64,000 bases of DNA, from the NCBI GenBank assembly GCA_015060685.1, contig SUXZ01000009.1:1-64000 (forward strand), in the 5' to 3' direction. This document shows, piece by piece, positions 1 through 64,000 of this stretch. The position numbers and the translations under genes are program-made. The notes beneath the pieces are model-generated. The model worked only from the letters and a program-made list of their open reading frames with translations, was not told the origin of the DNA and made no database searches. Origin of the DNA: Mediterranea massiliensis. GTDB taxonomy: Bacteria > Bacteroidota > Bacteroidia > Bacteroidales > Bacteroidaceae. Within the stretch, counting starts at the first letter, position 1, and each line of letters opens with the position of its first letter.

Positions 1-626
1 TTTTACAGATATCCAACTTACTAATACTACTGTGGTAATAAACGTCCACAATCTCCAGGCGGAGAGAATTGCTAATTGAGTTGCGCATAACTTTTTTGAG
101 TTGTGTCAACTTATTTAGTACACTACATTCATTCGATGGAACAGATAGTTAGCTATGTTTTGAGGAGAAGCCAAATGCGAGTGTGACATTAAAAACCTTA
201 ATGTCACACGAATGTCACGCCTAATGTCACACTTTTATTTAACATTTCGATTGCTGATAATCAATAACATAACCGTATAATTTAACACTTGTGTGACATT
301 GTGACATTAGAAAAATAAACTCTAGAGTGTGCGCGCACGCGCGCGATAGAGAGAGAAATACTCGCCTTCAAAATTGCACGTAATTGTTTCTAAAATATAA
401 ATTTATTATTCCTTTAGAAGCATAGATTACCGCATTGAGGAGCAAATAGGTAGCGAAACAATCAATTATTATTTTGATAACCTCCAATATTCCAAATGAA
501 TAGCCACTATTTCGGGTAGCAAAAAGGTAGCAAAAACAATTCCAACCCTTACTCTGGAGTATCGAAACGGGTGTCATTATAGTACCCAGAATCCAGAGGG
601 AATATTGGTAAAAAGTTGATTACTAA
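1..626. other. Non-coding left flank of the susC cassette
   Basis: No convincing gene is seen in these 626 bases. The stretch is AT-rich and holds a cluster of GTGACATT repeats (181-308), an alternating CG/purine tract around 325-358, and a small dyad AGTTG-TGT-CAACT near 105-117. A 69-codon frame on the minus strand (368-577) has no recognisable signal, domain or promoter and is treated as chance. No Bacteroides-type promoter or ribosome binding site is evident just before the SusC frame, which suits a silent cassette. Confidence 0.6.
181..308. repeat. Cluster of GTGACATT repeats with a 12-bp dyad
   Basis: The octamer GTGACATT or its complement occurs at 183-190, 200-207, 211-218, 223-230, 293-300 and 301-308. 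The first two copies form a perfect 12-bp inverted repeat (181-192 with 198-209, 5-base loop). Copies in the middle are 11-12 bp apart, about one helical turn. The arrangement resembles iterons or a multi-site operator. What it serves is unknown because the gene to the left lies outside the window. Confidence 0.7.
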
Positions 627-680
627 TTTTATACTGGAATACCGAGTTCGGCGAAGACTATTGTCATTTCATACATTGGT

Positions 681-3641
681 ATGCAGACTGTAGAAGTTGC
701 CATCAAGGAGAACATCAAGGTTTACATGAAGTCTGATACTGAGATGCTCGACGAAGTAATGGTAGTAGCTTATGGTACTGCCAAGAAATCGGCATTTACA
801 GGTTCGGCATCAGTGGTAAAGGGTGAAGAGTTGGAAAAACGTCAGGTATCTAACTTGACCAACGCTTTGTCTGGTACCGTATCAGGTGTTCAAACTACAA
901 GCTCTAACGGTCAGCCGGGTACATCTTCAACTGTACGCATCCGCGGTATCGGTTCTATGTACGCAAGCAACACTCCGTTGTATGTAGTAGATGGTATGCC
1001 TTTCGAAGGTGACATATCTTCTATCAATACACAAGATATCGAGTCTATGACCGTATTGAAAGACGCTGCCGCAGCTGCTTTGTATGGTGCTCGTGGTGCT
1101 AACGGTGTTATCTTGGTTACTACCAAGAAAGGTAAGACCGGTGAAACTACTATCACTGCAGAAGCTCGTTGGGGTGTTAACAGCCGCATGATTAAGAACT
1201 ACGATGTATTGGAACGTCCTGACACTTACATGGAGAACCTTTACACCGCTTTATATAACGGTTACTACTACAACACCGGCTATAGCGCAGAACAAGCTCA
1301 CCAAACCGCAAACTCTAAGTTAAATGCTTCAGGTAAAAGTTCAGCATTGGGTTATCAAATTTATACTGTACCTGCCGATCAATACCTCATTGGTCGCAAC
1401 GGCCGTTTGAACCCTAACGCTACTTTGGGTTATAGCGATGGCGATTTCTTCTATACTCCAGATAACTGGGCTGACAACTCATTCTCTAACGAAATGCGTC
1501 AAGAGTACAACATCAGCGCACGTGGCGGTACAGAAAAGATGAACTACTATATTTCTGCCGGTTATTTGACTGATAACGGTGTGATTGCCAACTCTGGTTT
1601 CGACCGTATCTCTACCCGTTTGAACGTTGACTACCAAGTAAAAGAATGGTTGAAGATTGGTTCTAACATCGGTTACACCAACTCTACAAGCCGCTATCCT
1701 GGTGAGCAAACTTCTACCAACTCTTCAATGAATGCATTCTACATCGCCAACATGATTGCTCCTATCTATCCGATGTTCGTTCGCGATGCAGCAGGCAACA
1801 TCATGCGCGATGCCAACACTAACCGTCCGGTTTACGACTACGGCGATGGCTATAGCACAAACAACACTCGTAACTTCATGTCTATCTCGAACCCTGCCAG
1901 CGACTTGGCTTACAACACAACAGAGTACCTGATGGACATCCTCGATGCCAAGTGGTTTGCTAACGTTGACATTTTCGACGGTCTTTCATTCAAGGCCTCT
2001 CTTGGTTTGCACATCGACAACACCCGCTACCACGATGTTGGTAACAAGTACTACGGTCAAAGTGCTAACTACGGTGGTTCGGTTACTCAAGACTACACTC
2101 GCAGCTTTGTATTGGAGCAACAATACTTGTTGAACTACAAGAAGGAGTTCGGCAAGCACAACATCGATGCTTTGGTAGGTTACGAAAGCATGGAATACAA
2201 CTCTGAAAACGTTTATGCATATGGTTATAATATGTATAGCGACACTAACTGGACAGTTGGTAACGTTATCGACAAGATCAACGGTTCTGGTTCATACGGT
2301 GAAATTGCCCGCGTAGGTATCCTTTCACGCGTAAGCTACGACTTCGATACCAAGTATTATGTTAGTGCATCTTATCGTCGCGATGCTTCTTCTCGTTTCC
2401 ACCCAGACAACCGTTGGGGTGACTTCTTCTCGTTCAGTGCTGCTTGGGACATTGCCAAGGAAAACTTCATGAGCGATGCAGAATGGGTGAACATGTTGAA
2501 GCTGAAGGCATCTTATGGTGAACAAGGTAACGACGGTATCGGTAACAACTATGCTTACATCGACCAATACCAAGTAACCGGTACTGATGGTGTATTTGCC
2601 GATGGTACTTTGGTTTACAAAGGTAACAAGGACATCACTTGGGAAACTTCTAAGGCAATCAACGTAGGTGTTGACTTCTCATTGTTCCAAGGTAAGGTTG
2701 GCGGTACTGTAGAATACTTCAGCCGTCAGACTTCAGACATGCTTTACTACAAGCCAATGGCTCCGTCTAACGGTTACACTGAATTCCCAATGAACATCGG
2801 TTCTATGCGTAACTCTGGTTTGGAAGTTGAATTGAACTTTACTCCTATCGAAACCAACGACGTAAAATGGACAATCAACGCCAACGCAACTTTCTTGAAG
2901 AACGAAATCGTTGAATTGCACCCCGACCTCGAAGGCGAAATGATTAGCGGTAGCCAAATCTATCGCGAAGGCGAATCAATCTACCAATTCTATATGGTAG
3001 AATATGCCGGCGTTGACCCTGAAACAGGTTTGGCTCAATACTGGGCTGCCGATGTTGATAAGAACGGCGATGCAATCCCTGGTACTGAATTCAAGACTGA
3101 CGACTGGTCTAAGGCTTACAACACTAACCGCAAGGGTACTGGCGACATCATGGCCGACGTATATGGTGGTATCAGCACAACTGTTGACTTCTACGGATTC
3201 GACTTCACTATCCAATGCGCTTACCAATTAGGCGGTAAGATGTTTGATAGCGGTTACCAACAATTGATGCACGGTGGTTCTTCAAGTGCAGCCGGTAGAA
3301 ACTGGCATACAGACATCTTGAACGCTTGGACTCCCGAAAATCAATACACAGATGTTCCTCGTTTGGATGCTATCGACTCATACACAAGCTCAACATCTAC
3401 ACGCTTTATCACAAGCTCAGACTACTTCTCAATCAACAACATCACTTTGGGCTACACATTGCCTAAGCGTTGGACAAGAGTATTGGGCGTAGAAAGCTTG
3501 CGACTCTATGGTGCTGCCGACAATGTAGCATTGTTCTCTGCACGTAAGGGCTTCGACCCACGCATGAGCTACACATCAGCTACATCATCTACTTACTCAG
3601 CATTGCGTACCATCTCTGGTGGTGTGAAGTTGACATTCTAA
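681..3641 (+). CDS. SusC/RagA-family TonB-dependent transporter, 5'-truncated
   Basis: Outer-membrane beta-barrel importer for oligosaccharides, powered through TonB and paired with a SusD lid. The 986 residues contain a TonB box (LDEVMVVAYG, about residues 23-32), a plug domain with the conserved VRIRG and YVVDGMP segments (about 35-150), and a long beta-barrel ending in a terminal Phe (KLTF). Signal peptide and most of the N-terminal carboxypeptidase-regulatory-like domain are absent. The same frame is open upstream only to a stop at 624-626, and residues encoded at about 642-680 (SSAKTIVISYIGM) are the end of that missing domain, so family homology starts before the first Met without any start codon or ribosome site. 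The gene therefore looks like a promoterless 3' portion, as in silent partners of invertible susC systems in Bacteroides. A simple deletion is the alternative. susD follows 34 bp downstream. Confidence 0.9.
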   Translation: MQTVEVAIKENIKVYMKSDTEMLDEVMVVAYGTAKKSAFTGSASVVKGEELEKRQVSNLTNALSGTVSGVQTTSSNGQPGTSSTVRIRGIGSMYASNTPLYVVDGMPFEGDISSINTQDIESMTVLKDAAAAALYGARGANGVILVTTKKGKTGETTITAEARWGVNSRMIKNYDVLERPDTYMENLYTALYNGYYYNTGYSAEQAHQTANSKLNASGKSSALGYQIYTVPADQYLIGRNGRLNPNATLGYSDGDFFYTPDNWADNSFSNEMRQEYNISARGGTEKMNYYISAGYLTDNGVIANSGFDRISTRLNVDYQVKEWLKIGSNIGYTNSTSRYPGEQTSTNSSMNAFYIANMIAPIYPMFVRDAAGNIMRDANTNRPVYDYGDGYSTNNTRNFMSISNPASDLAYNTTEYLMDILDAKWFANVDIFDGLSFKASLGLHIDNTRYHDVGNKYYGQSANYGGSVTQDYTRSFVLEQQYLLNYKKEFGKHNIDALVGYESMEYNSENVYAYGYNMYSDTNWTVGNVIDKINGSGSYGEIARVGILSRVSYDFDTKYYVSASYRRDASSRFHPDNRWGDFFSFSAAWDIAKENFMSDAEWVNMLKLKASYGEQGNDGIGNNYAYIDQYQVTGTDGVFADGTLVYKGNKDITWETSKAINVGVDFSLFQGKVGGTVEYFSRQTSDMLYYKPMAPSNGYTEFPMNIGSMRNSGLEVELNFTPIETNDVKWTINANATFLKNEIVELHPDLEGEMISGSQIYREGESIYQFYMVEYAGVDPETGLAQYWAADVDKNGDAIPGTEFKTDDWSKAYNTNRKGTGDIMADVYGGISTTVDFYGFDFTIQCAYQLGGKMFDSGYQQLMHGGSSSAAGRNWHTDILNAWTPENQYTDVPRLDAIDSYTSSTSTRFITSSDYFSINNITLGYTLPKRWTRVLGVESLRLYGAADNVALFSARKGFDPRMSYTSATSSTYSALRTISGGVKLTF

Positions 3642-3675
3642 ATCCATGTTCAATAGACTAAAAAGAAAAAACAAT

Positions 3676-5274
3676 ATGAAGAATTTAAATAAAATAGCAC
3701 TTTTCGCTTTATCCACCATGGTACTCGTAGGCTGTACCGACTTGGATACTGAACCGCTGGGCAAGACCATTACAGCGGATCAGAAAGAAGAAGTACTTGC
3801 TGCCGACCCTACCCGTATCGAGGCAGGTGTAACGGCTATCTGCTCTAACTTCACCGTTTACGGAGCTGTAGGTGGCGAAGACCAACACAACGACTTCGGC
3901 TATCCTGCCATCATGATGTTGCTCGACCACCGTGGTACCGACATGGTAAGCTTCGACACCGGTTACAACTGGTTCAGCGACCCATTGTTGTATGATGATG
4001 TTCAAAACAATGGTATTGGTACAGCAATTATTTGGTACACCTTGTACAACCAAATCTTTACTGCTAATGCCATCTTGGGCGTGTTGGATCCTGAAACAGA
4101 AGACCCGACCACTCAATTCTACCTGGCACAAGCATTGGCTATCCGTGCATTCGACTACTTCAACTTGGTACAAATCTACCAACACAACTATGTAGGTCAC
4201 GAAAGTGCATTGGCCGTTCCATTGATTACCGAAAAGAATGCTACTGAGGTTGCTACAAATGGTATCGCCCGTTCTACAGTAGAAGATACTTATACATTCA
4301 TTCTTGAAGACATCAACAAGGCTATCGAATTGCTCGAAACTACCGACGTTGAACGTGCCGACAAGCGTTACATCAGCTTGGATGTTGCATACGGTATCCG
4401 CGCTCGTATCAACTTGGTTATGAACAACTGGGAAGATGCTTACAACGATGCTGTAGCTGCAATCAACGTTTCAGACTCTAAGGTTATGAGCATCACAGAA
4501 GCCGGTAAGCCTGCATTCATCGACATCGAAGAAAAAGCTTGGATGTGGGGTGTATTGGTAACAGAAAAGGACCGTGTATCTACTACCGGTATCTGTAACT
4601 TCCCTTCACACATGGGTTCATTCAACTATGGTTATGCTTCTGTAGGCGCATGGCGTTTGATCAACAAGAAGTTGTTCGCAGCAATCCCTGAAAGCGACGT
4701 TCGTCGTGGATGGTTCCTCGATGCAGAATGTAACTCTGTAGGTTTGAGCAAGAAGCAATTGAGCTATGTACAAGGCTCAGCTAAGTGTCCTCCTTATACT
4801 CAAGTGAAGTATGCAGCCATGGGCGACGAAATGGGTACCGACAACAATGCTTGCGACATTCCTTTGATGCGTATCGAAGAGATGTACTACATCATGATTG
4901 AAGCACAAGCCATGAAGGGTGACGCTGCCGGTGCAGTAGAATTGCTGAACAAATTCGTTAACACTTATCGTGACACTGAATACTTGTGCGAAGCTACTAC
5001 TAAGGAAGAAGTACAAGAAGCTGTTTGGAACCAACGCCGTATCGAATTCTGGGGCGAAGGTCTTTCTTGGTTCGACATCAAGCGTTTGAACAAGGGTGTG
5101 AATCGTTTGGGTGGTGGTTTCCCCGAAACTGCTGTATTCAACTTTGCACCTAATGCACCTGAATTGCTTTTGCCTATTCCTCACGCAGAAGAGCAATATA
5201 ACAAGCTCATCGGCAAGAGTGAAACAGTTACAGTTCCTCAACCAATTCCTGATGAAACAGAGGAAGAGGAATAA
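3676..5274 (+). CDS. SusD/RagB-family nutrient-binding outer-membrane lipoprotein
   Basis: Surface lipoprotein that caps the neighbouring SusC barrel and binds glycan. The start at 3676 is chosen because it yields a clean lipoprotein signal (MKNLNKIALFALS with lipobox LVGC near residue 20); a Met 30 bases upstream would add a basic, non-signal extension. Length is 532 residues, normal for the family. The SusD-like N-terminal region covers roughly residues 25-250 and the C-terminal RagB/SusD segment carries RRIEFWGEGLSWFDIKR, typical of the family. The tail is acidic (DETEEEE). It is translated 34 bp after SusC and 27 bp before the next lipoprotein, so all three form one operon. The substrate cannot be told from sequence, and no glycosidase is attached to this operon. 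Confidence 0.93.
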   Translation: MKNLNKIALFALSTMVLVGCTDLDTEPLGKTITADQKEEVLAADPTRIEAGVTAICSNFTVYGAVGGEDQHNDFGYPAIMMLLDHRGTDMVSFDTGYNWFSDPLLYDDVQNNGIGTAIIWYTLYNQIFTANAILGVLDPETEDPTTQFYLAQALAIRAFDYFNLVQIYQHNYVGHESALAVPLITEKNATEVATNGIARSTVEDTYTFILEDINKAIELLETTDVERADKRYISLDVAYGIRARINLVMNNWEDAYNDAVAAINVSDSKVMSITEAGKPAFIDIEEKAWMWGVLVTEKDRVSTTGICNFPSHMGSFNYGYASVGAWRLINKKLFAAIPESDVRRGWFLDAECNSVGLSKKQLSYVQGSAKCPPYTQVKYAAMGDEMGTDNNACDIPLMRIEEMYYIMIEAQAMKGDAAGAVELLNKFVNTYRDTEYLCEATTKEEVQEAVWNQRRIEFWGEGLSWFDIKRLNKGVNRLGGGFPETAVFNFAPNAPELLLPIPHAEEQYNKLIGKSETVTVPQPIPDETEEEE

Positions 5275-5301
5275 TGTTTAACCCTAAGAAAAAGTAACAT
5301 A

Positions 5302-7344
5302 ATGAAGACATTAAAACAAATTCAATACTTGTTTGTAGCTGTATTAGGCTTGGCTATGGCTGCCTGTGCAGACAACAAAACAGAAGAGGTGTTTGTGCCG
5401 GTTGAATTGGAAGGTCAAGGCGTTTACTTCCCTAAGGCTACCAAGCTTAACTACGAAGTAGAAGGAACCGAAGGTTCTATCGACTTCAAGGTATTGCGCA
5501 CAGAAACTTCTGGTGCTGCCACTGTAAATGTAATCAGTGACACACAAACTACATTGTTTACCATTCCTTCTACCGTTTCATTTGCTGCCGGTGAAGCTGA
5601 AACAACTCTTACCGTTGCTTACGCAAACATTGTTCGCGGTACTAAGTACGACTTCAACGTTGGCTTCGAAGAAGGTACAGATTATGGTAACTCTAACTTG
5701 GACTTCACGCTGCTCTACCCTGCAGAAATTATCGAAGAATGGGAAGTAATCTCTGAAAAAGCTATCTTGACCGATAACCTTTACTCAATGTTCGGTGTCA
5801 AGAATTTGACAGGCGAAGACGTTTCTTCTCTTAAGAATATCGTTGTAGAAAAGGAAAAGAACTCAGAAAAGTATCGTTTCAAGAGTCCATATAACAATGA
5901 ATATTGGATGTGGATGTTGGGAGCAACTCTTCCTGAAGACTTCGAACTTCCTTATATCGTTATCGATGGTGAATACTTCAAGGAAAAATATCCAGACAAT
6001 CCTGCTTCTGAAGGTGCTTACATGATTCCATCTGTAGCTTTGGGTCTTATCATTGCATCGGATGTTTCATACTATTTTGATGCAGAAGAAACCAACTTCG
6101 GTACAGTTGCTGGTAACTTAAGTGTTGGCGGCGTTCCTGTTGGACCAGACCACTCAACATATACTGCTGGTAAGTATGACAAGAAGACTAAGACGTTCGA
6201 TTTTGGTACAACATACCATTGGCTATCAGACTATAGCTTCCAAATCATCGGTGCTGGTTCATTCCTTTTGAGCCTTGACCCTGCATTGCTTGAAACAAAC
6301 TACGAACGTGACTATACTTGGGAACCAGTTGAAGATGCAACAGGTTATTTCACTTCTGAATTGGTAGGCGAAAGCTGGATGAACGAGGTTATGCAAGCTG
6401 TTGAAGATCCTACATTCTTCAAGTTGGTTAGCCCTTATGTAGATGGTTACCATCTCTACTTCTTCTATGACGAAGAAACAGGTAAGGTGAAGATTCCTGA
6501 ATTACAAAAGAGTGGATACTTATGCATGGATGGAGAAAACAACATGATTTACATGGATGGTAAAGCTGAAGTTTCTGAAGATAAAGAATTCATCTTTACA
6601 TTGAACTTCTACCACTACAATGTTAAGACAGAAAATCGTTATGACTTAGTTACATACGAAGAATCATTCCTTTGGGGTAGAGGACCACTTGACCTCTTCG
6701 AAAAGGGCTTGACTATCGATGATTACCAAGGTTACTTCAAAGTTCCTGCATTCCATGCATCACAAGGTTATTTAGGTAATGCTACTGTTTTGTTGCAAAA
6801 ATACAACAACAATTTAATTGTTGCTCGAGGTTTGTCTGTAGAACCAGCATTGGGTCGTAACTATGATGATAGTATCTTCTTGATTTATGATGCAGAAACT
6901 GGTTTGTTGGTATTCAAACCTCAAAATGCAAATCCATATACCGATGCAGATGGAACATATCCAGCAATGGCAGTACCATTCAACTCAGAAAGCTATGGTT
7001 TGACTACAAAAGAAACATTGACTGGTGGATTTATGCCTGATGGTTCATTCCAATTCATCAATACCCCTGGAAATGCCGGTACATGGGATTCTATCGTTTA
7101 TGGTTTGGTAATCAATGGTAGCTTCTACTTCATGAATGATTGTTGGTCTGGTTTAGTATGGAACCCATATCAACCATCTCAATCAACAACAACTTCATTG
7201 AAAGCTCCTTATGCTACACGTAATCAAATCCAAGAATGGGTTGCTGAACCTTCTATCACAGATCAATGGGAAAAGGCAGCTGCTCCTGGTAAGCAAGAAG
7301 TAAACATGCAATTCAATGGTACTCAAAGCAACCTCACTCGCTAA
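5302..7344 (+). CDS. Large surface lipoprotein in SusE/F position
   Basis: 680 residues starting with a lipoprotein signal (lipobox LAMAAC, Cys at about residue 23). Residues about 40-145 resemble a Calx-beta or beta-sandwich domain (VYFPKATKLNYEVEG, then alternating strands), and the rest is a Tyr/Trp/Asp-rich all-beta region of unknown family. By position (third gene after susC and susD) it is probably a surface glycan- or protein-binding protein partnered with this SusCD, but no catalytic motif is visible and the binding target is unknown. The final 60 residues are low in complexity and the protein ends QSNLTR. A strong terminator follows at 7374. Confidence 0.75.
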   Translation: MKTLKQIQYLFVAVLGLAMAACADNKTEEVFVPVELEGQGVYFPKATKLNYEVEGTEGSIDFKVLRTETSGAATVNVISDTQTTLFTIPSTVSFAAGEAETTLTVAYANIVRGTKYDFNVGFEEGTDYGNSNLDFTLLYPAEIIEEWEVISEKAILTDNLYSMFGVKNLTGEDVSSLKNIVVEKEKNSEKYRFKSPYNNEYWMWMLGATLPEDFELPYIVIDGEYFKEKYPDNPASEGAYMIPSVALGLIIASDVSYYFDAEETNFGTVAGNLSVGGVPVGPDHSTYTAGKYDKKTKTFDFGTTYHWLSDYSFQIIGAGSFLLSLDPALLETNYERDYTWEPVEDATGYFTSELVGESWMNEVMQAVEDPTFFKLVSPYVDGYHLYFFYDEETGKVKIPELQKSGYLCMDGENNMIYMDGKAEVSEDKEFIFTLNFYHYNVKTENRYDLVTYEESFLWGRGPLDLFEKGLTIDDYQGYFKVPAFHASQGYLGNATVLLQKYNNNLIVARGLSVEPALGRNYDDSIFLIYDAETGLLVFKPQNANPYTDADGTYPAMAVPFNSESYGLTTKETLTGGFMPDGSFQFINTPGNAGTWDSIVYGLVINGSFYFMNDCWSGLVWNPYQPSQSTTTSLKAPYATRNQIQEWVAEPSITDQWEKAAAPGKQEVNMQFNGTQSNLTR

Positions 7345-7373
7345 TCAACGTACACATTGATAGACCTATAAAT

Positions 7374-7411
7374 AAAGGCTCGCGGAATAAACCGCGGGCC
7401 TTTATTATTTT
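7374..7411 (+). terminator. Rho-independent terminator of the susCD operon
   Basis: Arms AAAGGCTCGCGG and CCGCGGGCCTTT (12 pairs with one G-T) enclose a 6-base loop and are followed by TATTATTTT. It closes the three-gene operon 30 bp after its last stop. Confidence 0.9.
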
Positions 7412-7450
7412 AGGGATTATTTGCTTTAACACCTAAGGCGCAGATAGGTC

Positions 7451-8149
7451 TTATAGTATCTCCAACAACTGACGCAAATCGGTAATGAAATAGGTGGGTT
7501 GGAAAGGAAGAGAGGAAACATCAGCTTTCGGTGAGAAATAGACCTGATGCATACCTACAGAAGAGGCTCCAACAACATCGCTCTCCCAGCTATCGCCTAT
7601 CATCAACGAATCGGCAACTGTAGCATTGGCTACGCTTAATGCATGATGAAACAACTCCGGATTAGGCTTTAAGATACCTATATCATCGGATAGGATAACT
7701 TCTTTGAAATAAGTATCCAGACCAGCCGAGCGCATCTTATGACGTTGCAACTCATGAAAGCCATTAGAAAGGATGTAAAGATTGTAACGGGTGGAAAGTT
7801 CGCGAAGCACTTCGTGTGCATGGGGTATCACTTCGCTCTTAGTAGGAATAACTTGAAAGAAATCGTTGGCAAAATCTTTGGCTATTGCCTCGGCTAACGG
7901 CACACCAACAACCTGCAAGGGATAGACAAACCGCTGACGGTTTAGTTCTTCTTTTGTAACCTTACCGGCTGCATAGTCTATCCAAAGTTGATGATTGCGT
8001 TGTTGATAGAGTTGGTAGAAATGTTCAAACGAGGGAAAGAATCTCCCATAACGATGCTTTTGATACATTTCAAAAAAAGTACTCTGAGCATTCACGGAGA
8101 ATGCCCAGAGTGTATCGTCAAGGTCGAAGAAAAGATTCTTATAGACCAT
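7451..8149 (-). CDS. YjjG-family HAD phosphatase (noncanonical pyrimidine nucleotidase)
   Basis: Cytosolic HAD-superfamily hydrolase of 232 residues. Motif I is FFDLDDTLW (nucleophile Asp9, Asp11), motif II is YILSNGF, the motif III lysine lies in GILKPNPELF and motif IV is MIGDSWESDVVGA, in the usual order. The length and the long helical cap (residues about 15-95) match YjjG-type nucleotidases that dephosphorylate noncanonical pyrimidine nucleotides; the exact substrate is inferred from family only. Its start codon overlaps the stop of the upstream lipoprotein gene by one base (TAATG), so the two are translationally coupled. Confidence 0.85.
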   Translation of the reverse strand: MVYKNLFFDLDDTLWAFSVNAQSTFFEMYQKHRYGRFFPSFEHFYQLYQQRNHQLWIDYAAGKVTKEELNRQRFVYPLQVVGVPLAEAIAKDFANDFFQVIPTKSEVIPHAHEVLRELSTRYNLYILSNGFHELQRHKMRSAGLDTYFKEVILSDDIGILKPNPELFHHALSVANATVADSLMIGDSWESDVVGASSVGMHQVYFSPKADVSSLPFQPTYFITDLRQLLEIL

Positions 8150-9027
8150 TATTTTACTTGAATAACCAGGTATTTAGAGATGCTCCAGAACTCTGTAGGA
8201 TTGGTGATTTTCAATACCTTTTGTTGTTTGGCATCCTCTTCGAAGATGTATGAGCCTTCGGGATGAGTAGTCAGGATATCCACGTTCTTTGAGTAAAGAG
8301 GAATTTCAGTAGTTGTACGGATATCAATCTTGGTAAAGTAATCAAGGTTTGCATTGGCATCTTCCATTACCTTGCCTTTTTTGAACAATCCGGTATCTGT
8401 CAGGATATTCTGTTCTTTCAATTCTTTCTTGGTACCAAACACAAACCAAGCCGAGTTCAAAGCCTTGTCTTGTTGTGCTACGGTTTGTTGCTTTGCCTGA
8501 TTCTCGGCAACCAAAGCATTCTTTTGTCCGGTCAATTCGGTAACAGCAGCATCCAATTCTTGAATACGGATATTCTTCGATGCCAACTCGGTTTGTAAGT
8601 CTTCAATGCGTTGAGTCTTTTGGTTCAACTCGGCAGTAAGGTTTTCGATGGCCTTCTTGAGTTGCGACGATTGGTTCTTGCTGTTTTTCAGTTGGCTTTG
8701 CAACTTGGCAATCTGTTCGCGGTTGGCTTCCATCTGTTTACGGATAAACTCAATATCAGAAGCAATCTGTTCGCGGGCAGTCAACGAGCCCTCTCCCACT
8801 GCTCCACGTTGCAAATCCACTCTGTTCTCTGCTTCACTAATCTGACGGAATCCTTCCGAAATCTCGTTAAAGGTAGCCATCATCTCTTCCAGTTCGGCAT
8901 TACGGTCAATCAGTTCTGTCTTCAGTGTTTCGTTTTCAGCCTTTAACTGTTCACTATCTCCACCACTGAATGCGCCACAAGATGTAAGTACACTTGTCAA
9001 TGCAATTGCAAATAAAATCTTTTTCAT
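8149..9027 (-). CDS. Coiled-coil lipoprotein, Cbp1-like
   Basis: 292-residue lipoprotein with signal MKKILFAIALTSVLTSC (lipidated Cys17). Residues about 27-190 are a long heptad-rich coiled coil dense in Glu, Gln and Lys; the last 100 residues form a compact domain (EIPLYSKNVDILTTHPEGSY). The organisation is that of a conserved Bacteroides envelope protein whose B. fragilis homologue has been called the collagen-binding Cbp1; adhesion here is inference only. It precedes the HAD phosphatase with a one-base overlap. Confidence 0.7.
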   Translation of the reverse strand: MKKILFAIALTSVLTSCGAFSGGDSEQLKAENETLKTELIDRNAELEEMMATFNEISEGFRQISEAENRVDLQRGAVGEGSLTAREQIASDIEFIRKQMEANREQIAKLQSQLKNSKNQSSQLKKAIENLTAELNQKTQRIEDLQTELASKNIRIQELDAAVTELTGQKNALVAENQAKQQTVAQQDKALNSAWFVFGTKKELKEQNILTDTGLFKKGKVMEDANANLDYFTKIDIRTTTEIPLYSKNVDILTTHPEGSYIFEEDAKQQKVLKITNPTEFWSISKYLVIQVK

Positions 9028-9057
9028 ACGCTTTGTTTTTGATTTTTTGAATATAAT

Positions 9058-9732
9058 TTAGTTGTCTTTGCCAGAAATGATAACAACTATTTCGCCACGG
9101 GGTTCATTGGCTGTAAAGTGTGCAATCAACTCGCCCAACGTTCCACGAACAGTCTCTTCATGCACTTTGGATATCTCGCGAGCCACGGCTGCCTGACGTT
9201 CGGCACCCAAGAACTCGGCAAGTTGTGTCAAAGTCTTCACCAAGCGGTAAGGAGATTCATAGATAATCGTTGTCCTGGTCTCTTCGGCTATAGCCTTCAA
9301 ACGCGTCTGACGCCCCTTCTTCTGCGGCAAGAATCCTTCGAAGCAGAACTTCTCGTTAGGCAAACCGGATGACACAAGAGCCGGCACGAAAGCCGTTGCG
9401 CCAGGAAGGCATTGCACCTCAATACCGTTGCGCACACACTCGCGCACCACCAAGAAACCCGGATCGGAGATACCTGGTGTGCCGGCATCCGAAATCAGCG
9501 CCACGGTTGCCCCAGCCTTGATTCGGCTGACAACACTCTCCACCGTCTTGTGCTCATTGAATTTATGGTGCGACTGCATGGCATTCTTTATCTCGAAATG
9601 TTTCAGCAAGATGCCCGAAGTACGGGTATCTTCGGCCAAAATCAAATCGGCCTCTTTCAGGATGCGGATGGCTCTGAAAGTCATATCTTCAAGATTTCCT
9701 ACGGGTGTAGGCACAACGTAAAGCATTCCCAT
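9058..9732 (-). CDS. rsmI: 16S rRNA (cytidine1402-2'-O)-methyltransferase RsmI
   Basis: SAM-dependent enzyme of the tetrapyrrole-methylase fold that 2'-O-methylates C1402 in the ribosomal P site. Signature segments are LYVVPTPVGNLEDMTFRAI at the N-terminus, AEDTRTSGILL, LISDAGTPGISDPG and the closing GEIVVIISG. The start is placed at 9732 (MGMLYVV; 9726 is the alternative) because the open frame further upstream runs antisense through tdk and has no family similarity. At 224 residues it is shorter than E. coli RsmI, lacking part of the C-terminal extension. It is divergent from tdk with about 110 bp between. Confidence 0.93.
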   Translation of the reverse strand: MGMLYVVPTPVGNLEDMTFRAIRILKEADLILAEDTRTSGILLKHFEIKNAMQSHHKFNEHKTVESVVSRIKAGATVALISDAGTPGISDPGFLVVRECVRNGIEVQCLPGATAFVPALVSSGLPNEKFCFEGFLPQKKGRQTRLKAIAEETRTTIIYESPYRLVKTLTQLAEFLGAERQAAVAREISKVHEETVRGTLGELIAHFTANEPRGEIVVIISGKDN

Positions 9733-9809
9733 GATAGTCTGTAATAGTGTTTTATGCGACAAAAGTAGAAATAAATAATGAAATAACGCCAAATAGCCAA
9801 CAAAATGAT

Positions 9810-9817
9810 TATTTTTG
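9810..9817 (+). promoter_or_regulatory. Predicted -7 promoter element of tdk
   Basis: TATTTTTG matches the Bacteroides -7 consensus TAnnTTTG and lies 23 bp before the tdk start codon. The -33 box is not clear. Confidence 0.6.
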
Positions 9818-9840
9818 CCTGCAATTAAATAATTACCACT

Positions 9841-10431
9841 ATGCTTTTCTCTGAAGATAAGATACAAGAAACCAATCGCCGCGGCCGTATTGAAGTGATT
9901 TGCGGCTCGATGTTTTCGGGCAAGACCGAAGAGTTGATTCGCCGTTTGAAACGTGCAAAGTTTGCCAAGCAACGTGTAGAGATTTTCAAGCCGGCCATCG
10001 ATACGCGCTATTCCGACGTAGATGTTGTGTCGCACGAAGGACACTCCATTGCATCCACTCCCATCGATAGTTCGGCAAGCATCCTACTGTTTTCTTCGGA
10101 GATTGATGTAGTGGGTATTGACGAAGCGCAATTCTTCGATGCCGGTTTGGTGGATGTATGCAACCAGCTTGCAAACAATGGTGTGCGTGTGATTGTTGCA
10201 GGATTGGACATGGACTTCCGTGGTGTACCGTTTGGTCCGATGCCTGCCTTATGTGCCATTGCCGACGAGGTATCCAAAGTTCATGCCATCTGCGTGAAGT
10301 GCGGACAGCTGGCCAACTACTCGCACCGCACCGTTAAGAACGACAAGCAAGTGATGCTGGGTGAAATGGCAGAATACGAACCACTATGTCGCTCGTGCTA
10401 CCAGCAAGCCATTAAAGAAGATAACGTATGA
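9841..10431 (+). CDS. tdk: Thymidine kinase
   Basis: ATP-dependent phosphorylation of thymidine to dTMP in the pyrimidine salvage pathway. The 196 residues have the P-loop [14 protein letters not shown] (about 22-35), the DEAQFF segment near residue 97, and the zinc-binding cysteines CVKC and CRSC of type II thymidine kinases, with the lasso substrate loop between. Full length for the family. The stop overlaps the next gene's ATG by four bases (ATGA). Confidence 0.96.
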
Positions 10432-11561
10432 AAGAAAAGAAAATAACCTTCGACCGTTTTATCCGCGGCACACTACTTTGTGCTTTGATAGTAGGTACAG
10501 TGATGTTACTGAATCAGTTGAGCAGCGTGCTACTCCCCTTCTTTGTGGCATGGCTCATCGCCTATTTGCTCTACCCATTGGTAACCCTCTTTCAATACCG
10601 GCTGAAATTAAAGAGCCGCATACTCTCCATCTTTTGCGCCATACTCCTCATCACGTTGATCGGTGTAGCCATCTTCTACCTACTGATTCCCCCTATTATA
10701 GATGAGTTTGGCCGATTGAAGGATCTATCCACACAATACCTGTCACAAAAAAGCGATAGCGGAAACATCCCCGCTTCGCTTTCCGACTTCATACACAACC
10801 ACATCGACCGCGAGTTTGTCAACAACCTGTTGAGCAATAACGGATTGGCCGAAGCCATCAAGCAAACCATCACACCGCTTTGGGGCATCATATCCGGTTC
10901 GCTCAGCCTATTGATGAGCATCTTCACTATCTTCATCATCCTGCTTTATGTAGTCTTCATCCTGCTCGATTACGAAAGCATAGCCGAAGGGTGGATTCCG
11001 TTAGTACCCGAGAAGTACCGGAAATTCATTGTTGGCCTACGCAACGATGTGGTAGATAGCATGAACCGTTACTTCCGCGGACAAGCCTTTGTGGCCTTTT
11101 GCGTCGGCATCCTTTTCTGCATTGGTTTCCTTATCATAGATTTCCCCATGGCCATCGGCTTCGGTTTGTTTATTGGAGCACTGAACCTTGTCCCCTACCT
11201 ACAAATCATTGCCATATTGCCTACCATCCTTCTGGCCATGCTGAAAGCAGCCGATACCGGAGGCAATTTCTGGCTGATTCTTTTAGCCGCTATGGCCGTA
11301 TTTGCCGTGGTACAAACCATCCAAGACGGTTTTATAGTACCGCGCGTGATGGGTAAGATTACAGGACTTAATCCCGCCATCATCCTCCTTTCGCTCTCCA
11401 TTTGGGGTTCATTATTGGGTATGTTGGGCATGATTATAGCCTTGCCGCTGACCACCTTGATGCTCTCCTACTACCAACGATTCATCATCAATCGCGAAGA
11501 TATCTACAACCCCAAACCGCAACCAAAAGAGAGTGAAAACGAGGGAAAAACCGATGAATAA
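10428..11561 (+). CDS. AI-2E family transporter (PerM/TqsA-like membrane protein)
   Basis: 377-residue inner-membrane protein with about eight predicted membrane helices: a pair near residues 12-45, one near 65-85, a soluble stretch to about 140, then five clustered helices up to residue 345, including the family-typical [12 protein letters not shown] and [11 protein letters not shown] segments. The charged C-terminus ([15 protein letters not shown]) is cytosolic. Members export diverse small molecules or drive sodium/proton antiport; AI-2 transport should not be assumed. Starts within the stop of tdk and is probably co-transcribed with it. Confidence 0.85.
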
Positions 11562-11584
11562 TCAACTTTTTCATAAAAAAGCAT

Positions 11585-11613
11585 TGTGTATTTAAAAAAA
11601 GTACATATCTTTG
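11585..11613 (+). promoter_or_regulatory. Promoter of tRNA-Lys
   Basis: A -33-like TTG (11585-11587), an 18-bp spacer and the -7 box TATCTTTG (11606-11613) lie 25 bp before the mature tRNA 5' end. Confidence 0.7.
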
Positions 11614-11638
11614 CACCCGCTTAACAGCACAAAGGATT

Positions 11639-11714
11639 GATTCGCTAGCTCAGCAGGTAGAGCACAACACTTTTAATGTTGGGGTCTTGGGTTCGAGCCC
11701 CAAGCGGATCACCA
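11639..11714 (+). tRNA. tRNA-Lys (anticodon TTT)
   Basis: 76-base cloverleaf. Acceptor arms GATTCGC and GCGGATC pair with one G-T; D-arm GCTAGCTCAGCAGGTAGAGC; anticodon stem CAACA/TGTTG holds the loop CTTTTAA with anticodon TTT; T-arm GGGTTCGAGCCC. The CCA end is encoded. It stands alone between the AI-2E transporter and the radical SAM gene. Confidence 0.97.
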
Positions 11715-11775
11715 AAGGGAAAAGGCGTTAGATATATATCTGATGCCTTTTTTGTTTGTATTGATTTCCAATCAC

Positions 11776-12627
11776 ATGATAACCAGATGCTATCTTGAAA
11801 TAACCAACAGTTGCAACCTTGATTGCGTTTTCTGTCCGAAAACGGAGAGGGCGAAGCATCGGCTTTCGTTGGATGAGTTTGAGCTGCTGACCGACAGGCT
11901 CATGGAGAAGGTAGAATTCCTCTATTTTCATCTGATGGGAGAGCCTTTCCTGCACCCCCTCTTACCGCAATTCATACAGATAGCCCGCCAAAAGAATTTC
12001 ATTCCGGTGCTCACTACCAATGGTACGCTACTTTCTAAAGCACAAGGGGTAATCGAAGCCCGTCCGCATAAAATCCAGATTTCATTGCACTCGCACGAGG
12101 GCAATGCCAAGGAGCATCCCGAAGAGTACATCCGCCAAGTAATGACCTTTGCACAAGAAGCGGCATCGCAAGGTATTCTTATTGTACTTCGCCTTTGGAA
12201 TGAAGGGGGATATGACAGCACCAACGACTACATTCAAGATTTAATCGCTCAATACCAACCTCGCCCTTGGACGCAACGGCACGATGGATGGAAGTTAGGC
12301 AAGAATCTCTACATTGAATACGACCGTATGTTTGAATGGCCCGATGCCAATCACGATGAGTATGACGCAACGGATGTATTCTGCTATGCTCTTCGCAACC
12401 AGATTGGTGTATTGGTGGATGGTAGTGTGGTGCCCTGTTGCCTCGACCATGCCGGCGACATTGTTTTAGGAAACCTGTTTGACCAAGCATTAGAAGAGAT
12501 TCTTCAATCGCCACGCGCACAAGCCCTTTACAATGGCTTTACGAATCACAAAGCAGTAGAACCCCTTTGCCAACGATGCGGTTATGCCATAATTACAAAA
12601 CAATATCGGAAAAACTTGGAGATGTAA
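11776..12627 (+). CDS. Radical SAM protein with SPASM-type C-terminus
   Basis: 283 residues. The radical SAM cluster motif CNLDCVFC (CxxxCxxC) sits at the N-terminus after MITRCYLEITNS; a TIM-barrel core follows (HLMGEPFLHP, TTNGTLL, IQISLHS). C-terminal cysteines (CC in VPCCLDHAGDIVLGN and CQRC near the end) form a SPASM-like auxiliary iron-sulfur site. Such proteins modify peptides, enzymes or tRNA; no partner substrate is encoded next to it. The start at 11776 is preferred over the Met 33 bases upstream because the family begins with ITRCYLEITN. Confidence 0.85.
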   Translation: MITRCYLEITNSCNLDCVFCPKTERAKHRLSLDEFELLTDRLMEKVEFLYFHLMGEPFLHPLLPQFIQIARQKNFIPVLTTNGTLLSKAQGVIEARPHKIQISLHSHEGNAKEHPEEYIRQVMTFAQEAASQGILIVLRLWNEGGYDSTNDYIQDLIAQYQPRPWTQRHDGWKLGKNLYIEYDRMFEWPDANHDEYDATDVFCYALRNQIGVLVDGSVVPCCLDHAGDIVLGNLFDQALEEILQSPRAQALYNGFTNHKAVEPLCQRCGYAIITKQYRKNLEM

Positions 12628-12683
12628 GCTATTTGCCGTACTTTAGCCGAAGTTTTGAGAACAACATTAAAATAATAACCACC

Positions 12684-14123
12684 ATGAAAAAGATTTTATT
12701 CTTTATCTTGTCGCTATCGTTCGTTATAGCACAAGCGCAAACAGCAAGAAAATTTACAATTAATCTAACTGAAGATGGCAAGGCGCATATGGTTTGCTTC
12801 TTACCTGAAAAGCCATCGGGCAAAGCCATTGTGGGAGTACCCGGAGGCGGCTACTCTATGTTGTCTAACACACACGAAGGGTATCAAGCATCCGAATGGC
12901 TGAACGAGCGAGGCATCTCGTACTTTGTTGTGAACTACCGCCTACCCAATGGTGACCGCACCATCCCTATGGGCGACGTACAAAAGGGTATCAGCATTGT
13001 GCGCGACTCGGCTGCCGTATGGAACATTCATCCACGCGACGTGGGTATCATGGGCTTCTCGGCCGGCGGACACTTGGCATCTGTCATCTCTACTCACTCT
13101 GAATATGAGGTGCGTCCCGACTTCAGCATTCTGTTCTATCCCGTTATCTCGATGGACGAACGCGTATCGCACAAGTATTCGTGCATCAATTTCTTGGGAG
13201 AAGACCAGAAGAATCCGGAAATGGTACGCCAATTCTCTACACAAAATGCGGTGAAACGCCACTTGACTCCTCCTGCACTTATCATCACGGCCAGCGACGA
13301 CCGCCTTGTGCCGTTCGTAACCAACGGATTGGAATACTACAAAGCCATGCGCAATGCAGGCAACGAATGTACCATGCACGTTTATCCTACGGGCGACCAC
13401 GGCTTCGGCTTCGGCAAATGGTTTAAATATCACGACCAATTGCTGACCGACATCGGTACTTGGTTAGATGCTCATCCGGCACCGGCTCAAGATGCAATCC
13501 GCGTGGCTTGCGTGGGCAATAGCATCACCGACGGACATGGCATAGACATGGCTACACAACATGGTTATCCGGCCTTGTTGCAACAAAGACTTGGCAACAA
13601 ATATTGGGTAAAGAACTTCGGTGTTAGCGGACGCACCATGCTGAACAAAGGCGACTATGCCTATACAAACGAAATGGCTTGGCGCGATGCGGTGGCCTTC
13701 CAACCCGATATTGTAATCATCAAATTAGGAACAAACGACTCGAAACCACAGAATTGGGAATATGGTACCGAGTTCAAGCAAGACTTGGTGCAGATGATTA
13801 CCACCTTCTGCCCTGAACTGAAGACATTGCCTAAGAACAAGAAGAAGAGAGCCAAAGCATTGGCCGAAGTGAAGACAAAAATCATCCTCTGCACCCCTAT
13901 CCCGGCTTTCAAACAATCGTGGGACATTAACGAAACAATCATCGCCAACGAGATTATCCCTATCCAACAAGAAGTGGCAAGCGAGTATGGCTTGCAAGTA
14001 ATCGACCTACACACGCTCTTTGCCAACGACAAAGCCCTACTCTTCCCCGACGGCATTCACCCCAACGACAAGGGTGTACGCAAAATGGCGGATATCATTG
14101 CAAAGGCATTGAAGGGAGAATAA
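12684..14123 (+). CDS. Two-domain carbohydrate esterase (alpha/beta-hydrolase plus SGNH)
   Basis: 479-residue secreted protein with a cleavable signal peptide (cut near AQA-QT, residue 19). Domain 1 (about 30-262) is an alpha/beta-hydrolase of the acetylxylan-esterase/BD-FAE type: oxyanion motif VPGGGYSML, nucleophile Ser126 in GFSAGG, Asp206 in ASDDRLVP and His239 in GDHGFG. Domain 2 (about 271-478) is an SGNH/GDSL esterase: Ser280 in GNSITDG, GTND at 349-352, Asp456 and His459 in DGIHPND. Both triads appear intact, so the enzyme can probably remove acetyl groups from two positions or substrates. The start at 12684 gives the signal peptide; frame upstream overlaps the radical SAM gene. It lies 22 kb from the GH5 gene, so membership in the xyloglucan locus is only suggested. 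Confidence 0.88.
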   Translation: MKKILFFILSLSFVIAQAQTARKFTINLTEDGKAHMVCFLPEKPSGKAIVGVPGGGYSMLSNTHEGYQASEWLNERGISYFVVNYRLPNGDRTIPMGDVQKGISIVRDSAAVWNIHPRDVGIMGFSAGGHLASVISTHSEYEVRPDFSILFYPVISMDERVSHKYSCINFLGEDQKNPEMVRQFSTQNAVKRHLTPPALIITASDDRLVPFVTNGLEYYKAMRNAGNECTMHVYPTGDHGFGFGKWFKYHDQLLTDIGTWLDAHPAPAQDAIRVACVGNSITDGHGIDMATQHGYPALLQQRLGNKYWVKNFGVSGRTMLNKGDYAYTNEMAWRDAVAFQPDIVIIKLGTNDSKPQNWEYGTEFKQDLVQMITTFCPELKTLPKNKKKRAKALAEVKTKIILCTPIPAFKQSWDINETIIANEIIPIQQEVASEYGLQVIDLHTLFANDKALLFPDGIHPNDKGVRKMADIIAKALKGE

Positions 14124-14160
14124 TTTGTAAACTAATATTAAAAAAATCTCATCATAAGAA

Positions 14161-14196
14161 CTACCCCCTCTCAGAATACCTTCTGGAAGGGGGTAG
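14161..14196. terminator. Long hairpin between convergent genes
   Basis: CTACCCCCT (14161-14169) pairs with AGGGGGTAG (14188-14196), and CAGAA/TTCTG pairs inside around a TACC loop, giving a nearly continuous 16-bp stem with one mismatch. It lies between convergent genes and may stop transcription or block readthrough, but no T-run follows on either strand. Confidence 0.5.
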
Positions 14197-14198
14197 GG

Positions 14199-14263
14199 TC
14201 ATATAGTCACTGAGGCCACCTCATATAGTCACTGAGGCTACCTCATATAGTCACTGACCATGG
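14199..14263. repeat. Tandem 22-bp repeat, three units
   Basis: Units start at 14199, 14221 and 14243. The first two differ at one base and the third shares its first 15 bases (TCATATAGTCACTGA) before diverging. No coding role. The period equals that of other intergenic arrays in this window. Confidence 0.9.
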
Positions 14264-14318
14264 CTCAATGGCACACTCATCTTCGAGAGATGAAGAATGA
14301 AGTAGAAAACGTAAAGAA

Positions 14319-16850
14319 TTATTGAATCGTAGCCATTACCATACGTATTTCTCCGTAAGATATGTCTTCACCCAATTCAAGTTTTGCGGCACTTAGCTCA
14401 GTGGTACGTTTTAACACACGACGAATTCTACGAATTTTACTTTCTGACACAAATTCTTCTACCGACAACTTGCCCTGTGCTATATAGTGCGCCAAATGAC
14501 TTTCGATTGTACTACGTACAAAGCCACGCTCTTCGGCAATATCATCGATGCTTTTCCCTTGTTTATAAAGCAGGTAAGTCTGTTCTTTGGTATCTACTTT
14601 AGGGGGCTTGCTTTTGGCCTTTTCTTCCTTCTTGCGCTTACGCAATTCTGTACGACTGATGGGAGCTGGGCGGTCGGTCAGTTCATCTTTGTGTCTTTCC
14701 ACATATCGATGTATAACGGCCAAAATCTCTTCGCCATACCTCTGTCCGCTTAGTTTGCCGAAATAAGGTATATCTATCAAGGCTTTCATTGTATCGGGCA
14801 AGGAGTTTGCCATGCCAACAAGAGCCTTTTGCTGAATGATGGCATAAGCAGGAATAGCAAGTTCGTTGCTTTTATTTCGCCGCCACTCTTTCAGTTCGTT
14901 GTATAATTGCGGATAGTGAATGTCGGAAGGTGCATCGGACAAATGCAATACAAGTTCATTCTTCTTTCCAAGCGATTCGCCATAAGGCACCTGTTTTGCT
15001 TTGCCATCTTGCAAAGAGAAAACCGCTTTTGCATGCAAATACTCTTTCACGCTGAAAGGATGTACCATGAAGTGTTGCATCAACTCGCACTTTATTCTGA
15101 ACGATTCACGGAGGTTGAATAGTGCCTCACTCATGCGCTTGGCCACGGATTGGTTATCAATATCTACCTTGGTGGCCACGAGTATATCAAGCAAAAGGTT
15201 TTCCAATGTCTCGTGGAAATAGGTAGCCGCCTTGGTTATGCGTTCTTGCAAACGGTCATTACCGGCAACTGAGAGTTGCAACAAAGCCATGTATTGTTGG
15301 CGGAATTTTGTTGATACATCTGTGAGTTGCACACCGAACAAGCGTGCTTTCTCGGCATATTGATCCACTAAAGTGGGATATAGCCTGTAGAAGAACTCGT
15401 CGAGCAAACGCTTCACTTGGTCGAAATCGCGTCGAAGGAGTTGAAAACTGAAAAGTTCATCAAGCAGTTTATAAAAATAATCGTATTGCAATCGATCCAA
15501 TTGAGCGGTAGCCTCTTTTGTAAGTTCGACTCCATTGTGCATAAAATCGGAAACGGCCGAATCGTTAATGATGGAGGAGGTCGTTACGGGCGAAGCCAAC
15601 ACCAAGCCCTCCAACGACTTGCACCGGCTTAAAGCGACATACACTTGTCCGTGTGCAAAAGATGCGGCGGCATCGATAACCGCCTTCTCGAAGGTCAGTC
15701 CCTGGCTCTTATGAATGGTAATGGCCCAAGCCAAGCGCAACGGATATTGACGGAAGGTACCTTCCACCTCCTCGCGAATCTCCTTGGTTTCTTCATCAAG
15801 GATGTAGCGGCTATTGGCCCATTCGCTTGGTTCAACGAGAAACGCCCCATCATCGCATTGCACCATAATCTCTTTCTGCGATAGAGACTTAACAAATCCA
15901 ATCTTTCCGTTATAATACCGTCCTTGCCCGGTATCATCGTTGCGGATAAACATCACTTGCGCACCCTTCTTCAGTTGCAAGATGGCATCGGCCGGATAGA
16001 GCGACTCGTTGAAGTTTCCCGACACTTTGGCTTGATAGGAGAATGCTTGCGTAGGGATGTCGGCCAAGCGTTTCTCGTTATATGCGTGCGCGGTATGGTT
16101 GTGGGTAGTCAGACGAATATAACCATCGGCCTTGTCGGTGGGGAAGTTGGGTATGTAGCGTTCGTTCAACTTGGCCAGCAGATGGTCATCTATCCGCCGC
16201 TCGCGAATAGCATTCAGTATCTCTACAAAATGACGGTCGGTTTGCCGGTAGATGGTGCTTAACTCTATCGTCACATAACGGCTTTGCTTCAAGGCATGAC
16301 TACCAAAGAAGTAGAAGGTATCGTAGTGCGGTTTCAAGAGTTGAATCTCGTTATCCTTCACCACGGGCGATAGCTGTTGCAAGTCGCCAATCATCAGCAA
16401 TTGCACACCGCCAAAGGGGCGCGAGTGGTCTTTGTATCGGCGTAGTACCGAGTCGACAGCATCGAGTAAATCGGCACGCACCATACTTATCTCATCAATC
16501 ACCAACAGGTCGAGGCTTCGCAAGATGTTTTTCTTCTCCTTGCTGAAAGTGTATTGCTTGCGTCCTCCTTCACTGAATTGCATACCAGGCACATAAGGCG
16601 ACAAAGGGAGTTGGAAGAAGGAGTGAATGGTCACTCCCCCTGCATTGATGGCCGCAACACCCGTAGGTGCTACCACCACCATGCGTTTAGGAGAATCTTC
16701 GCGCAAGCGACGAAGAAAAGTTGTCTTACCTGTGCCGGCGCGGCCGGTGAGAAATACGTTCGTATCTGTCTGTTCAATGAACAAACGTGCCAAACCTATT
16801 TCGTGGTTCTGCGCAATGCGTTCCGTGGATGCACCGATACTATTCGCCAT
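14319..16850 (-). CDS. Pif1/RecD-like helicase with HRDC and helix-turn-helix tail
   Basis: 843-residue superfamily 1B DNA helicase. Walker A is GRAGTGKT (residues 36-43), Walker B LLVIDEISMV (about 112-121), and later motifs GVQLLMIGDLQQLSPV, YVTIELSTIYRQ and AITIHKSQGLTFEKAVID followed by VALSRC are in Pif1/RecD2 order (residues 140-425). The middle third is helical; about 640-720 resembles an HRDC domain, and 755-800 a helix-turn-helix (SIDDIAEERGFVRSTIESHL). Family members unwind forked or G-quadruplex DNA. Only 7 bp separate its ATG from the stop of the GH31 gene, so it is probably carried on that transcript, an unexpected pairing. Confidence 0.88.
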   Translation of the reverse strand: MANSIGASTERIAQNHEIGLARLFIEQTDTNVFLTGRAGTGKTTFLRRLREDSPKRMVVVAPTGVAAINAGGVTIHSFFQLPLSPYVPGMQFSEGGRKQYTFSKEKKNILRSLDLLVIDEISMVRADLLDAVDSVLRRYKDHSRPFGGVQLLMIGDLQQLSPVVKDNEIQLLKPHYDTFYFFGSHALKQSRYVTIELSTIYRQTDRHFVEILNAIRERRIDDHLLAKLNERYIPNFPTDKADGYIRLTTHNHTAHAYNEKRLADIPTQAFSYQAKVSGNFNESLYPADAILQLKKGAQVMFIRNDDTGQGRYYNGKIGFVKSLSQKEIMVQCDDGAFLVEPSEWANSRYILDEETKEIREEVEGTFRQYPLRLAWAITIHKSQGLTFEKAVIDAAASFAHGQVYVALSRCKSLEGLVLASPVTTSSIINDSAVSDFMHNGVELTKEATAQLDRLQYDYFYKLLDELFSFQLLRRDFDQVKRLLDEFFYRLYPTLVDQYAEKARLFGVQLTDVSTKFRQQYMALLQLSVAGNDRLQERITKAATYFHETLENLLLDILVATKVDIDNQSVAKRMSEALFNLRESFRIKCELMQHFMVHPFSVKEYLHAKAVFSLQDGKAKQVPYGESLGKKNELVLHLSDAPSDIHYPQLYNELKEWRRNKSNELAIPAYAIIQQKALVGMANSLPDTMKALIDIPYFGKLSGQRYGEEILAVIHRYVERHKDELTDRPAPISRTELRKRKKEEKAKSKPPKVDTKEQTYLLYKQGKSIDDIAEERGFVRSTIESHLAHYIAQGKLSVEEFVSESKIRRIRRVLKRTTELSAAKLELGEDISYGEIRMVMATIQ

Positions 16851-16857
16851 AATCGCT

Positions 16858-19437
16858 TTAGAAAGATACGCTCATCTTCTTTCCGGTGTAGTTCATGGTG
16901 ATTTCCTTGCTGCCCATGCTTGCAACAAAGATGCGTTCCTGCTCCATGCCCTCGAAACTACCTTGGCGTCCTTCTACCGTGAGCTGGCGTTTCTTATCGT
17001 TCCATCTGAAGGTAATCTGACTATAGGCACCTTGCTCGTAGTTGTAGTTGTTGCCTTCGTCCTCGTAGAGGGTGAAGGTAGCATCGGCACCCGGATAGAT
17101 AGTCAGGTTAATTGGCTCGTTCTTAACCTTTTCGGCCACGCTTTGCTTGTCTTGTCCCATCGGCAGGATAGTGCCGGCCTTTACAAAGACAGGTATCTTC
17201 TCGATGTTTACGGGCACATCCACGGTTTGTCCGCCGTTATACTTATGCCCTGTCCACAAGTCGTACCAACCGGCTTCGTGTTCGGGCAGATAAGTTTTCC
17301 AAACGTTCACGCCCTTTTCGGTTACCGGATTGATGAGCAACGAGGCGCCGAACATGTATTCGGTGAGTTGCTCCAAAGCCTGCTTGTCAGTTGGGAAATC
17401 GAACACCAACGGACGCATAAAGGTATAGCCGTCAAGCGATACCCGTGCCGCTTCCGAGTAGATGTATGGGAAGAGGCGATAGCGCAACTTGATGTAATCG
17501 GTAATGATGCGTTGGGCATCCTTGCCGTAGCGCCACGGCTCGGTGTTACTCATGTAGCCATGTACACGCATCAAGGGCAGGAAGGTGGATGTCTGTATCC
17601 AACGAATCATCCGTTCAATGTAATCGGCATTGGTGTATTGGTCGCCCGGACGGAAGAAGCCGCCGGCATCGTATGTCCACCAAGGGAGGCCGGTAGCCAC
17701 GAAGTTCAATCCCGATGAAATCTGATAGCGGAAGGTTTGCCAATCGTTGCCCACGTCGCCCGACCAGAGTACCGAGCCATAGCGTTGGATGCCGGGGAAG
17801 CCGCTACGGGTGAAGATCATGGCGCGACGGCCGGCATCGTCTTTGCGCAAGCCTTCGTACACGGTTTGATTCACTTTCAACGGATAGACGTTGCGGAAGC
17901 GTTCGCCCGGTTGGGTGCCCTTCATGATGCGGCGGCCTTCCAAGTCGTCGTTTTCGGGTTCGGTAGCATCTTGCCACCAGGCATCAATCTGATAGGGTTT
18001 GAGCAGACGCTTGCTGAAGTTTTCCCAATAGAATTTTGAGGCATCTTCGTCGAAGAAATCAATCCACGAAGTGCCGGGGATGTAGTAGTTCTTGGCGGCA
18101 GCTTCCTTACCCAACTCGGCATTGGGGTCGATTTTCGACCATACGGAAAGCATCAGTCTGAGGTTCATGTCGTGCAGTTCGCTCACCATCTTTGCCGGAT
18201 CGGGGTAGTGCTCTTCGTCGAAGCGCATGGCATTCCAACCATACTTTCCCCAATATTGCCAATCCTGAACAATCAGGTCGAGGGGGATTTGCTCTTCGCG
18301 GAAGCGACGGGCATTCTCCAGAAGGTCGGCTTGCGAGTGATAGCGTTCGCGGCAATGGATGTATCCCAACGCCCAATCGGGCAACATGGGGGCTTCGCCG
18401 GTAACGTTGCGATAGGCGGCAATCACCTCGTCGGCGTTGCCCACAAACACGGTGTAATCCACACACTCGGCCACGGGCGAGTTGAAGACAGTTTCGTCTT
18501 CCACCTTATTATAATATATAGTGGGGTGGTCGCCACGTTCAAGCTCGGCGGTCAGTTGGTGCTTGCCGGCCTTCAAATCAATCAAGATAGAGGTTGTGGG
18601 TGGAAGCCAGCCGTTGCTCAAGTCGATAACGGTTTTTCCGTCAATGCTCAGGTTATGACGGCGGGCCATCTTCTGGCCTACATCGAGCAACAGGGTATAT
18701 TGTCCGTCGGCGGGGATATTGAGTTCGCCTACGAAGGCATTGTTTTGGCGTGTCTCTCTTCTGCCACCCTCGGTAGAGGTCACGTTCACAGTCACTTGCT
18801 GACCGGTAGCACCGGCACGTTGCAGCTCCACCTTTTCGGAAGTAGGATTGAAGTTGGTCAGGCCATAGTTATTCCAAAGCAAGCCATATCCCTTGTTCGA
18901 AAGCAAGAAGGGGATAGCAATTTGTGTATTCACTTGCGTCAAACGGCGGGTAAGGCCGCGCACGTTCAGGTATCCGTCTTGGAATTGTCCCAAGCCATAG
19001 AGGTATTCATCTTGAGGCGATTGCAATACAAGTGTTGCGTCGCGGGTAGGTTCTTGTTGCACGGTAGCAGCTTTCAGTTCGTGGGCCTTGGCCGTAAGCA
19101 CTACATCACCCCTTGCATCGGTCACCACCACTTGTCGGGTTTGGCGGTTCACGTTCACACTCATCTGCTTCAGCTTCAGCACGGTACCCTCCTTGGTGTC
19201 CTTGCGCTTGCACTTAATGTCGGCATTGTCCGATGCCACATATATCCATTCGGGCAACTCCTGCATCTCTCCTTCAACATACTGAATGCGCACGGCATTT
19301 GCCTGCAGGGGGGTTACAACCAACGTACCTTCGTCGAAAGGTATGCTATACACGTTTTTCTCTTGAGCCACTACAACTGACAAACCGGCCAATAAGAACA
19401 TGCAGAGGCAACTGATTCGCTTAATCAACTTTTTCAT
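16858..19437 (-). CDS. GH31 alpha-glycosidase with PA14-like insert (alpha-xylosidase type)
   Basis: Exo-acting alpha-glucosidase/alpha-xylosidase of 859 residues. The start at 19437 gives a signal peptide (MKKLIKRISCLCMFLLAG, cut near VVAQ-EK) rather than a lipobox, so it is probably periplasmic; upstream Mets in frame lie in AT-rich promoter DNA. N-terminal beta-sandwich with LYGLGQF, then a PA14-like insert (about 205-295: GQYTLLLDVGQKMARRHN), then the barrel with DAWWQDATEPEND (nucleophile Asp) and WSGDVGNDW (general acid region). PA14 inserts are known in GH31 alpha-xylosidases of xyloglucan loci such as BoGH31A. It is the second GH31 in the window. It is transcribed with the helicase gene downstream. 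Confidence 0.9.
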   Translation of the reverse strand: MKKLIKRISCLCMFLLAGLSVVVAQEKNVYSIPFDEGTLVVTPLQANAVRIQYVEGEMQELPEWIYVASDNADIKCKRKDTKEGTVLKLKQMSVNVNRQTRQVVVTDARGDVVLTAKAHELKAATVQQEPTRDATLVLQSPQDEYLYGLGQFQDGYLNVRGLTRRLTQVNTQIAIPFLLSNKGYGLLWNNYGLTNFNPTSEKVELQRAGATGQQVTVNVTSTEGGRRETRQNNAFVGELNIPADGQYTLLLDVGQKMARRHNLSIDGKTVIDLSNGWLPPTTSILIDLKAGKHQLTAELERGDHPTIYYNKVEDETVFNSPVAECVDYTVFVGNADEVIAAYRNVTGEAPMLPDWALGYIHCRERYHSQADLLENARRFREEQIPLDLIVQDWQYWGKYGWNAMRFDEEHYPDPAKMVSELHDMNLRLMLSVWSKIDPNAELGKEAAAKNYYIPGTSWIDFFDEDASKFYWENFSKRLLKPYQIDAWWQDATEPENDDLEGRRIMKGTQPGERFRNVYPLKVNQTVYEGLRKDDAGRRAMIFTRSGFPGIQRYGSVLWSGDVGNDWQTFRYQISSGLNFVATGLPWWTYDAGGFFRPGDQYTNADYIERMIRWIQTSTFLPLMRVHGYMSNTEPWRYGKDAQRIITDYIKLRYRLFPYIYSEAARVSLDGYTFMRPLVFDFPTDKQALEQLTEYMFGASLLINPVTEKGVNVWKTYLPEHEAGWYDLWTGHKYNGGQTVDVPVNIEKIPVFVKAGTILPMGQDKQSVAEKVKNEPINLTIYPGADATFTLYEDEGNNYNYEQGAYSQITFRWNDKKRQLTVEGRQGSFEGMEQERIFVASMGSKEITMNYTGKKMSVSF

Positions 19438-19587
19438 AATACTAAATTTTTCCCTATCGGGAGGGTTGTTATAAAGATTAAAGGACAAAATTAGCAAGAA
19501 TAATCCAAACATCCTATCGTTTATGCCATAATTCATACTTTCGCCGGCCATTTTCCGTTATCCAACACACCCCGAAGAAAAATTTAC

Positions 19588-19640
19588 CCTTAAGGGAAAA
19601 TTTATTTTCTGTTAAGGGTAAATATAAAAAGGCTATAGGG
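19588..19640. repeat. Bipartite TTAAGGG array with 22-bp period
   Basis: TTAAGGG starts at 19590 and 19612 and a degenerate TATAGGG at 19634, each 22 bp apart. The first is part of the palindrome CCCTTAAGGG. It lies in the divergent region between the GH31 gene and the CPBP operon. The same element with identical spacing occurs at 38047/38069 and 61106/61128. Confidence 0.8.
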
Positions 19641-19666
19641 AGAGATTTCCCTCTTTGAATAGAAAT

Positions 19667-19683
19667 TTATCGTTTTTCGATAA
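19667..19683. promoter_or_regulatory. Upstream operator-like palindrome of the CPBP operon
   Basis: TTATCGTTTTTCGATAA is a 6-5-6 palindrome 16 bp before the -33 box. A near-identical inverted copy follows the -7 box at 19733. Confidence 0.75.
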
Positions 19684-19699
19684 TTTTTTCTCGTTTTTC

Positions 19700-19730
19700 T
19701 TTGGTAGTATCAAAATAGTGCTTACCTTTG
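19700..19730 (+). promoter_or_regulatory. Promoter of the CPBP-DUF2975-XRE operon
   Basis: TTTG (19700-19703), 19-bp spacer and TACCTTTG (19723-19730) match the Bacteroides sigma factor consensus closely. The leader to the ATG at 19788 is about 50 nt. Confidence 0.8.
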
Positions 19731-19732
19731 CA

Positions 19733-19748
19733 TATCGAAAAACGATAA
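19733..19748. promoter_or_regulatory. Downstream operator-like palindrome of the CPBP operon
   Basis: TATCGAAAAACGATAA is the reverse complement of the site at 19667 apart from one end base, and starts 2 bp after the -7 box, where a bound repressor would block initiation. Confidence 0.75.
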
Positions 19749-19787
19749 ATAAACATTGAAAAACAAAAATAAATAAACTCTTAAACA

Positions 19788-20594
19788 ATGAAACGAACAT
19801 TAAAGTTAGTACTCTATTACTTCGGCTATCAGTTGGTGTTTACCACTATAGCCTCGGTCATCTCTATGGTATTGGCACATTTGGGAATGGTGGATAAAGA
19901 TGTTGCCATACTCAATGCCACCACCATAGCCCTGTTGCTATCCGGCATCATGATGGGATGGCACCTTATACATTTTAAGTATATCACGTTCGGTTGGAAA
20001 AGCTTTGGCGAAGTGCCCGCCAAGAGCCTTTGGCTAAGCATTCCGTTCATCTTGGCTTCGATGGTGTTCATCAACCTCTGTAGCGAGTTTATCGACTTGC
20101 CCAACTGGATGGAAAACGACTTCTTCGCCATGAGCCGCAACCTATTCGGCATCCTCTCCGTAGCCGTTATGGCACCGGTGGTAGAGGAGTTCCTTTTCCG
20201 CGGTGCCATCGAAGGCCACCTGTTGCGTCAGGGCAAGAAGCCTTGGGCGGCCATCTTCATCTCGGCACTTGTCTTCGGCCTCATCCACATCAACCCCGCC
20301 CAAGTTCCGTTTGCCTTTGCCATCGGCTTAGTATTCGGTTGGTTATACTACCGCACCGGTAGCATGGTGCCGGGCATCTTGGGGCACTTCATCAACAACT
20401 CCATTGCCTGCATCCAAATGGCTACGCTAAGCAAAGAAGAACTTCACACAAAAACCGCCGACATGATTGGCCAGGAGGCCACCCTCGCCCTATTCCTTGC
20501 CTCGTTCATCGTAATGGCCGGCCTCTTCCTCTATATGAAGAAGCATCTGCCCGAAGTGCCTGAGTATAAAGAAAATGAGAGTTTAACCATCTAA
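19788..20594 (+). CDS. CPBP-family intramembrane metalloprotease
   Basis: 268-residue inner-membrane protein with about seven helices. The Abi/CPBP motifs are present: EEFLFRGAIEGHLL (glutamates and Arg in motif 1, about residue 140), FGLIHINPAQ (motif 2 His, about 166) and HFINNS (motif 3 region, about 203). These residues bind metal in CAAX-type proteases such as Rce1. Substrate unknown. It is first in an operon with two DUF2975-like proteins and a small XRE regulator. Its C-terminus ENESLTI resembles the EEQDLTI tail of the next two proteins. Confidence 0.9.
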   Translation: MKRTLKLVLYYFGYQLVFTTIASVISMVLAHLGMVDKDVAILNATTIALLLSGIMMGWHLIHFKYITFGWKSFGEVPAKSLWLSIPFILASMVFINLCSEFIDLPNWMENDFFAMSRNLFGILSVAVMAPVVEEFLFRGAIEGHLLRQGKKPWAAIFISALVFGLIHINPAQVPFAFAIGLVFGWLYYRTGSMVPGILGHFINNSIACIQMATLSKEELHTKTADMIGQEATLALFLASFIVMAGLFLYMKKHLPEVPEYKENESLTI

Positions 20595-20606
20595 AAACAT
20601 AACAGC

Positions 20607-21242
20607 ATGAAGAAGATTAATATTTTAGGAATTGTTGCAATAATCGTATATATTGTCTCTTTTGTAGGATCATTTAGCGAGTTCAAGGAAGGAGCCTCAG
20701 CTGGTTGGAATCATGACATTCACATGAGAAATGATTCTATATACCAAAATTCAATTAAAGTTGCCTATGAGCCTATAGAGGTACGAAAAATAGAGAACGC
20801 AAGTCGAGCGAATGTCGAAAACAAGCACTTCTGCAAAAAAGTTCCTTACGAAATAAGTAGCATCACTACCTATGTTGAGACAAGCACATGGCATAGCATT
20901 CTGGCATTGAGCATGCTACCCTTAATATTCGCTATCATATATGGATTCTACAGCTTGATACGTTTCCTTATCTCCGTATCCAAGAGTCAGGTTTTTACAG
21001 ACAAAAACGTACACCGCATCCGTTGGTTTGTATATAGTGCAATTACCACCCAACTCATTTTGGTGCTAATGGAATGGTTGAGAGAGCAAGACGCAATAGC
21101 ACAAATCAATCTTCCCGGATACGAGGTAATCTCTAATGCCTTAACAAATTTCGATTGGATATCAATGGTTGTCACCATCCTACTTACAGAAATCTTTGCT
21201 ATAGGCACAAAGATAAAGGAAGAACAAGACTTAACCATCTAA
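20607..21242 (+). CDS. DUF2975-type membrane protein
   Basis: 211 residues with four predicted helices: near residues 5-22, a long soluble loop to about 90 facing out, then helices near 96-118, 140-155 and 186-202. Motif QVFTDKNVHRIR after the second helix is characteristic of DUF2975, a family usually found beside YozG-like regulators and thought to work as a membrane partner or anti-regulator. The tail KIKEEQDLTI is repeated at the end of the next protein. 12 bp after the CPBP gene. Confidence 0.8.
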   Translation: MKKINILGIVAIIVYIVSFVGSFSEFKEGASAGWNHDIHMRNDSIYQNSIKVAYEPIEVRKIENASRANVENKHFCKKVPYEISSITTYVETSTWHSILALSMLPLIFAIIYGFYSLIRFLISVSKSQVFTDKNVHRIRWFVYSAITTQLILVLMEWLREQDAIAQINLPGYEVISNALTNFDWISMVVTILLTEIFAIGTKIKEEQDLTI

Positions 21243-21259
21243 TATAGGAGGATAGAAAT

Positions 21260-21736
21260 ATGAAGAAACCTGATTTTCAAACAAGAGCTTCGAAGAAGAA
21301 AGAAGCATTTAAGGAGAATATATTTCGTAATTCCATTACTTGGGGGTTCTGCTTTTGCTTAATGTACTTCTCGGGAATATTGCTTAAGCTCAAAGGTCCC
21401 CAAAGTGCAGATATATTAACTCTAACAACTCTTATAAATAATGGTATAGCCATGCTGATATGCACCATTCTTTTAGTCATTATCAACTATAACGTGCGAC
21501 AAAAACGGATTTTTGTTCAAGCCAACGCCAACTTAATGAAAGCCATTGGACACGTTTTGTGGATAAGTGGGTGTACACCTATCATTCTATTTTATCTGTT
21601 CAATATACCGGTTCAATTCAGTTTATTTACAACACCAGACAAATACCTGATATTTATAGGATTCTTTGTCCTTGAAATAGGATATATCTTACAAAAGGCC
21701 GTAAAGATAAAAGAAGAACAAGACCTAACTATCTAA
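21260..21736 (+). CDS. Second, shorter DUF2975-like membrane protein
   Basis: 158 residues with four helices (about 27-45, 55-78, 93-113, 128-148) and a basic N-terminus (TRASKKKEAFKEN). It lacks the long outer loop of its neighbour. Membership in DUF2975 is inferred from helix pattern, position and the identical C-terminal KIKEEQDLTI; the QVFTDKN motif is replaced by KRIFVQANANLMKA. Probably arose by duplication and divergence of the preceding gene. 17 bp after it and 11 bp before the regulator gene. Confidence 0.65.
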   Translation: MKKPDFQTRASKKKEAFKENIFRNSITWGFCFCLMYFSGILLKLKGPQSADILTLTTLINNGIAMLICTILLVIINYNVRQKRIFVQANANLMKAIGHVLWISGCTPIILFYLFNIPVQFSLFTTPDKYLIFIGFFVLEIGYILQKAVKIKEEQDLTI

Positions 21737-21747
21737 AAAAAAGACTT

Positions 21748-21951
21748 ATGCCAATTATAGTAAACTTAGACGTAATGATGGCCAAACGAAAGATTTCGTT
21801 GGGCGAACTGGCCGAACGCATCGACCTCACCCCCGCCAACCTCTCTATCTTGAAGACGGGAAAGGCCAAAGCCGTACGCTTCTCCACCCTCGAAGCCATC
21901 TGTAAAGAACTCGATTGCCAACCGGGCGATATTTTAGAATTCAGAGATTAA
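21748..21951 (+). CDS. YozG-like XRE-family transcriptional regulator
   Basis: 67-residue single-domain DNA-binding protein: helix-turn-helix ISLGELAERIDLTPANLSILKTG, then FSTLEAICKELDCQPGDIL. The opening MPIIVNLDVMMAKRK is typical of the small Cro/CI-like regulators that accompany DUF2975 genes. It is the fourth gene of the operon and a good candidate for binding the paired palindromes around the operon promoter (19667 and 19733), which would make it autoregulatory; that is inference. Confidence 0.9.
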   Translation: MPIIVNLDVMMAKRKISLGELAERIDLTPANLSILKTGKAKAVRFSTLEAICKELDCQPGDILEFRD

Positions 21952-21989
21952 ATAAACAATATTAGTGTCCACTAAAATAGTATAAACAA

Positions 21990-22316
21990 ATGATTTCGAT
22001 AAGTGTACCAATATTTGTAACAGCTATAACTATACCTTGCATCTTGCTGCTTGCATCCGGCAAAGGAGATAACTTTATAGCAGGATATAATAATGCAATC
22101 GGAAAGGAACGCGATAGTTACAACATAAAGCGTTTACGAGGCGTAATGATTATCGCATTATGCCTCATAACTTTGCTATTTTGGTTACCCTATATATTCG
22201 AATCAAGTGGTATAGACATTAACATAAAGGTAGCTATGGGTATTATGATTTTAGGTATTGTCGTAACATCAATGGTCACCTTTATTTTGGCCGAAACCTA
22301 TGCAAAGAAGAAATAA
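21990..22316 (+). CDS. DUF3784-type small membrane protein
   Basis: 108 residues: helix at about 5-22, a cytosolic segment GKGDNFIAGYNNAIGKERDSYN with the family-typical (F/L)IAGYN pattern, then helices at about 47-67 and 80-100. Ends AETYAKKK. Function unknown. It lies 38 bp after the XRE gene with AT-rich sequence between, so it may be the last gene of the operon or have its own promoter. Confidence 0.75.
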   Translation: MISISVPIFVTAITIPCILLLASGKGDNFIAGYNNAIGKERDSYNIKRLRGVMIIALCLITLLFWLPYIFESSGIDINIKVAMGIMILGIVVTSMVTFILAETYAKKK

Positions 22317-22352
22317 TCAGTTTTACTTATAAAGCAAATTCAAAATGTTACC

Positions 22353-22385
22353 GTTACCCGTTACCATCACCTGGTAATGGGTAAC
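22353..22385. repeat. 14-bp inverted repeat after the DUF3784 gene
   Basis: GTTACCCGTTACCA and TGGTAATGGGTAAC (one mismatch) around the loop TCACC. Likely a transcript-end hairpin for the + strand operon, though no T-run follows. Confidence 0.65.
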
Positions 22386-22430
22386 AAGTCACAGATGATA
22401 ATTTTTGCCATTACTTACGACTGAGACTGA

Positions 22431-22466
22431 TCATAACTTAAGACCAAGCTTAGCCATAAGTTATGA
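22431..22466. repeat. 10-bp inverted repeat
   Basis: TCATAACTTA (22431-22440) and TAAGTTATGA (22457-22466), perfect arms around 16 bases, then an A-run. Role unknown; second of three dyads stacked in this gap. Confidence 0.6.
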
Positions 22467-22494
22467 CAAAAAAAAGGTATGCCATATGACATAC
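22467..22494 (-). terminator. Terminator of the DUF2795 gene
   Basis: On the minus strand GGTATG...CATACC is followed by a run of T (A-run at about 22468-22474 on the given strand), 28 bp past the stop. Confidence 0.7.
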
Positions 22495-22521
22495 CCTCTT
22501 ATTTGTTTCTTTAATCATTGC

Positions 22522-22743
22522 TTAATACTCATCCTCGTTGAAGAAGAAGTCTTCCTTACTGGGATAATCGGGCCAGATGTCTTCGATACTTTCGTAAATC
22601 TCGCCTTCATCCTCCATCTCTTGCAGGTTCTCAATCACTTCCAATGGAGAGCCTGAACGGATTGCATAATCAATCAACTCGTCCTTGGTTGCTGGCCAAG
22701 GAGCATCCTCTAACTTAGACGCCAATTCCAATGTCCAATACAT
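22522..22743 (-). CDS. DUF2795-type small acidic protein
   Basis: 73 residues, starts MYWTLELASKLEDAPWPATKDELIDYA and contains the DUF2795 pattern (PAxKxELIDYAxRxGxPxxVIENLQ). The second half is very acidic (EDEGEIYESIEDIWPDYPSKEDFFFNEDEY). Function unknown. Single gene with its own promoter (TACTTTTG on the minus strand, 22803-22796) and terminator. Confidence 0.85.
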   Translation of the reverse strand: MYWTLELASKLEDAPWPATKDELIDYAIRSGSPLEVIENLQEMEDEGEIYESIEDIWPDYPSKEDFFFNEDEY

Positions 22744-22818
22744 ACGCTATATACTATTAAAGAGTGTTAAACTATATACTTTTGTAATTCGAGCGCAAAA
22801 GTATAATAAAATCTTTCA

Positions 22819-23364
22819 TTAACAAGGGTTTTGCCAAAATATTTCTTGCATGCCTTGTTCATTATTAATTTTACGCGACAGAACAAAGAGATAATCGGAA
22901 AGGCGATTGAGGTAGGAAGTAAGCTCTGAAGGTATTGTAGCGCGACTTGCAAGGGCCAGTACGCGACGTTCGGCACGACGGCAAACGGTGCGGCAAACAT
23001 GGCACTGAGAAGCGGCCTGTGTACCACCCGGTAAGACGAATGCCTTGAGAGAAGGCAACGCGGCCTCGATGCGGTCGATAGCCTCTTCGAGCGTGGACAA
23101 CATTTCAGCAGATACGGCCAATGTGCCGGTAACCTCGGGAGGGGTAGCCAATTGGGCTCCTACTACAAATAGTATGTTTTGCACTTGCAACAAGGTGGCG
23201 CGCTCGCTCTCGTCGGCAGGAAGCTGGGCAAGCAGCAAACCAATGTGTGCATTCAGTTCGTCGATAGTGCCATAGGCTTCGAGACGTTGATGCGTTTTAG
23301 ATACACGCTTTCCTCCAATCAAAGAGGTTTTTCCCTTATCACCTGTTCGTGTATAGATTTTCAT
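22819..23364 (-). CDS. ATP:cob(I)alamin adenosyltransferase, PduO type
   Basis: Transfers adenosyl from ATP to cob(I)alamin to make the B12 coenzyme. The 181 residues begin MKIYTRTGDKGKTSLIGGKRV (ATP-binding motif) and contain YGTIDELNAHIG and the C-terminal RAERRVLAL and LNRLSDYLF helices of the four-helix bundle. The start at 23364 matches the family; an in-frame Met 45 bases upstream adds a nonconserved stretch. 38 bp after the methyltransferase-like gene on the same strand. Confidence 0.92.
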   Translation of the reverse strand: MKIYTRTGDKGKTSLIGGKRVSKTHQRLEAYGTIDELNAHIGLLLAQLPADESERATLLQVQNILFVVGAQLATPPEVTGTLAVSAEMLSTLEEAIDRIEAALPSLKAFVLPGGTQAASQCHVCRTVCRRAERRVLALASRATIPSELTSYLNRLSDYLFVLSRKINNEQGMQEIFWQNPC

Positions 23365-23402
23365 GAATTGAGAATTGAGAATTAATAATTTAAGAATATA
23401 AA

Positions 23403-24008
23403 TTAACACACATAATGTTGCTTATGTAGTGAAGTGTCAAAAAACAACAATCCCACATCGTATAGGTCGAATGTGACTCCTACACGCGGGTCGTCTTGCA
23501 TCTGTTTCCACAACTGTTTCATCGGTTTGGAATAGCCTATCCCCTCTATCACAAATAGCGAGCGGGCGGTGGCACGGGGAGCACACACCCGAAAGGCCTC
23601 TTCCACCATATCGGGATAACGATAGTCGTGCAAATATAGGAAATCTACCGGCTGACCGGTTTCCAGAAACAATTCATCGAGGCTTGATGCCGAAGTATAA
23701 TCGGCATGAACGCGGGCAGCCTTCAGGTAGAGCGACGAAGCCGCCAATGTACCCACATCGAATATAGTGTTGGCCTTTACCTCGTTGGCCAAGCGGAAAA
23801 GCAAACGCTTCACCCACAAACGTTCGTATAGCCACTTCTTATCTTTTTGTGAAGCAAGTTGTTTCTCCGCTTTCCGCAATGCATCATAGGCGTAATAGGG
23901 TGTCCGCTGATAGATGACATCGGTAATCAAATCGAAAGCAAAAGGCGATTGTACGCCAAAGCCCCGACGACGAGGAATACGGCTAAGCCAAACGAAAAAA
24001 CGCTTCAC
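23403..24008 (-). CDS. Class I SAM-methyltransferase-like protein
   Basis: 201 residues. N-terminal RRRGFGVQSPFAFDLITDV is a conserved Bacteroidetes signature; a Rossmann-like core follows (NTIFDVGTLAASSLYLKAA, then PVDFLYLHDYRYPDMVEEAF). The glycine-rich SAM loop is reduced to DVGTLAAS, so methyl transfer is not certain. Target unknown. It lies 21 bp downstream of the fucosidase gene on the same strand and may be read from that transcript without a functional link. Confidence 0.65.
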   Translation of the reverse strand: MKRFFVWLSRIPRRRGFGVQSPFAFDLITDVIYQRTPYYAYDALRKAEKQLASQKDKKWLYERLWVKRLLFRLANEVKANTIFDVGTLAASSLYLKAARVHADYTSASSLDELFLETGQPVDFLYLHDYRYPDMVEEAFRVCAPRATARSLFVIEGIGYSKPMKQLWKQMQDDPRVGVTFDLYDVGLLFFDTSLHKQHYVC

Positions 24009-24029
24009 GAAATAATCAAAAGTTATAAA

Positions 24030-26429
24030 TTAAAAATTAAAAGTTATCTCATCGCCCTTTTTCAAGGATAAATTTATGTAACTATCGGTGGTGGTGTAAG
24101 GCTGACCAATACCACTCACGCGAGCCGAACGAACGCCACGAGGCATCTTTACAACAAACTCGCCATCGTTCAGGGCGGTGAGTGTAAGCTCGGTAGCCTT
24201 GCCTCGTTTCCAAGTCAGATCCACTTCAGCACCTCCGCGCACACGCATTCCCTTGAAACTACCTTCACTCCAATCGGTAGGCAGAGCAGGAAGCAATTCG
24301 ATGAATCCGGCATGGCTTTGCAACAACATTTCGCCAATACCTGCCGCACCGCCAAAGTTCCCGTCAATCTGGAAAGGTGGATGAGAGCAGAAAAGGTTGG
24401 GGAATGTGCCACTTCCATGCTGCCCTGTCTCGGCATCAATGGCCGGTTGCAACAGGTTGCGGAAGAGTTGCCAGGCACGGTCTCCATCGCCAAGTCTCGC
24501 CCAGAAGTTAATCTTCCATGCGCGGCTCCATCCGGTACCTCCATCGCCACGACGTTCCAACGTTTGTCGGCACGCCTCGGCCAAATCCGGAGTGGCATGT
24601 GGCGTAATGAGATTGGCCGGATGCAGGCCATACAGATGGGATACATGGCGATGATGCGGATCCACTTCTTCGTAATCGGTAAGCCACTCTTGCAAATATC
24701 CCTCTTGGCTAATCTGCATAGGCGGGAAATGTTGCAATGCGGTTTGCAAACTATCAGCATAAGTCGCATCTACATTTAATATCTTAGTGGATTCTATAAC
24801 ATTCTGATATAACTCCGTAAGCAATTGCACATCCATTGTGGGCCCCATGCAGATGCTTACCGGTATGCTATCGCCATCAACATAGAATGTATTCTCCGGT
24901 GAGGAAGTGGGTGCGGTAACCAACCAGCCATTTGTTGGCTCGGCCACCATGGTGGATAGGAAGAATTGCGAGGCTCCTTTCAGCAAAGGATATATGCGAC
25001 GGAGATACTCCTCGTCTTGTGAATAGAGGTAGTGCTCCCACAAGTGGGCGCAAAGCCAAGCGCCGCCAGTGTTGGTTGCTCCCCAAGAGGGATGCTCACC
25101 GGGGGCGGTATAGTTCCAGACATTGGTCATCATATGAAGTACCCAACCTTGTGCATCGCTTCCATAGAAACAGCGTGCACTCTCTTCGCCCGAAGGAATG
25201 AGACGTTCTACAAGTGTTGTCAATGGCTGATAGAGTTCGCCCAATCCGGCCTGTTCCAACGGCCAATGGTTCATCTGAATGTTGATGTTGGTATGATAGT
25301 CGCCATTCCACGGCGTCCAAAGGTTGTTAGCCCATAAGCCCTGCAAATTGGGTGGCAACGAACCGGGGCGTGTGCTACTGATGAGCAAATAACGGCCATA
25401 GTTATAATAGAGGGCTGCCAATGAAGGAGATGGCTCCGTCTGGAAAGCAAGAATGCGCTGATCGGTAGGCAACAAATCGGCATCGGTAGCGGAAAGCGTG
25501 AGCGATACGCGGTTGTATAGTTGCTGATGGGCTTCTATATGTGCCTCCTTGGTTGGGAGAGGTGCTTGCAACAAGCTATCGCACAAAGCGATGTAGTCCG
25601 AGCCCGGGAAAGCTGTACCTTGGGCTTGATAGTCGGTTGTAGCCGAAACAACCAACCAGGCATCGTGTCCGCCATCAAGTACAAAGCCCTCTTCGACACT
25701 TAACGAGACATTGCCTGTAGAGGCCAGCAGACGCATGGAGGCACGATATTGCATACCCGGTTTGTCGGGGTTGCCACTATCCAACTGTCCGCTCATGATG
25801 AGTTGTTGGCCGTCGGTCGTAAGCATGGCGCGTTCGCCCCGATTCAGCGTGGCGGTAAAGTTCAGTGCACGAGGTTTGTCGGCTCTGAGATGAACCAGCA
25901 TGACATCGCCCGTACGCGAAACAAAATATTCGCGTTGGTACTTCACACCGGCATGCTGATAGGTGGTATAGGCAACACCCTCCTGCAAATCGAGCCAACG
26001 ACGATAATCGGCGGCATCTTCATGATTGAACGCAATATCCAAGCTTCCAAGAGTTTGAAAACTTCCATAACGACCATCAGTTTCTTGCTTCTTGGGTACA
26101 AAACTATCGTACATCAACGCCTGGGCTTCGCTATTTTTTCCTTCGAAAAGCAACTTGCGTATCCGGGGCAACGCTCCGGCCGCATCGGGATTACGGTAGT
26201 CGCTCTCCGACCCGCTCCATAAAGAGATTTCGTTCAGCACAATGTGCTCACACCCCAAGCCACCATCAGGCATCATTCCCAAACGGCCGTTACCTAAAGG
26301 CAGTGTCTCCTCCCATAGCTGGGCAGGAGCGTGGTAATACAAAACATGTGCGGCACGGTATGTTTCGGCATCGTTACGACATGCCACCAATGCCATACAA
26401 GTAAAGAGAAGTAAAAATAGTTTTCTCAT
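24030..26429 (-). CDS. GH95 alpha-L-fucosidase (1,2-alpha) lipoprotein
   Basis: Removes terminal alpha-1,2-fucose by inversion. The 799 residues start with a lipoprotein signal (LFTCMALVAC). Family landmarks: LWEETLPLGNGRLGMM near the N-terminus, NINIQMNHWPLEQAGL (the paired Asn residues that activate water with an Asp in GH95), the acid/base region around WLTDYEEVDPHHRHVSHLYGL, and QIDGNFGGAAGIGEMLL (the catalytic Asp). The start at 26429 is chosen for its signal peptide. It is last in a GH31-GH2-GH95 run (53 bp after GH2), fitting removal of fucose from xyloglucan side chains; a GH95 L-galactosidase role cannot be ruled out. Confidence 0.92.
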   Translation of the reverse strand: MRKLFLLLFTCMALVACRNDAETYRAAHVLYYHAPAQLWEETLPLGNGRLGMMPDGGLGCEHIVLNEISLWSGSESDYRNPDAAGALPRIRKLLFEGKNSEAQALMYDSFVPKKQETDGRYGSFQTLGSLDIAFNHEDAADYRRWLDLQEGVAYTTYQHAGVKYQREYFVSRTGDVMLVHLRADKPRALNFTATLNRGERAMLTTDGQQLIMSGQLDSGNPDKPGMQYRASMRLLASTGNVSLSVEEGFVLDGGHDAWLVVSATTDYQAQGTAFPGSDYIALCDSLLQAPLPTKEAHIEAHQQLYNRVSLTLSATDADLLPTDQRILAFQTEPSPSLAALYYNYGRYLLISSTRPGSLPPNLQGLWANNLWTPWNGDYHTNINIQMNHWPLEQAGLGELYQPLTTLVERLIPSGEESARCFYGSDAQGWVLHMMTNVWNYTAPGEHPSWGATNTGGAWLCAHLWEHYLYSQDEEYLRRIYPLLKGASQFFLSTMVAEPTNGWLVTAPTSSPENTFYVDGDSIPVSICMGPTMDVQLLTELYQNVIESTKILNVDATYADSLQTALQHFPPMQISQEGYLQEWLTDYEEVDPHHRHVSHLYGLHPANLITPHATPDLAEACRQTLERRGDGGTGWSRAWKINFWARLGDGDRAWQLFRNLLQPAIDAETGQHGSGTFPNLFCSHPPFQIDGNFGGAAGIGEMLLQSHAGFIELLPALPTDWSEGSFKGMRVRGGAEVDLTWKRGKATELTLTALNDGEFVVKMPRGVRSARVSGIGQPYTTTDSYINLSLKKGDEITFNF

Positions 26430-26482
26430 GGCGATTCGTTTACTTGCACAAAAGTAATACAAAGATTCCAAACAGACAACGT

Positions 26483-29041
26483 TTAGCGAGCCTTGAGCTG
26501 CAAGTGTGCAGTAGAGAGGCCATCGGCAGTAGCCGTCAGACGGGCTTTACCCGACTTACCATTGTTCTGTATCACAACCAGACATTTTCCATAGAATGCC
26601 TTGCGATGGTTATCCTTGAAACGCTCCATAGAGGTTTGAGAACCGTTGTCCACACCGGCAATAAAGGCATTACCTTCTACCTGGAAGTGGATGTCGTCTT
26701 CGGCCCACGGACAAAGATTTCCATCCTTATCGACCACCTCGACGGTAACAAAACTCAAATCGCGGCCATCGGCTGTAAGCTGCGTACGATCGGGAGTTAG
26801 ACGGATAGCTGCAGGCGTTCCGGCTGTATGCATTTCCTGCTCGGCAACCACTACCCCATCCTTGCGTGTAACGACCTTCACGGTGCCGGGCTGATAGGTG
26901 ACGCGCCAGCAAACATGAAACTCTGTGCTCATGACAATATCATCGCTCAACTCATCGGTACGGGGACCGGCAGGAAGTTTACGACGAATGCCTTGCGACT
27001 GGCCGTTGATGAAGAGTTCGGCCTCATCGGCATTGTTGTAATAGGCCCACATGTCGATGGTTTGTTCCTCTTCCCAATTCCAATGGGGGAAGAGATGGAG
27101 CACGGTCTTATCCGGTCGCCACTCACTTTGATAGAGGTAATAGATGTCTTTGGGGAAGCCAGCCAAATCGACAATGCCGAAGTAACTGCTACGAGCAGGC
27201 CAGCCATAGGGGGTAGGTTCGCCCAGATAGTCGAAACCTGTCCAGATATATTGTCCGCTGATAAAAGGATTATGCTTTACCAAAGCCAATGTTCCTTCGT
27301 GATTGTTTCCCCAAGGCACATGGCAATTGTCGTATGAAGAGCAGGCAAACGACGGATCGCTATAGGGACGACTCCAATGTTCGGGACAGATAACTACCGA
27401 ATCGCTGGGCATGCGGTAGAAGCCACGGGTCATCAAACCGGAAACACTCTCAGTAACAATGAACGGCTTGCCAGGGAAGTTTTGCGGTACACCTTTGAAC
27501 CAATCATCGTGATAGTTGAATCCGATGATATCCAATGCATTGGAACGGAAAAGATGATTGCCGGGACTTGGCTCGTTGCAACCGGCTGTAATGGGGCGGA
27601 TAGCATCGATGGCACGAGTCATATCGGCCAATTTTCGGGTAAGAAGTGAGTTGACGGAGAGTTCGCCTTCGGCAGCAGCCAGTTGGTCGGCACTATGTCC
27701 GAAGTTCAGAATCATATTGGCCTCTTCCAAACTCAATGTATCTGCTCCGGCATCGCTCCATTGCTCCAGCACTTCGTTGCCGATGCTCCACATGAAGATG
27801 GAAGGATGGTTGCGGTCGCGAAGCATCAAGTCGGTCAAGTCGCGTTCGTGCCAATCGTTGAAATAGCGCGAATAGTCGTGGGCCGTTTTGCGCTTACGCC
27901 ACATATCAAATGTTTCGTCCATCACAATGAATCCCATGCGGTCGCACAGGTCGAGCAGTTCGGGAGTAGGAGGATTGTGCGAACAACGAATGCCGTTACA
28001 GCCCATCTCTTTCAGGATTTCGAGTTGACGCTCCAAAGCGCGTACGTTGACAGCTGCCCCTAAACAACCTAAGTCATGATGCATGCACACACCGTTAATC
28101 TTCATCGGTTTTCCGTTCAGCGAGAAACCCTTTTCGGCATCGAAGCAGAAGTAACGGGCTCCGGTGTTAGTAGTGTAGGCATCGAGCAACTTACCATCAG
28201 CAGCCAGAACTTGGGTATATACCTGATAGAGGTAAGGGGTTTCGATGCTCCACAGTTGTGGATTATCCAACTTCAGTTCTTGCGTAAGGACAGATGTTTC
28301 TGTGGCCTCAACAGTCAATGTATCGGGATTCAGACGGACAACTTCCTTACCATCGGCATCGAGCAAAGAGGTCAGCAGCGTAACGACTTGTTTCTCGCCG
28401 GTTGTATTTTCAATGCCGGTCTGCACCGAAAAGGTTGCTTGCTCTTCACTCACCTGGGGGGTAGTGACATACGTTCCCCATTGAGCGACATGAACAGGAT
28501 GCAAGTTGCGGAGCCATACATGACGGTAAATGCCGCATCCTGAATACCAACGGGAGTTGGGTTGTTCGGCATTATCTACACGGACAGCTACCACATTGGG
28601 CTTACCCCATTGGATATAAGGAGTAAGGTCGTAACTGAAGGAGATATAACCATACGGGCGGGTACCCAGTTCATGACCGTTGATATAGACGGTGGCATTC
28701 ATATAGGCACCATCGAAATCGATGTAGAGGCGTTTGTCCGATGCATTTACATCGGGAGTAAAGGTCTTGCGATACCAGCCAATACCTCCCGGCAAAGCAC
28801 CGCCACCGGTACCCGAAGGATTGTGGGGAGAGAAATCGCCTTCGATAGCCCAATCGTGGGGTAAGTTTAATTTTCGCCAGGCAGAATCGTCGTAGTCGGG
28901 AGCCATTGCATCAGGCTCATCACCGAACTGGAAGCACCAATCATTACTGAAATTGATGCGACGAGCATCGGCATCCGAATTACCTACAGAAGTACATCCG
29001 GCCAATACAATACAGAAACAAGCAAGAAAGAAATTACGCAT
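26483..29041 (-). CDS. GH2 beta-galactosidase lipoprotein
   Basis: 852 residues with lipobox CIVLAGC. Order: sugar-binding jelly-roll domain (LPHDWAIEGDF, GGIGWYRKTF), immunoglobulin-like domain, TIM barrel with general acid Glu in MWSIGNEV and nucleophile Glu in FIVTESVSG, then a DUF4982-type and a C-terminal GH2 beta-domain (DLSFVTVEVVDKDGN). Substrate-binding CSHNPPTPELLDLCDRMGF is typical. In xyloglucan loci this enzyme removes beta-1,2-galactose, agreeing with the adjacent fucosidase and xylosidase; other beta-galactosides are possible. 68 bp after GH31. Confidence 0.93.
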   Translation of the reverse strand: MRNFFLACFCIVLAGCTSVGNSDADARRINFSNDWCFQFGDEPDAMAPDYDDSAWRKLNLPHDWAIEGDFSPHNPSGTGGGALPGGIGWYRKTFTPDVNASDKRLYIDFDGAYMNATVYINGHELGTRPYGYISFSYDLTPYIQWGKPNVVAVRVDNAEQPNSRWYSGCGIYRHVWLRNLHPVHVAQWGTYVTTPQVSEEQATFSVQTGIENTTGEKQVVTLLTSLLDADGKEVVRLNPDTLTVEATETSVLTQELKLDNPQLWSIETPYLYQVYTQVLAADGKLLDAYTTNTGARYFCFDAEKGFSLNGKPMKINGVCMHHDLGCLGAAVNVRALERQLEILKEMGCNGIRCSHNPPTPELLDLCDRMGFIVMDETFDMWRKRKTAHDYSRYFNDWHERDLTDLMLRDRNHPSIFMWSIGNEVLEQWSDAGADTLSLEEANMILNFGHSADQLAAAEGELSVNSLLTRKLADMTRAIDAIRPITAGCNEPSPGNHLFRSNALDIIGFNYHDDWFKGVPQNFPGKPFIVTESVSGLMTRGFYRMPSDSVVICPEHWSRPYSDPSFACSSYDNCHVPWGNNHEGTLALVKHNPFISGQYIWTGFDYLGEPTPYGWPARSSYFGIVDLAGFPKDIYYLYQSEWRPDKTVLHLFPHWNWEEEQTIDMWAYYNNADEAELFINGQSQGIRRKLPAGPRTDELSDDIVMSTEFHVCWRVTYQPGTVKVVTRKDGVVVAEQEMHTAGTPAAIRLTPDRTQLTADGRDLSFVTVEVVDKDGNLCPWAEDDIHFQVEGNAFIAGVDNGSQTSMERFKDNHRKAFYGKCLVVIQNNGKSGKARLTATADGLSTAHLQLKAR

Positions 29042-29062
29042 AAGATACTGGTTTATGAATAA

Positions 29063-29089
29063 TAGGGGCGAACGAAATGTCCGCCCCTA
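29063..29089 (-). other. Intercistronic hairpin between GH31 and GH2
   Basis: TAGGGGCG (29063-29070) pairs with CGCCCCTA (29082-29089) around 11 bases. No T-run follows, so mRNA stabilisation or partial attenuation is more likely than termination. Confidence 0.5.
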
Positions 29090-29109
29090 AATAGATTGTA
29101 TATCGCTAA

Positions 29110-31989
29110 TTACAATTGAATGGTTTGTGCTTCGCCGTTGTATTTTACCTCAACAGCCTTTGCGCTCTTCGCACCAACGCCCACCGGTGCATCAGCAGAA
29201 ACCTTCACTACACGGAAAGTACGTTCCTTCAACATGCCGGGGAATTCGCCTTGACGAGCACCGATAGTCAGTGTGCCATCAGCATCATTATAGTTCATCG
29301 GAATCATGGCATAAGCACCCTTTTCATAGTTGTAGTTCACATTCTCGTCTTCATACAACGTAAACTCGCCGTTAGCACCTGCATATACATATAAGGTAAT
29401 CTCTTCGGCCGGTTTCTCGTCGCTATATTGCATATCGGGACCCATCGGCAGGATGGCACCTTGACGAACATAAAGCGGAATGCGTTCGTATGGAGCATCT
29501 ACAACCAGTTGCTGGCCGCCTTCCACAAACTTGCCACTATAGAAATCGTACCAACCGGCACCGGCAGGGAAGTACATGCTACGTTCGCGAGCACCATATT
29601 CATAAACAGGAGCCACCATCAAAGCCGGGCCAAACATGTATTGGTCGCCAATATTGTTAACAGCGGCATCAGCGGTAAAGTCCATTACCAACGGACGCAT
29701 CATAGTATAGTCGGCAAAGTGAGTCATACCGGCCATTGAATAGATGTATGGCATCAGGTTATAGCGCAACTTGGTGTAGTAAACCACACTGTTGTAGCAA
29801 GGATGTCCTTCGGGAGCGATGTTCCAGATTTCACGGAAAGGATATTGTCCGTGAGCACGGAAGAGCGGGCAGAATGCACCGAATTGATACCAACGGGTAT
29901 TCAACTCGCGCCACTCTTTGTAATCGGCATTTTCGCGTCCGGTACGGTTATAGAGTTCCTGACCGGCTACATATCGATTCTCTACACAGAAACCACCGAT
30001 ATCCATTGTCCAATAAGGAATACCGCTCACAGCAAAGTTCAAGCCGGCCGAGATTTGTGCTTTCATATCCTCCCAACGGGTAGCGATGTCGCCACTCCAG
30101 GTAGCTGTGCTATAGCGTTGCAAACCGGCAAAACCGGAGCGAGTAAGCAAGAATACACGTTTGTCGGGATCGGCAGAGCGTTGTCCGTTATAGATAGCAT
30201 CGGCATTCACCAAAGCATATGCATTGAAGTATTGATCGGACGGGCCAAGAGCAGTGGGTCCACACAAATCCTTTCGATATTCAATGTCTGTACAGTCGCG
30301 GATATTCGGCTCACTTGCATCCATCCACCAAGCATCGAAACCAAGCGGATAGTAGTGGTCTTGGATTTGATTCCAGAACAGTTTGCGTGCTTCTGAATCG
30401 TAGGCATCGTAGAAAGAGCCCAGATAACCGGGACCTACCCAGTCGCGAATGCTATCTTGGATGGCTTGTTGATACATCCAACCCTTTTCGTCGAACTCTT
30501 TGTAGTGTTCGGTGGTTGCATAGAACTTAGGCCATACAGAAATCATTACTCGTCCATTCATGGCATGGATACTGTCCACCATACCCTTCGGATCGGGGAA
30601 ACGAGCCAAGTCGAATTCGTGACTTCCCCAAGAATCTTGTTCCCAATGTAACCAGTCGATAACGATGTTGTCGATAGGAATCTGACGGTTGCGGAAACCT
30701 TTCAACGTAGAGAGCACTTCATCGCGGGTATTATACTTCTCGCGACTTTGCCAATATCCCATAGCCCACTTCGGCATTACCTGTGCTTTGCCGGTCAGTG
30801 TACGGTAGCCGCTGATAATCTCGTCCATGTTGTCGCCGTGGATGAAGTAGTAGTCTTCCTGCTCTTGCATTTCACCCCACCACGACATCTTTTGTTGCTC
30901 AGCCTTATCCACCGGAGCATAAGCGCGAAGTCCGCAATAAGAAACGCCGCCATCGGGCTCCCACTCTATCTTGATGGGCACTCGCTTGCCGCCTTCCATC
31001 TCTACGCTGAACTTGTAGCTGTTGGGATTCCAAGCCGTACGCCAACGTTCGGGCACTACCTCCTTACCATCGATAGTCACCGTCATGTAGCCGGCATAAT
31101 AGAGGATGAAACGGTGCAAGCCAGCCTCTTTCGGCTGAATTTCACCTTCGTAAACCACCTTCGAGCCTTGGAAGGGGAATTTCTCCGGCAAATTCACCAC
31201 GCGACTCAAATCGCCACGGACAAGGTGTTCGAAATAGATTGATTCTTCGCGACGAACCAACACGTCAGCGCCCTTTGCAGGAGTATAAGTACCGGTCAGC
31301 GCACCCTCCTTACCCTCTTTATCGTAAAGATTGAACACTTCGCCCAATTGAGAATAGTCTTCGGGATTACCGAAACGAAGCAACGAGTAACTATCCCACA
31401 AGATACCGTAGTTCTTGTTCGACACAACGAAAGGTACACTTACCTTGGTGTTGTATTGGAACAGTTCTTCGTTCTTTTCTTTATAGTTGAACTCGTCGGC
31501 CTGATGTTGTCCCAATCCATAGAAACCTTCATCATCACCTGCCGATTGGAAAATCTGACGAACGCTATAGGCTTGCTTGCCATCGGCTTCGAATGGTTCG
31601 AAGGTTCGTCCACCCTGTTCTTCGGCCAAGATTTGGTTACCTTCGGCATCGGCAAATACCACTTGTCCGGTAGTCTTGTTAACGGTAGCAGTAACTTCGG
31701 AAGTCTTCAAGACAACAGCCTCGCCCAAATCCTCCACTTGAAAAGCCGTCTTTTCGGCTTGTGGCACGATGATAAGGCTTTCGGTATCGGCAAACTTCTT
31801 GTCTGGAGTAGCCGAAACACGAATCAGTTTTTCTCCAATAGCCTCCAAGCGCACCTTACGTGCACCGTTTTCCTGCTGATTGGTTACTTCCACAATTACA
31901 CCTTTGTCGGTAATTTGATACCCATTGTTGGTACACGACAATAACATCATGCCACCTAACAAACACATTGAAATTTTTCCTAGTTTCAT
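29110..31989 (-). CDS. GH31 alpha-xylosidase with PA14-like insert, lipoprotein
   Basis: 959 residues, length close to BoGH31A of the B. ovatus xyloglucan locus. Lipobox GGMMLLSC. N-terminal sandwich (GFYGLGQHQADEFNYK), PA14-like insert about residues 225-345 (EAGLHRFILYYAGYMTVTIDG), barrel with IVIDWLHWEQDSWG, nucleophile Asp in DAWWMDASEPNIRD and acid region ATWSGDIATRWEDMK. The aromatic and Asp pattern after IDW matches xylosidases rather than maltases. First gene of the GH31-GH2-GH95 transcript, with a promoter at 32033-32040 and a presumed regulator site upstream. Confidence 0.93.
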   Translation of the reverse strand: MKLGKISMCLLGGMMLLSCTNNGYQITDKGVIVEVTNQQENGARKVRLEAIGEKLIRVSATPDKKFADTESLIIVPQAEKTAFQVEDLGEAVVLKTSEVTATVNKTTGQVVFADAEGNQILAEEQGGRTFEPFEADGKQAYSVRQIFQSAGDDEGFYGLGQHQADEFNYKEKNEELFQYNTKVSVPFVVSNKNYGILWDSYSLLRFGNPEDYSQLGEVFNLYDKEGKEGALTGTYTPAKGADVLVRREESIYFEHLVRGDLSRVVNLPEKFPFQGSKVVYEGEIQPKEAGLHRFILYYAGYMTVTIDGKEVVPERWRTAWNPNSYKFSVEMEGGKRVPIKIEWEPDGGVSYCGLRAYAPVDKAEQQKMSWWGEMQEQEDYYFIHGDNMDEIISGYRTLTGKAQVMPKWAMGYWQSREKYNTRDEVLSTLKGFRNRQIPIDNIVIDWLHWEQDSWGSHEFDLARFPDPKGMVDSIHAMNGRVMISVWPKFYATTEHYKEFDEKGWMYQQAIQDSIRDWVGPGYLGSFYDAYDSEARKLFWNQIQDHYYPLGFDAWWMDASEPNIRDCTDIEYRKDLCGPTALGPSDQYFNAYALVNADAIYNGQRSADPDKRVFLLTRSGFAGLQRYSTATWSGDIATRWEDMKAQISAGLNFAVSGIPYWTMDIGGFCVENRYVAGQELYNRTGRENADYKEWRELNTRWYQFGAFCPLFRAHGQYPFREIWNIAPEGHPCYNSVVYYTKLRYNLMPYIYSMAGMTHFADYTMMRPLVMDFTADAAVNNIGDQYMFGPALMVAPVYEYGARERSMYFPAGAGWYDFYSGKFVEGGQQLVVDAPYERIPLYVRQGAILPMGPDMQYSDEKPAEEITLYVYAGANGEFTLYEDENVNYNYEKGAYAMIPMNYNDADGTLTIGARQGEFPGMLKERTFRVVKVSADAPVGVGAKSAKAVEVKYNGEAQTIQL

Positions 31990-32032
31990 GTTATAGTTTT
32001 GATTAATATTATTGTTTTACTTTAGTGCAAGG

Positions 32033-32040
32033 CAAAGGTA
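32033..32040 (-). promoter_or_regulatory. -7 promoter element of the GH31-GH2-GH95 operon
   Basis: On the minus strand TACCTTTG matches TAnnTTTG and lies 43 bp before the GH31 ATG. Confidence 0.65.
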
Positions 32041-32084
32041 CGAAAAAACAACTATACAAAATACCCCTTCAAGAAATATCTATC

Positions 32085-32120
32085 AGCAAGATGTTTCCAA
32101 AAGGGGTACATTTTGTTTAT
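32085..32120. promoter_or_regulatory. Candidate HTCS activator site upstream of GH31
   Basis: The sequence AGCAAGATGTTTCC, five bases, GGTACATTTTGTTTAT closely matches 37964-38001 upstream of GH5 (shared AGCAA, ATGTTTCC, GGGTA, TTTGTT with the same spacing after ATGTTTCC). It lies 45 bp upstream of the -7 box. The two copies differ in distance to the promoter by 22 bp, keeping the same helical face. Confidence 0.6.
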
Positions 32121-35100
32121 TTCTGCCCTTGACTTTGATATACCGACGGCAGCACACCAAATTCTTCTTTAAAATACTTGGCAAAATACTTCGGATTGTT
32201 AAAGCCAAGCTGGTAGGCTATTTCAGATACATTCCGACCGCTTTCGCGCAAGAGTTGTGCCGCACGTTTCAACCGGATAATGCGAATAAACTCGATAGGT
32301 GTTTTACCGGTTATCTGCAACAACTTCTTATAAAGATGCACACGGCTCATTCCCAAAGACTGGCTCAACTCTTCGACTGAAAGCGTAGTGCGCGAGATGT
32401 TCTCTTCCACATACTTGATGGCGTTTGTCACCAACTGCTCGTCCATCGAAGTAATCTTCACTTCGCTGGGGGCCGGATCTATCAAGCGCGTTTCCGACTT
32501 GTTAGCATAGAGATCCAACAACTTGCGCATCCGGAGCAACAGCACCTCTACGTTGAACGGTTTCGTCATGTAGTCATCAGCACCGATAGAAAGGCTTTCC
32601 ACGGTATCTTCCACCCCATGCTTGGCGGTGAGCAGAATCACCGGTATTTGTTGCGTGCGACTATCACTCTTTATCCATCGGCACAGTTCGTTACCATCCA
32701 CTTCGGGCATCATGATATCACTTACCACAATATCAGGAAGTGCCTCCGGTATCTTTTGCCATGCCTCATAGCCGTTCGATGCCGTCATTACACGGAAGTA
32801 AAGCGACAGGCTACTTTCCAAGAAGGATACAATATCCTCGTTGTCGTCCACTACGAAAGCCAACGGTTTATTCTTCTCGGCTCTATTCAGTTGGTCGGCA
32901 GCCTCCTCCGAACTCAATTCTTCGTCTTCATACTCTTCGGTGACGATTTCATTGCCTTCAGTTTCGGTCGTCACCTCTTCTCCATCCAATAAAGAGGCTT
33001 GTACGACCTTCTCTTCGGTGGTTTTTTCGACATGCATTATCGGTATTTCTATCACAAACACCGTTCCGCCTCCTTCGTTATCCACGACCTTCACTGTTCC
33101 CTTATGCATCTCTACAAAGTCGTGTACCAGACTCAGGCCGATACCGCTACCGGTAGACTGGTTGTCTAATCCCTTGTGTTTTGCCTGATAGAACGAGTCG
33201 AAGATGTGTGCTTTGTCCTTATCGCTGATACCCACTCCTGTATCGGCCACCTTCATCTGTAGCGTGTCGGGAGCATTTTTAGAGAGTTCCAATGAAACCG
33301 TTATCCTACCGCCTTTAGGTGTAAACTTAAAGGCATTGCTCAGCAGATTGGTCACTACCTTACTCATTTTATCCTCATCGAACGACATCTCCAAGCGGTC
33401 GAATGCCGAATCGAAAAGCAGTTGCACCTGCTTCTTTTCCGAAATCATCGAGAATCCGCCTACCACTGTCTTCACCGTGGAGACGATATCCATTTCCGTC
33501 GGATTCAGGTTCATTCCTGCCATTTCCATCTTGCGGAAATCCAACAACTGATTTACCAGGTTCAGCAGGTTCACAGCATTGCGGTGCATCATTCCCAATT
33601 GTTCCTGCTGCTTACCGGTGGCGGTGCGCATCATCGTCTCAAGCGGTGAGATAATCAACGTCAGCGGTGTTCGCAATTCATGGCTCACGTTGGTAAAGAA
33701 GCGGAACTTCATCTGTGTGATCTCCTCCTTTTTCTTGGCATCCTCTTCCATCTGGCGAATCTTGTAACGATTCCGTTCACGAAGTTTGATAGCCATGGAT
33801 GCCCCGTAAACTGCCAACAGAACAAGCACGGCATAGATTGCATAGGCCCACGGCGTTCTCCAGAAGGGTGGTTTAATCACTATCGTCAATCGACTTGCTT
33901 CGGCTCCGGCCACATCGTCACTATTCACCGCCTTTACCACCAAATTATATTTGCCGGGGCTCAAGTTGGTATAGGTTACTTGCGACTCCCCTTCGGGCAA
34001 TGTCATCCAACTGTCGTTAAACCCTTCCATCTTGAACACATAGCGTGTCTTGTTGGGCAGGATGTAACAATCCGTTGCCAGACCTATGGTAAACACATTC
34101 TGTTTGTAATCCAAAGTCAACGGCTCGCCGCTATTCAGGTTGTTCTTCAACACCACCTGTCCGTCATACTCCTTGCCCACCTCTACTTGTTGGTTGAACA
34201 AGCGGAAAGACGAAAACATTACGTGCGGTTGCACCGAGTTGTATCGGATGTCCTCCGGATGGAACAGATTCACGCCATACAATCCACCCATCATTATCTC
34301 CCCACCGGGCAGTCTCTTTATGGCGCGCTGGTTGAACTCGCTGCTCTGCAAGCCATCCTTTTCGTCGTAAAGCATGAATTGCAAGCTATATTCACTAGTC
34401 TTTTCTGGCTGTGTCAAGATGATGTTGGTTACGCCCTTGGCTGTTGTTACCCACATGTTTCCGCTTTCGTCTTCCGTAATACCGCTGATAAAGCGTTCTG
34501 AGGTCATGGACGAATATACCGGTTTCATGGCCTTCTTCTCCATGTCGTACAGATACAAGCCATCTCTGGTAGCAATCCAAATCAAGCCTCTGCTATCTTC
34601 GTACACCTGTATCACACTTTGGTTGGAATGTAGGTCGCGACCTTGTGTTTCTTCGGTTATGTTATGGAAGGTCTGGTTACTAAGGTTGAGGATGGTTACT
34701 CCCTCCGAGGCTGTTCCCACCACGATACAGTTCTTCTTGCTATAGCACACCGACGCCAGGAAGTTACTATGCAGCCCGCTATTATTCAGGTTGTAGGTAG
34801 TAAACTGATCTGTCTTGGGGTCCAAACATTGTAATCCGCCACCCAATGTTGCTATCCAGATGTTACCCTTATCGTCTTCAGCCAGACTCCATACATTGTC
34901 GCTGGACAGCGAGTTCGGATTATCTTCCTGGTGCTTGTAGTGCTTGAAGGTTTTGCCATCGAAGCAATTCAATCCGGCTAAATAGGTACCAATCCAAAGT
35001 TTACCGTCGCTGGCGCGAAGCATGGACACAATCACATCCGACGTCAACGACCCGGCGCCGCCGTGGGTATATACACGTTTAACGTTGGTTTTCGGATTCC

Positions 35101-36229
35101 AATGTATCAGTCCGGCATCGTTGGTTCCCAGCCAAAGGCAATCGTTATCGGCCTCTTCGATGGCATTGATGTCGCCCATCAGTTCAAATTCAAACTTATA
35201 GATACTCTTATCATAATAAGAAATACCTTTCTTGTCAGTACCCACCCACATCATGTTGTTGTCGTCGGCATAAATCACCGACATGGTGTTGTGCTGCAAT
35301 CCGCGTTCGTTTTCGCGCTCCAAGTTGTGCAATACGTTGGTATAGGTGGCCGTTTTTTTATCCCACACCTCTATGCCGTTCTTGTCGGTACCAATCCAGA
35401 TTCTTCCTTCGGCATCTTCGGCAATGGCTTTTGCCAACGTGCTGCGGTTGTTGAAAATCCGTTCCCAACGAGGCAACCAGCGATTGTTTTCAAGGTCGTA
35501 CACACCCAATGTGCGCACCGAATATACCCACAACAGGTTTTCCGAGTCTTTGAACAAGCGCACCTGCTCCATTGTATTGGCAGGGAATTGTTCTGCCTGT
35601 GTAGTATCTTTCCAACGGATGCTCATGCTTTCCACATCCACACCATACAATTCTCCGTTGTTGAAGGCCAATACCATCATTCCATCATGCTCTGCCATGC
35701 TTGTCAGTTGGGTATTAGGCAAGGCATCGGCGGCAACGAGCAGTTTCTTTGTTTCACCGCTTTCGCGTTTGTAGTAGTAGCATCCGTTCCAGTTTTGATA
35801 GAACCAATAGTCGCCTTGTTCGTCGATATATACATAATGCGGTTTGCCAGGAAGTCCTGCTTTTGTAAAGTAGTCGGATGGGGTACGTACGAAGAACTCT
35901 TTTTCCAGATCGTAGAGGATTATTTCACCTCCCGAACGCATCCACAAGTTGTTCTCGCGGTCTTCGATAAGGTAGTCCACATAGTTGTCTAACAAAGAGA
36001 GGGTATCGTTTTTCTGGGTTCGGAAATTCTTGAAGCCATAGCCATCGTAACGAGCCAATCCTGAAGCGGTTCCAAACCACATAAAGCCCTTGGAATCTTT
36101 GAGTATGGCCCCTATCGAATTGTTTGGAAGGCCATCTTTTACTTCAAGATGTTTAAACATGAACTCTTGCGCCCCAAGCGGAGTGAGTGAAAAGGCAAAC
36201 AGGAGAAATAGTATCGTAAATCTCTTCAT
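32117..36229 (-). CDS. Hybrid two-component system regulator (HTCS)
   Basis: One-protein sensor kinase and response regulator of 1370 residues, inner membrane. Order: signal peptide (1-20); periplasmic two-bladed propeller sensor made of Reg_prop repeats such as GLPNNSIGAILKDSKGFMWFGT (about 25-700); Y_Y_Y domain (about 710-775); membrane helix near 785-808; HisKA with phospho-His in FTNVSHELRTPLT (about 848); HATPase with TGSGIGLSLV; receiver domain with Asp in VVSDIMMPEVDG (about 1170); AraC-type DNA-binding domain (about 1265-1365). Such proteins sense an oligosaccharide in the periplasm and activate the adjacent locus. It sits between GH5 and GH31 genes, so both transcripts are likely targets. 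Confidence 0.97.
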   Translation of the reverse strand: MKRFTILFLLFAFSLTPLGAQEFMFKHLEVKDGLPNNSIGAILKDSKGFMWFGTASGLARYDGYGFKNFRTQKNDTLSLLDNYVDYLIEDRENNLWMRSGGEIILYDLEKEFFVRTPSDYFTKAGLPGKPHYVYIDEQGDYWFYQNWNGCYYYKRESGETKKLLVAADALPNTQLTSMAEHDGMMVLAFNNGELYGVDVESMSIRWKDTTQAEQFPANTMEQVRLFKDSENLLWVYSVRTLGVYDLENNRWLPRWERIFNNRSTLAKAIAEDAEGRIWIGTDKNGIEVWDKKTATYTNVLHNLERENERGLQHNTMSVIYADDNNMMWVGTDKKGISYYDKSIYKFEFELMGDINAIEEADNDCLWLGTNDAGLIHWNPKTNVKRVYTHGGAGSLTSDVIVSMLRASDGKLWIGTYLAGLNCFDGKTFKHYKHQEDNPNSLSSDNVWSLAEDDKGNIWIATLGGGLQCLDPKTDQFTTYNLNNSGLHSNFLASVCYSKKNCIVVGTASEGVTILNLSNQTFHNITEETQGRDLHSNQSVIQVYEDSRGLIWIATRDGLYLYDMEKKAMKPVYSSMTSERFISGITEDESGNMWVTTAKGVTNIILTQPEKTSEYSLQFMLYDEKDGLQSSEFNQRAIKRLPGGEIMMGGLYGVNLFHPEDIRYNSVQPHVMFSSFRLFNQQVEVGKEYDGQVVLKNNLNSGEPLTLDYKQNVFTIGLATDCYILPNKTRYVFKMEGFNDSWMTLPEGESQVTYTNLSPGKYNLVVKAVNSDDVAGAEASRLTIVIKPPFWRTPWAYAIYAVLVLLAVYGASMAIKLRERNRYKIRQMEEDAKKKEEITQMKFRFFTNVSHELRTPLTLIISPLETMMRTATGKQQEQLGMMHRNAVNLLNLVNQLLDFRKMEMAGMNLNPTEMDIVSTVKTVVGGFSMISEKKQVQLLFDSAFDRLEMSFDEDKMSKVVTNLLSNAFKFTPKGGRITVSLELSKNAPDTLQMKVADTGVGISDKDKAHIFDSFYQAKHKGLDNQSTGSGIGLSLVHDFVEMHKGTVKVVDNEGGGTVFVIEIPIMHVEKTTEEKVVQASLLDGEEVTTETEGNEIVTEEYEDEELSSEEAADQLNRAEKNKPLAFVVDDNEDIVSFLESSLSLYFRVMTASNGYEAWQKIPEALPDIVVSDIMMPEVDGNELCRWIKSDSRTQQIPVILLTAKHGVEDTVESLSIGADDYMTKPFNVEVLLLRMRKLLDLYANKSETRLIDPAPSEVKITSMDEQLVTNAIKYVEENISRTTLSVEELSQSLGMSRVHLYKKLLQITGKTPIEFIRIIRLKRAAQLLRESGRNVSEIAYQLGFNNPKYFAKYFKEEFGVLPSVYQSQGQK

Positions 36230-36291
36230 TACATCAGATTTATAAGGTTTTCAAAAGGCAAAAGAAATGAAAAATCGTGAGATTTACAAAT

Positions 36292-36336
36292 AAAAAAAGG
36301 GAAAAGTTACTTCCACTTCAGCAGAAGGCTTTTCCC
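36292..36336 (-). terminator. Terminator between GH5 and HTCS genes
   Basis: On the minus strand GGGAAAAG (from 36336) pairs with CTTTTCCC (to 36299) and is followed by seven T. GH5 is thus likely transcribed alone and the HTCS separately. Confidence 0.7.
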
Positions 36337-36365
36337 ATATTTATCAGAACGAATAAGGGGTGTAC

Positions 36366-37898
36366 TTATTTAGGAGCCGAATCATACACGCTTTTCAAGG
36401 TGTAGGATGCTGTTTGGGTAAATACCGCACGAGTCATCACTTCGAGCACTTCTTCTCCGTTGTTCAGGAAGTTACCGTTGGCATGGTTTATCAGGCCCGA
36501 GCATTCTCTTCCGCTATCGGCCGAGCCGTTATCCCAATAGATAGGAGCCATGCCGTGGTCGATGGCAGCCTTGCAGACGTATTCCAAGTAGTACTTACGG
36601 AACGCCTCTGCCCGATCGTTGTTGCGATGCACGCAGCCCATTTCGCCGATGTAAACAGGAATATTCTTGTCAACGAAGGCTGTCTTCAGCTTGCCGAATA
36701 TGTTGGTAACGTTACTTTCGTCGCCCCACGACTCTTTATCCTTGCCAGTGTGTCCCCATTCGGAGAACTTGGCGTTCAGCGTATATTCAAAGGGATCGTA
36801 GAAGTGTACGGCCACTATCAGTCGGTTGTTTGCCGAGTCATCGGGCAACTGCAACTGTTCGATAGTCAAGTCGGGGTTAGTGCAATAGCCCGGCACGGCC
36901 AGATAGCGCATGCTGTTCTCGCCACCCACGGCACGAACGGCATCTACAAAAACTTGGTTCCATTGATTTAACACGGCATATTGCTTGCCGCCATCCTTAC
37001 GGTTATCGCCCCATCCCCAACCGCCGTCGTGGATTTCGTTGAATGACTCAAAAATCAGATAATCACCTTCATCCTTAAACTTCTGGGCAATCTGTGTCCA
37101 CATGGCAGCTACCTGAGCTTGTACTGCTTGGTTCTTCTCTTCGTTGGTGGCGGCACCCTTTATGTCGAGCCAATGTGCGCTATCGGCGCCGTCGTGATGG
37201 ATGTTGATAACGACGTTCAAGCCGGCCTTCTTTGCAAATCCCACCAATTCGGCTACACGGTTCAGCCAGGCCTCGTCGATGGTATAGTCGGGGGCTGCTC
37301 CTACCTTGCCAAGCCAAGTGATTGGGATGCGTATGGTAGTCACGCCCACTTGAGCCAGTTTGTCGAAGGTGGCTTGCGTGGCGAGGCCGTTACCCCAACA
37401 GGTTTCGTTAGCCACTCCGTTGGCATGAGCATCCATCTGGTTACCCAAGTTCCAGCCTAATCCTAACTTGCGGCTCAGAGCTACGGCGTCATTAGCCGGT
37501 TCAGGCTCGGGAGCAGGCTCATCTACCTTGACTCCTTCTTGGGTTACCCGAATATCCTTGGTTGTACCATCGGCATTAATATGTAATTGTGTGGAGCGGC
37601 TTTCGGAAGATTTGTTTTCTGATACGTTCACCACAACGGTGGTCAGTTTCGATACGCCAAGTGACGACTCTGTCTGCACCTTACACCACGAAGAATCATC
37701 GCTCGTAGCAAGCACTTGCGTGGCTCCCGATACTGAGAATTTATTCACTCCGCCACTGTTTGCGAAAGACAAGTCGCTGACATTGATTTTTATTTCCGGA
37801 ATGTCGACCGCATCGTCGCTCGACGAACAGCCCGTCACCATTCCCACAATGGCGAATGCTATGATTTTAAGGTAATTAACAAAATCTAAATTAGTCAT
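36366..37898 (-). CDS. BACON-GH5 endo-beta-1,4-glucanase/xyloglucanase lipoprotein
   Basis: 510-residue surface lipoprotein (lipobox MVTGC) with an N-terminal BACON domain (about 35-115), a Pro/Glu linker (DEPAPEPEPAND) and a GH5 catalytic domain (about 135-495) of subfamily 4 type: GLGWNLGNQMDA, TIRIPITW, acid/base Glu near 283 in FESFNEIHDGG and nucleophile Glu near 417 in VYIGEMGCV. The architecture is that of BoGH5A, the endo-xyloglucanase that cuts the polymer at the cell surface. It has its own promoter (TATCTTTG, minus strand 37941-37934) and shares a candidate regulator site with the GH31 operon. Mixed-linkage glucan activity is also possible for GH5_4. Confidence 0.92.
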   Translation of the reverse strand: MTNLDFVNYLKIIAFAIVGMVTGCSSSDDAVDIPEIKINVSDLSFANSGGVNKFSVSGATQVLATSDDSSWCKVQTESSLGVSKLTTVVVNVSENKSSESRSTQLHINADGTTKDIRVTQEGVKVDEPAPEPEPANDAVALSRKLGLGWNLGNQMDAHANGVANETCWGNGLATQATFDKLAQVGVTTIRIPITWLGKVGAAPDYTIDEAWLNRVAELVGFAKKAGLNVVINIHHDGADSAHWLDIKGAATNEEKNQAVQAQVAAMWTQIAQKFKDEGDYLIFESFNEIHDGGWGWGDNRKDGGKQYAVLNQWNQVFVDAVRAVGGENSMRYLAVPGYCTNPDLTIEQLQLPDDSANNRLIVAVHFYDPFEYTLNAKFSEWGHTGKDKESWGDESNVTNIFGKLKTAFVDKNIPVYIGEMGCVHRNNDRAEAFRKYYLEYVCKAAIDHGMAPIYWDNGSADSGRECSGLINHANGNFLNNGEEVLEVMTRAVFTQTASYTLKSVYDSAPK

Positions 37899-37933
37899 AG
37901 TATGCTACAAATTAAAAGGGGAAATTGTTGATG

Positions 37934-37941
37934 CAAAGATA
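37934..37941 (-). promoter_or_regulatory. -7 promoter element of the GH5 gene
   Basis: TATCTTTG on the minus strand, 36 bp before the GH5 start codon. Confidence 0.7.
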
Positions 37942-37963
37942 GAGGTATCCCTACTTGGATACA

Positions 37964-38001
37964 AGCAAAAATGTTTCCTTTTAGGGTATAATTTGTTATA
38001 T
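37964..38001. promoter_or_regulatory. Candidate HTCS activator site upstream of GH5
   Basis: Second copy of the element at 32085: AGCAA, ATGTTTCC, five bases, GGGTA, TTTGTT. It starts 23 bp upstream of the -7 box. A TATCCC at 37946 corresponds to TACCCC at 32062 upstream of GH31, though with 5 bp less spacing. Confidence 0.6.
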
Positions 38002-38022
38002 CGGAGTGAAAATGTCATGTAT

Positions 38023-38075
38023 CCTTAATCGAATAAAAAATTACCCTTAAGGGAAAATAAATTTAGAGTTAAGGG
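38023..38075. repeat. TTAAGGG array with 22-bp period upstream of umuD
   Basis: CCTTAA at 38023, CCCTTAAGGG with TTAAGGG at 38047, and TTAAGGG at 38069; each step is 22 bp. It reaches the -33 region of the umuD promoter, so it could act as an operator. Confidence 0.8.
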
Positions 38076-38085
38076 AAAGTTACAC

Positions 38086-38093
38086 TATCTTTG
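38086..38093 (+). promoter_or_regulatory. -7 element of the umuDC promoter
   Basis: TATCTTTG ends only 5 bp before the umuD ATG at 38099, so transcription should start at or next to the start codon. Confidence 0.75.
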
Positions 38094-38098
38094 CAACC

Positions 38099-38548
38099 AT
38101 GAAAGAAGAAGTAATATTAGAGATATTCTCTGCAGACATCAGTTCGGAACTGAACTTACCGTATGCTGATGGTGGAATAAAGGCCGGTTTCCCATCGCCG
38201 GCACAAGACTATCTGACCGAGTCTATAGATTTGAACAAGACACTCATCAAGCACTCGGAGACGACCTTCTATGCCAAAGTGAGCGGTGATTCGTTGAGCG
38301 ACATCGGCATCTCAGACGGCGACCTGGTGATTATAGACAAGTCGTTGGAGGCACAGAACGGCGACTATGTTGCAGCCTATATCGACGGGGAGTTTACCTT
38401 AAAGCAATTCCACATCGACGAAGCCAACAAATGTGCCTGGCTGATACCGGCCAACAAGAAATACCGCCCCATCAAGGTAACGGAAGAGAACGATTTTGTG
38501 GTATGGGGCGTAATCACTTCGGCCATCAAGCGTTTCCATAAATTCTGA
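38099..38548 (+). CDS. umuD: UmuD-like S24 peptidase, DNA polymerase V subunit
   Basis: 149-residue self-cleaving partner of the translesion polymerase. Cleavage site Ala29-Gly30 (IKAGFPSPAQD), nucleophile Ser65 in SGDSLSD and general base Lys102 in FTLKQF are all present, with the usual spacing. After RecA-assisted autocleavage the shortened form activates UmuC. Four bases separate it from umuC. The promoter overlaps the ATG almost directly and carries a palindromic array upstream. A second LexA-like role cannot be excluded, but there is no N-terminal helix-turn-helix. Confidence 0.95.
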   Translation: MKEEVILEIFSADISSELNLPYADGGIKAGFPSPAQDYLTESIDLNKTLIKHSETTFYAKVSGDSLSDIGISDGDLVIIDKSLEAQNGDYVAAYIDGEFTLKQFHIDEANKCAWLIPANKKYRPIKVTEENDFVVWGVITSAIKRFHKF

Positions 38549-38552
38549 GGCC

Positions 38553-39830
38553 ATGAAACTTTACGGACTGGCAGATTGCAACAACTTCTATTGCTCGTGC
38601 GAAAGGGTGTTTCACCCCGACCTCATCGGCAAACCCGTCGTAGTTTTGTCGAACAACGACGGTTGCGTCATTGCCCGTTCGGAAGAGAGCAAGGCATTAG
38701 GCATAAAGATGGGTGAGGCATTCTACCAAGTAAAGGAGAAACTGGAACAGAACAATGTGGCGGTATTCTCGTCCAACTATAACCTCTATGGCGACATGAG
38801 CCGAAGAGTAATGTCGCTACTGGCCAAATACAGCCCCAAGATAGATGTCTACTCCATCGATGAAGCCTTCCTGGATTTCAGCGGCATGAATACTTCGGAG
38901 ACATTTATCGAATATTGCCGGGAAATGGTTCGCCACATCCATAAAGGCACAGGCATACCCATCTCATTAGGCATTGCACCCACCAAAACGCTGGCTAAGA
39001 TAGCCAGTAAATTTGCCAAGAAGCACAAAGGATACAAGGGTGTCTGCTTGATTGATACCGACGAGAAGCGGGAGAAGGCGCTGAAGTTGTTTCCGGTGGA
39101 AGATGTATGGGGCATCGGCTATCGAAGCGTAGAGAGGCTGCACAACCAAGGCATTAAAACAGCTTGGGACCTGACTCAGAAATCGGAATCCTGGATTAAG
39201 CACGAGCTGACAATTACCGGCGTCCGCACATGGAGAGAGCTGCGTGGCGAAAGTTGTATATCCACCGAAGAGTTGCCGCACAAGCAATCCATCTGCACCA
39301 GCCGCTCGTTTGCCGAACAAGGATTGAATCGGCTGGCCGATATAGAAGAAGCTGTAGCCAACTTTGCAGCACAATGTGCCCGGAAACTTCGTGAGCAACA
39401 CACCGTCTGCAACTCCATCACCATCTTTCTGCACACCAGCCGTTTCCGAGAGGATGTACCACAAAGCTACATCTATCACTCAATAAACCTGCAAGTGCCC
39501 ACCAACAATCAACAGGAACTGATTTCCTATGCCGTAAAAACGCTACGGGCAAACTGGAAAGAAGGGAATTTCCACTACAAGAAGGCTGGCGTAATAGTGT
39601 GGGGAATCTGTCGCGACGATGCCATACAAGGCAACCTATTCGATACCGTCAACCGAAGCAAACAAGCCGCTTTAGCCAAAGCAATTGACGCCATCAACCG
39701 AAAGAACGGACACAACAAAATCCGCGTAGCCGTACAAGGAGACGAAAAGGGTTGGCAACTGAAAAGAGAATATATCTCCCAACAATATACCACCAACCTG
39801 GACGAAGTGATTGTTTTGAAAGTGAAATGA
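38553..39830 (+). CDS. umuC: UmuC-like Y-family DNA polymerase
   Basis: Catalytic subunit of error-prone polymerase V, 425 residues. Palm motifs are ALADCNNFYCSCERVF-like (first catalytic Asp at residue 6-7), SIDEAFLDFSG (Asp-Glu pair near 102) and the helix-hairpin-helix GIGYRSVERLHNQGI; little-finger region about 245-350. The C-terminal segment with Phe/Leu-rich GNLFD is a beta-clamp-binding candidate. Full length. A hairpin shared with the downstream tRNA gene ends the operon. Confidence 0.96.
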   Translation: MKLYGLADCNNFYCSCERVFHPDLIGKPVVVLSNNDGCVIARSEESKALGIKMGEAFYQVKEKLEQNNVAVFSSNYNLYGDMSRRVMSLLAKYSPKIDVYSIDEAFLDFSGMNTSETFIEYCREMVRHIHKGTGIPISLGIAPTKTLAKIASKFAKKHKGYKGVCLIDTDEKREKALKLFPVEDVWGIGYRSVERLHNQGIKTAWDLTQKSESWIKHELTITGVRTWRELRGESCISTEELPHKQSICTSRSFAEQGLNRLADIEEAVANFAAQCARKLREQHTVCNSITIFLHTSRFREDVPQSYIYHSINLQVPTNNQQELISYAVKTLRANWKEGNFHYKKAGVIVWGICRDDAIQGNLFDTVNRSKQAALAKAIDAINRKNGHNKIRVAVQGDEKGWQLKREYISQQYTTNLDEVIVLKVK

Positions 39831-39853
39831 AGGAGAAATGAAGGAAAATAAAA

Positions 39854-39877
39854 AAGGCTAAGTGATTACTTAGCCTT
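39854..39877 (-). terminator. Terminator between umuC and tRNA-Leu
   Basis: AAGGCTAAGT and ACTTAGCCTT form a perfect 10-bp stem with loop GATT; on the minus strand a T-run follows, ending tRNA-Leu. It may also stop umuC transcripts. Confidence 0.8.
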
Positions 39878-39882
39878 CCTTG

Positions 39883-39966
39883 TACCCAGACCCGGGGTCG
39901 AACCGGGATGGAAGTGAATCCACTGGTGTTTGAGACCAGCGCGTCTACCGATTCCGCCATCTGGGC
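39883..39966 (-). tRNA. tRNA-Leu (anticodon CAA)
   Basis: 84-base class II tRNA. Acceptor arms GCCCAGA and TCTGGGT pair with one G-T; D-arm GGCGGAATCGGTAGACGC; anticodon stem CTGGT/ACCAG encloses CTCAAAC (anticodon CAA); long variable arm; T-arm GGTTCGACCC. The CCA end is not encoded, unlike tRNA-Lys at 11639. Confidence 0.96.
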
Positions 39967-40126
39967 ATGCTTTCTTTTCAGAATTGCGGTGCAAAGATAG
40001 GCATTTTTTCTAATACCGCAATAGTTTTTGAAAAAAAAGATAAAAAAAATAAGAAATATAGAGGAAAGTGCGTTTCTTTATAAAATAAGATGTACATTAG
40101 CAGAAACTTTAAAAACAAAGGATATT

Positions 40127-41209
40127 ATGGCATTAAACTCGAATAATTATTGTGTCATTATGAGTGGAGGTGTAGGTAGCCGATTTTGGCCTTTCAGCAG
40201 AAAGACTTTACCCAAGCAGTTCCTCGATTTCTTTGGCACAGGCAGATCATTACTTCAACAAACCTACGATAGATTCAGCAAGATTATCCCGGCAGAAAAC
40301 ATACTCATCGTAACCAACGAAATTTATGCCAACTTGGTGAAAGAGCAATTGCCCGAACTGAATGAGAAGCAAATCTTATTGGAGCCGGCACGCAGAAACA
40401 CCGCGCCTTGCATCGTATGGGCCTCGTATCATATACAAGCGCTGAACCCGAACGCCAATATCGTAGTGGCTCCATCGGATCACCTGATATTAAAGGAGGA
40501 GGAGTTCCTGACCGCCATTAAGAACGGATTGGAGTTTGTAAAGAGCGAAGAGAAGTTACTGACGTTGGGTATCAAGCCGAACCGCCCCGAAACCGGTTAC
40601 GGATACATCCAGATTGCCGAAGAGATTGCCGACAACTTCTATAAGGTAAAGACCTTTACCGAAAAACCGGAACTGGATTTGGCCAAGGTATTTGTAGAAA
40701 GCGGCGAGTTTTACTGGAACTCGGGATTGTTTATGTGGAACGTGAACAGCATTATCAATGCCGCCGAACAATTATTGCCCGAGATAACCGGCAAACTGAA
40801 ACAAGAAGGCGTGTATGGCACACCACAGGAGAAAGCTTTCATCGACAAGCATTTCCCTACCTGCGAAAACGTATCAATCGACTTTGGCATCATGGAGAAG
40901 GCCAACAACGTATGCGTTTCGTTGGGCGATTTCGGCTGGTCGGATTTGGGTACATGGAGTTCGTTGTACGACTTGTCGCCCAAGGACAAGCAAGACAACG
41001 TTGCATTACATGGCGAATCGTTGCTTTACAACTGCCGCAATAACATCATAGCCTTATCTAAAGGCAAGTTGGCAGTAATCGATGGACTAGAAGGCTACTT
41101 GATTGCCGAATCGAACAACGTGCTGCTGATTTGCAAGAAGGATGAAGAGCACGCCATCCGAAAATACGTAAACGACACCCAACTTAAATTAGGCGACGAT
41201 TACATCTAA
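40127..41209 (+). CDS. Mannose-1-phosphate guanylyltransferase
   Basis: Makes GDP-mannose from mannose-1-phosphate and GTP for capsule, O-glycan and GDP-fucose synthesis. 360 residues; nucleotide motif GGVGSRFWPFSRKTLPKQFL near the N-terminus, LEPARRNTAPCIV, VAPSDHLI and TFTEKP are classical ManC signatures. It lacks the isomerase domain of bifunctional ManC. Start at 40127 (MALNSNNYCVIMSGG); the frame upstream is an A/T-rich leader. Monocistronic with a terminator at 41216. Confidence 0.94.
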   Translation: MALNSNNYCVIMSGGVGSRFWPFSRKTLPKQFLDFFGTGRSLLQQTYDRFSKIIPAENILIVTNEIYANLVKEQLPELNEKQILLEPARRNTAPCIVWASYHIQALNPNANIVVAPSDHLILKEEEFLTAIKNGLEFVKSEEKLLTLGIKPNRPETGYGYIQIAEEIADNFYKVKTFTEKPELDLAKVFVESGEFYWNSGLFMWNVNSIINAAEQLLPEITGKLKQEGVYGTPQEKAFIDKHFPTCENVSIDFGIMEKANNVCVSLGDFGWSDLGTWSSLYDLSPKDKQDNVALHGESLLYNCRNNIIALSKGKLAVIDGLEGYLIAESNNVLLICKKDEEHAIRKYVNDTQLKLGDDYI

Positions 41210-41215
41210 TAAAAT

Positions 41216-41243
41216 AAAGCCCGAGTTTTAGAACCCGGGCTTT
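41216..41243 (+). terminator. Terminator of the guanylyltransferase gene
   Basis: AAAGCCCGAG and the complementary CCCGGGCTTT flank a short loop, followed by ATTATTAT. Starts 7 bp after the stop. Confidence 0.85.
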
Positions 41244-41267
41244 ATTATTATATATAAGGAGGAGAGA

Positions 41268-41660
41268 TTATAGTTGTGCGCGGATAGCTGCAGCTACTTC
41301 GGCGAACTCTTCGGGAGTAAACTTCAACTTGGGGTTAGAGAAAAGCATATCCTTCTCGCTTTGCATCGGAACAAGATGAATGTGTGCATGAGGCACCTCC
41401 AAACCAAGCACAGCCTGACCCACCTTGATGCAAGGGAATGCCTTGCCGATAGCCAGAGCCACTTTCTTGGCAAAAACCTGCATAGCAGCTAAATCTTCGT
41501 CCGACAAGTCGAAGATGTAATCCACCTCTTGCTTAGGAATAACTAATGTATGTCCCTTTACCAACGGATTGATATCCAAGAATGCAAAGAACTTATCGTC
41601 TTCGGCTATTTTGTAGCAAGGAATCTCTCCCGCTACAATCATACTGAATATTGTTGCCAT
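41268..41660 (-). CDS. HIT-family nucleotide-binding hydrolase
   Basis: 130-residue Hint-branch enzyme that probably cleaves AMP-linked substrates. Motifs: ATIFSMIVAGEIPCYKIAED (N-terminal strand), DINPLVKGHTLVIPK, and the histidine triad HAHIHLVP (residues about 98-105). The start at 41660 (MATIFS) is chosen over a Met 24 bases upstream, which would fall inside the greA terminator. Follows greA on the same strand but after that terminator. Confidence 0.93.
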   Translation of the reverse strand: MATIFSMIVAGEIPCYKIAEDDKFFAFLDINPLVKGHTLVIPKQEVDYIFDLSDEDLAAMQVFAKKVALAIGKAFPCIKVGQAVLGLEVPHAHIHLVPMQSEKDMLFSNPKLKFTPEEFAEVAAAIRAQL

Positions 41661-41674
41661 AATAATATAGATTA

Positions 41675-41704
41675 AAAAAGGCATATCCGCAAAGCGGACA
41701 TGCC
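41675..41704 (-). terminator. Terminator of greA
   Basis: GGCATATCCGC and GCGGACATGCC (one mismatch) around AAA; on the minus strand a T-run follows. Lies between greA and the HIT gene. Confidence 0.85.
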
Positions 41705-41713
41705 CAATGTTTT

Positions 41714-42178
41714 TTAAATAGAAATACTGATTACTTCGAGTTGGATTGTACCTTGAGGCACTTTGATATCAACAACATCGCCTACCTTCTTACCCAGCAA
41801 TCCTTGTGCGATGGGAGTGTTGACCGAAATCTTTCCTTCCTTAAGGTTTGCCTCGTTTTCCGATACAATGGTATAAGTCATCTTCATACCATTCTTCACG
41901 TTCTTCAGTTCAACCTTGTTCAATATCTGAACAGAATCGGTTTTCAACTTAGACTCGTCGATGATACGTGCATCGGCAATGATTGATTTCAACTTATTGA
42001 TTTTACTCTCAAGCAGGCCTTGTGCCTCCTTGGCTGCATCATATTCGGCATTTTCCGACAAGTCTCCCTTGTCGCGAGCTTCGGCAATAGCGGCCACAAT
42101 CTTAGGACGCTCTACCGCTTCGAGTTGCTTTAATTCGGCTACCAATTTGTTGTAGCCTTCTTCAGACATATAAGCCAT
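41714..42178 (-). CDS. greA: Transcript cleavage factor GreA
   Basis: 154 residues. N-terminal antiparallel coiled coil (about 1-75) carries the acidic tip GDLSENAEYDAAKEAQ that reaches the RNA polymerase active site; C-terminal FKBP-like domain holds VNTPIAQGLLGKKVGDVV. Rescues backtracked polymerase by stimulating RNA cleavage. Its promoter lies about 110 bp upstream with a terminator-like hairpin in the leader (42234-42265), so expression may be controlled by early termination. Confidence 0.96.
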   Translation of the reverse strand: MAYMSEEGYNKLVAELKQLEAVERPKIVAAIAEARDKGDLSENAEYDAAKEAQGLLESKINKLKSIIADARIIDESKLKTDSVQILNKVELKNVKNGMKMTYTIVSENEANLKEGKISVNTPIAQGLLGKKVGDVVDIKVPQGTIQLEVISISI

Positions 42179-42233
42179 AATTTCTCCTTTGTTTATTCTT
42201 AATTTATTAATTATTTCTGTTTCGCATTAAATA

Positions 42234-42265
42234 AAAAAGAATTCCAACATGGTGGCATGTTGGAA
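42234..42265 (-). terminator. Terminator-like hairpin in the greA leader
   Basis: TTCCAACATG/CATGTTGGAA is a perfect 10-bp stem with a 4-base loop, followed on the minus strand by six T after three bases. It lies between the predicted greA promoter and the greA start, and can also end the thioredoxin-like gene. Confidence 0.75.
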
Positions 42266-42288
42266 CCCTCTTCCTATATTTTGCTCTG

Positions 42289-42320
42289 CAAAGATAGAGT
42301 TTTATTTGTTTCCGTTCAAA
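42289..42320 (-). promoter_or_regulatory. Predicted promoter of greA
   Basis: Minus strand: TTTG (42320-42317), 20-bp spacer, TATCTTTG (42296-42289). Good match to the Bacteroides consensus; the leader would be about 105 nt. Confidence 0.7.
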
Positions 42321-42374
42321 CAAAAAAGGGTGTTTTGCAACACTTTTTAGTAAAAATAGCTAATATATAACTAT

Positions 42375-43526
42375 TTAGAGCAAATTTTTAATAGCCTCTT
42401 CGAAATCTTCGATAGTCTCGCCGCGAGCAGAAAGTTCGTTATTGCGGTTAATGAGATAGATAGCCGGAATACCTTGCACGTTGTACGAAGAGAGCAACGA
42501 AGAGTTGGTGCTATTGATGTCGCGCACACAGATCCAAGGCAAGTTGCTTGCTACGGTCTTCCAGTAGTGTTCGTCAACATCGAACGACACCTGATAGATT
42601 TCCAAGCCTTTCGATGCATATTGCTGATAGAGTTGGTTCAAGGCAACGTTGTGAGCAGCAGAAACTTCTGTTTGATAGATAGTGAAGTCGAGCAACACAA
42701 CCTTACCCTTCAAATCGCTCAGTTTATGTGACTTTCCGCGAACATCGTTCAATGTAATGTCGATAATGCCGGTCTCCTGAACATCGGCTATCGGCAAATC
42801 AACGGCAGGCTGTTGTACCTGGCGTGTATTTTTCAAGCCCTTGATAGCAATGTTATAGAGGTTCTTGGTACGATCGGCATGCGGATACTTATTGTCCAGA
42901 CTGGTGGCAACAGCTGCAAAGCAACGCACATCGTCCTTATTGGAAAGCGGATCGAAAATCTGCACGTTGTTCAAGCGTTGGAACAAGGCAAAATAGGCCG
43001 ACGCATCGTAGGGAGCGGCATAGATATAGCGACTCTTCACTTCGCTCTTAAAGTTGTTTACCAAAGCATTCAAGCTGTCTTGGAAAACATCCATACCAAT
43101 CTGACGGCTTTGTGCCAACTTTGCCAAAGCATCGGTTTGCGATTGCAAATGCATCTGCATCAGCGAAAGTTCCTTAATGCGTTGGCTGCTTGCCGAACCC
43201 TCTACACGATAGCCGGTAGCAAATTCCGGATAAGCGGCTTCAATCGATACGGTTTCGGTAGAATCGACCGAGAAGTTGATTACCTTATTATCGACGCGAA
43301 GGCGATAGAACTCGGGCGACTCGGGAGCCATGCCCTTGAAGCGGAACGAGCCGCTACTGCCCAGCGTTACTGAATCGAGGGGAACTATTCCCGATAAAGC
43401 CGATGCTTCAAAGTAAAGGACTTTGTCGGCGGCATCCGAAACGGTACCTTCAACAACAAATTGCGGTTTGGTATTACATGCAGTGATGGCTACTGCCAAC
43501 AATGCCAACGAAAACAATTTCTTCAT
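42375..43526 (-). CDS. DUF4369/thioredoxin-like lipoprotein lacking redox cysteines
   Basis: 383-residue lipoprotein (lipobox VAITAC). Residues about 25-125 are a DUF4369-type beta domain (FVVEGTVSDAADKVLYFEA), 130-250 are helical, and 255-383 have a TlpA/AhpC thioredoxin fold (LSDLKGKVVLLDFTIYQTEVSAAHN, GIPAIYLINRNNELSARG). Where active relatives have WCxxC after the DF strand, this one reads TIYQTEVSAA, so the catalytic cysteines are missing. It probably binds rather than reduces; role unknown. Divergent from pnp. Confidence 0.82.
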   Translation of the reverse strand: MKKLFSLALLAVAITACNTKPQFVVEGTVSDAADKVLYFEASALSGIVPLDSVTLGSSGSFRFKGMAPESPEFYRLRVDNKVINFSVDSTETVSIEAAYPEFATGYRVEGSASSQRIKELSLMQMHLQSQTDALAKLAQSRQIGMDVFQDSLNALVNNFKSEVKSRYIYAAPYDASAYFALFQRLNNVQIFDPLSNKDDVRCFAAVATSLDNKYPHADRTKNLYNIAIKGLKNTRQVQQPAVDLPIADVQETGIIDITLNDVRGKSHKLSDLKGKVVLLDFTIYQTEVSAAHNVALNQLYQQYASKGLEIYQVSFDVDEHYWKTVASNLPWICVRDINSTNSSLLSSYNVQGIPAIYLINRNNELSARGETIEDFEEAIKNLL

Positions 43527-43659
43527 TTCTTATCTGTTTCTTTATAAAATCGAGCGCAAATATAGGCAATTAACTGCCATTAGCGAACCAAAAAACAGAA
43601 AAAACATCATTCAACGAAACTTTTTGGCTAATATCCACCATTTTACGTGAATATTTATG

Positions 43660-43667
43660 TATCTTTG
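43660..43667 (+). promoter_or_regulatory. -7 promoter element of pnp
   Basis: TATCTTTG, 38 bp before the pnp ATG. Confidence 0.65.
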
Positions 43668-43705
43668 CCCGATTTTTAGAAGATTTTTTTTGAAATATAT
43701 TTTTT

Positions 43706-45919
43706 ATGATTAACCCTATTGTTAAGACAATCGAGCTTGCTGATGGCAGAACCATCACGCTCGAAACGGGAAAGTTGGCAAAACAGGCAGATGGTTCTGT
43801 AATGCTGCGCATGGGCAACACCATGCTGTTGGCTACTGTTTGTGCCGCCAAGGATGCAGTTCCCGGAACAGATTTTATGCCGCTACAGGTAGAGTACAGA
43901 GAAAAGTTTTCGGCTTTCGGCCGTTTCCCAGGTGGTTTCACCAAACGCGAAGGTCGCCCATCAGACAACGAAATCCTGACTTGTCGTCTTGTTGACCGTG
44001 CTCTACGCCCCCTCTTCCCAGACGATTTCCATGCTGAAGTTTATGTAAACATCATCCTATATTCTGCTGATGGTGTTGATATGCCGGATGCATTGGCCGG
44101 TTTGGCAGCTTCTGCCGCATTGGCCGTTTCAGACATCCCATTCAACGGGCCTATCTCTGAAGTACGCGTTGCACGCATCAACGGCGAATTCGTTATCAAC
44201 CCCACTTTCGACCAACTGGAACAAGCCGACATGGACCTGATGGTAGGTGCTACCTACGAAAACATCATGATGGTGGAAGGCGAAATGAAGGAAGTTTCAG
44301 AACAAGACTTGCTCGAAGCTTTGAAAGCTGCTCACGAAGCCATCAAGCCGATGTGTAAGGCTCAGTTGGAATTGGCCGAAGAGGTTGGTTCTACCGTTAA
44401 GCGCGAATATTGCCACGAAGAGAACGACGAAGAGTTGCGCAAGGCCGTTCGCGAAGCCTGCTACGACAAAGCTTATGCCATTGCCCAAAGCGGCAACTGC
44501 AACAAGCACGAACGCGGCGAGGCTTTCGAAGCCATCCGCGAAGAGTTCAAGGCTCAATTCAGCGAAGAAGAGTTGGAAGAAAAGGCTGCGCTTATCGACC
44601 GCTACTACCACGATGTAGAAAAAGAGGCTATGCGTCGTTGCATCTTGGACGAAGGCAAGCGTTTGGATGGTCGCAAGACTACCGACATCCGCCCCATCTG
44701 GTGCGAAGTCAGCCCGCTGCCAGGACCTCACGGTTCGGCTATCTTTACTCGTGGCGAAACACAATCGTTGTCAACCGCTACATTGGGCACCAAGCTCGAC
44801 GAAAAGATTGTAGACGATGTATTGGTACACGGAAAAGAACGTTTCTTGTTGCACTATAACTTCCCTCCATTCTCTACAGGCGAAGCCAAGGCTCAACGCA
44901 GCGTAGGCCGTCGTGAAATTGGTCACGGACACTTGGCTTGGCGTGCATTGAAGGGACAGATTCCTGCAGACTATCCTTATGTAGTTCGTGTCGTATCAGA
45001 CATCCTCGAATCAAACGGTTCATCTTCAATGGCTACCGTTTGTGCCGGCACATTGGCTATGATGGATGCCGGTATCAAGATTGCCAAGCCGGTATCAGGC
45101 ATCGCTATGGGATTGATTAAGAACGCAGGCGAAGACAAATTTGCCGTGCTTTCAGACATCTTGGGCGACGAAGACCACTTGGGCGATATGGACTTCAAGG
45201 TAACCGGAACTAAGGACGGTATCACCGCTACTCAAATGGATATCAAGGTAGATGGTTTGTCATACGACATCCTTGAAAAGGCCTTGATGCAAGCTAAAGC
45301 CGGTCGCGAACACATCCTCGGCAAGATTACCGAGTGCATGGCCGAACCTCGCGAAGACCTCAAGCCACATGCTCCACGCATCGAAATGATGACTATTCCT
45401 AAGGAATTCATCGGTGCAGTGATTGGTCCTGGCGGTAAGATCATCCAAGGTATGCAAGAAGAGACCGGTGCTACTATCACTATCGAAGAGATCGACAACA
45501 TTGGCCGCATCGAAATTTCGGGTACTTGCAAGCAAAGCATCGACGATGCCATCCGCTTGATCAAGGCTATCGTAGCCGTTCCCGAGGTAGGCGAAGTATA
45601 TAAAGGTAAGGTACGCAGCATCATGCCTTATGGTGCATTCGTAGAATTCTTGCCTGGCAAGGATGGCTTGCTCCACATCTCTGAAATCGATTGGAAGCGT
45701 TTGGAAACTGTCGAAGAGGCAGGCATCAAGGAAGGCGACGAACTTGAGATCAAGTTGCTCGACATCGATCCTAAGACCGGCAAGTTCAAGCTCTCTCGCA
45801 AGGTATTGCTTCCCAAGCCGGAAGGTTATGTAGAACGTGAACGCCCTGAACGTCGCGAACGTCCTCATAACAACAACCGTGGCGAACGTCCTTACCGCGA
45901 ACCTCGCAACGATCAATAA
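43706..45919 (+). CDS. pnp: Polynucleotide phosphorylase
   Basis: 3'-5' phosphorolytic exoribonuclease, 737 residues. Two RNase PH domains (about 10-145 with [19 protein letters not shown]; 325-540 with RTDIRP-like [18 protein letters not shown] and [17 protein letters not shown]), a helical linker, a KH domain ([17 protein letters not shown], about 560-620) and an S1 domain ([20 protein letters not shown], about 630-700). The tail is Arg/Glu-rich ([16 protein letters not shown]). Central to mRNA decay. Monocistronic, followed by a strong terminator. Confidence 0.98.
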
Positions 45920-45943
45920 TCCGAAACGATTATATTACCTATT

Positions 45944-45977
45944 AATAAGGTGTGCAAATTGCACACCTTATTTTTTT
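45944..45977 (+). terminator. Terminator of pnp
   Basis: AATAAGGTGTGC and GCACACCTTATT form a perfect 12-bp stem (loop AAATT) followed by TTTTT. Confidence 0.95.
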
Positions 45978-46661
45978 GTTTCGTAAGAGCAACGTCACAT
46001 TTTGACAAAATGTCAATTTTGACACTTTGCATTTTCAACCGCACGAGAATCGTCTGTTTCGAAGCCAAGTAAAGGATGATTCGAAAAATCGAAGCGGTCA
46101 GTCGTTAAGCTACTTAATAGTAAGCGGTTATCGAAATCATTACAAAAATTCTACGCTGAAATATGTAGAATATTCTTACTTTTCAAGACATCTTTCGAAG
46201 TTTTTGCGGCAAGCCCTAAACTTTTCCTCCGGAATCACGCGAGGTTAACGCCGTAGATACGGCAGTTAGCGCCGTGACTACGCGGAATTGTTCCGCTAAG
46301 CGCCGAGGTCCCGGCGCAAATCCAGCGTGATTCCGGCGCTAACCTCGCGTGATTTCAGCAGCAATGTTTTTCACTCCTTTCAAAACGGCCGATTTTACAA
46401 AAATGTGCGTTAGCAAAACTCCAAGATTTCGAGCATATTGTCAGTATAACACAAGATTTGATGACACTTCGAGCTTTATAATACGATAGGGACGCGTCTG
46501 AAAAACAGGAAGAAAATCTATGCCCGACTTTGAAATAAGCATAATCTTCCACAAAAAAAACAGCATTCTCCAAAAGGCATATACTTGTACCCTCATATTT
46601 CACAGTTTTTTCGTACCTTTGTATAGATACATAAATAATAAATACAATCAGTTTTTGAACT
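45978..46661. other. Gene-free gap with palindromic DNA
   Basis: About 680 bp without a supported gene. It contains a dyad TTGACA-AAA-TGTCAA (46002-46016), the GC-rich palindromic array at 46231-46360, and AT-rich DNA before the next gene. An 82-codon minus-strand frame (46355-46603) has no domain or ribosome site and is not accepted. Confidence 0.6.
46231..46360. repeat. GC-rich array of degenerate 22-bp palindromic units
   Basis: About six units of 21-22 bp, several with a small dyad of different sequence: ACGGC...GCCGT, GCGGAATTGTTCCGC, GCGCCG...CGGCGC, AGCG...CGCT. The outer ends also form a long inverted repeat (21-base arms at 46233-46253 and 46334-46354, one mismatch). GC content stands far above the flanks. 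The RNA could fold into a multibranched structure. Confidence 0.75.
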
Positions 46662-47345
46662 ATGAATACTAAATTGCAGTTAGTAATACAGGAACTTCAG
46701 GCAAATGCCAAGAAGTTTATTACAGAGAATAAATTGGATTTGAACGGATTAATTATCGAACCCAAAGAAATAGAGATTTATTATTATAAAGAGGGTGTGT
46801 TTGAAGACAATTCCGTACATAAAAATGAATTGCAGACTGCAAACTCCAATCGCTTCTATATACACAGAATAGGCACAAAACGAACCGATACATACAAAGG
46901 AGGGAATTATCCTGGTATTGATTATGTTATCAGCGACAAAATTGGCATATATTATACATATCTTATAAGGAGTGCAGTAATTAACAACAAACTTGTTGTT
47001 GGTCCAAATAAAGTACTTAAAACGATTCTGCAACAGAGTAGCACAACAAAGGAGCGATTAGAGACAATAGATATCAAAAGAATTAAATGTGACAATAAAT
47101 GCGATGTTTTGTATTCTAGCCGTATCAATCTTGGAAAGACTGTTTCAGAGAATTTTATTCGCTATAAATTGCGTGTCGTTTTGTGCGATGAGTTCTACCG
47201 TCAAAGTAAATATCCCAATAAAGAAAACATGTTAGTCGAACACCTATGTAATAAGGTTCAAAGCCAAGAGACAACTAAGGACAAAGCATTACAATTCGCA
47301 AAAGAAAAATTAGGTTATATTCCATCTATAATAAAAACACTATGA
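46662..47345 (+). CDS. Unrecognised protein paired with a deiminase
   Basis: 227 residues, no signal peptide. Opens with a helical stretch (LQLVIQELQANAKKF) and has motifs VHKNELQ, NRFYIHRIG, GGNYPGIDYVISD and GIYYTYLIRSAVINNKLVVGPNKV. The layout vaguely recalls the methylpurine-DNA glycosylase fold but I cannot assign a family. It overlaps the deiminase gene by 4 bases (ATGA), so the two are co-translated. Codons are AT-rich compared with pnp and buk on either side, suggesting acquisition. Start at 46662 follows a plausible AT-rich leader. Confidence 0.6.
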   Translation: MNTKLQLVIQELQANAKKFITENKLDLNGLIIEPKEIEIYYYKEGVFEDNSVHKNELQTANSNRFYIHRIGTKRTDTYKGGNYPGIDYVISDKIGIYYTYLIRSAVINNKLVVGPNKVLKTILQQSSTTKERLETIDIKRIKCDNKCDVLYSSRINLGKTVSENFIRYKLRVVLCDEFYRQSKYPNKENMLVEHLCNKVQSQETTKDKALQFAKEKLGYIPSIIKTL

Positions 47346-48193
47346 TCAAAGATATAGATACAAACATTGTCTATTTAGCCGATAAATTAAAGATAAAATA
47401 TCCGGATTTCTTTCATCGGTTTACTCATTTGCTGAATATAATGGACATCAAATGGAATCTTATACCACATACAAAAGATATATGGGTTAGAGACTTCATG
47501 CCTATCCAAACTGCTAACGGAGAATTTCTACAATACAACTACAAACCCGATTATCTACAGGATAATCAATCTATTCGTTTACAATCAGATCCATCATATA
47601 TCTGTGAATCCATGCAACTTAATTGCAAAAAAACAAAAATTTTAATTGATGGAGGTAATATCACTATTTGTGGTAATAGAATCGTAATGACAGATAAAGT
47701 TTTCGCAGATAATCATAAAGAAAAAAACGATACATCCTTTAAAAAACTTTTAGAGGATTTCTTCGGCCATGAAATTATCATAATCCCATGGCACTGCATT
47801 AATCCCGATGATGAATATACAGACATATTCGGGCATTCAGATGGTTTTATCCATTGGTGTGGAGATAATAGAGTACTCATGTCCAATCATAGAGATTTCG
47901 ATCCAGAAGAAGCTAAACGAATACGAGAGATAATGGAATCATTTAGTTATCAAGTGACAGAAATGCTTTTCGATGTCGAAAATCCCAAGACAGATTGGAA
48001 CTGGGCCTACATAAATTACCTTCAAGTTGGACAAAAAATAATTATGCCATCCTTTGGTATACCAGAAGACAGACAGGCCCTTTCTTATGTAGAAAAAGCA
48101 AATCCTAATTGTGAGGTAAGACAAATCCGCATGAAAGATATAGCAGCATATGGAGGTGCATTACACTGCATAACATGGAATATTAGGCAATAG
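47342..48193 (+). CDS. Agmatine deiminase / peptidyl-arginine deiminase family protein
   Basis: 283 residues of the guanidino-group-modifying superfamily (Porphyromonas-type PAD fold). Conserved stretches: HTKDIWVRDFMPIQ (substrate Asp), ILIDGGNITICGNRIVMTDK, FGHSDGFIHWCGDNRVLM (catalytic His) and the C-terminal GGALHCITW holding the nucleophilic Cys. It has no signal peptide, so a cytosolic agmatine deiminase-like role (agmatine to N-carbamoylputrescine) is more likely than secreted protein citrullination. It is shorter than typical agmatine deiminases (about 340-370). AT-rich like its partner; convergent with buk. Confidence 0.85.
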   Translation: MIKDIDTNIVYLADKLKIKYPDFFHRFTHLLNIMDIKWNLIPHTKDIWVRDFMPIQTANGEFLQYNYKPDYLQDNQSIRLQSDPSYICESMQLNCKKTKILIDGGNITICGNRIVMTDKVFADNHKEKNDTSFKKLLEDFFGHEIIIIPWHCINPDDEYTDIFGHSDGFIHWCGDNRVLMSNHRDFDPEEAKRIREIMESFSYQVTEMLFDVENPKTDWNWAYINYLQVGQKIIMPSFGIPEDRQALSYVEKANPNCEVRQIRMKDIAAYGGALHCITWNIRQ

Positions 48194-48218
48194 TGCACTA
48201 CTACCTAATATAGAGTAC

Positions 48219-49283
48219 TTATTTGTACTCCTGTATCGGAAGTTCGCCCCGTAAAGCACCCAAACCATTCAAGGCCAAGGCTTCTAATTCGTCTTCGCCG
48301 GGATAGATAAAGACCGGAGCCAGGAAAGAAACACGCTCCTTCAGGCGGGAAGTGATGTACTCGGAATAGGCAATGCCTCCGGTCAGCAAGATGGCATCTA
48401 CCTTTCCCCAAAGAGCTACAGCTGCACCACCTACCGCCTTGGCTATGTGGTAAATCATCGCTTCAAGAATCAGGCGGGCATGTTCATCCCCCTCATCAAT
48501 CCGCTTCTGGATGGCTTGCACATCGGTAGTACCCAAGTGAGCCGCCAATCCGCCCTGTCCACACACCATCTTCTTGAGTTGCGCCTGCGTATATTTGCCG
48601 GAAAAGCAAAGATCAATCAAGTTGCCGGCAGGAAGTGTGCCGGCACGTTCGGGCGAGAACGGCCCTTCACCATCCAACGCATTGGGCACATCGATGGCAC
48701 GGCCTTTCTGATGCGCACCCACCGAAATGCCTCCACCAAGGTGACAGACAATCAGGTTCAAATCTTCGTAACGCTTTCCCTGCTCTTTTGCATAGCGCCG
48801 GGCTATAGCGCGTTGGTTCAAGGCATGCCAGATGGTGATGCGCGGCATGAGCGGCGAACCGTTGATGCGTGCCACTTCGTCCAACTCGTCCACCACGCCG
48901 GGGTCGGCAATGAAGGCACGGCATCCGGGCAGCATGACGGCCAACTCGGAAGCCAGCAAGCAACCCAAGTTGCAGGCATGTGTACGCATGGCATGCATAA
49001 TGTCGTTCAGCATGGCATCGTTCACCTCGTACACTCCACCCGGAATAGGTTTCAACAAGCCGCCCCGCCCAACGATGGCATCGAATTGGAAAGGGATGTT
49101 GTTCTCTTCGAGCGTCTTCAGCACCAACTCCTTTCTGAACTCGAACTGGTCGATGATGCGGGGATACTTTGCCAGCTCTTCCATCGAATGACGGATAGTA
49201 TTCACCAATATCTCCTTCTCGTCGTTATATACGGCAATCTTGGTCGAGGTAGAACCTGGGTTTATTACTAATATCTTTTTCAT
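48219..49283 (-). CDS. buk: Butyrate kinase (acetokinase family)
   Basis: 354 residues. N-terminal phosphate motif INPGSTSTKIAVY, IVGRGGLLKPIPGGVYEV, LIVCHLGGGISVGAH and ILLTGGIAYSEYI define butyrate/branched-chain fatty acid kinases. Interconverts acyl phosphate plus ADP with acid plus ATP, conserving energy. 8 bp downstream of the phosphotransacylase gene, so the pair works together; in Bacteroidetes the substrates may be branched-chain acids rather than butyrate. Confidence 0.93.
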   Translation of the reverse strand: MKKILVINPGSTSTKIAVYNDEKEILVNTIRHSMEELAKYPRIIDQFEFRKELVLKTLEENNIPFQFDAIVGRGGLLKPIPGGVYEVNDAMLNDIMHAMRTHACNLGCLLASELAVMLPGCRAFIADPGVVDELDEVARINGSPLMPRITIWHALNQRAIARRYAKEQGKRYEDLNLIVCHLGGGISVGAHQKGRAIDVPNALDGEGPFSPERAGTLPAGNLIDLCFSGKYTQAQLKKMVCGQGGLAAHLGTTDVQAIQKRIDEGDEHARLILEAMIYHIAKAVGGAAVALWGKVDAILLTGGIAYSEYITSRLKERVSFLAPVFIYPGEDELEALALNGLGALRGELPIQEYK

Positions 49284-49291
49284 TATCTACG

Positions 49292-50197
49292 TCAACAGGT
49301 TAAGCATGCCATGGCAATGCTATAATACTTAGAAAGTCCCGAATCGCTACGCGAGGGCAGCACCACCGGACAGATAGGACCTTGCAGCAAGCCGGCCATA
49401 TCGGCATGCGAGAAGAGCGAAACCGCCTTATAGAAGGCATTTCCCGACTCGATGTTGGGGAATATCAGCACATCGGCCTCACCATTGATGGGCGATGCAA
49501 TGCCTTTGATGTCGCCACTTGTCTTTTCGCACGAGGTCTTCACATCCAGTGGCCCATCGATGATAACGTCGCCAAACTCGCCCGCTTCACACAGCTCCAC
49601 AATGTTCACATAGTCTAGCGAATGGGGAAACTTGGCACTCACCTTCTCGGTGCAATGTATCAGTGAGATACGCGGCTGCTCGATACCGAACTTGCGGCAC
49701 GAGTGTATGGCATACCAAATCATCTCGATGCGTTGCTGAAGCGTGGGGCGCGGGATAACGGCTGCATCCGAAAAGAAGAGCAGTTTGTCGTAGGTAGGAA
49801 TCTGCATCACAGCCAAGTGTGTCAGCACCTTGCCTTTGGGCAGCAAGCCGTTCTCCTTATCGAGGATGGCCCGCAACAGGTTATCGGTATTGATGATTCC
49901 CTTCATCAAGATGTCGGCCTTTCCTTGTCGCACAATGCTCACTGCTTGTCGGGCGGCCTCATCGGGGTCGTCCACCTGTATCGTCTGCACCCGCTCTCCG
50001 TAGCTGCGCAGCGAAGGGTATCGTTCGAACACATCTCCGTCGCCAATCATCAGGAAATCGGCAATGCCTTCGTCCAACGCACGCTTGATGGCATACTCGG
50101 TGTTAGGGTCTTTGGCGCACACCACCACGATGCGCTTCTTACTGTCCAATTGTTTCAGATGAGCGGTCAGCTCATCAAAATTCCGAATGGCTTTCAT
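49292..50197 (-). CDS. ptb: Phosphate butyryltransferase
   Basis: 301 residues, phosphate acyltransferase family. Motifs IADFLMIGDGD, KADILMKGIINTDNLLRAIL, and DALIFPN-like ADVLIFPNIESGNAFYKA, SLSK-type SDSGLSKYYSIAMA. Converts acyl-CoA and phosphate to acyl phosphate, feeding the downstream kinase. Starts 100 bp from the divergent LD-carboxypeptidase gene. Confidence 0.92.
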   Translation of the reverse strand: MKAIRNFDELTAHLKQLDSKKRIVVVCAKDPNTEYAIKRALDEGIADFLMIGDGDVFERYPSLRSYGERVQTIQVDDPDEAARQAVSIVRQGKADILMKGIINTDNLLRAILDKENGLLPKGKVLTHLAVMQIPTYDKLLFFSDAAVIPRPTLQQRIEMIWYAIHSCRKFGIEQPRISLIHCTEKVSAKFPHSLDYVNIVELCEAGEFGDVIIDGPLDVKTSCEKTSGDIKGIASPINGEADVLIFPNIESGNAFYKAVSLFSHADMAGLLQGPICPVVLPSRSDSGLSKYYSIAMACLTC

Positions 50198-50272
50198 TAC
50201 TATACTTTATTCTTAATAATGCAAATATCTGAAAAAATGTTGAGAAATAGTTATTGTAAGGAACGAAATATG

Positions 50273-50280
50273 TACTTTTG
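50273..50280 (+). promoter_or_regulatory. -7 promoter element of the LD-carboxypeptidase operon
   Basis: TACTTTTG, 18 bp before the start codon at 50299. Confidence 0.6.
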
Positions 50281-50298
50281 CAAAAAATAAGTGACTAC

Positions 50299-51255
50299 AT
50301 GAACAGCATCCAACTACCTCCTACCCTGAAAAAGGGCGATAAAATAGTAATTCTGTCGCCGGCAAGCAAGATAGACAAGCGATTCTTGAAAGGTGCCACC
50401 AAGCGATTAGAGTCGTGGGGATTACAGGTAGAGCTAAGCAAACATGCCTCCTCATCCAACGGCTACTATTCCAGCAGCATCAAGCATCGTTTGGAAGATT
50501 TGCAGCAAGCCTTGGACGACCCTACCGTAAAAGCCATCCTTTGCAGCCGCGGAGGTTATGGTGCCGTACACTTGGTGGGGAAGTTGGACTTCACGCAGTT
50601 CAAGCAACACCCCAAGTGGGTAATCGGCTTCAGCGACATCACCATTCTTCATAACCTGATTCAGCACGAAGGATTTGCCTCGTTGCATGCCCCCATGGCC
50701 CGCCACCTGACCGTTGAAGCCTCCAACGATTTCTGCACATTGGCCTTGAAGGACATCCTTTTCGGTCAATTCACCATCGACCGTGCTAAATCGGTTACCC
50801 CCGAAAAGGAAGGATTCAGCTATACAAACGCTCCGCACAAACTCAACCATAAAGGCATAGCCACGGGCACACTGCGCGGAGGCAACCTGGCCGTGGCCTA
50901 CGGCCTGCGCGGCACCGAATGGGACATTCCTGCCGAAGGCACCATTCTCTTCATCGAGGATGTGGGCGAACGGCCACATGCCGTAGAGCGGATGATATAC
51001 AACCTGAAGTTAGGCGGTGTGTTAGAGAGGCTGTCGGGACTGATTATCGGCCGATTCACCGAATACGAAGAGAAGAAAACATTGGGCAAGGAACTGTATG
51101 GAGCCATTGCCGACCTGCTGAAGGGCTACGACTACCCCATCTGCTTCGGCTTCGATGTGGGCCACGTCACACGCAACCTGCCACTGATTAACGGCTGCAA
51201 CGTCACCTTGAAGGTAGATAAGAAAGAAGTGAAACTTACGTTTAATTTAGCATAA
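50299..51255 (+). CDS. LD-carboxypeptidase (S66 family)
   Basis: Cytosolic serine peptidase that trims the terminal D-Ala from recycled muropeptide tetrapeptides. 318 residues: GDKIVILSPASKIDK at the N-terminus, nucleophile Ser in CSRGGYGAVHL, then GNLAVAYGLRGT, LFIEDVGERPHAVERM (catalytic Glu) and the C-terminal GFDVGHVTRNLPLINGC (catalytic His). The start at 50299 fits the family; an upstream in-frame Met overlaps the promoter. One base separates it from the glutaminyl cyclase-like gene. Confidence 0.93.
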   Translation: MNSIQLPPTLKKGDKIVILSPASKIDKRFLKGATKRLESWGLQVELSKHASSSNGYYSSSIKHRLEDLQQALDDPTVKAILCSRGGYGAVHLVGKLDFTQFKQHPKWVIGFSDITILHNLIQHEGFASLHAPMARHLTVEASNDFCTLALKDILFGQFTIDRAKSVTPEKEGFSYTNAPHKLNHKGIATGTLRGGNLAVAYGLRGTEWDIPAEGTILFIEDVGERPHAVERMIYNLKLGGVLERLSGLIIGRFTEYEEKKTLGKELYGAIADLLKGYDYPICFGFDVGHVTRNLPLINGCNVTLKVDKKEVKLTFNLA

Positions 51256-51256
51256 G

Positions 51257-52258
51257 ATGAAACAACATTGTTCCTGTTTGCTCATCGGACTGTCGATGCT
51301 TGCCGTAGTGGCATGCAGCAACCAGAAGGCCGCATCCGAAAAGCAACCCGCCACACAACCACAAGAGGTAGTAAACGTACCTCAATTCATGGCCGACAGT
51401 GCCTACCAATATATTCAGGCTCAAGCCGACTTCGGCCCTCGTGTACCCAATACCGATGCACACAAGGCTTGTGGCGATTACTTAGCTGCCCAATTGGAGC
51501 AGTTTGGTGCCAAGGTATATAACCAATATGCCGACCTGGTGACATACGACAACACCGTCTTGAAAGCCCGCAACATCATCGGTGCCTACAACCCCGACAG
51601 CCGTCGCCGCGTATTGCTTTGTGCCCACTGGGACAGCCGCCCCTATGCCGACCAGGACAAGAACAAGAGCAATCACCGCAAGCCCATCCTGGGTGTGAAC
51701 GACGGAGCAAGCGGTGTGGGCGTGTTGCTCGAAGTGGCCCGCCAACTGCAACAGCAAGCCCCCACCATCGGCATCGACATCATCTTTTTCGATGCCGAAG
51801 ACTATGGTGCGCCCTACTTCTACGACGGCATCTACAAACCGCACACTTGGTGCTTAGGTTCGCAATACTGGGGCCGCATGCCGCATGTAGCAAGCTACAA
51901 CGCACGCTACGGCATCCTGCTCGACATGGTAGGCGGCAAGCAAGCCACCTTCTACCAAGAGCCCTACTCCAAACGCACGGCCGGCAAGCAGGTAAAGAAG
52001 ATTTGGGACACCGCCCACCGATTAGGATTCGGTTCATTCTTCCCCAAGACCGAAGGCATGGAGGTGACCGACGATCACATCTACGTGAACGAGTATGCCC
52101 GCATCCCGTGTGTAGATATCATCAACTACGACCCCAAGAGCGACACCGGCTTTGGCGACTTCTGGCATACCGTTGACGACAACATGAACGTCATCGATAA
52201 AGCCACCCTGCAAGCCGTTGGCCAAACCCTGTTGACTGTGATTTATAACGAGAAATAA
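51257..52258 (+). CDS. Glutaminyl-peptide cyclotransferase-like M28 lipoprotein
   Basis: 333 residues, lipobox LAVVAC. The M28-type zinc site is visible: Asp in CAHWDSRPYAD, NDGASGVGVLLE, and FFDAEDYGAP; later DMVGGKQATFYQEP and HIYVNEYARIPCVDIINYD. This pattern is that of type II glutaminyl cyclases of Bacteroidetes, which convert N-terminal Gln to pyroglutamate on exported proteins, a common maturation in this phylum because many signal peptides leave Gln. An aminopeptidase role is the alternative. Between LD-carboxypeptidase and SufE. Confidence 0.88.
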   Translation: MKQHCSCLLIGLSMLAVVACSNQKAASEKQPATQPQEVVNVPQFMADSAYQYIQAQADFGPRVPNTDAHKACGDYLAAQLEQFGAKVYNQYADLVTYDNTVLKARNIIGAYNPDSRRRVLLCAHWDSRPYADQDKNKSNHRKPILGVNDGASGVGVLLEVARQLQQQAPTIGIDIIFFDAEDYGAPYFYDGIYKPHTWCLGSQYWGRMPHVASYNARYGILLDMVGGKQATFYQEPYSKRTAGKQVKKIWDTAHRLGFGSFFPKTEGMEVTDDHIYVNEYARIPCVDIINYDPKSDTGFGDFWHTVDDNMNVIDKATLQAVGQTLLTVIYNEK

Positions 52259-52328
52259 TATTAATAAGGAGATAAAAGGAGATTGTTACCGCTAATCACT
52301 AATCACTAACCGCTAAACACTAAAAAAA

Positions 52329-52760
52329 ATGAGCATTAACGAAATACAAGACGAAGTAATAGCCGAGTTCAGCGATTTCGACGATTGGATGGATCGCTAC
52401 CAGTTACTAATCGATTTGGGCAACGAGCAAGAGCCGCTCGACGAAGCCTATAAAACCGAAGAAAACCTGATTGAAGGGTGTCAAAGCCGTGTGTGGCTGC
52501 AATGCGACGAAGCCGATGGCAAGCTACTATTCCGTGCCGAGAGCGATGCCCTCATTGTGAAAGGCATCATTTCCCTGCTCATCAAAGTGGTTTCCGGCCA
52601 TACACCCGACGAGATTCTCGAATCCGACCTCTACTTCATCGACCGCATCGGCCTTCGCGAGCACCTCTCTCCCACCCGTAGCAACGGCCTGCTATCCATG
52701 GTGAAGCAAATGCGCATGTATGCGTTGGCCTATAAAGCAAAAGAGGCAAACAAGCAATAA
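52329..52760 (+). CDS. SufE-family sulfur acceptor
   Basis: 143 residues. The active-site Cys lies in NLIEGCQSRVWL (about residue 51), preceded by LIDLGNEQEPL. Accepts persulfide sulfur from a cysteine desulfurase and stimulates iron-sulfur cluster assembly. No desulfurase is next to it. 70 bp after the cyclase gene; ended by the hairpin at 52765. Confidence 0.93.
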   Translation: MSINEIQDEVIAEFSDFDDWMDRYQLLIDLGNEQEPLDEAYKTEENLIEGCQSRVWLQCDEADGKLLFRAESDALIVKGIISLLIKVVSGHTPDEILESDLYFIDRIGLREHLSPTRSNGLLSMVKQMRMYALAYKAKEANKQ

Positions 52761-52764
52761 AAAA

Positions 52765-52804
52765 CATGGGGCGCACAAACAATCGTTGTGCGCCCCATGC
52801 TTTT
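52765..52804 (+). terminator. Terminator after sufE-like gene
   Basis: CATGGGGCGCACAA and TTGTGCGCCCCATG are perfect 14-bp arms around 7 bases, then CTTTTG. It may also serve the serpin gene from the other side. Confidence 0.9.
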
Positions 52805-52822
52805 GTAATCCCCTATGTAATA

Positions 52823-54088
52823 TTATTCTTTCGGATTTGTTACTTTACCCATAAATAGGATAGCATCAGTGCTACTTTCTTCAATGAGGTAGAAGAAGGG
52901 ACGAGTAGCTTTAAATTCAAAAATCTCTTCTCTCCAGTTAGGACCTCCTATAGAGTCGTAACCACCAACAATTGTTACCGCAGCTGCTTCCGTTCCTTTC
53001 TCATCTATAGCCATTGATGTATTCTGCTTGATAAGGTTTACGAATATCGGATTATCCATCATTTTAGAGAAATTCGCAGATAGGCTGAACGCATCTGTTA
53101 TGCCCATATTTTTTAACGCTTGCTTCAAGTTCTCCTTATAGCTATATTTTCCCTTAAATTTGGGCAATTGAATCTCTGCATTCTGTAATACGGTTATTTG
53201 ATTTGTCATCTCTTGCCATTTCTCGCCATTTATACCTTGCAACACTTGGTCAAGGGTCTTGTCTTCGTTTGGCAATAGCAATACCATATTGAAGGCCTCA
53301 TTGCCATAATACAATTTTAAGAGTTTACAATTCTCGTCTTTGTATCCCAAGGCTATCGTATTCTTCGTCATGTATTCCACATCAACATCTCCTTCGGACG
53401 TAGTAAAATCACTTCTCAAATTATCATTTTCAATGAATTCACTTTCCCATGAAGCCTTAAAATAAATTGCATTAAGCAATGCCATCACAGTTTCGCTATT
53501 AATTTCATTTTCGCTTACAAGTTCTTTGATGCAGCCATTGGTATTTCGTTCTGCCCATTGGTTTATTTGCTTGTATGTTTTGTTATTGAAAGCCAATTCC
53601 TTTACTTCAGCATTATAGCTATTCTTCAACACTTTCTTATAATCTGATTTGGCTTTATAGCGATTGTTTACCCAAAACGAGTTGGCCAATGAAATCTTTG
53701 AAGTCTTGTCTGCCAACAGCAATCCTTTGTTCAGATTCATGTAGTAGGCATTCATTTCTTCTACACTATAGGCTCCGAATCCAAGAACATTCATCAATTC
53801 CGTTTTTGTATTGCCGTCTGCTCCATTAGCAAGCATAGATAGTGCTTGGGCTAAACTCAAAGGCGATACCATCATGTTCTTTTCACCTTCTAAGGAACTT
53901 AATTGGTTGAAGAAATTGAATGCAAAATCATTGTTTGCACCTACCATCTCTTGCTCAGTTCTGGTCAGTTCTATTTTCTTATACGGATTGTTGCTGATGT
54001 CATTATCGATGCCGTTGTCATCACTATTACAAGCTGTACCCAATAATATTAGGGTACACATACCTAAAATGGTCAATGTCTTTTTCAT
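52823..54088 (-). CDS. Serpin-family protease inhibitor lipoprotein
   Basis: 421 residues, lipobox LLGTAC followed by an acidic linker (NSDDNGIDNDIS). Serpin core: NMMVSPLSLAQALSMLANGA, INQWAERNTNGCIKELV, LLNAIYFKASWESEF and C-terminal FKATRPFFYLIEESSTDAILFMGKV. The hinge DEKGTEAAAVT (about 360-370) has the small residues needed for loop insertion, so it should be inhibitory; the P1 residue cannot be fixed by eye within VGGYDSIGGPN. Surface serpins of related bacteria (miropin of Tannerella) protect against host and self proteases. AT-rich, with other secreted proteins upstream. Confidence 0.95.
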   Translation of the reverse strand: MKKTLTILGMCTLILLGTACNSDDNGIDNDISNNPYKKIELTRTEQEMVGANNDFAFNFFNQLSSLEGEKNMMVSPLSLAQALSMLANGADGNTKTELMNVLGFGAYSVEEMNAYYMNLNKGLLLADKTSKISLANSFWVNNRYKAKSDYKKVLKNSYNAEVKELAFNNKTYKQINQWAERNTNGCIKELVSENEINSETVMALLNAIYFKASWESEFIENDNLRSDFTTSEGDVDVEYMTKNTIALGYKDENCKLLKLYYGNEAFNMVLLLPNEDKTLDQVLQGINGEKWQEMTNQITVLQNAEIQLPKFKGKYSYKENLKQALKNMGITDAFSLSANFSKMMDNPIFVNLIKQNTSMAIDEKGTEAAAVTIVGGYDSIGGPNWREEIFEFKATRPFFYLIEESSTDAILFMGKVTNPKE

Positions 54089-54107
54089 ATTTACTCCTTT
54101 TTAGTAT

Positions 54108-54722
54108 TTAGAAATAATAACCAAGGCTTAATTGCCAAGCATTGAATCTGCCTTCATCAACTATCTTATTTTTATTAATTTCTACCTCGGCACTTTTTGT
54201 ACAAATAATATTATATGCCAAAGCTACTTCCAAATGCTTCCATAGTGTTGTTCCCACACCAATGTTTGCACTGAGATTGAATTTCTTGGGCAACCAATCT
54301 CCATAATCCATTGTTACTTCTTTTCTATCAATAAGAAATCCTAATTGCGGACCGGCAAAAGCATAAAGGCCGATTTTGTCATTCAAATCGTAATCATAGC
54401 GTAAAGAAATGAGTACAACAATTTGCTTTTGCTCCAATGTAGATTTATACATGGGGGCACCGACAAGGTCTGTACTAATAACTTTTGCACTTCGATAATC
54501 GTATAAAGCACCTAGTTCAACCACAAATTGTTTAATAGGTAACGAAATTTTAGCCACGGGTCCTACAAAAAAACTCTTACCGGCATCACTTTCATAAGGT
54601 AACTCATCAAAAGATAAATCCGTAAGATTAACTCCACCTTTCACTCCAAATTTAATTTGAGCGAAACCATCTGTATTGGCAAGCATTAAGCCAAACAGCA
54701 ATAAAATAAAGGTCTTTTTCAT
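54108..54722 (-). CDS. Porin-family outer-membrane beta-barrel protein
   Basis: 204 residues with a signal peptide cut near FAQ-IK. The sequence FGVKGGVNLTDLSF, alternating strands (VVLISLRYDYDL, LYAFAGPQLGFLID) and final aromatic LSLGYYF show a small eight-stranded barrel of the PorT/OMP_b-brl type. Role unknown. 19 bp upstream of the serpin gene, so both are probably on one transcript. Confidence 0.82.
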   Translation of the reverse strand: MKKTFILLLFGLMLANTDGFAQIKFGVKGGVNLTDLSFDELPYESDAGKSFFVGPVAKISLPIKQFVVELGALYDYRSAKVISTDLVGAPMYKSTLEQKQIVVLISLRYDYDLNDKIGLYAFAGPQLGFLIDRKEVTMDYGDWLPKKFNLSANIGVGTTLWKHLEVALAYNIICTKSAEVEINKNKIVDEGRFNAWQLSLGYYF

Positions 54723-54898
54723 GTTTTTATTCTAATTAATGGTGTTTTAGTTTACAAATAAATGCATATAATTCAGAAATATTGCATAACTAATTGTTAA
54801 AAAAAATATAATCTTCAAAATGAAAGTAAATTCACTAGTTCCACAAGACTTGTTTATAATACCAAAATACAAGTACTAATTTGATAAATCCCTTTAAA

Positions 54899-55528
54899 TT
54901 AATATAATATCACAGCTCCCATAATATCAGGTTCAGCATATTCAAACAGCCCTGATTCATAAAAAGCATTTGCCATATCTATGGCATCGCCAGCAGATTC
55001 CTTGTCACATGATAATGTGAACCACAATGGAAGCAACTTATTGTCACCCAAAATCTCTACCTTATATTCCTTTGCCAACTCTTCTAATTTATCAAAATCA
55101 TCCCTCGATTTTAGTTTGACGTAAAACAAATTAGAAACGCCGTATGCTTCTGTTGCATCGCCTACGATATAAAATGGCGAATGATAAACTATGCCATCCT
55201 CTTTATACAATTCCGGATTAAACCGTTTATTCAACGTAGCATATTGCAGATGCTTGGTTTTATCACTACTGATATTACCAAGTTCGTAGGGCTTAAAGTC
55301 TGCTTTCGGCAGCTTGTCTTTATCACAAAGATTAGTATCAATCAGAATAAAAGACTTACTTTTTACAGGTATCATGGTAATCTTTTCGTTACGATACCAA
55401 TAGTACTTAGCAGGTAAATCTTTATCTATGTCACTATCATATAGTTCATCATCACTATTACATCCGAAAATAGCGAATAAAATTAAATACCACAAACCAA
55501 TATACTGACTTATCTTCATATCCATCAT
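54899..55528 (-). CDS. Lipoprotein resembling the N-terminal region of Bacteroides S8 subtilases
   Basis: 209 residues, lipobox AIFGC (starts possible at 55528 or 55519). The mature part begins KYYWYRNEKITM and contains NLFYVKLKSRDDFDKLEELAKEY, LLPLWFTLSC and DMANAFYESGLFEYAEPDI. From memory this is the layout seen before the catalytic domain in Bacteroides subtilisin-like proteases (an I9-like propeptide region). No Asp/His/Ser catalytic domain follows; the frame stops in AT-rich non-coding DNA. It may be a free-standing subtilase inhibitor or a truncated protease. Proximity to a serpin supports the inhibitor reading. Confidence 0.65.
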   Translation of the reverse strand: MMDMKISQYIGLWYLILFAIFGCNSDDELYDSDIDKDLPAKYYWYRNEKITMIPVKSKSFILIDTNLCDKDKLPKADFKPYELGNISSDKTKHLQYATLNKRFNPELYKEDGIVYHSPFYIVGDATEAYGVSNLFYVKLKSRDDFDKLEELAKEYKVEILGDNKLLPLWFTLSCDKESAGDAIDMANAFYESGLFEYAEPDIMGAVILY

Positions 55529-55558
55529 TTGTCTTATAGTTACACCTTTATTTATTTG

Positions 55559-56074
55559 CTAACGATTAAAGCATTTATAACGTTCCTTATAACTCCAATC
55601 ATATTTTTTGCCATACGACATACTTAATTCTATTTTATCCGAAATGCTTTGTGGCACCAAATATGACAGAATCCATTCTTGATTTGCAGGAGATACGATT
55701 ATTAATTCTCCTTCAATTCCATCTTTTTTTCCACCTTGGGAAACATAAATCTTAAGAATATAGTTTCCATCGGCCTTCTCTATTAAATCAGAATCAACAT
55801 AGCCTATCAAATTAGGCGAAATGCCTTTGACCAATAATAGGGCATTTTTGCGAAAATTGATCTTTACATTAGGGATGCCTACGATTTCATTGTATTGTTC
55901 CTGATTTTTGACTACAATCAATTCATATTCCTTAATATCAATTCCCTCCCAACAAGCTATATTGTATTTTCCTCTACAAAGTTGTATCTCAGTCAATTTA
56001 TTGGAAATGGTGCAAGTTGTAAATAGCAGCCCACAACAGATAATTGTTAATATAGAGATAATTTTATTGCTCAT
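55559..56074 (-). CDS. Small secreted lipoprotein, unknown function
   Basis: 171 residues. Signal MSNKIISILTIICCGLLFTTC with lipobox FTTC. The mature part has alternating strands (YELIVVKNQEQYNEIVG, FRKNALLLVKGISP, YILKIYVSQGGKKDG, EWILSYLVP) that loosely recall PrcB-type domains; this is not certain. 30 bp upstream of the subtilase-propeptide-like gene and likely first in that secreted cluster. Confidence 0.6.
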   Translation of the reverse strand: MSNKIISILTIICCGLLFTTCTISNKLTEIQLCRGKYNIACWEGIDIKEYELIVVKNQEQYNEIVGIPNVKINFRKNALLLVKGISPNLIGYVDSDLIEKADGNYILKIYVSQGGKKDGIEGELIIVSPANQEWILSYLVPQSISDKIELSMSYGKKYDWSYKERYKCFNR

Positions 56075-56189
56075 GACAGAAGATGCATGGTATGTATTGT
56101 TTTTGCAAAGCTATCTATATTCTTTTACATAGGCAAATAAATCGCCTATTATTACAATGCCGGCATGAGAAATGAATAGAGTAGGTTGT

Positions 56190-56277
56190 TCGTTTCTGAA
56201 CAACAAACAGTTCAGACGTGAAGAACAAATACATCAGACGTAAACAACAAATAGTTCAGAAAAGGCAAACGAACTTC
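56190..56277. repeat. Degenerate 22-bp tandem array
   Basis: Units start at 56190, 56212, 56234 and 56256. Units two and three share TCAGACGT and AACAAATA; unit one shares GAACAACAAA; unit four keeps only TCAGAAA. It lies upstream of the secreted cluster in a 550-bp gap without genes. Confidence 0.75.
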
Positions 56278-56290
56278 ATCTTTTCACGAA

Positions 56291-56356
56291 TATAGCTTCG
56301 TGAGCTCACAGATATAGCTTCGTGGGCCCGCAGATATAGCTTCGCAGCCTCGCAAA
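56291..56356. repeat. 22-bp tandem array with changing palindromes
   Basis: Three units start at 56291, 56313 and 56335, each opening TATAGCTTCG. Following it are GTGAGCTCAC, GTGGGCCCGC and GCAGCCTCGC: between units one and two A-to-G is matched by T-to-C on the other arm, so pairing is kept. Confidence 0.85.
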
Positions 56357-56471
56357 GGTATATTTGTAATTCGATGCATATCTTGGATGGGAAACATCGG
56401 ACTCATTATGCTGCATTCCCACTTGTATTGTAAAACTTTGCTACTTATTGCCATATATGCTCTACGAGGAG

Positions 56472-56540
56472 GATATTTTTTCCTCGTGAGGAAAAAAAAC
56501 GAGGGTCGTGAGGGAGATATTTTTTCCCCGTGAGAAAAAA
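56472..56540. repeat. 22-bp palindromic units, T/A-rich
   Basis: TTTTTTCCTC-GT-GAGGAAAAAA (56476-56497) is a perfect 22-bp palindrome; a related unit TTTTTTCCCCGTGAG with an A-run begins 44 bp later (56520). GATATT precedes each. Adjacent to the ribF terminator. Confidence 0.8.
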
Positions 56541-56576
56541 AACACCCCATCCAGACGGTGTTCTGGATGGGGTGTT
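56534..56576 (-). terminator. Terminator of ribF
   Basis: AACACCCCATCCAGA and TCTGGATGGGGTGTT (15-bp perfect arms) around CGGTGT; on the minus strand eight T follow. Confidence 0.93.
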
Positions 56577-56624
56577 AAAAGGAATGTTATTGTATGATTA
56601 TTTCGTCGCCATCAACAAAGAAAG

Positions 56625-57515
56625 TCACTTCAACAAGGTGCGGGCTTGTTGTTCGTCTGAACGGAGTTGGCGGGCAAGCTCTTCGATAGTGGCAAAGCTA
56701 TGCACGGGGCGAAGGTATTGGACAAACGAAAGGCGCAAGGTTTGATGATAGACATCTTGTTCGAAATCGAAGATATGCACCTCGATGCTGCGGTCGGTGC
56801 CGTTGTTCAAAGTGGGACGACGACCAATGCTCAACATGCCGCCATGTACTTGTCCATCCACCATTACGCGAACGGCATACACACCATCGGCAGGAATAAG
56901 CTTATCGGCATCCGTCGGACGGATGTTGGCCGTGGGATAGCCTATCTCGCGCCCTACACGATGGCCGCCCACCACTTCGCCTTCGAGGAAGTAGGGATAA
57001 TCCAACAAACGGGAAGCAGCGGACACATCGCCTTTGCCGAGCAGCTTGCGAATGTCCGACGAACTGACTACACATTTGGGGTAAACGGTGGCCGGAAGTA
57101 CCTCCATGCCCAACTCGCGGCCATAGCGCACATAGTCGTCGAAGCCTTCGGTGCGGTTATGACCGAAGCGGTGGTCGTAGCCTATCACCAATGCCGCCAC
57201 ACGATACTCATCGCGAAGCATCTGCATGAACGAGCGGGCCGAAAGTGCCGAAAGTTCGGGCGTAAAGGGCATCATCCAAACGGCGTCGATACCGGTAGCG
57301 GCCAGTAGCTGTTGCTTCTCGGTGGCCGAAGTGAGCAGTTGTGGTTGGAAGGCCGATTGCATCACCTTGCGCGGATGGACGGGAAAGGTGATGACGGCCG
57401 ACGACAACGAACGCTGAGCGGCGGCCGTGCGCACTTGCTCAATCAGGTGTCGATGCCCCCGATGAACGCCATCGAAGAAACCTATGGTTGCTACGTATCT
57501 TGTTTCGTTACTCAT
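56625..57515 (-). CDS. ribF: Bifunctional riboflavin kinase / FAD synthetase
   Basis: Makes FMN then FAD. 296 residues: N-terminal nucleotidyltransferase with IGFFDGVHRGHRHLI and ALVIGYDHRFGHNRTEG and SSSDIRKLL; C-terminal flavokinase with GHRVGREIGYPTANI (ATP/riboflavin site) and RSIEVHIFDF. Complete. Downstream of the HAD gene on the same strand, separated by a short tandem repeat. Confidence 0.96.
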   Translation of the reverse strand: MSNETRYVATIGFFDGVHRGHRHLIEQVRTAAAQRSLSSAVITFPVHPRKVMQSAFQPQLLTSATEKQQLLAATGIDAVWMMPFTPELSALSARSFMQMLRDEYRVAALVIGYDHRFGHNRTEGFDDYVRYGRELGMEVLPATVYPKCVVSSSDIRKLLGKGDVSAASRLLDYPYFLEGEVVGGHRVGREIGYPTANIRPTDADKLIPADGVYAVRVMVDGQVHGGMLSIGRRPTLNNGTDRSIEVHIFDFEQDVYHQTLRLSFVQYLRPVHSFATIEELARQLRSDEQQARTLLK

Positions 57516-57524
57516 TTCTACTTG

Positions 57525-57569
57525 ACTACTTAACTACTCACTACTTAACTACTCACTACTTGACTACTC
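57525..57569. repeat. 15-bp tandem repeat, three units
   Basis: ACTACTTAACTACTC repeats exactly twice and a third time with one change (TTGA for TTAA), between ribF and the HAD gene, ending at the HAD stop codon. Strand slippage could vary the copy number. Confidence 0.92.
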
Positions 57570-58186
57570 TATTCTTTAAACAAATGGCTCCAATCTTCGT
57601 GAGCCTTGGGTGTATAGGTGGCAATGCCCAACTGGTTGGCCACGCGACAATTCTCGGGCGAGTCGTCGATGAAGAGCGTTTCACCGAACGAAAGCGGTGC
57701 TTGCGCCGATACCATTCGGAAGATGTCCGGATTGGGTTTGGCAAGTTTCATCTCGTAGGAGAGGAAGATGCGGTCGAAGAAGTCTTCCACCTTGTGTCCG
57801 TTGTAGGTAAACACATGCTTGCACGACCACTCCCAATGGATGTCGTTGGTGTTGCTCAGCAGATATACCTTATATTGTTTGCGCAAGGCCAACAGGAGGT
57901 CGAGCTTATAGGTAGGAATCGTGCCAAGAAAACTGTTCCACGCCTCGTCTATCTGTTCGTCGCTCAGCGGCTTGCCGGCCACCTGACGGATGAATTGGCG
58001 AAAGCCGGCGGCATCAATCTCTCCCCTTTCGTGCAAAGAGAAGAAGCCTTGTTGGTGACACACATCCAAGAGGTGGGACACATCGGTCAATCCCAAGCGT
58101 TGGAAATTGTCCAAGCAACGCTGGCGGTCGAGGTCGATGAGCACGCCACCAAAGTCTATCAAAAGGTTCTTTATCTGCTTATCCAT
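57569..58186 (-). CDS. HAD-family phosphatase (YihX-like)
   Basis: 205 residues. Motif I is LLIDFGGVLIDLD (Asp9; the second Asp is replaced by GV-LID as in YihX/epoxide-hydrolase-N-like HADs), motif II YLLSNTND, motif III Lys in EMKLAKPNPDIF and motif IV LFIDDSPENC. YihX relatives release glucose from alpha-glucose-1-phosphate; substrate here is inferred. 4 bp after the calcium ATPase gene, so co-transcribed. Confidence 0.88.
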   Translation of the reverse strand: MDKQIKNLLIDFGGVLIDLDRQRCLDNFQRLGLTDVSHLLDVCHQQGFFSLHERGEIDAAGFRQFIRQVAGKPLSDEQIDEAWNSFLGTIPTYKLDLLLALRKQYKVYLLSNTNDIHWEWSCKHVFTYNGHKVEDFFDRIFLSYEMKLAKPNPDIFRMVSAQAPLSFGETLFIDDSPENCRVANQLGIATYTPKAHEDWSHLFKE

Positions 58187-58190
58187 CGTT

Positions 58191-60842
58191 TTATTGTTTC
58201 AGTCGTTTAATCCATCGCACCACTTCGCCTACCCACAACACCAACGAAGTGGAGAGGATAATCCACATCCACTCTTGGAGGCTGAGCGGCTCGGTGCGGA
58301 ACACCTCGCCACCAAACTGGACGATGAGGAATTGGCCCAACAAGATGGCCAACACCACCACCTCCATGCCGTAGGTTTTAGTGATATTTTTGAATGCCGA
58401 GTCGTTGGTGCCAAAGACACGGGCATTGAATAGGTTCCAAAACTGAAGCATCACGAAGAAGGTGAAGAAGATGGTGAGGCGATGCACGGTCAGTCCGCCG
58501 GGCAGATGTTCGAAGGCAATCAGCATGCCCATCAGCACGCAAGCAAACAGGATGCCTACACCAAATATCATCCATCCCATAGTGGGGGTAATGATGAAGT
58601 CGCTACTTTTGCGCGGCTTGGCTTGCATCACGCTTTCGCTTGGAGGTATAGAGGCCAGTGCTAATGCGGCAAAGGTATCCATAATGAGGTTCACCCATAG
58701 CATTTGGGTGACGGTGAGCGGCAACTCGGTGCCCACCAACGAGCCGAGCAACACAATAAAGAGGGCCACGAAGTTGATGGTGAGTTGGAAGAGGATGAAG
58801 CGTTGGATGTTCTTGTACAACGAGCGTCCCCACATTACGGCCGTAGCGATGCTTTTGAACGAGTCGTCGAGCAGGGTAATGTCGCTTGCCTCTTTTGCCA
58901 CCGACGTACCACTACCCATGGAGAGGCCCACTTGTGCATGGTTCAAGGCCGGGGCATCGTTGGTGCCGTCGCCCGTAACCGCCACAACGGCTCCTTTCTG
59001 CTGAAGCAGTTGCACTAAGCGTTGCTTGTCGGTAGGGCGTGCACGCGACATAATCTTCAAATCCATTACACGATTCAAAGCTTCATCGTCGGTCAGGTTG
59101 GCAAACTCGGTGCCGGTGATGCGGTTGCGGTCGGTATCCGCCTCTGTCCACAACCCTATCTGGCGGGCTATCTCGGTGGCGGTGCCGGGCGTATCGCCGG
59201 TAACAATCTTCACGCCGATACCGGCATCCCGGCATCGACGGATAGCCGGCGGCACATCTTCGCGCACGGGGTCGCTGATGGCTACCACACCGATAAAGGT
59301 CATATCGTTGACTTGCGAAACGCAATCTTTCTCCGTATCATCTACTATCTTATAGGCAAAGCCCAAGGTGCGCATGGCCTTTGTCTGATAGCCCAAGAGC
59401 TGGTTGTCCACCATCTGTTTTTGCTTGGCGGCATCGCAGAGGCCTTCGGGCAACCATACCTGGCTACACTTGCCATAGACAATCTCGGGCGCACCCTTTA
59501 CAAACAGGATGTGCTTGCCGGGCATGGCCGCCTTAACCAATGTGGCCATGTACTTGCGCTCGGTAGAGAAGGTGAGCTGGTCGATGACGACAGATGACTC
59601 GCGCAACTTCAGGTAATCGATGCCTTTGGCATGCAACCATAGCAATAGGGCCACCTCGGTGGGATTGCCCACTCCCTTTGGCTTTGCTACGCCGTTGTTT
59701 TCTTCCAAAAAGGCAGTAGAGTTAACTGCTATTCCCTGATAAATGAGTTGCTTCAATTCGTTGTTTCCTTCCAAGGCATAGAAGGATGCCTCGCTCACCT
59801 GCATTTGGTTTTGTGTCAAGGTGCCGGTCTTATCGGTACAGATAACGGTAATGGCACCCATCGTTTCGCAAGCATGCATCTTGCGCACCAAGTTGTTGGT
59901 GACAAGCATGCGGCGCATGTTCAATGCCAAGCTAAGGGTGACGCTCATGGGCAAGCCTTCGGGCACGGCCACTACAATCAAGGTAACGGCCATCATGAAG
60001 TATTGAAGGGTGGCCTTCAAAGCGGGCAACCAATCGGCAAAGGTTGTAAAGGTGGAGAAGGGATAGTGCAACAGCACATCCTTGACAAAGAAGATGGCAA
60101 ATGCCATGCCGGCTACAGAGAAGCCAATCTTGCTGATGAGGTTGGCCAGCTTGTCGAGCTGAATGTTCAAGGGGGTTGGTTCGAATGTCTGTTCGGTGCT
60201 TTGACGCGCCACCTTACCTATTTCGGTGGCATCGCCCACACTATCGACACACATCTTGGCACGTCCATCTACCACTGTAGTGCCGCGCATCAAGCGATTG
60301 CTGGGGTAGGTAGCATCCGGGTGGAAGTGGGCTTTGTCGGTTGTCTTACTGATGACCGGCTCGCCCGTCAGGTTCGACTCGTTCACTTGCAACGAGACGG
60401 CCTCTATCAGGTTGCCGTCGGCAGGTACCTCGTCGCCCGTTTCCAGCATGACGATATCGCCCACTACAACATCTTTTCGGGGCACCTCCTGCACACGTCC
60501 GTTGCGCAACACCTTTACGGGTGTCTCTTCGTTGACGCTATTCAGCAGGTCGAACTTCTTATTGGCATCATACTCAAAATAGAAGCCGATGCCGGTGGCC
60601 AACAAGATGGCCAGGATGATGCCGATGGTTTCGGCATACTCGTTCTCGAAAATCGAAATCAGCAACGAGAAGCAGGCGGCTACCAACAACACGCGAACAA
60701 CCGGATCTTCGAACTTTTCCAGATAGAGTTTCCACAAAGAGGGCCGCTTTGGGGGAGTAAGCAGGTTGTTGCCATATTTGCTACGGCTCGCCCGAACCTC
60801 CTCCTCGGTCAATCCTAAGTGTTGATTAGTAAATTCAGTCAT
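58191..60842 (-). CDS. Calcium-translocating P-type ATPase (PMCA type)
   Basis: 883-residue inner-membrane pump. Actuator motif NLTGEPV, phosphorylation motif CTDKTGTLTQ (Asp near 334), MVTGD-like KIVTGDTPGTA, hinge VTGDGTNDAPALNHAQVG, and ten predicted helices including VAVPEGLPMSVTLSLALNMRRML (M4 ion site). N-terminal cation-ATPase domain present. Exports calcium, coupled to ATP hydrolysis. First gene of the ATPase-HAD-(ribF) run, divergent from rubredoxin; a minus-strand -7 box TATTTTTG lies at 60878-60871. Confidence 0.94.
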   Translation of the reverse strand: MTEFTNQHLGLTEEEVRASRSKYGNNLLTPPKRPSLWKLYLEKFEDPVVRVLLVAACFSLLISIFENEYAETIGIILAILLATGIGFYFEYDANKKFDLLNSVNEETPVKVLRNGRVQEVPRKDVVVGDIVMLETGDEVPADGNLIEAVSLQVNESNLTGEPVISKTTDKAHFHPDATYPSNRLMRGTTVVDGRAKMCVDSVGDATEIGKVARQSTEQTFEPTPLNIQLDKLANLISKIGFSVAGMAFAIFFVKDVLLHYPFSTFTTFADWLPALKATLQYFMMAVTLIVVAVPEGLPMSVTLSLALNMRRMLVTNNLVRKMHACETMGAITVICTDKTGTLTQNQMQVSEASFYALEGNNELKQLIYQGIAVNSTAFLEENNGVAKPKGVGNPTEVALLLWLHAKGIDYLKLRESSVVIDQLTFSTERKYMATLVKAAMPGKHILFVKGAPEIVYGKCSQVWLPEGLCDAAKQKQMVDNQLLGYQTKAMRTLGFAYKIVDDTEKDCVSQVNDMTFIGVVAISDPVREDVPPAIRRCRDAGIGVKIVTGDTPGTATEIARQIGLWTEADTDRNRITGTEFANLTDDEALNRVMDLKIMSRARPTDKQRLVQLLQQKGAVVAVTGDGTNDAPALNHAQVGLSMGSGTSVAKEASDITLLDDSFKSIATAVMWGRSLYKNIQRFILFQLTINFVALFIVLLGSLVGTELPLTVTQMLWVNLIMDTFAALALASIPPSESVMQAKPRKSSDFIITPTMGWMIFGVGILFACVLMGMLIAFEHLPGGLTVHRLTIFFTFFVMLQFWNLFNARVFGTNDSAFKNITKTYGMEVVVLAILLGQFLIVQFGGEVFRTEPLSLQEWMWIILSTSLVLWVGEVVRWIKRLKQ

Positions 60843-60893
60843 ATCAGTTTAGTGTTTATGAAATTTGTTGCAAAAATAAGATAAAATATCGGG

Positions 60894-60927
60894 TATAACG
60901 AACTTATTTCCATCTTTGTTCGTTATA
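60894..60927. promoter_or_regulatory. Inverted repeat between ATPase and rubredoxin genes
   Basis: TATAACGAAC and GTTCGTTATA, perfect 10-bp arms around 14 bases, midway between divergent genes. A candidate operator; overlaps the presumed rubredoxin promoter. Confidence 0.6.
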
Positions 60928-60955
60928 AAGTGGAAACAACTAAATAGTTATGCGT

Positions 60956-61120
60956 ATGAAAAAGTATATTTGCGATGTTTGCAGCTATGTTTACGACCCC
61001 GAAGTGGGCGACCCCGACAACGGCATCAAGCCCGGTACACCCTTTAACGAAATTCCCGACGATTGGGTTTGTCCCATCTGCGGTGTAGGGAAAGAAGATT
61101 TTTCCTTAAGGGAAAATTAA
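60956..61120 (+). CDS. Rubredoxin
   Basis: 54-residue one-iron electron carrier: [19 protein letters not shown] with the first CxxC pair and [13 protein letters not shown] with the second, plus the conserved aromatic residues and FNEIPDDW. It transfers single electrons, in anaerobes often to rubrerythrin or oxygen-reducing enzymes. The Met at 60956 fits rubredoxins; a Met six bases earlier (60950) is the alternative. Its last codons (SLREN) lie inside a copy of the TTAAGGG array, so the repeat forms the end of the gene. Confidence 0.96.
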
Positions 61121-61142
61121 TTTAGCCTTAAGGGAAAATTTA
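61104..61142. repeat. TTAAGGG array overlapping the rubredoxin stop
   Basis: TTAAGGG at 61106 and 61128, 22 bp apart, each followed by AAAAT. Same element and spacing as upstream of umuD and of the CPBP operon. A degenerate TGTAGGG sits 22 bp before the first. Confidence 0.8.
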
Positions 61143-61172
61143 AAAAGGGGTTGGCCGCGGCCAACCCCTTTT
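61143..61172. terminator. Bidirectional terminator, rubredoxin / Na-Pi cotransporter
   Basis: A 30-bp perfect palindrome, AAAA-GGGGTTGGCC-GC-GGCCAACCCC-TTTT, between convergent genes. Confidence 0.93.
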
Positions 61173-61191
61173 GCTTTATCTATGCAGAAGA

Positions 61192-62895
61192 TTAAGCAGA
61201 TTTCTTCTCTTTCATGTCGGTTGTAGCCTCAACCACATTCACTACATAGTCGCCAAGCTTTTCGCATTCGGCAATGATATCCATGTAGTAAACACCCATT
61301 TGATAGTCGTACTCTTTGTTATTGACATCGAGGATGTTCTGGTTCTTGAGCTGGTTGCGGTAGTTGTTGATTTCGTTTTCAAGGTTGAACGACTTGTTCA
61401 CATCCACATCGCGGCTTTCGTGTTCGGCATGGTTGATAACTACAATCATTTGTCGCAACGATTGATCTACCAATGCCATCATGTTGTGGATGCGTTCGTA
61501 TTGCTTTTCAACGAAATCTACGTTTGCTTGACGGCGACGATTGATGGTGCGCGCCAAGTTGTAGCAGCTATCGCCGATACTTTCAATTTCGGTTACTTCG
61601 CGAAGCATGGCACGGATTTCCAACTTACTTTCCGAACTGAGTCGGCCTTCGGATACTTGATTCAAGTAGTTGGCAATCTCAAGCTCCATGTTGTCGCTGA
61701 TGCTTTCGTACTTCTCGATGCGGCTGAAGAGCTTATTGAAGTCCTCTTCCTTCTCGGTATGAAGCAAATCTTTCACCATGCCATACATGCGATAGGTGCG
61801 CTCGGCATAGAGATGGATTTCTTTCTTTGCTTGAAGGATAGAGAGTTCGGCCGTAGAGAGCATACCACCGCTGATGAAGCGCAAGCGATACTCTTCGTCT
61901 TGTTCTTTCGATGGATAGATGGTACATACGGCACGCTCGATGAGCTTAACGAACCAAATCATAATCAGCACGTTGCAGATATTGAATGCGGTATGGAAAG
62001 CAGAAAGTTTAAAGGGGACTGCTACCGAGGTTTCGGTTACACCCATTACGTTTTCTACAAACCATGATACGGCTCCGGTGAAGACGGGGAAGAGGCAGAG
62101 CACCCATATTACACCAAACACGTTGAACACCAAGTGAGCCATGGCCGCACGTTTGGCTTGTGTATTGGCGGTTAATGCCGCTAAGTTCGCGGTAATGGTA
62201 GTACCAATATTTTCGCCAAGTACCAACGCAGCACCCAGTTCAAAGCTAATCCAACCATTGGCACACATAATCAAGGTGATAGCCATAGTTGCCGCTGATG
62301 CTTGCACAATCATGGTGAGCACCGTACCAATCAACACGAATATCAAGATTGAGACAAATCCCATATCGGCCCAGTTTTGAACAAACTGTAACATGTCGGG
62401 GTTTTGTTGCAAGTCGGGCGCATTGGCTTTCAAGTTTTGAAGGCCCATGAAAAGGAACGAGAAGCCAAAGATAAATTCACCTAACGATTTGCGATTGCTT
62501 TTTGAAGAGAATAACAAAGGTAAACCAAAGAAAAGCAAAGGTATTGCAAAAGCTGCAATATCAACTTTAAATCCCAATGCCGAGATAATCCAAGCGGTTA
62601 CGGTGGTACCAATGTTGGCACCCATAATTACACCAATGGATTGAGCCAACTCCAATAATCCTGCATTAACAAAGCTGACCACCATTACGGTAGTAGCCGA
62701 AGAGGATTGGATAAGTGCTGTAATCAGCATACCGGTAATAACACCCATTACACGATTGGTGGTCATAGCGGTTAAAATACGTCGAAGCCTGTCTCCGGCA
62801 AACTTTTGGAGGCCTTCACTCATTATCTTCATTCCGTATAGAAACAGAGCTAACGAGCCAAGCAATTTTAAAAAATCATAAAAAGAATAATCCAT
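61192..62895 (-). CDS. Na/Pi cotransporter family protein with PhoU-like tail
   Basis: 567 residues. The N-terminal two thirds have about eight membrane helices with two inverted Na/Pi-cotransporter repeats (ALIQSSSATTVMVVSFVNAG and GTVLTMIVQASAATMAITL; the QSSSAT/QASAAT motifs are the transport signatures). Residues about 345-560 are a helical PhoU-like cytosolic domain. Imports phosphate with sodium. The short C-terminal TTDMKEKKSA ends it. Divergent from the uridine kinase-like gene. Confidence 0.93.
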   Translation of the reverse strand: MDYSFYDFLKLLGSLALFLYGMKIMSEGLQKFAGDRLRRILTAMTTNRVMGVITGMLITALIQSSSATTVMVVSFVNAGLLELAQSIGVIMGANIGTTVTAWIISALGFKVDIAAFAIPLLFFGLPLLFSSKSNRKSLGEFIFGFSFLFMGLQNLKANAPDLQQNPDMLQFVQNWADMGFVSILIFVLIGTVLTMIVQASAATMAITLIMCANGWISFELGAALVLGENIGTTITANLAALTANTQAKRAAMAHLVFNVFGVIWVLCLFPVFTGAVSWFVENVMGVTETSVAVPFKLSAFHTAFNICNVLIMIWFVKLIERAVCTIYPSKEQDEEYRLRFISGGMLSTAELSILQAKKEIHLYAERTYRMYGMVKDLLHTEKEEDFNKLFSRIEKYESISDNMELEIANYLNQVSEGRLSSESKLEIRAMLREVTEIESIGDSCYNLARTINRRRQANVDFVEKQYERIHNMMALVDQSLRQMIVVINHAEHESRDVDVNKSFNLENEINNYRNQLKNQNILDVNNKEYDYQMGVYYMDIIAECEKLGDYVVNVVEATTDMKEKKSA

Positions 62896-62989
62896 CTTTC
62901 ACTTATTTGTTTATTTTATGTTTTATTTGAAAGAAATGCACTATCTTCACATTCGAAATAAAATAATACGAACTAAAGATTTTTAATAC

Positions 62990-64000
62990 ATGTTACAAAT
63001 TCGTTGCAAAAATAATAATATTTCCCAAACATTCCCTATCGGAAGCACACTTTTAGAGATTTATCAGGCATTAAATTTAAATTTGCCCCATCAGTTGGTC
63101 AGTGCAAGGGTAAACAACTGCTCGGAAGGGCTCACATACCGCGTCTATCACAACAAGGATGTGGAGTTTTTGGACATTACCCACCCATCGGCTCGCCGCA
63201 CCTATGCCCGAAGCCTATGTTTTGTGCTCTATAAAGCCATCACCGAACTATTCCCCAACGGCAAATTAAATGTGGAACACTCGGTATCCAACGGATATTA
63301 TTGCAGCCTCAACATCGGCCGTCCCATCGAGTTGACCGATGTGCAGAACCTGAAGAAACGGATGCAGGAGATTATAGCCGAAGACCTCCCCTTCCGCCGT
63401 AAAGAGTGCCTGACCACCGAAGCTGTTCCGCACTTCCACGGAGTGGGTTTGGTGGACAAGGCGAAGCTACTCGAAAGCACCGGCTCGCTTTACACCTACT
63501 ACTACATGTTGGGCGATACTTCCGACTACTACTACGGATGCCTGCTTCCCAGCACCGGCTATCTATACCTGTTCGACTTGGTGAAATACTACGACGGCCT
63601 GCTGTTGCGCCTTCCCGACAAGAACAATCCCGACCAACTGGGCGAAATCGTGAAGCAAGAGAAGATGTTCGAAGTATTTAAGGAACACCTGAATTGGAAC
63701 AACATCTTAGGATGTGCCAACGTGGGCGATGTAAACCAGATATGCCAAAGCGGAAACGCCGGCATGCTTATCAAGGTGGCCGAGGCGTTGCAAGAGAAGA
63801 AAATTGCACAGATAGCCGAAGAGATTTACCGCCGAGGTGCCGAAGAGGGCAAACCCGTCAAGCTGGTGCTCATCTCAGGCCCATCCTCATCGGGCAAAAC
63901 CACCTTCAGCAAGCGGTTGAGCATCCAACTGATGACCAACGGCATCCGTCCCTACCCCATTGCATTAGACAACTACTTCGTGAACCGCAAGGATACACCG
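62990..64000 (+). CDS. Uridine kinase-like nucleoside kinase, N-terminal part (cut by window end)
   Basis: 337 codons are seen without a stop. Residues 1-280 form a TGS-like/threonyl-tRNA synthetase-like N-terminal region (TFPIGSTLLEIYQAL, VEHSVSNGYYCSL, FHGVGLVDKAKLLESTGS); the kinase domain starts near 290 with Walker A SGPSSSGKTTFSKRL and DNYFVNR. The full family is about 550 residues, so roughly 40% is missing. Phosphorylates uridine or another nucleoside. The N-terminal domain may bind an effector. Confidence 0.9.
   Translation, partial: MLQIRCKNNNISQTFPIGSTLLEIYQALNLNLPHQLVSARVNNCSEGLTYRVYHNKDVEFLDITHPSARRTYARSLCFVLYKAITELFPNGKLNVEHSVSNGYYCSLNIGRPIELTDVQNLKKRMQEIIAEDLPFRRKECLTTEAVPHFHGVGLVDKAKLLESTGSLYTYYYMLGDTSDYYYGCLLPSTGYLYLFDLVKYYDGLLLRLPDKNNPDQLGEIVKQEKMFEVFKEHLNWNNILGCANVGDVNQICQSGNAGMLIKVAEALQEKKIAQIAEEIYRRGAEEGKPVKLVLISGPSSSGKTTFSKRLSIQLMTNGIRPYPIALDNYFVNRKDTP

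Follow-up and report, generated by a model that had tools for sequence, protein, structure and literature searches.

Intergenic tandem arrays of unrelated sequence with a shared 22-bp period in Bacteroidales as possible operator-like DNA sites

REP sequences and BIMEs of enterobacteria are dispersed extragenic palindromes of one sequence type that prefer 3' and convergent positions and go together with a RAYT transposase; for BIMEs, with their 3' bias, roles in chromosome packaging, as barriers or in supercoiling have been proposed. Plasmid iterons are tandem sites about two helical turns apart, located at the origin beside the rep gene and specific in sequence to the replicon, and both transposase-end repeats and iterons combine a spacing of about 22 bp with an element-specific sequence. 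Within the Bacteroidales, the available portions of the report on the BrickBuilt MITE of P. gingivalis describe an intergenic element in which a conserved leader and a conserved tail enclose tandem 23-nt units (PMC4596501). It has one unit sequence and IS5-like terminal repeats and is present in 19 copies of 1 to 22.8 units in strain ATCC 33277, with homologues in P. gulae, and 41-, 23- and 22-nt tandem repeats of strain W83 are cited in the same portions (PMC4596501).

The window, the whole stretch of 64,000 nucleotides that was analysed, contains eight intergenic places for which a sequence-only reading had proposed a common 22-bp repeat. Reading of the letters confirmed the repeat at all eight; TRF reported period 22 at five of them (14199, 46311, 56197, 56290 and 61087), and those at 19590 and 38023 were recovered by pattern matching. 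The family A array (14199..14265, forward strand) comprises about three units of TCATATAGTCACTGAGGCYACC (TRF period 22, 97% match) and was found at nine places of the source genome with at most three mismatches. Directly before it lies an inverted-repeat module, CCCCC-CAGAA...TTCTG-GGGGG (14164..14193, forward strand), which is kept together with the array in four source-genome copies and is common to family A, other source-genome arrays, locus L073 and the array positions of the leader-array-tail elements of genome G025. Family B is represented by three arrays on the forward strand. Those at 19590 (19587..19640, pattern match 19587-19618) and 38023 (38025..38078, pattern match 38044-38075) consist of CCCTTAAGGG/TTAAGGG pairs forming a dyad at a spacing of exactly 22 bp, each with a degenerate third unit that in the latter stands first in order, and the last one (61087..61140, found by TRF) has TTAAGGG at 61106 and 61128 with the same period. 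The CCCTTAAGGG..TTAAGGG pattern occurs at nine source-genome places, at exactly 22 bp in eight and at 19 bp in one; the 61106 array, in which the first C is missing, falls outside these nine. The claim that the arrays differ in sequence thus stands for many unrelated families but not for 19590, 38023 and 61106, which share one TTAAGGG-type sequence.

The family C array, first noted at 46231, lies within a non-coding leader-array-tail element of about 450 bp on the forward strand (45998-46418). Its leader (45998..46165) has five copies in the source genome; its array (46228..46361) has about six units of period 22 with AATCACGCGTGATT-type dyads (TRF period 22 at 46311-46354), and array copies were read by eye in L135, L149, L153 and L154; its tail (46362..46418) ends in GCGTTAGCAAAA, and the source-genome copies have a similar tail. 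Families D (TGAACAACAAATAGTTCAGACG, 56197..56260; copies at L104, L110 and L097) and E (ATATAGCTTCGTGAGCTCACAG, 56290..56354), both of period 22 by TRF and with no strand assigned, had been taken as separate arrays (56190-56277 and 56291-56356) but form one composite, which is duplicated at L104 with 93.5% identity and no gaps. The family F array (56477..56545, no strand assigned), recognised by reading the sequence, has CGTGAG-centred dyads at 56485, 56507 and 56529, and TTTCCC..GGGAAA arrays in L103, L111 and L123 resemble it by eye. A terminator-like hairpin directly adjoins this array on the side of the gene next to position 56625, which we take to be RibF-like. Among the proteins of the window, one has full-length relatives at 77-78% identity that include Candidatus Bacteroides merdavium, Bacteroides oleiciplenus and Mediterranea massiliensis, and a Bacteroides MAG has a partial match with 86% identity.

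The source genome (2.60 Mb, 31 contigs) was sampled over 769 kb, 30% of its length, with 286 intergenic regions (62 kb) between genes called by a custom ORF script rather than an annotation pipeline; about half of one batch of stretches came from contigs already known to carry family A or B copies, and a second batch was mostly picked blind. Exact 7-mer self-matches at lag 22 numbered 314 in the intergenic DNA against 16.1 ± 6.0 in Markov shuffles, an excess of about 20-fold, and their density was 5.81 per kb, compared with 0.04 per kb in the coding sample. Lag 21 gave 93 matches, lag 23 gave 48 and lag 44 gave 123. Excesses were also present at lags 7-8 and 14-16 in this sample. TRF found 31 arrays of period 22 or 44 in the intergenic DNA and 0-1 in each of 20 shuffles; before merging, its period-22 rows numbered 35 in intergenic and four in coding DNA. 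The 769 kb contained 41 arrays of period 20-24 or 44. A chance origin of the 22-bp periodicity is excluded, and the lag-22 excess over shuffles and coding DNA by which the sequence-only reading had proposed to judge its claim was found in this 30% of the genome.

The signal extended beyond the source genome. Among 80 loci from named Bacteroidales, the top lag was 22 in Bacteroides (211 matches, against a median of 11.5 over lags 25-40), Phocaeicola (36 against 3), Mediterranea (46 against 1) and Parabacteroides (73 against 1), the last being mainly the signal of one locus, because TRF gives only one array there (L064). In Prevotellaceae loci lag 22 tied for the top (20, median 1 over lags 25-40); in seven unclassified Bacteroidales loci it reached 18 and was not the top lag, three Paraprevotella loci gave two matches, and five Tannerellaceae loci and seven unclassified Bacteroidaceae loci gave none. 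Four stretches from two genomes of family f95 had 55 matches at lag 22 against 1.1 in shuffles, a biased figure since they were chosen for TGCCA matches. Sixteen stretches from other families of the order had 20 against 6.8 shuffled; lags 21 and 42 were stronger there, owing to a few loci that may be coding. No lag-22 matches occurred in 150 kb of E. coli K-12. The pooled set of merged intergenic arrays (source sample, relative G037 and named loci) comprised 61 arrays of period 22, eight of 44, 17 of 21, four of 23, two of 20, two of 24 and three of 46. A common mechanism behind fixed period and free sequence, as originally proposed, is supported genome-wide and across genera.

The same freedom of sequence was visible at a single orthologous site. 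Downstream of the RibF-like gene the source genome has three arrays, and among 29 other loci 22-bp arrays were found at this site in five: L009 and L012 have one array in common (22-23 bp), and those of L022 (B. nordii), L028 and L044 (Phocaeicola faecalis) are CAAGAATGTACATTCTTG, TTACATTAAATGT and TGTTTCCATTGTTTGCAAAAAC arrays, respectively. Counting L009 and L012 as one, these arrays are mutually unrelated and unrelated to those of the source genome; no array was recognised by eye in the remaining loci of the 29.

Units were displayed for reading in 31 of the 97 arrays, those with at least 3.0 units. Many unrelated unit families were found, such as TGCCA..TGGCA, CCCTTAAGGG, TTTCCC..GGGAAA, GGAAAC..GTTTCC, TTAC..GTAA, GTTTCA..TGAAAC and others, with about 2-7 units per array by TRF; in G025, reading by eye gave as many as about 10. 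A perfect dyad arm of at least 5 bp was present in 29 of 61 consensus units and in about 11% of permuted units, and an arm of at least 6 bp in 14 of 61 and 2.8%, respectively; the dyads earlier noted in many units are thus enriched over permuted units but belong to about half of them only. Adjacent units in 30 arrays with good dyads, most of which have two full units only, were identical at 0.858 of arm, 0.733 of loop and 0.654 of linker positions, and the difference between arms and the rest averaged 0.165 and was positive in 20 of the 30 (Wilcoxon p=0.0023), its value in column-permuted controls being 0.027. In TGCCA-N6-TGGCA-N6 arrays the arms are fixed and both N6 stretches vary; a TGCCA array lies at 12740-12890 of L064, from Parabacteroides faecis JCM 18682. 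L047 shows an arm change on both sides. The four-arm TGCCA pattern was found at 20 places in the source genome (the 10 listed lie in five arrays), at nine and seven places in two f95 genomes and in none of the other 195 of 198 genomes, the reversed control giving 0 in all. Inverted 6-mers showed no sharp peak at 11 bp, so a picture of alternating half-sites fits some families only, and this spectrum does not support half-sites at 11-bp intervals in all families.

The explanation that we prefer, tentatively and at rather less than an even chance, is that the arrays are operator-like DNA sites for putative spacing-sensitive DNA-binding proteins. Putative dimeric proteins would bind successive dyads two helical turns apart, with the bound units all on one face of the helix and neighbouring proteins in contact with each other. 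A turn of 11 bp, instead of 10.5, would suit negatively supercoiled or protein-wrapped DNA. The array families would reflect proteins or binding specificities that differ or change fast; the arrays spread within dispersed repeat elements, and the 22-bp lattice would then be kept by selection. From the patterns in the DNA we infer protein binding, cooperativity and family-specific binding specificity, as well as a period kept by selection and not by a duplication mechanism. Counter-evidence to the operator reading is that about half of the units have no clear dyad and that periods of 21 and 23 occur (17 and 4 arrays, versus 61). On the same side weigh, with the figures given below, the share of period 22 among near-identical repeats, the small difference in indel frequency, the common descent of copies in one genome, the G.U excess of the family C leader and the G037 leader with no array behind it.

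Whether function or a generator sets the period can be approached through the divergence of the units. A rival account that we consider rather unlikely treats the arrays as minisatellites or MITE-internal repeats of the BrickBuilt kind, in which duplication in 22-bp steps determines the period. Dispersed families with conserved flanks and the layout of family C agree with this account, and L064 has four identical units, so unit duplication occurs; in addition, L120 and L125 differ by one unit of 22 bp, as do two of ten G025 elements from the others. However, none of 69 arrays of period 22 or 44 had a unit identity of at least 98%, three fell at 93-97%, 11 at 86-92%, 39 at 78-85% and 16 at 60-77%, so that 66 of 69 were diverged (at most 92%). 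Among intergenic repeats of period at least 16, a cut-off used since from 9 up short repeats swamp the near-identical classes, period 22 or 44 made up three of 11 near-identical repeats (at least 93%; L064, L115 and window 14199) against 66 of 111 diverged ones (Fisher p=0.056), and none of the three repeats at 98-100% identity had period 22. The near-identical sample is small and 22 is more frequent in it than any other period, which leaves some likelihood to a generator that was active in the past or works slowly.

Inside the array, 104 of 133 alignments of array copies were gap-free, one had a 22-bp gap and most others had gaps of 1-4 bp, in a set that includes reciprocal rows, a number of promoter-type 21-bp pairs and a number of arrays with periods of 20-24, and in which local BLAST favours gap-free matches and same-genome copies share descent. 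Arrays free of indels amounted to 48 of 66 at period 22 or 44, 43 of 65 at periods 9-19 and 14 of 26 at periods 20, 21, 23, 24, 43, 45 and 46; indels are thus only slightly rarer in period-22/44 arrays than in other intergenic repeats. The absence of a unit change in most copy alignments and the conservation of dyad arms while loops vary argue against a generator, and mostly diverged arrays at unchanged spacing suggest that the spacing is maintained. Of the two mechanisms offered at the outset, a spacing-sensitive DNA-binding protein fits somewhat better, while a generator of repeats keeps support from the three of 11 near-identical repeats and the 22-bp unit differences. Assignment of the arrays to IS or MITE elements, which the sequence-only reading had set against its own proposal, is partly borne out by the dispersed MITE/REP-like families; since unrelated families have the same period, repeat-element status does not explain the 22.

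The leader-array-tail element of family C combines a conserved leader with arrays that change from species to species. By BLAST its leader is matched in 14 of the 99 genomes of the same genus, source included, and a stricter leader pattern was found in five of 95 (five copies in the source genome, three in G007, 13 in G025, two in G064 and one in G079). By eye, a clear 22-bp array follows the leader in eight of the 14 genomes, mostly with its own sequence in each, as with AAAACAGTGCCTTTTCCCTCGG in G007, TTAAGACTTTTGGGGCAGAAGT in G025, CGGCAAATGCGTGCAGACGCGC in G072 and CTTGTGTGGTTTGTGCACAGAA in G035; the others gave no clear picture or had no array. G037 has the leader at 97% over 115 bp with no array after it, and none was seen by eye after the leader of L221. 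Within G025, ten copies have one array type and three (L229, L232 and L236) another. From leader start to tail motif, the ten copies span 392-394 bp in eight cases and 372 bp, one unit less, in two, with strongly different array sequence. The GTTAG tail anchor of the source genome lies 363-364 bp from the leader anchor in four of five copies, and none was found in L155. Across genomes the element lengths cluster near 11-bp steps (R=0.91 at 11.0, best period 10.9) in nine hand-chosen values, one per genome or subfamily, from 33 loci of which 26 had some tail anchor; G072 and G035 were dropped as ambiguous, and for L143, with two matches, 344 was taken. The P value of this clustering is optimistic owing to shared ancestry and hand choice, and a quantisation of family C lengths by about 11 bp is suggestive only.

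These elements also bear on the idea that the arrays are scattered remnants of binding sites of mobile elements or plasmids, either transposase-end repeats or iterons, which appears quite improbable. The own sequence of each family at constant spacing recalls iterons, and the ends of the family C element carry inverted motifs (TGTCAGC/GCTGACA at the head and GTTAGC/GTCAGC at the tail, in the flanks of the ten G025 copies by eye), the element being multiplied to 13 copies in G025. Conversely, no target duplication was recognised by eye in the G025 flanks, and exact leader and TGCCA patterns were absent from the viral contigs searched. The Y1 transposase (PF01797) gave no match in the source genome (98.8% complete), and was found in five of 14 controls, on which ground a RAYT/REP system was rejected.

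The position of the arrays relative to genes was uneven. Their density per kb of intergenic DNA was 0.83 between convergent, 0.40 between tandem and 0.26 between divergent genes, figures that leave out seven of 97 arrays at locus ends, and 33 of 47 arrays in tandem cases lay nearer the upstream stop. As to whether arrays stand in for terminators, the fraction of gene ends with a predicted terminator was 0.12 with an array (n=24) versus 0.26 without (n=132) in the convergent case, and 0.23 (n=35) versus 0.19 (n=439) in the tandem case. The 3' bias and the enrichment of dyads would both be expected if the arrays were transcribed, within 3' untranslated regions or non-coding RNAs, and functioned as successive RNA hairpins in stability, termination or protein binding, a possibility that we consider unlikely.

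RNA stems tolerate G.U pairs, and DNA sites have no such preference. Array stems oriented by tandem genes had 20 G.U versus 17 A.C mismatches, those at convergent genes nine versus 11, those at divergent genes five versus eight, and family C arrays in element orientation 52 versus 64. Terminator-like hairpins in the same sequences, in contrast, had 79 versus 23 (468 versus 325 by a loose definition), and a DNA-level function of the arrays is therefore preferred. The family C leader, with 61 versus 34 in related copies, could be RNA on account of its G.U excess. RNAalifold on eight G025 elements gave 14 of 67 pairs in which at least one two-sided change occurred and predicted a stem bracketing the array, as an RNA function would allow, yet the covariation term for these elements was +0.05 kcal/mol and lent no support. 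Moreover, RNA hairpins do not need a fixed 22-nt spacing, and Rfam returned tRNA and nothing else in the window.

For the preferred operator-like sites, a role at gene 3' ends may lie in chromosome packaging, in a barrier between convergent genes or in relief of supercoiling. By analogy, the 3' bias shared with BIMEs points to a possible part in supercoiling or in keeping neighbouring transcription units apart, and we infer that the function concerns gene 3' ends. A broader proposition, which we regard as doubtful, is that Bacteroidales possess a lattice of intergenic nucleoprotein arrays in which specificity is free between arrays and species and geometry is fixed at two turns per unit, with leader-array-tail elements that swap the array sequence and hold their length to whole turns. 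Should the spacing be functional, the 41 arrays found in the sampled 30% would extrapolate to about 140 structured sites between the genes of each genome in a dominant gut group, and there would be DNA-binding proteins whose sites are readable from periodicity and not from sequence. The autocorrelation signal is measurable in any genome and could report the helical repeat of DNA in the cell.

Several described systems were compared with the arrays. The FopS sRNA family of B. thetaiotaomicron was set aside, as the accessible part of its description gives a single-stranded 5' end and one terminator hairpin, and the word 'tandem' was not found in that part (PMC11697453). A CRISPR array was rejected as well: the whole period is 22 bp, the units are alike over most of it, and there is no alternation of repeat and unique spacer. 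The accessible open literature, subscription papers lying outside this scope, yielded no account of a Bacteroidales class with a 22-bp period and free sequence, in keeping with the earlier statement that no described class was known.

The arrays share with REP/BIME an extragenic and dispersed location, a 3' and convergent bias and a palindromic nature, here in about half of the units, but REP/BIME sequences are of one conserved type with a RAYT (Y1) transposase, whereas one genome here holds many unrelated unit sequences and, in the source, no PF01797 match. With iterons they have in common a tandem spacing near two turns and a sequence specific to each replicon or family; iterons lie at an origin by the rep gene, in contrast to the 41 arrays in 769 kb of one genome. 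As for the gain and loss of units between copies known from VNTRs, the arrays show the 104 of 133 gap-free alignments, the one 22-bp gap and the one-unit difference among G025 elements given above. Closest in form, judged from the portions available, is BrickBuilt of P. gingivalis, which likewise has a Bacteroidales host, an intergenic location and a leader, tandem array and tail, a layout found here in family C only. It differs in its IS5-like ends, the GAGACC form of which was not seen by eye in the flanks of ten G025 copies, in its range of 1 to 22.8 units as against about 2-7 here by TRF, or as many as about 10 when G025 was read by eye, and in its constant unit, whereas here the same leader is followed by arrays that differ between species and between G025 subfamilies.

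The CCCCC-CAGAA-TTCTG-GGGGG inverted module adjoins or sits within several unrelated families of 22-bp arrays in three genomes, occurring at 14164-14193 of the window and, in the compared loci, at L073:4539, L215:1827 and L228:1827.

Alongside lag 22, lags 7-8 and 14-16 were strongly over-represented in the intergenic sample of the same genome (the window and loci L097-L134). The short periods are exemplified by CTACTTAA at window 57518-57569, for which Tandem Repeats Finder (TRF) gave periods 7, 8 and 15. Close to the window start (199-308) lie TAATGTCACAC and TGTGACAT repeats with TRF periods 11 and 8. Lags 21 and 42 were strongest in a few loci from other families of Bacteroidales (L200:4-332; L204:16513-16653), where the signal may represent coding repeats or a 21-bp counterpart.

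Separately, the intergenic DNA upstream of small genes in several Bacteroidales genera carries a recurring block that is strongly conserved and whose ATCGAAAAACGAT-type palindromes are paired at a spacing of ~21 bp; it occurs at window 19665-19770, L009:5978-6081, L028:14474-14586, L044:14358-14457 and further loci.

Comparison with the genome of a relative, G037, revealed uneven identity, with some common stretches at 86-97% (L164:4741-6509 versus L111:289-2055; window 43656-46094 versus L156:4438-6880) and most others at ~67-82%. The 86-97% stretches look as if they had undergone recent exchange or strong conservation.
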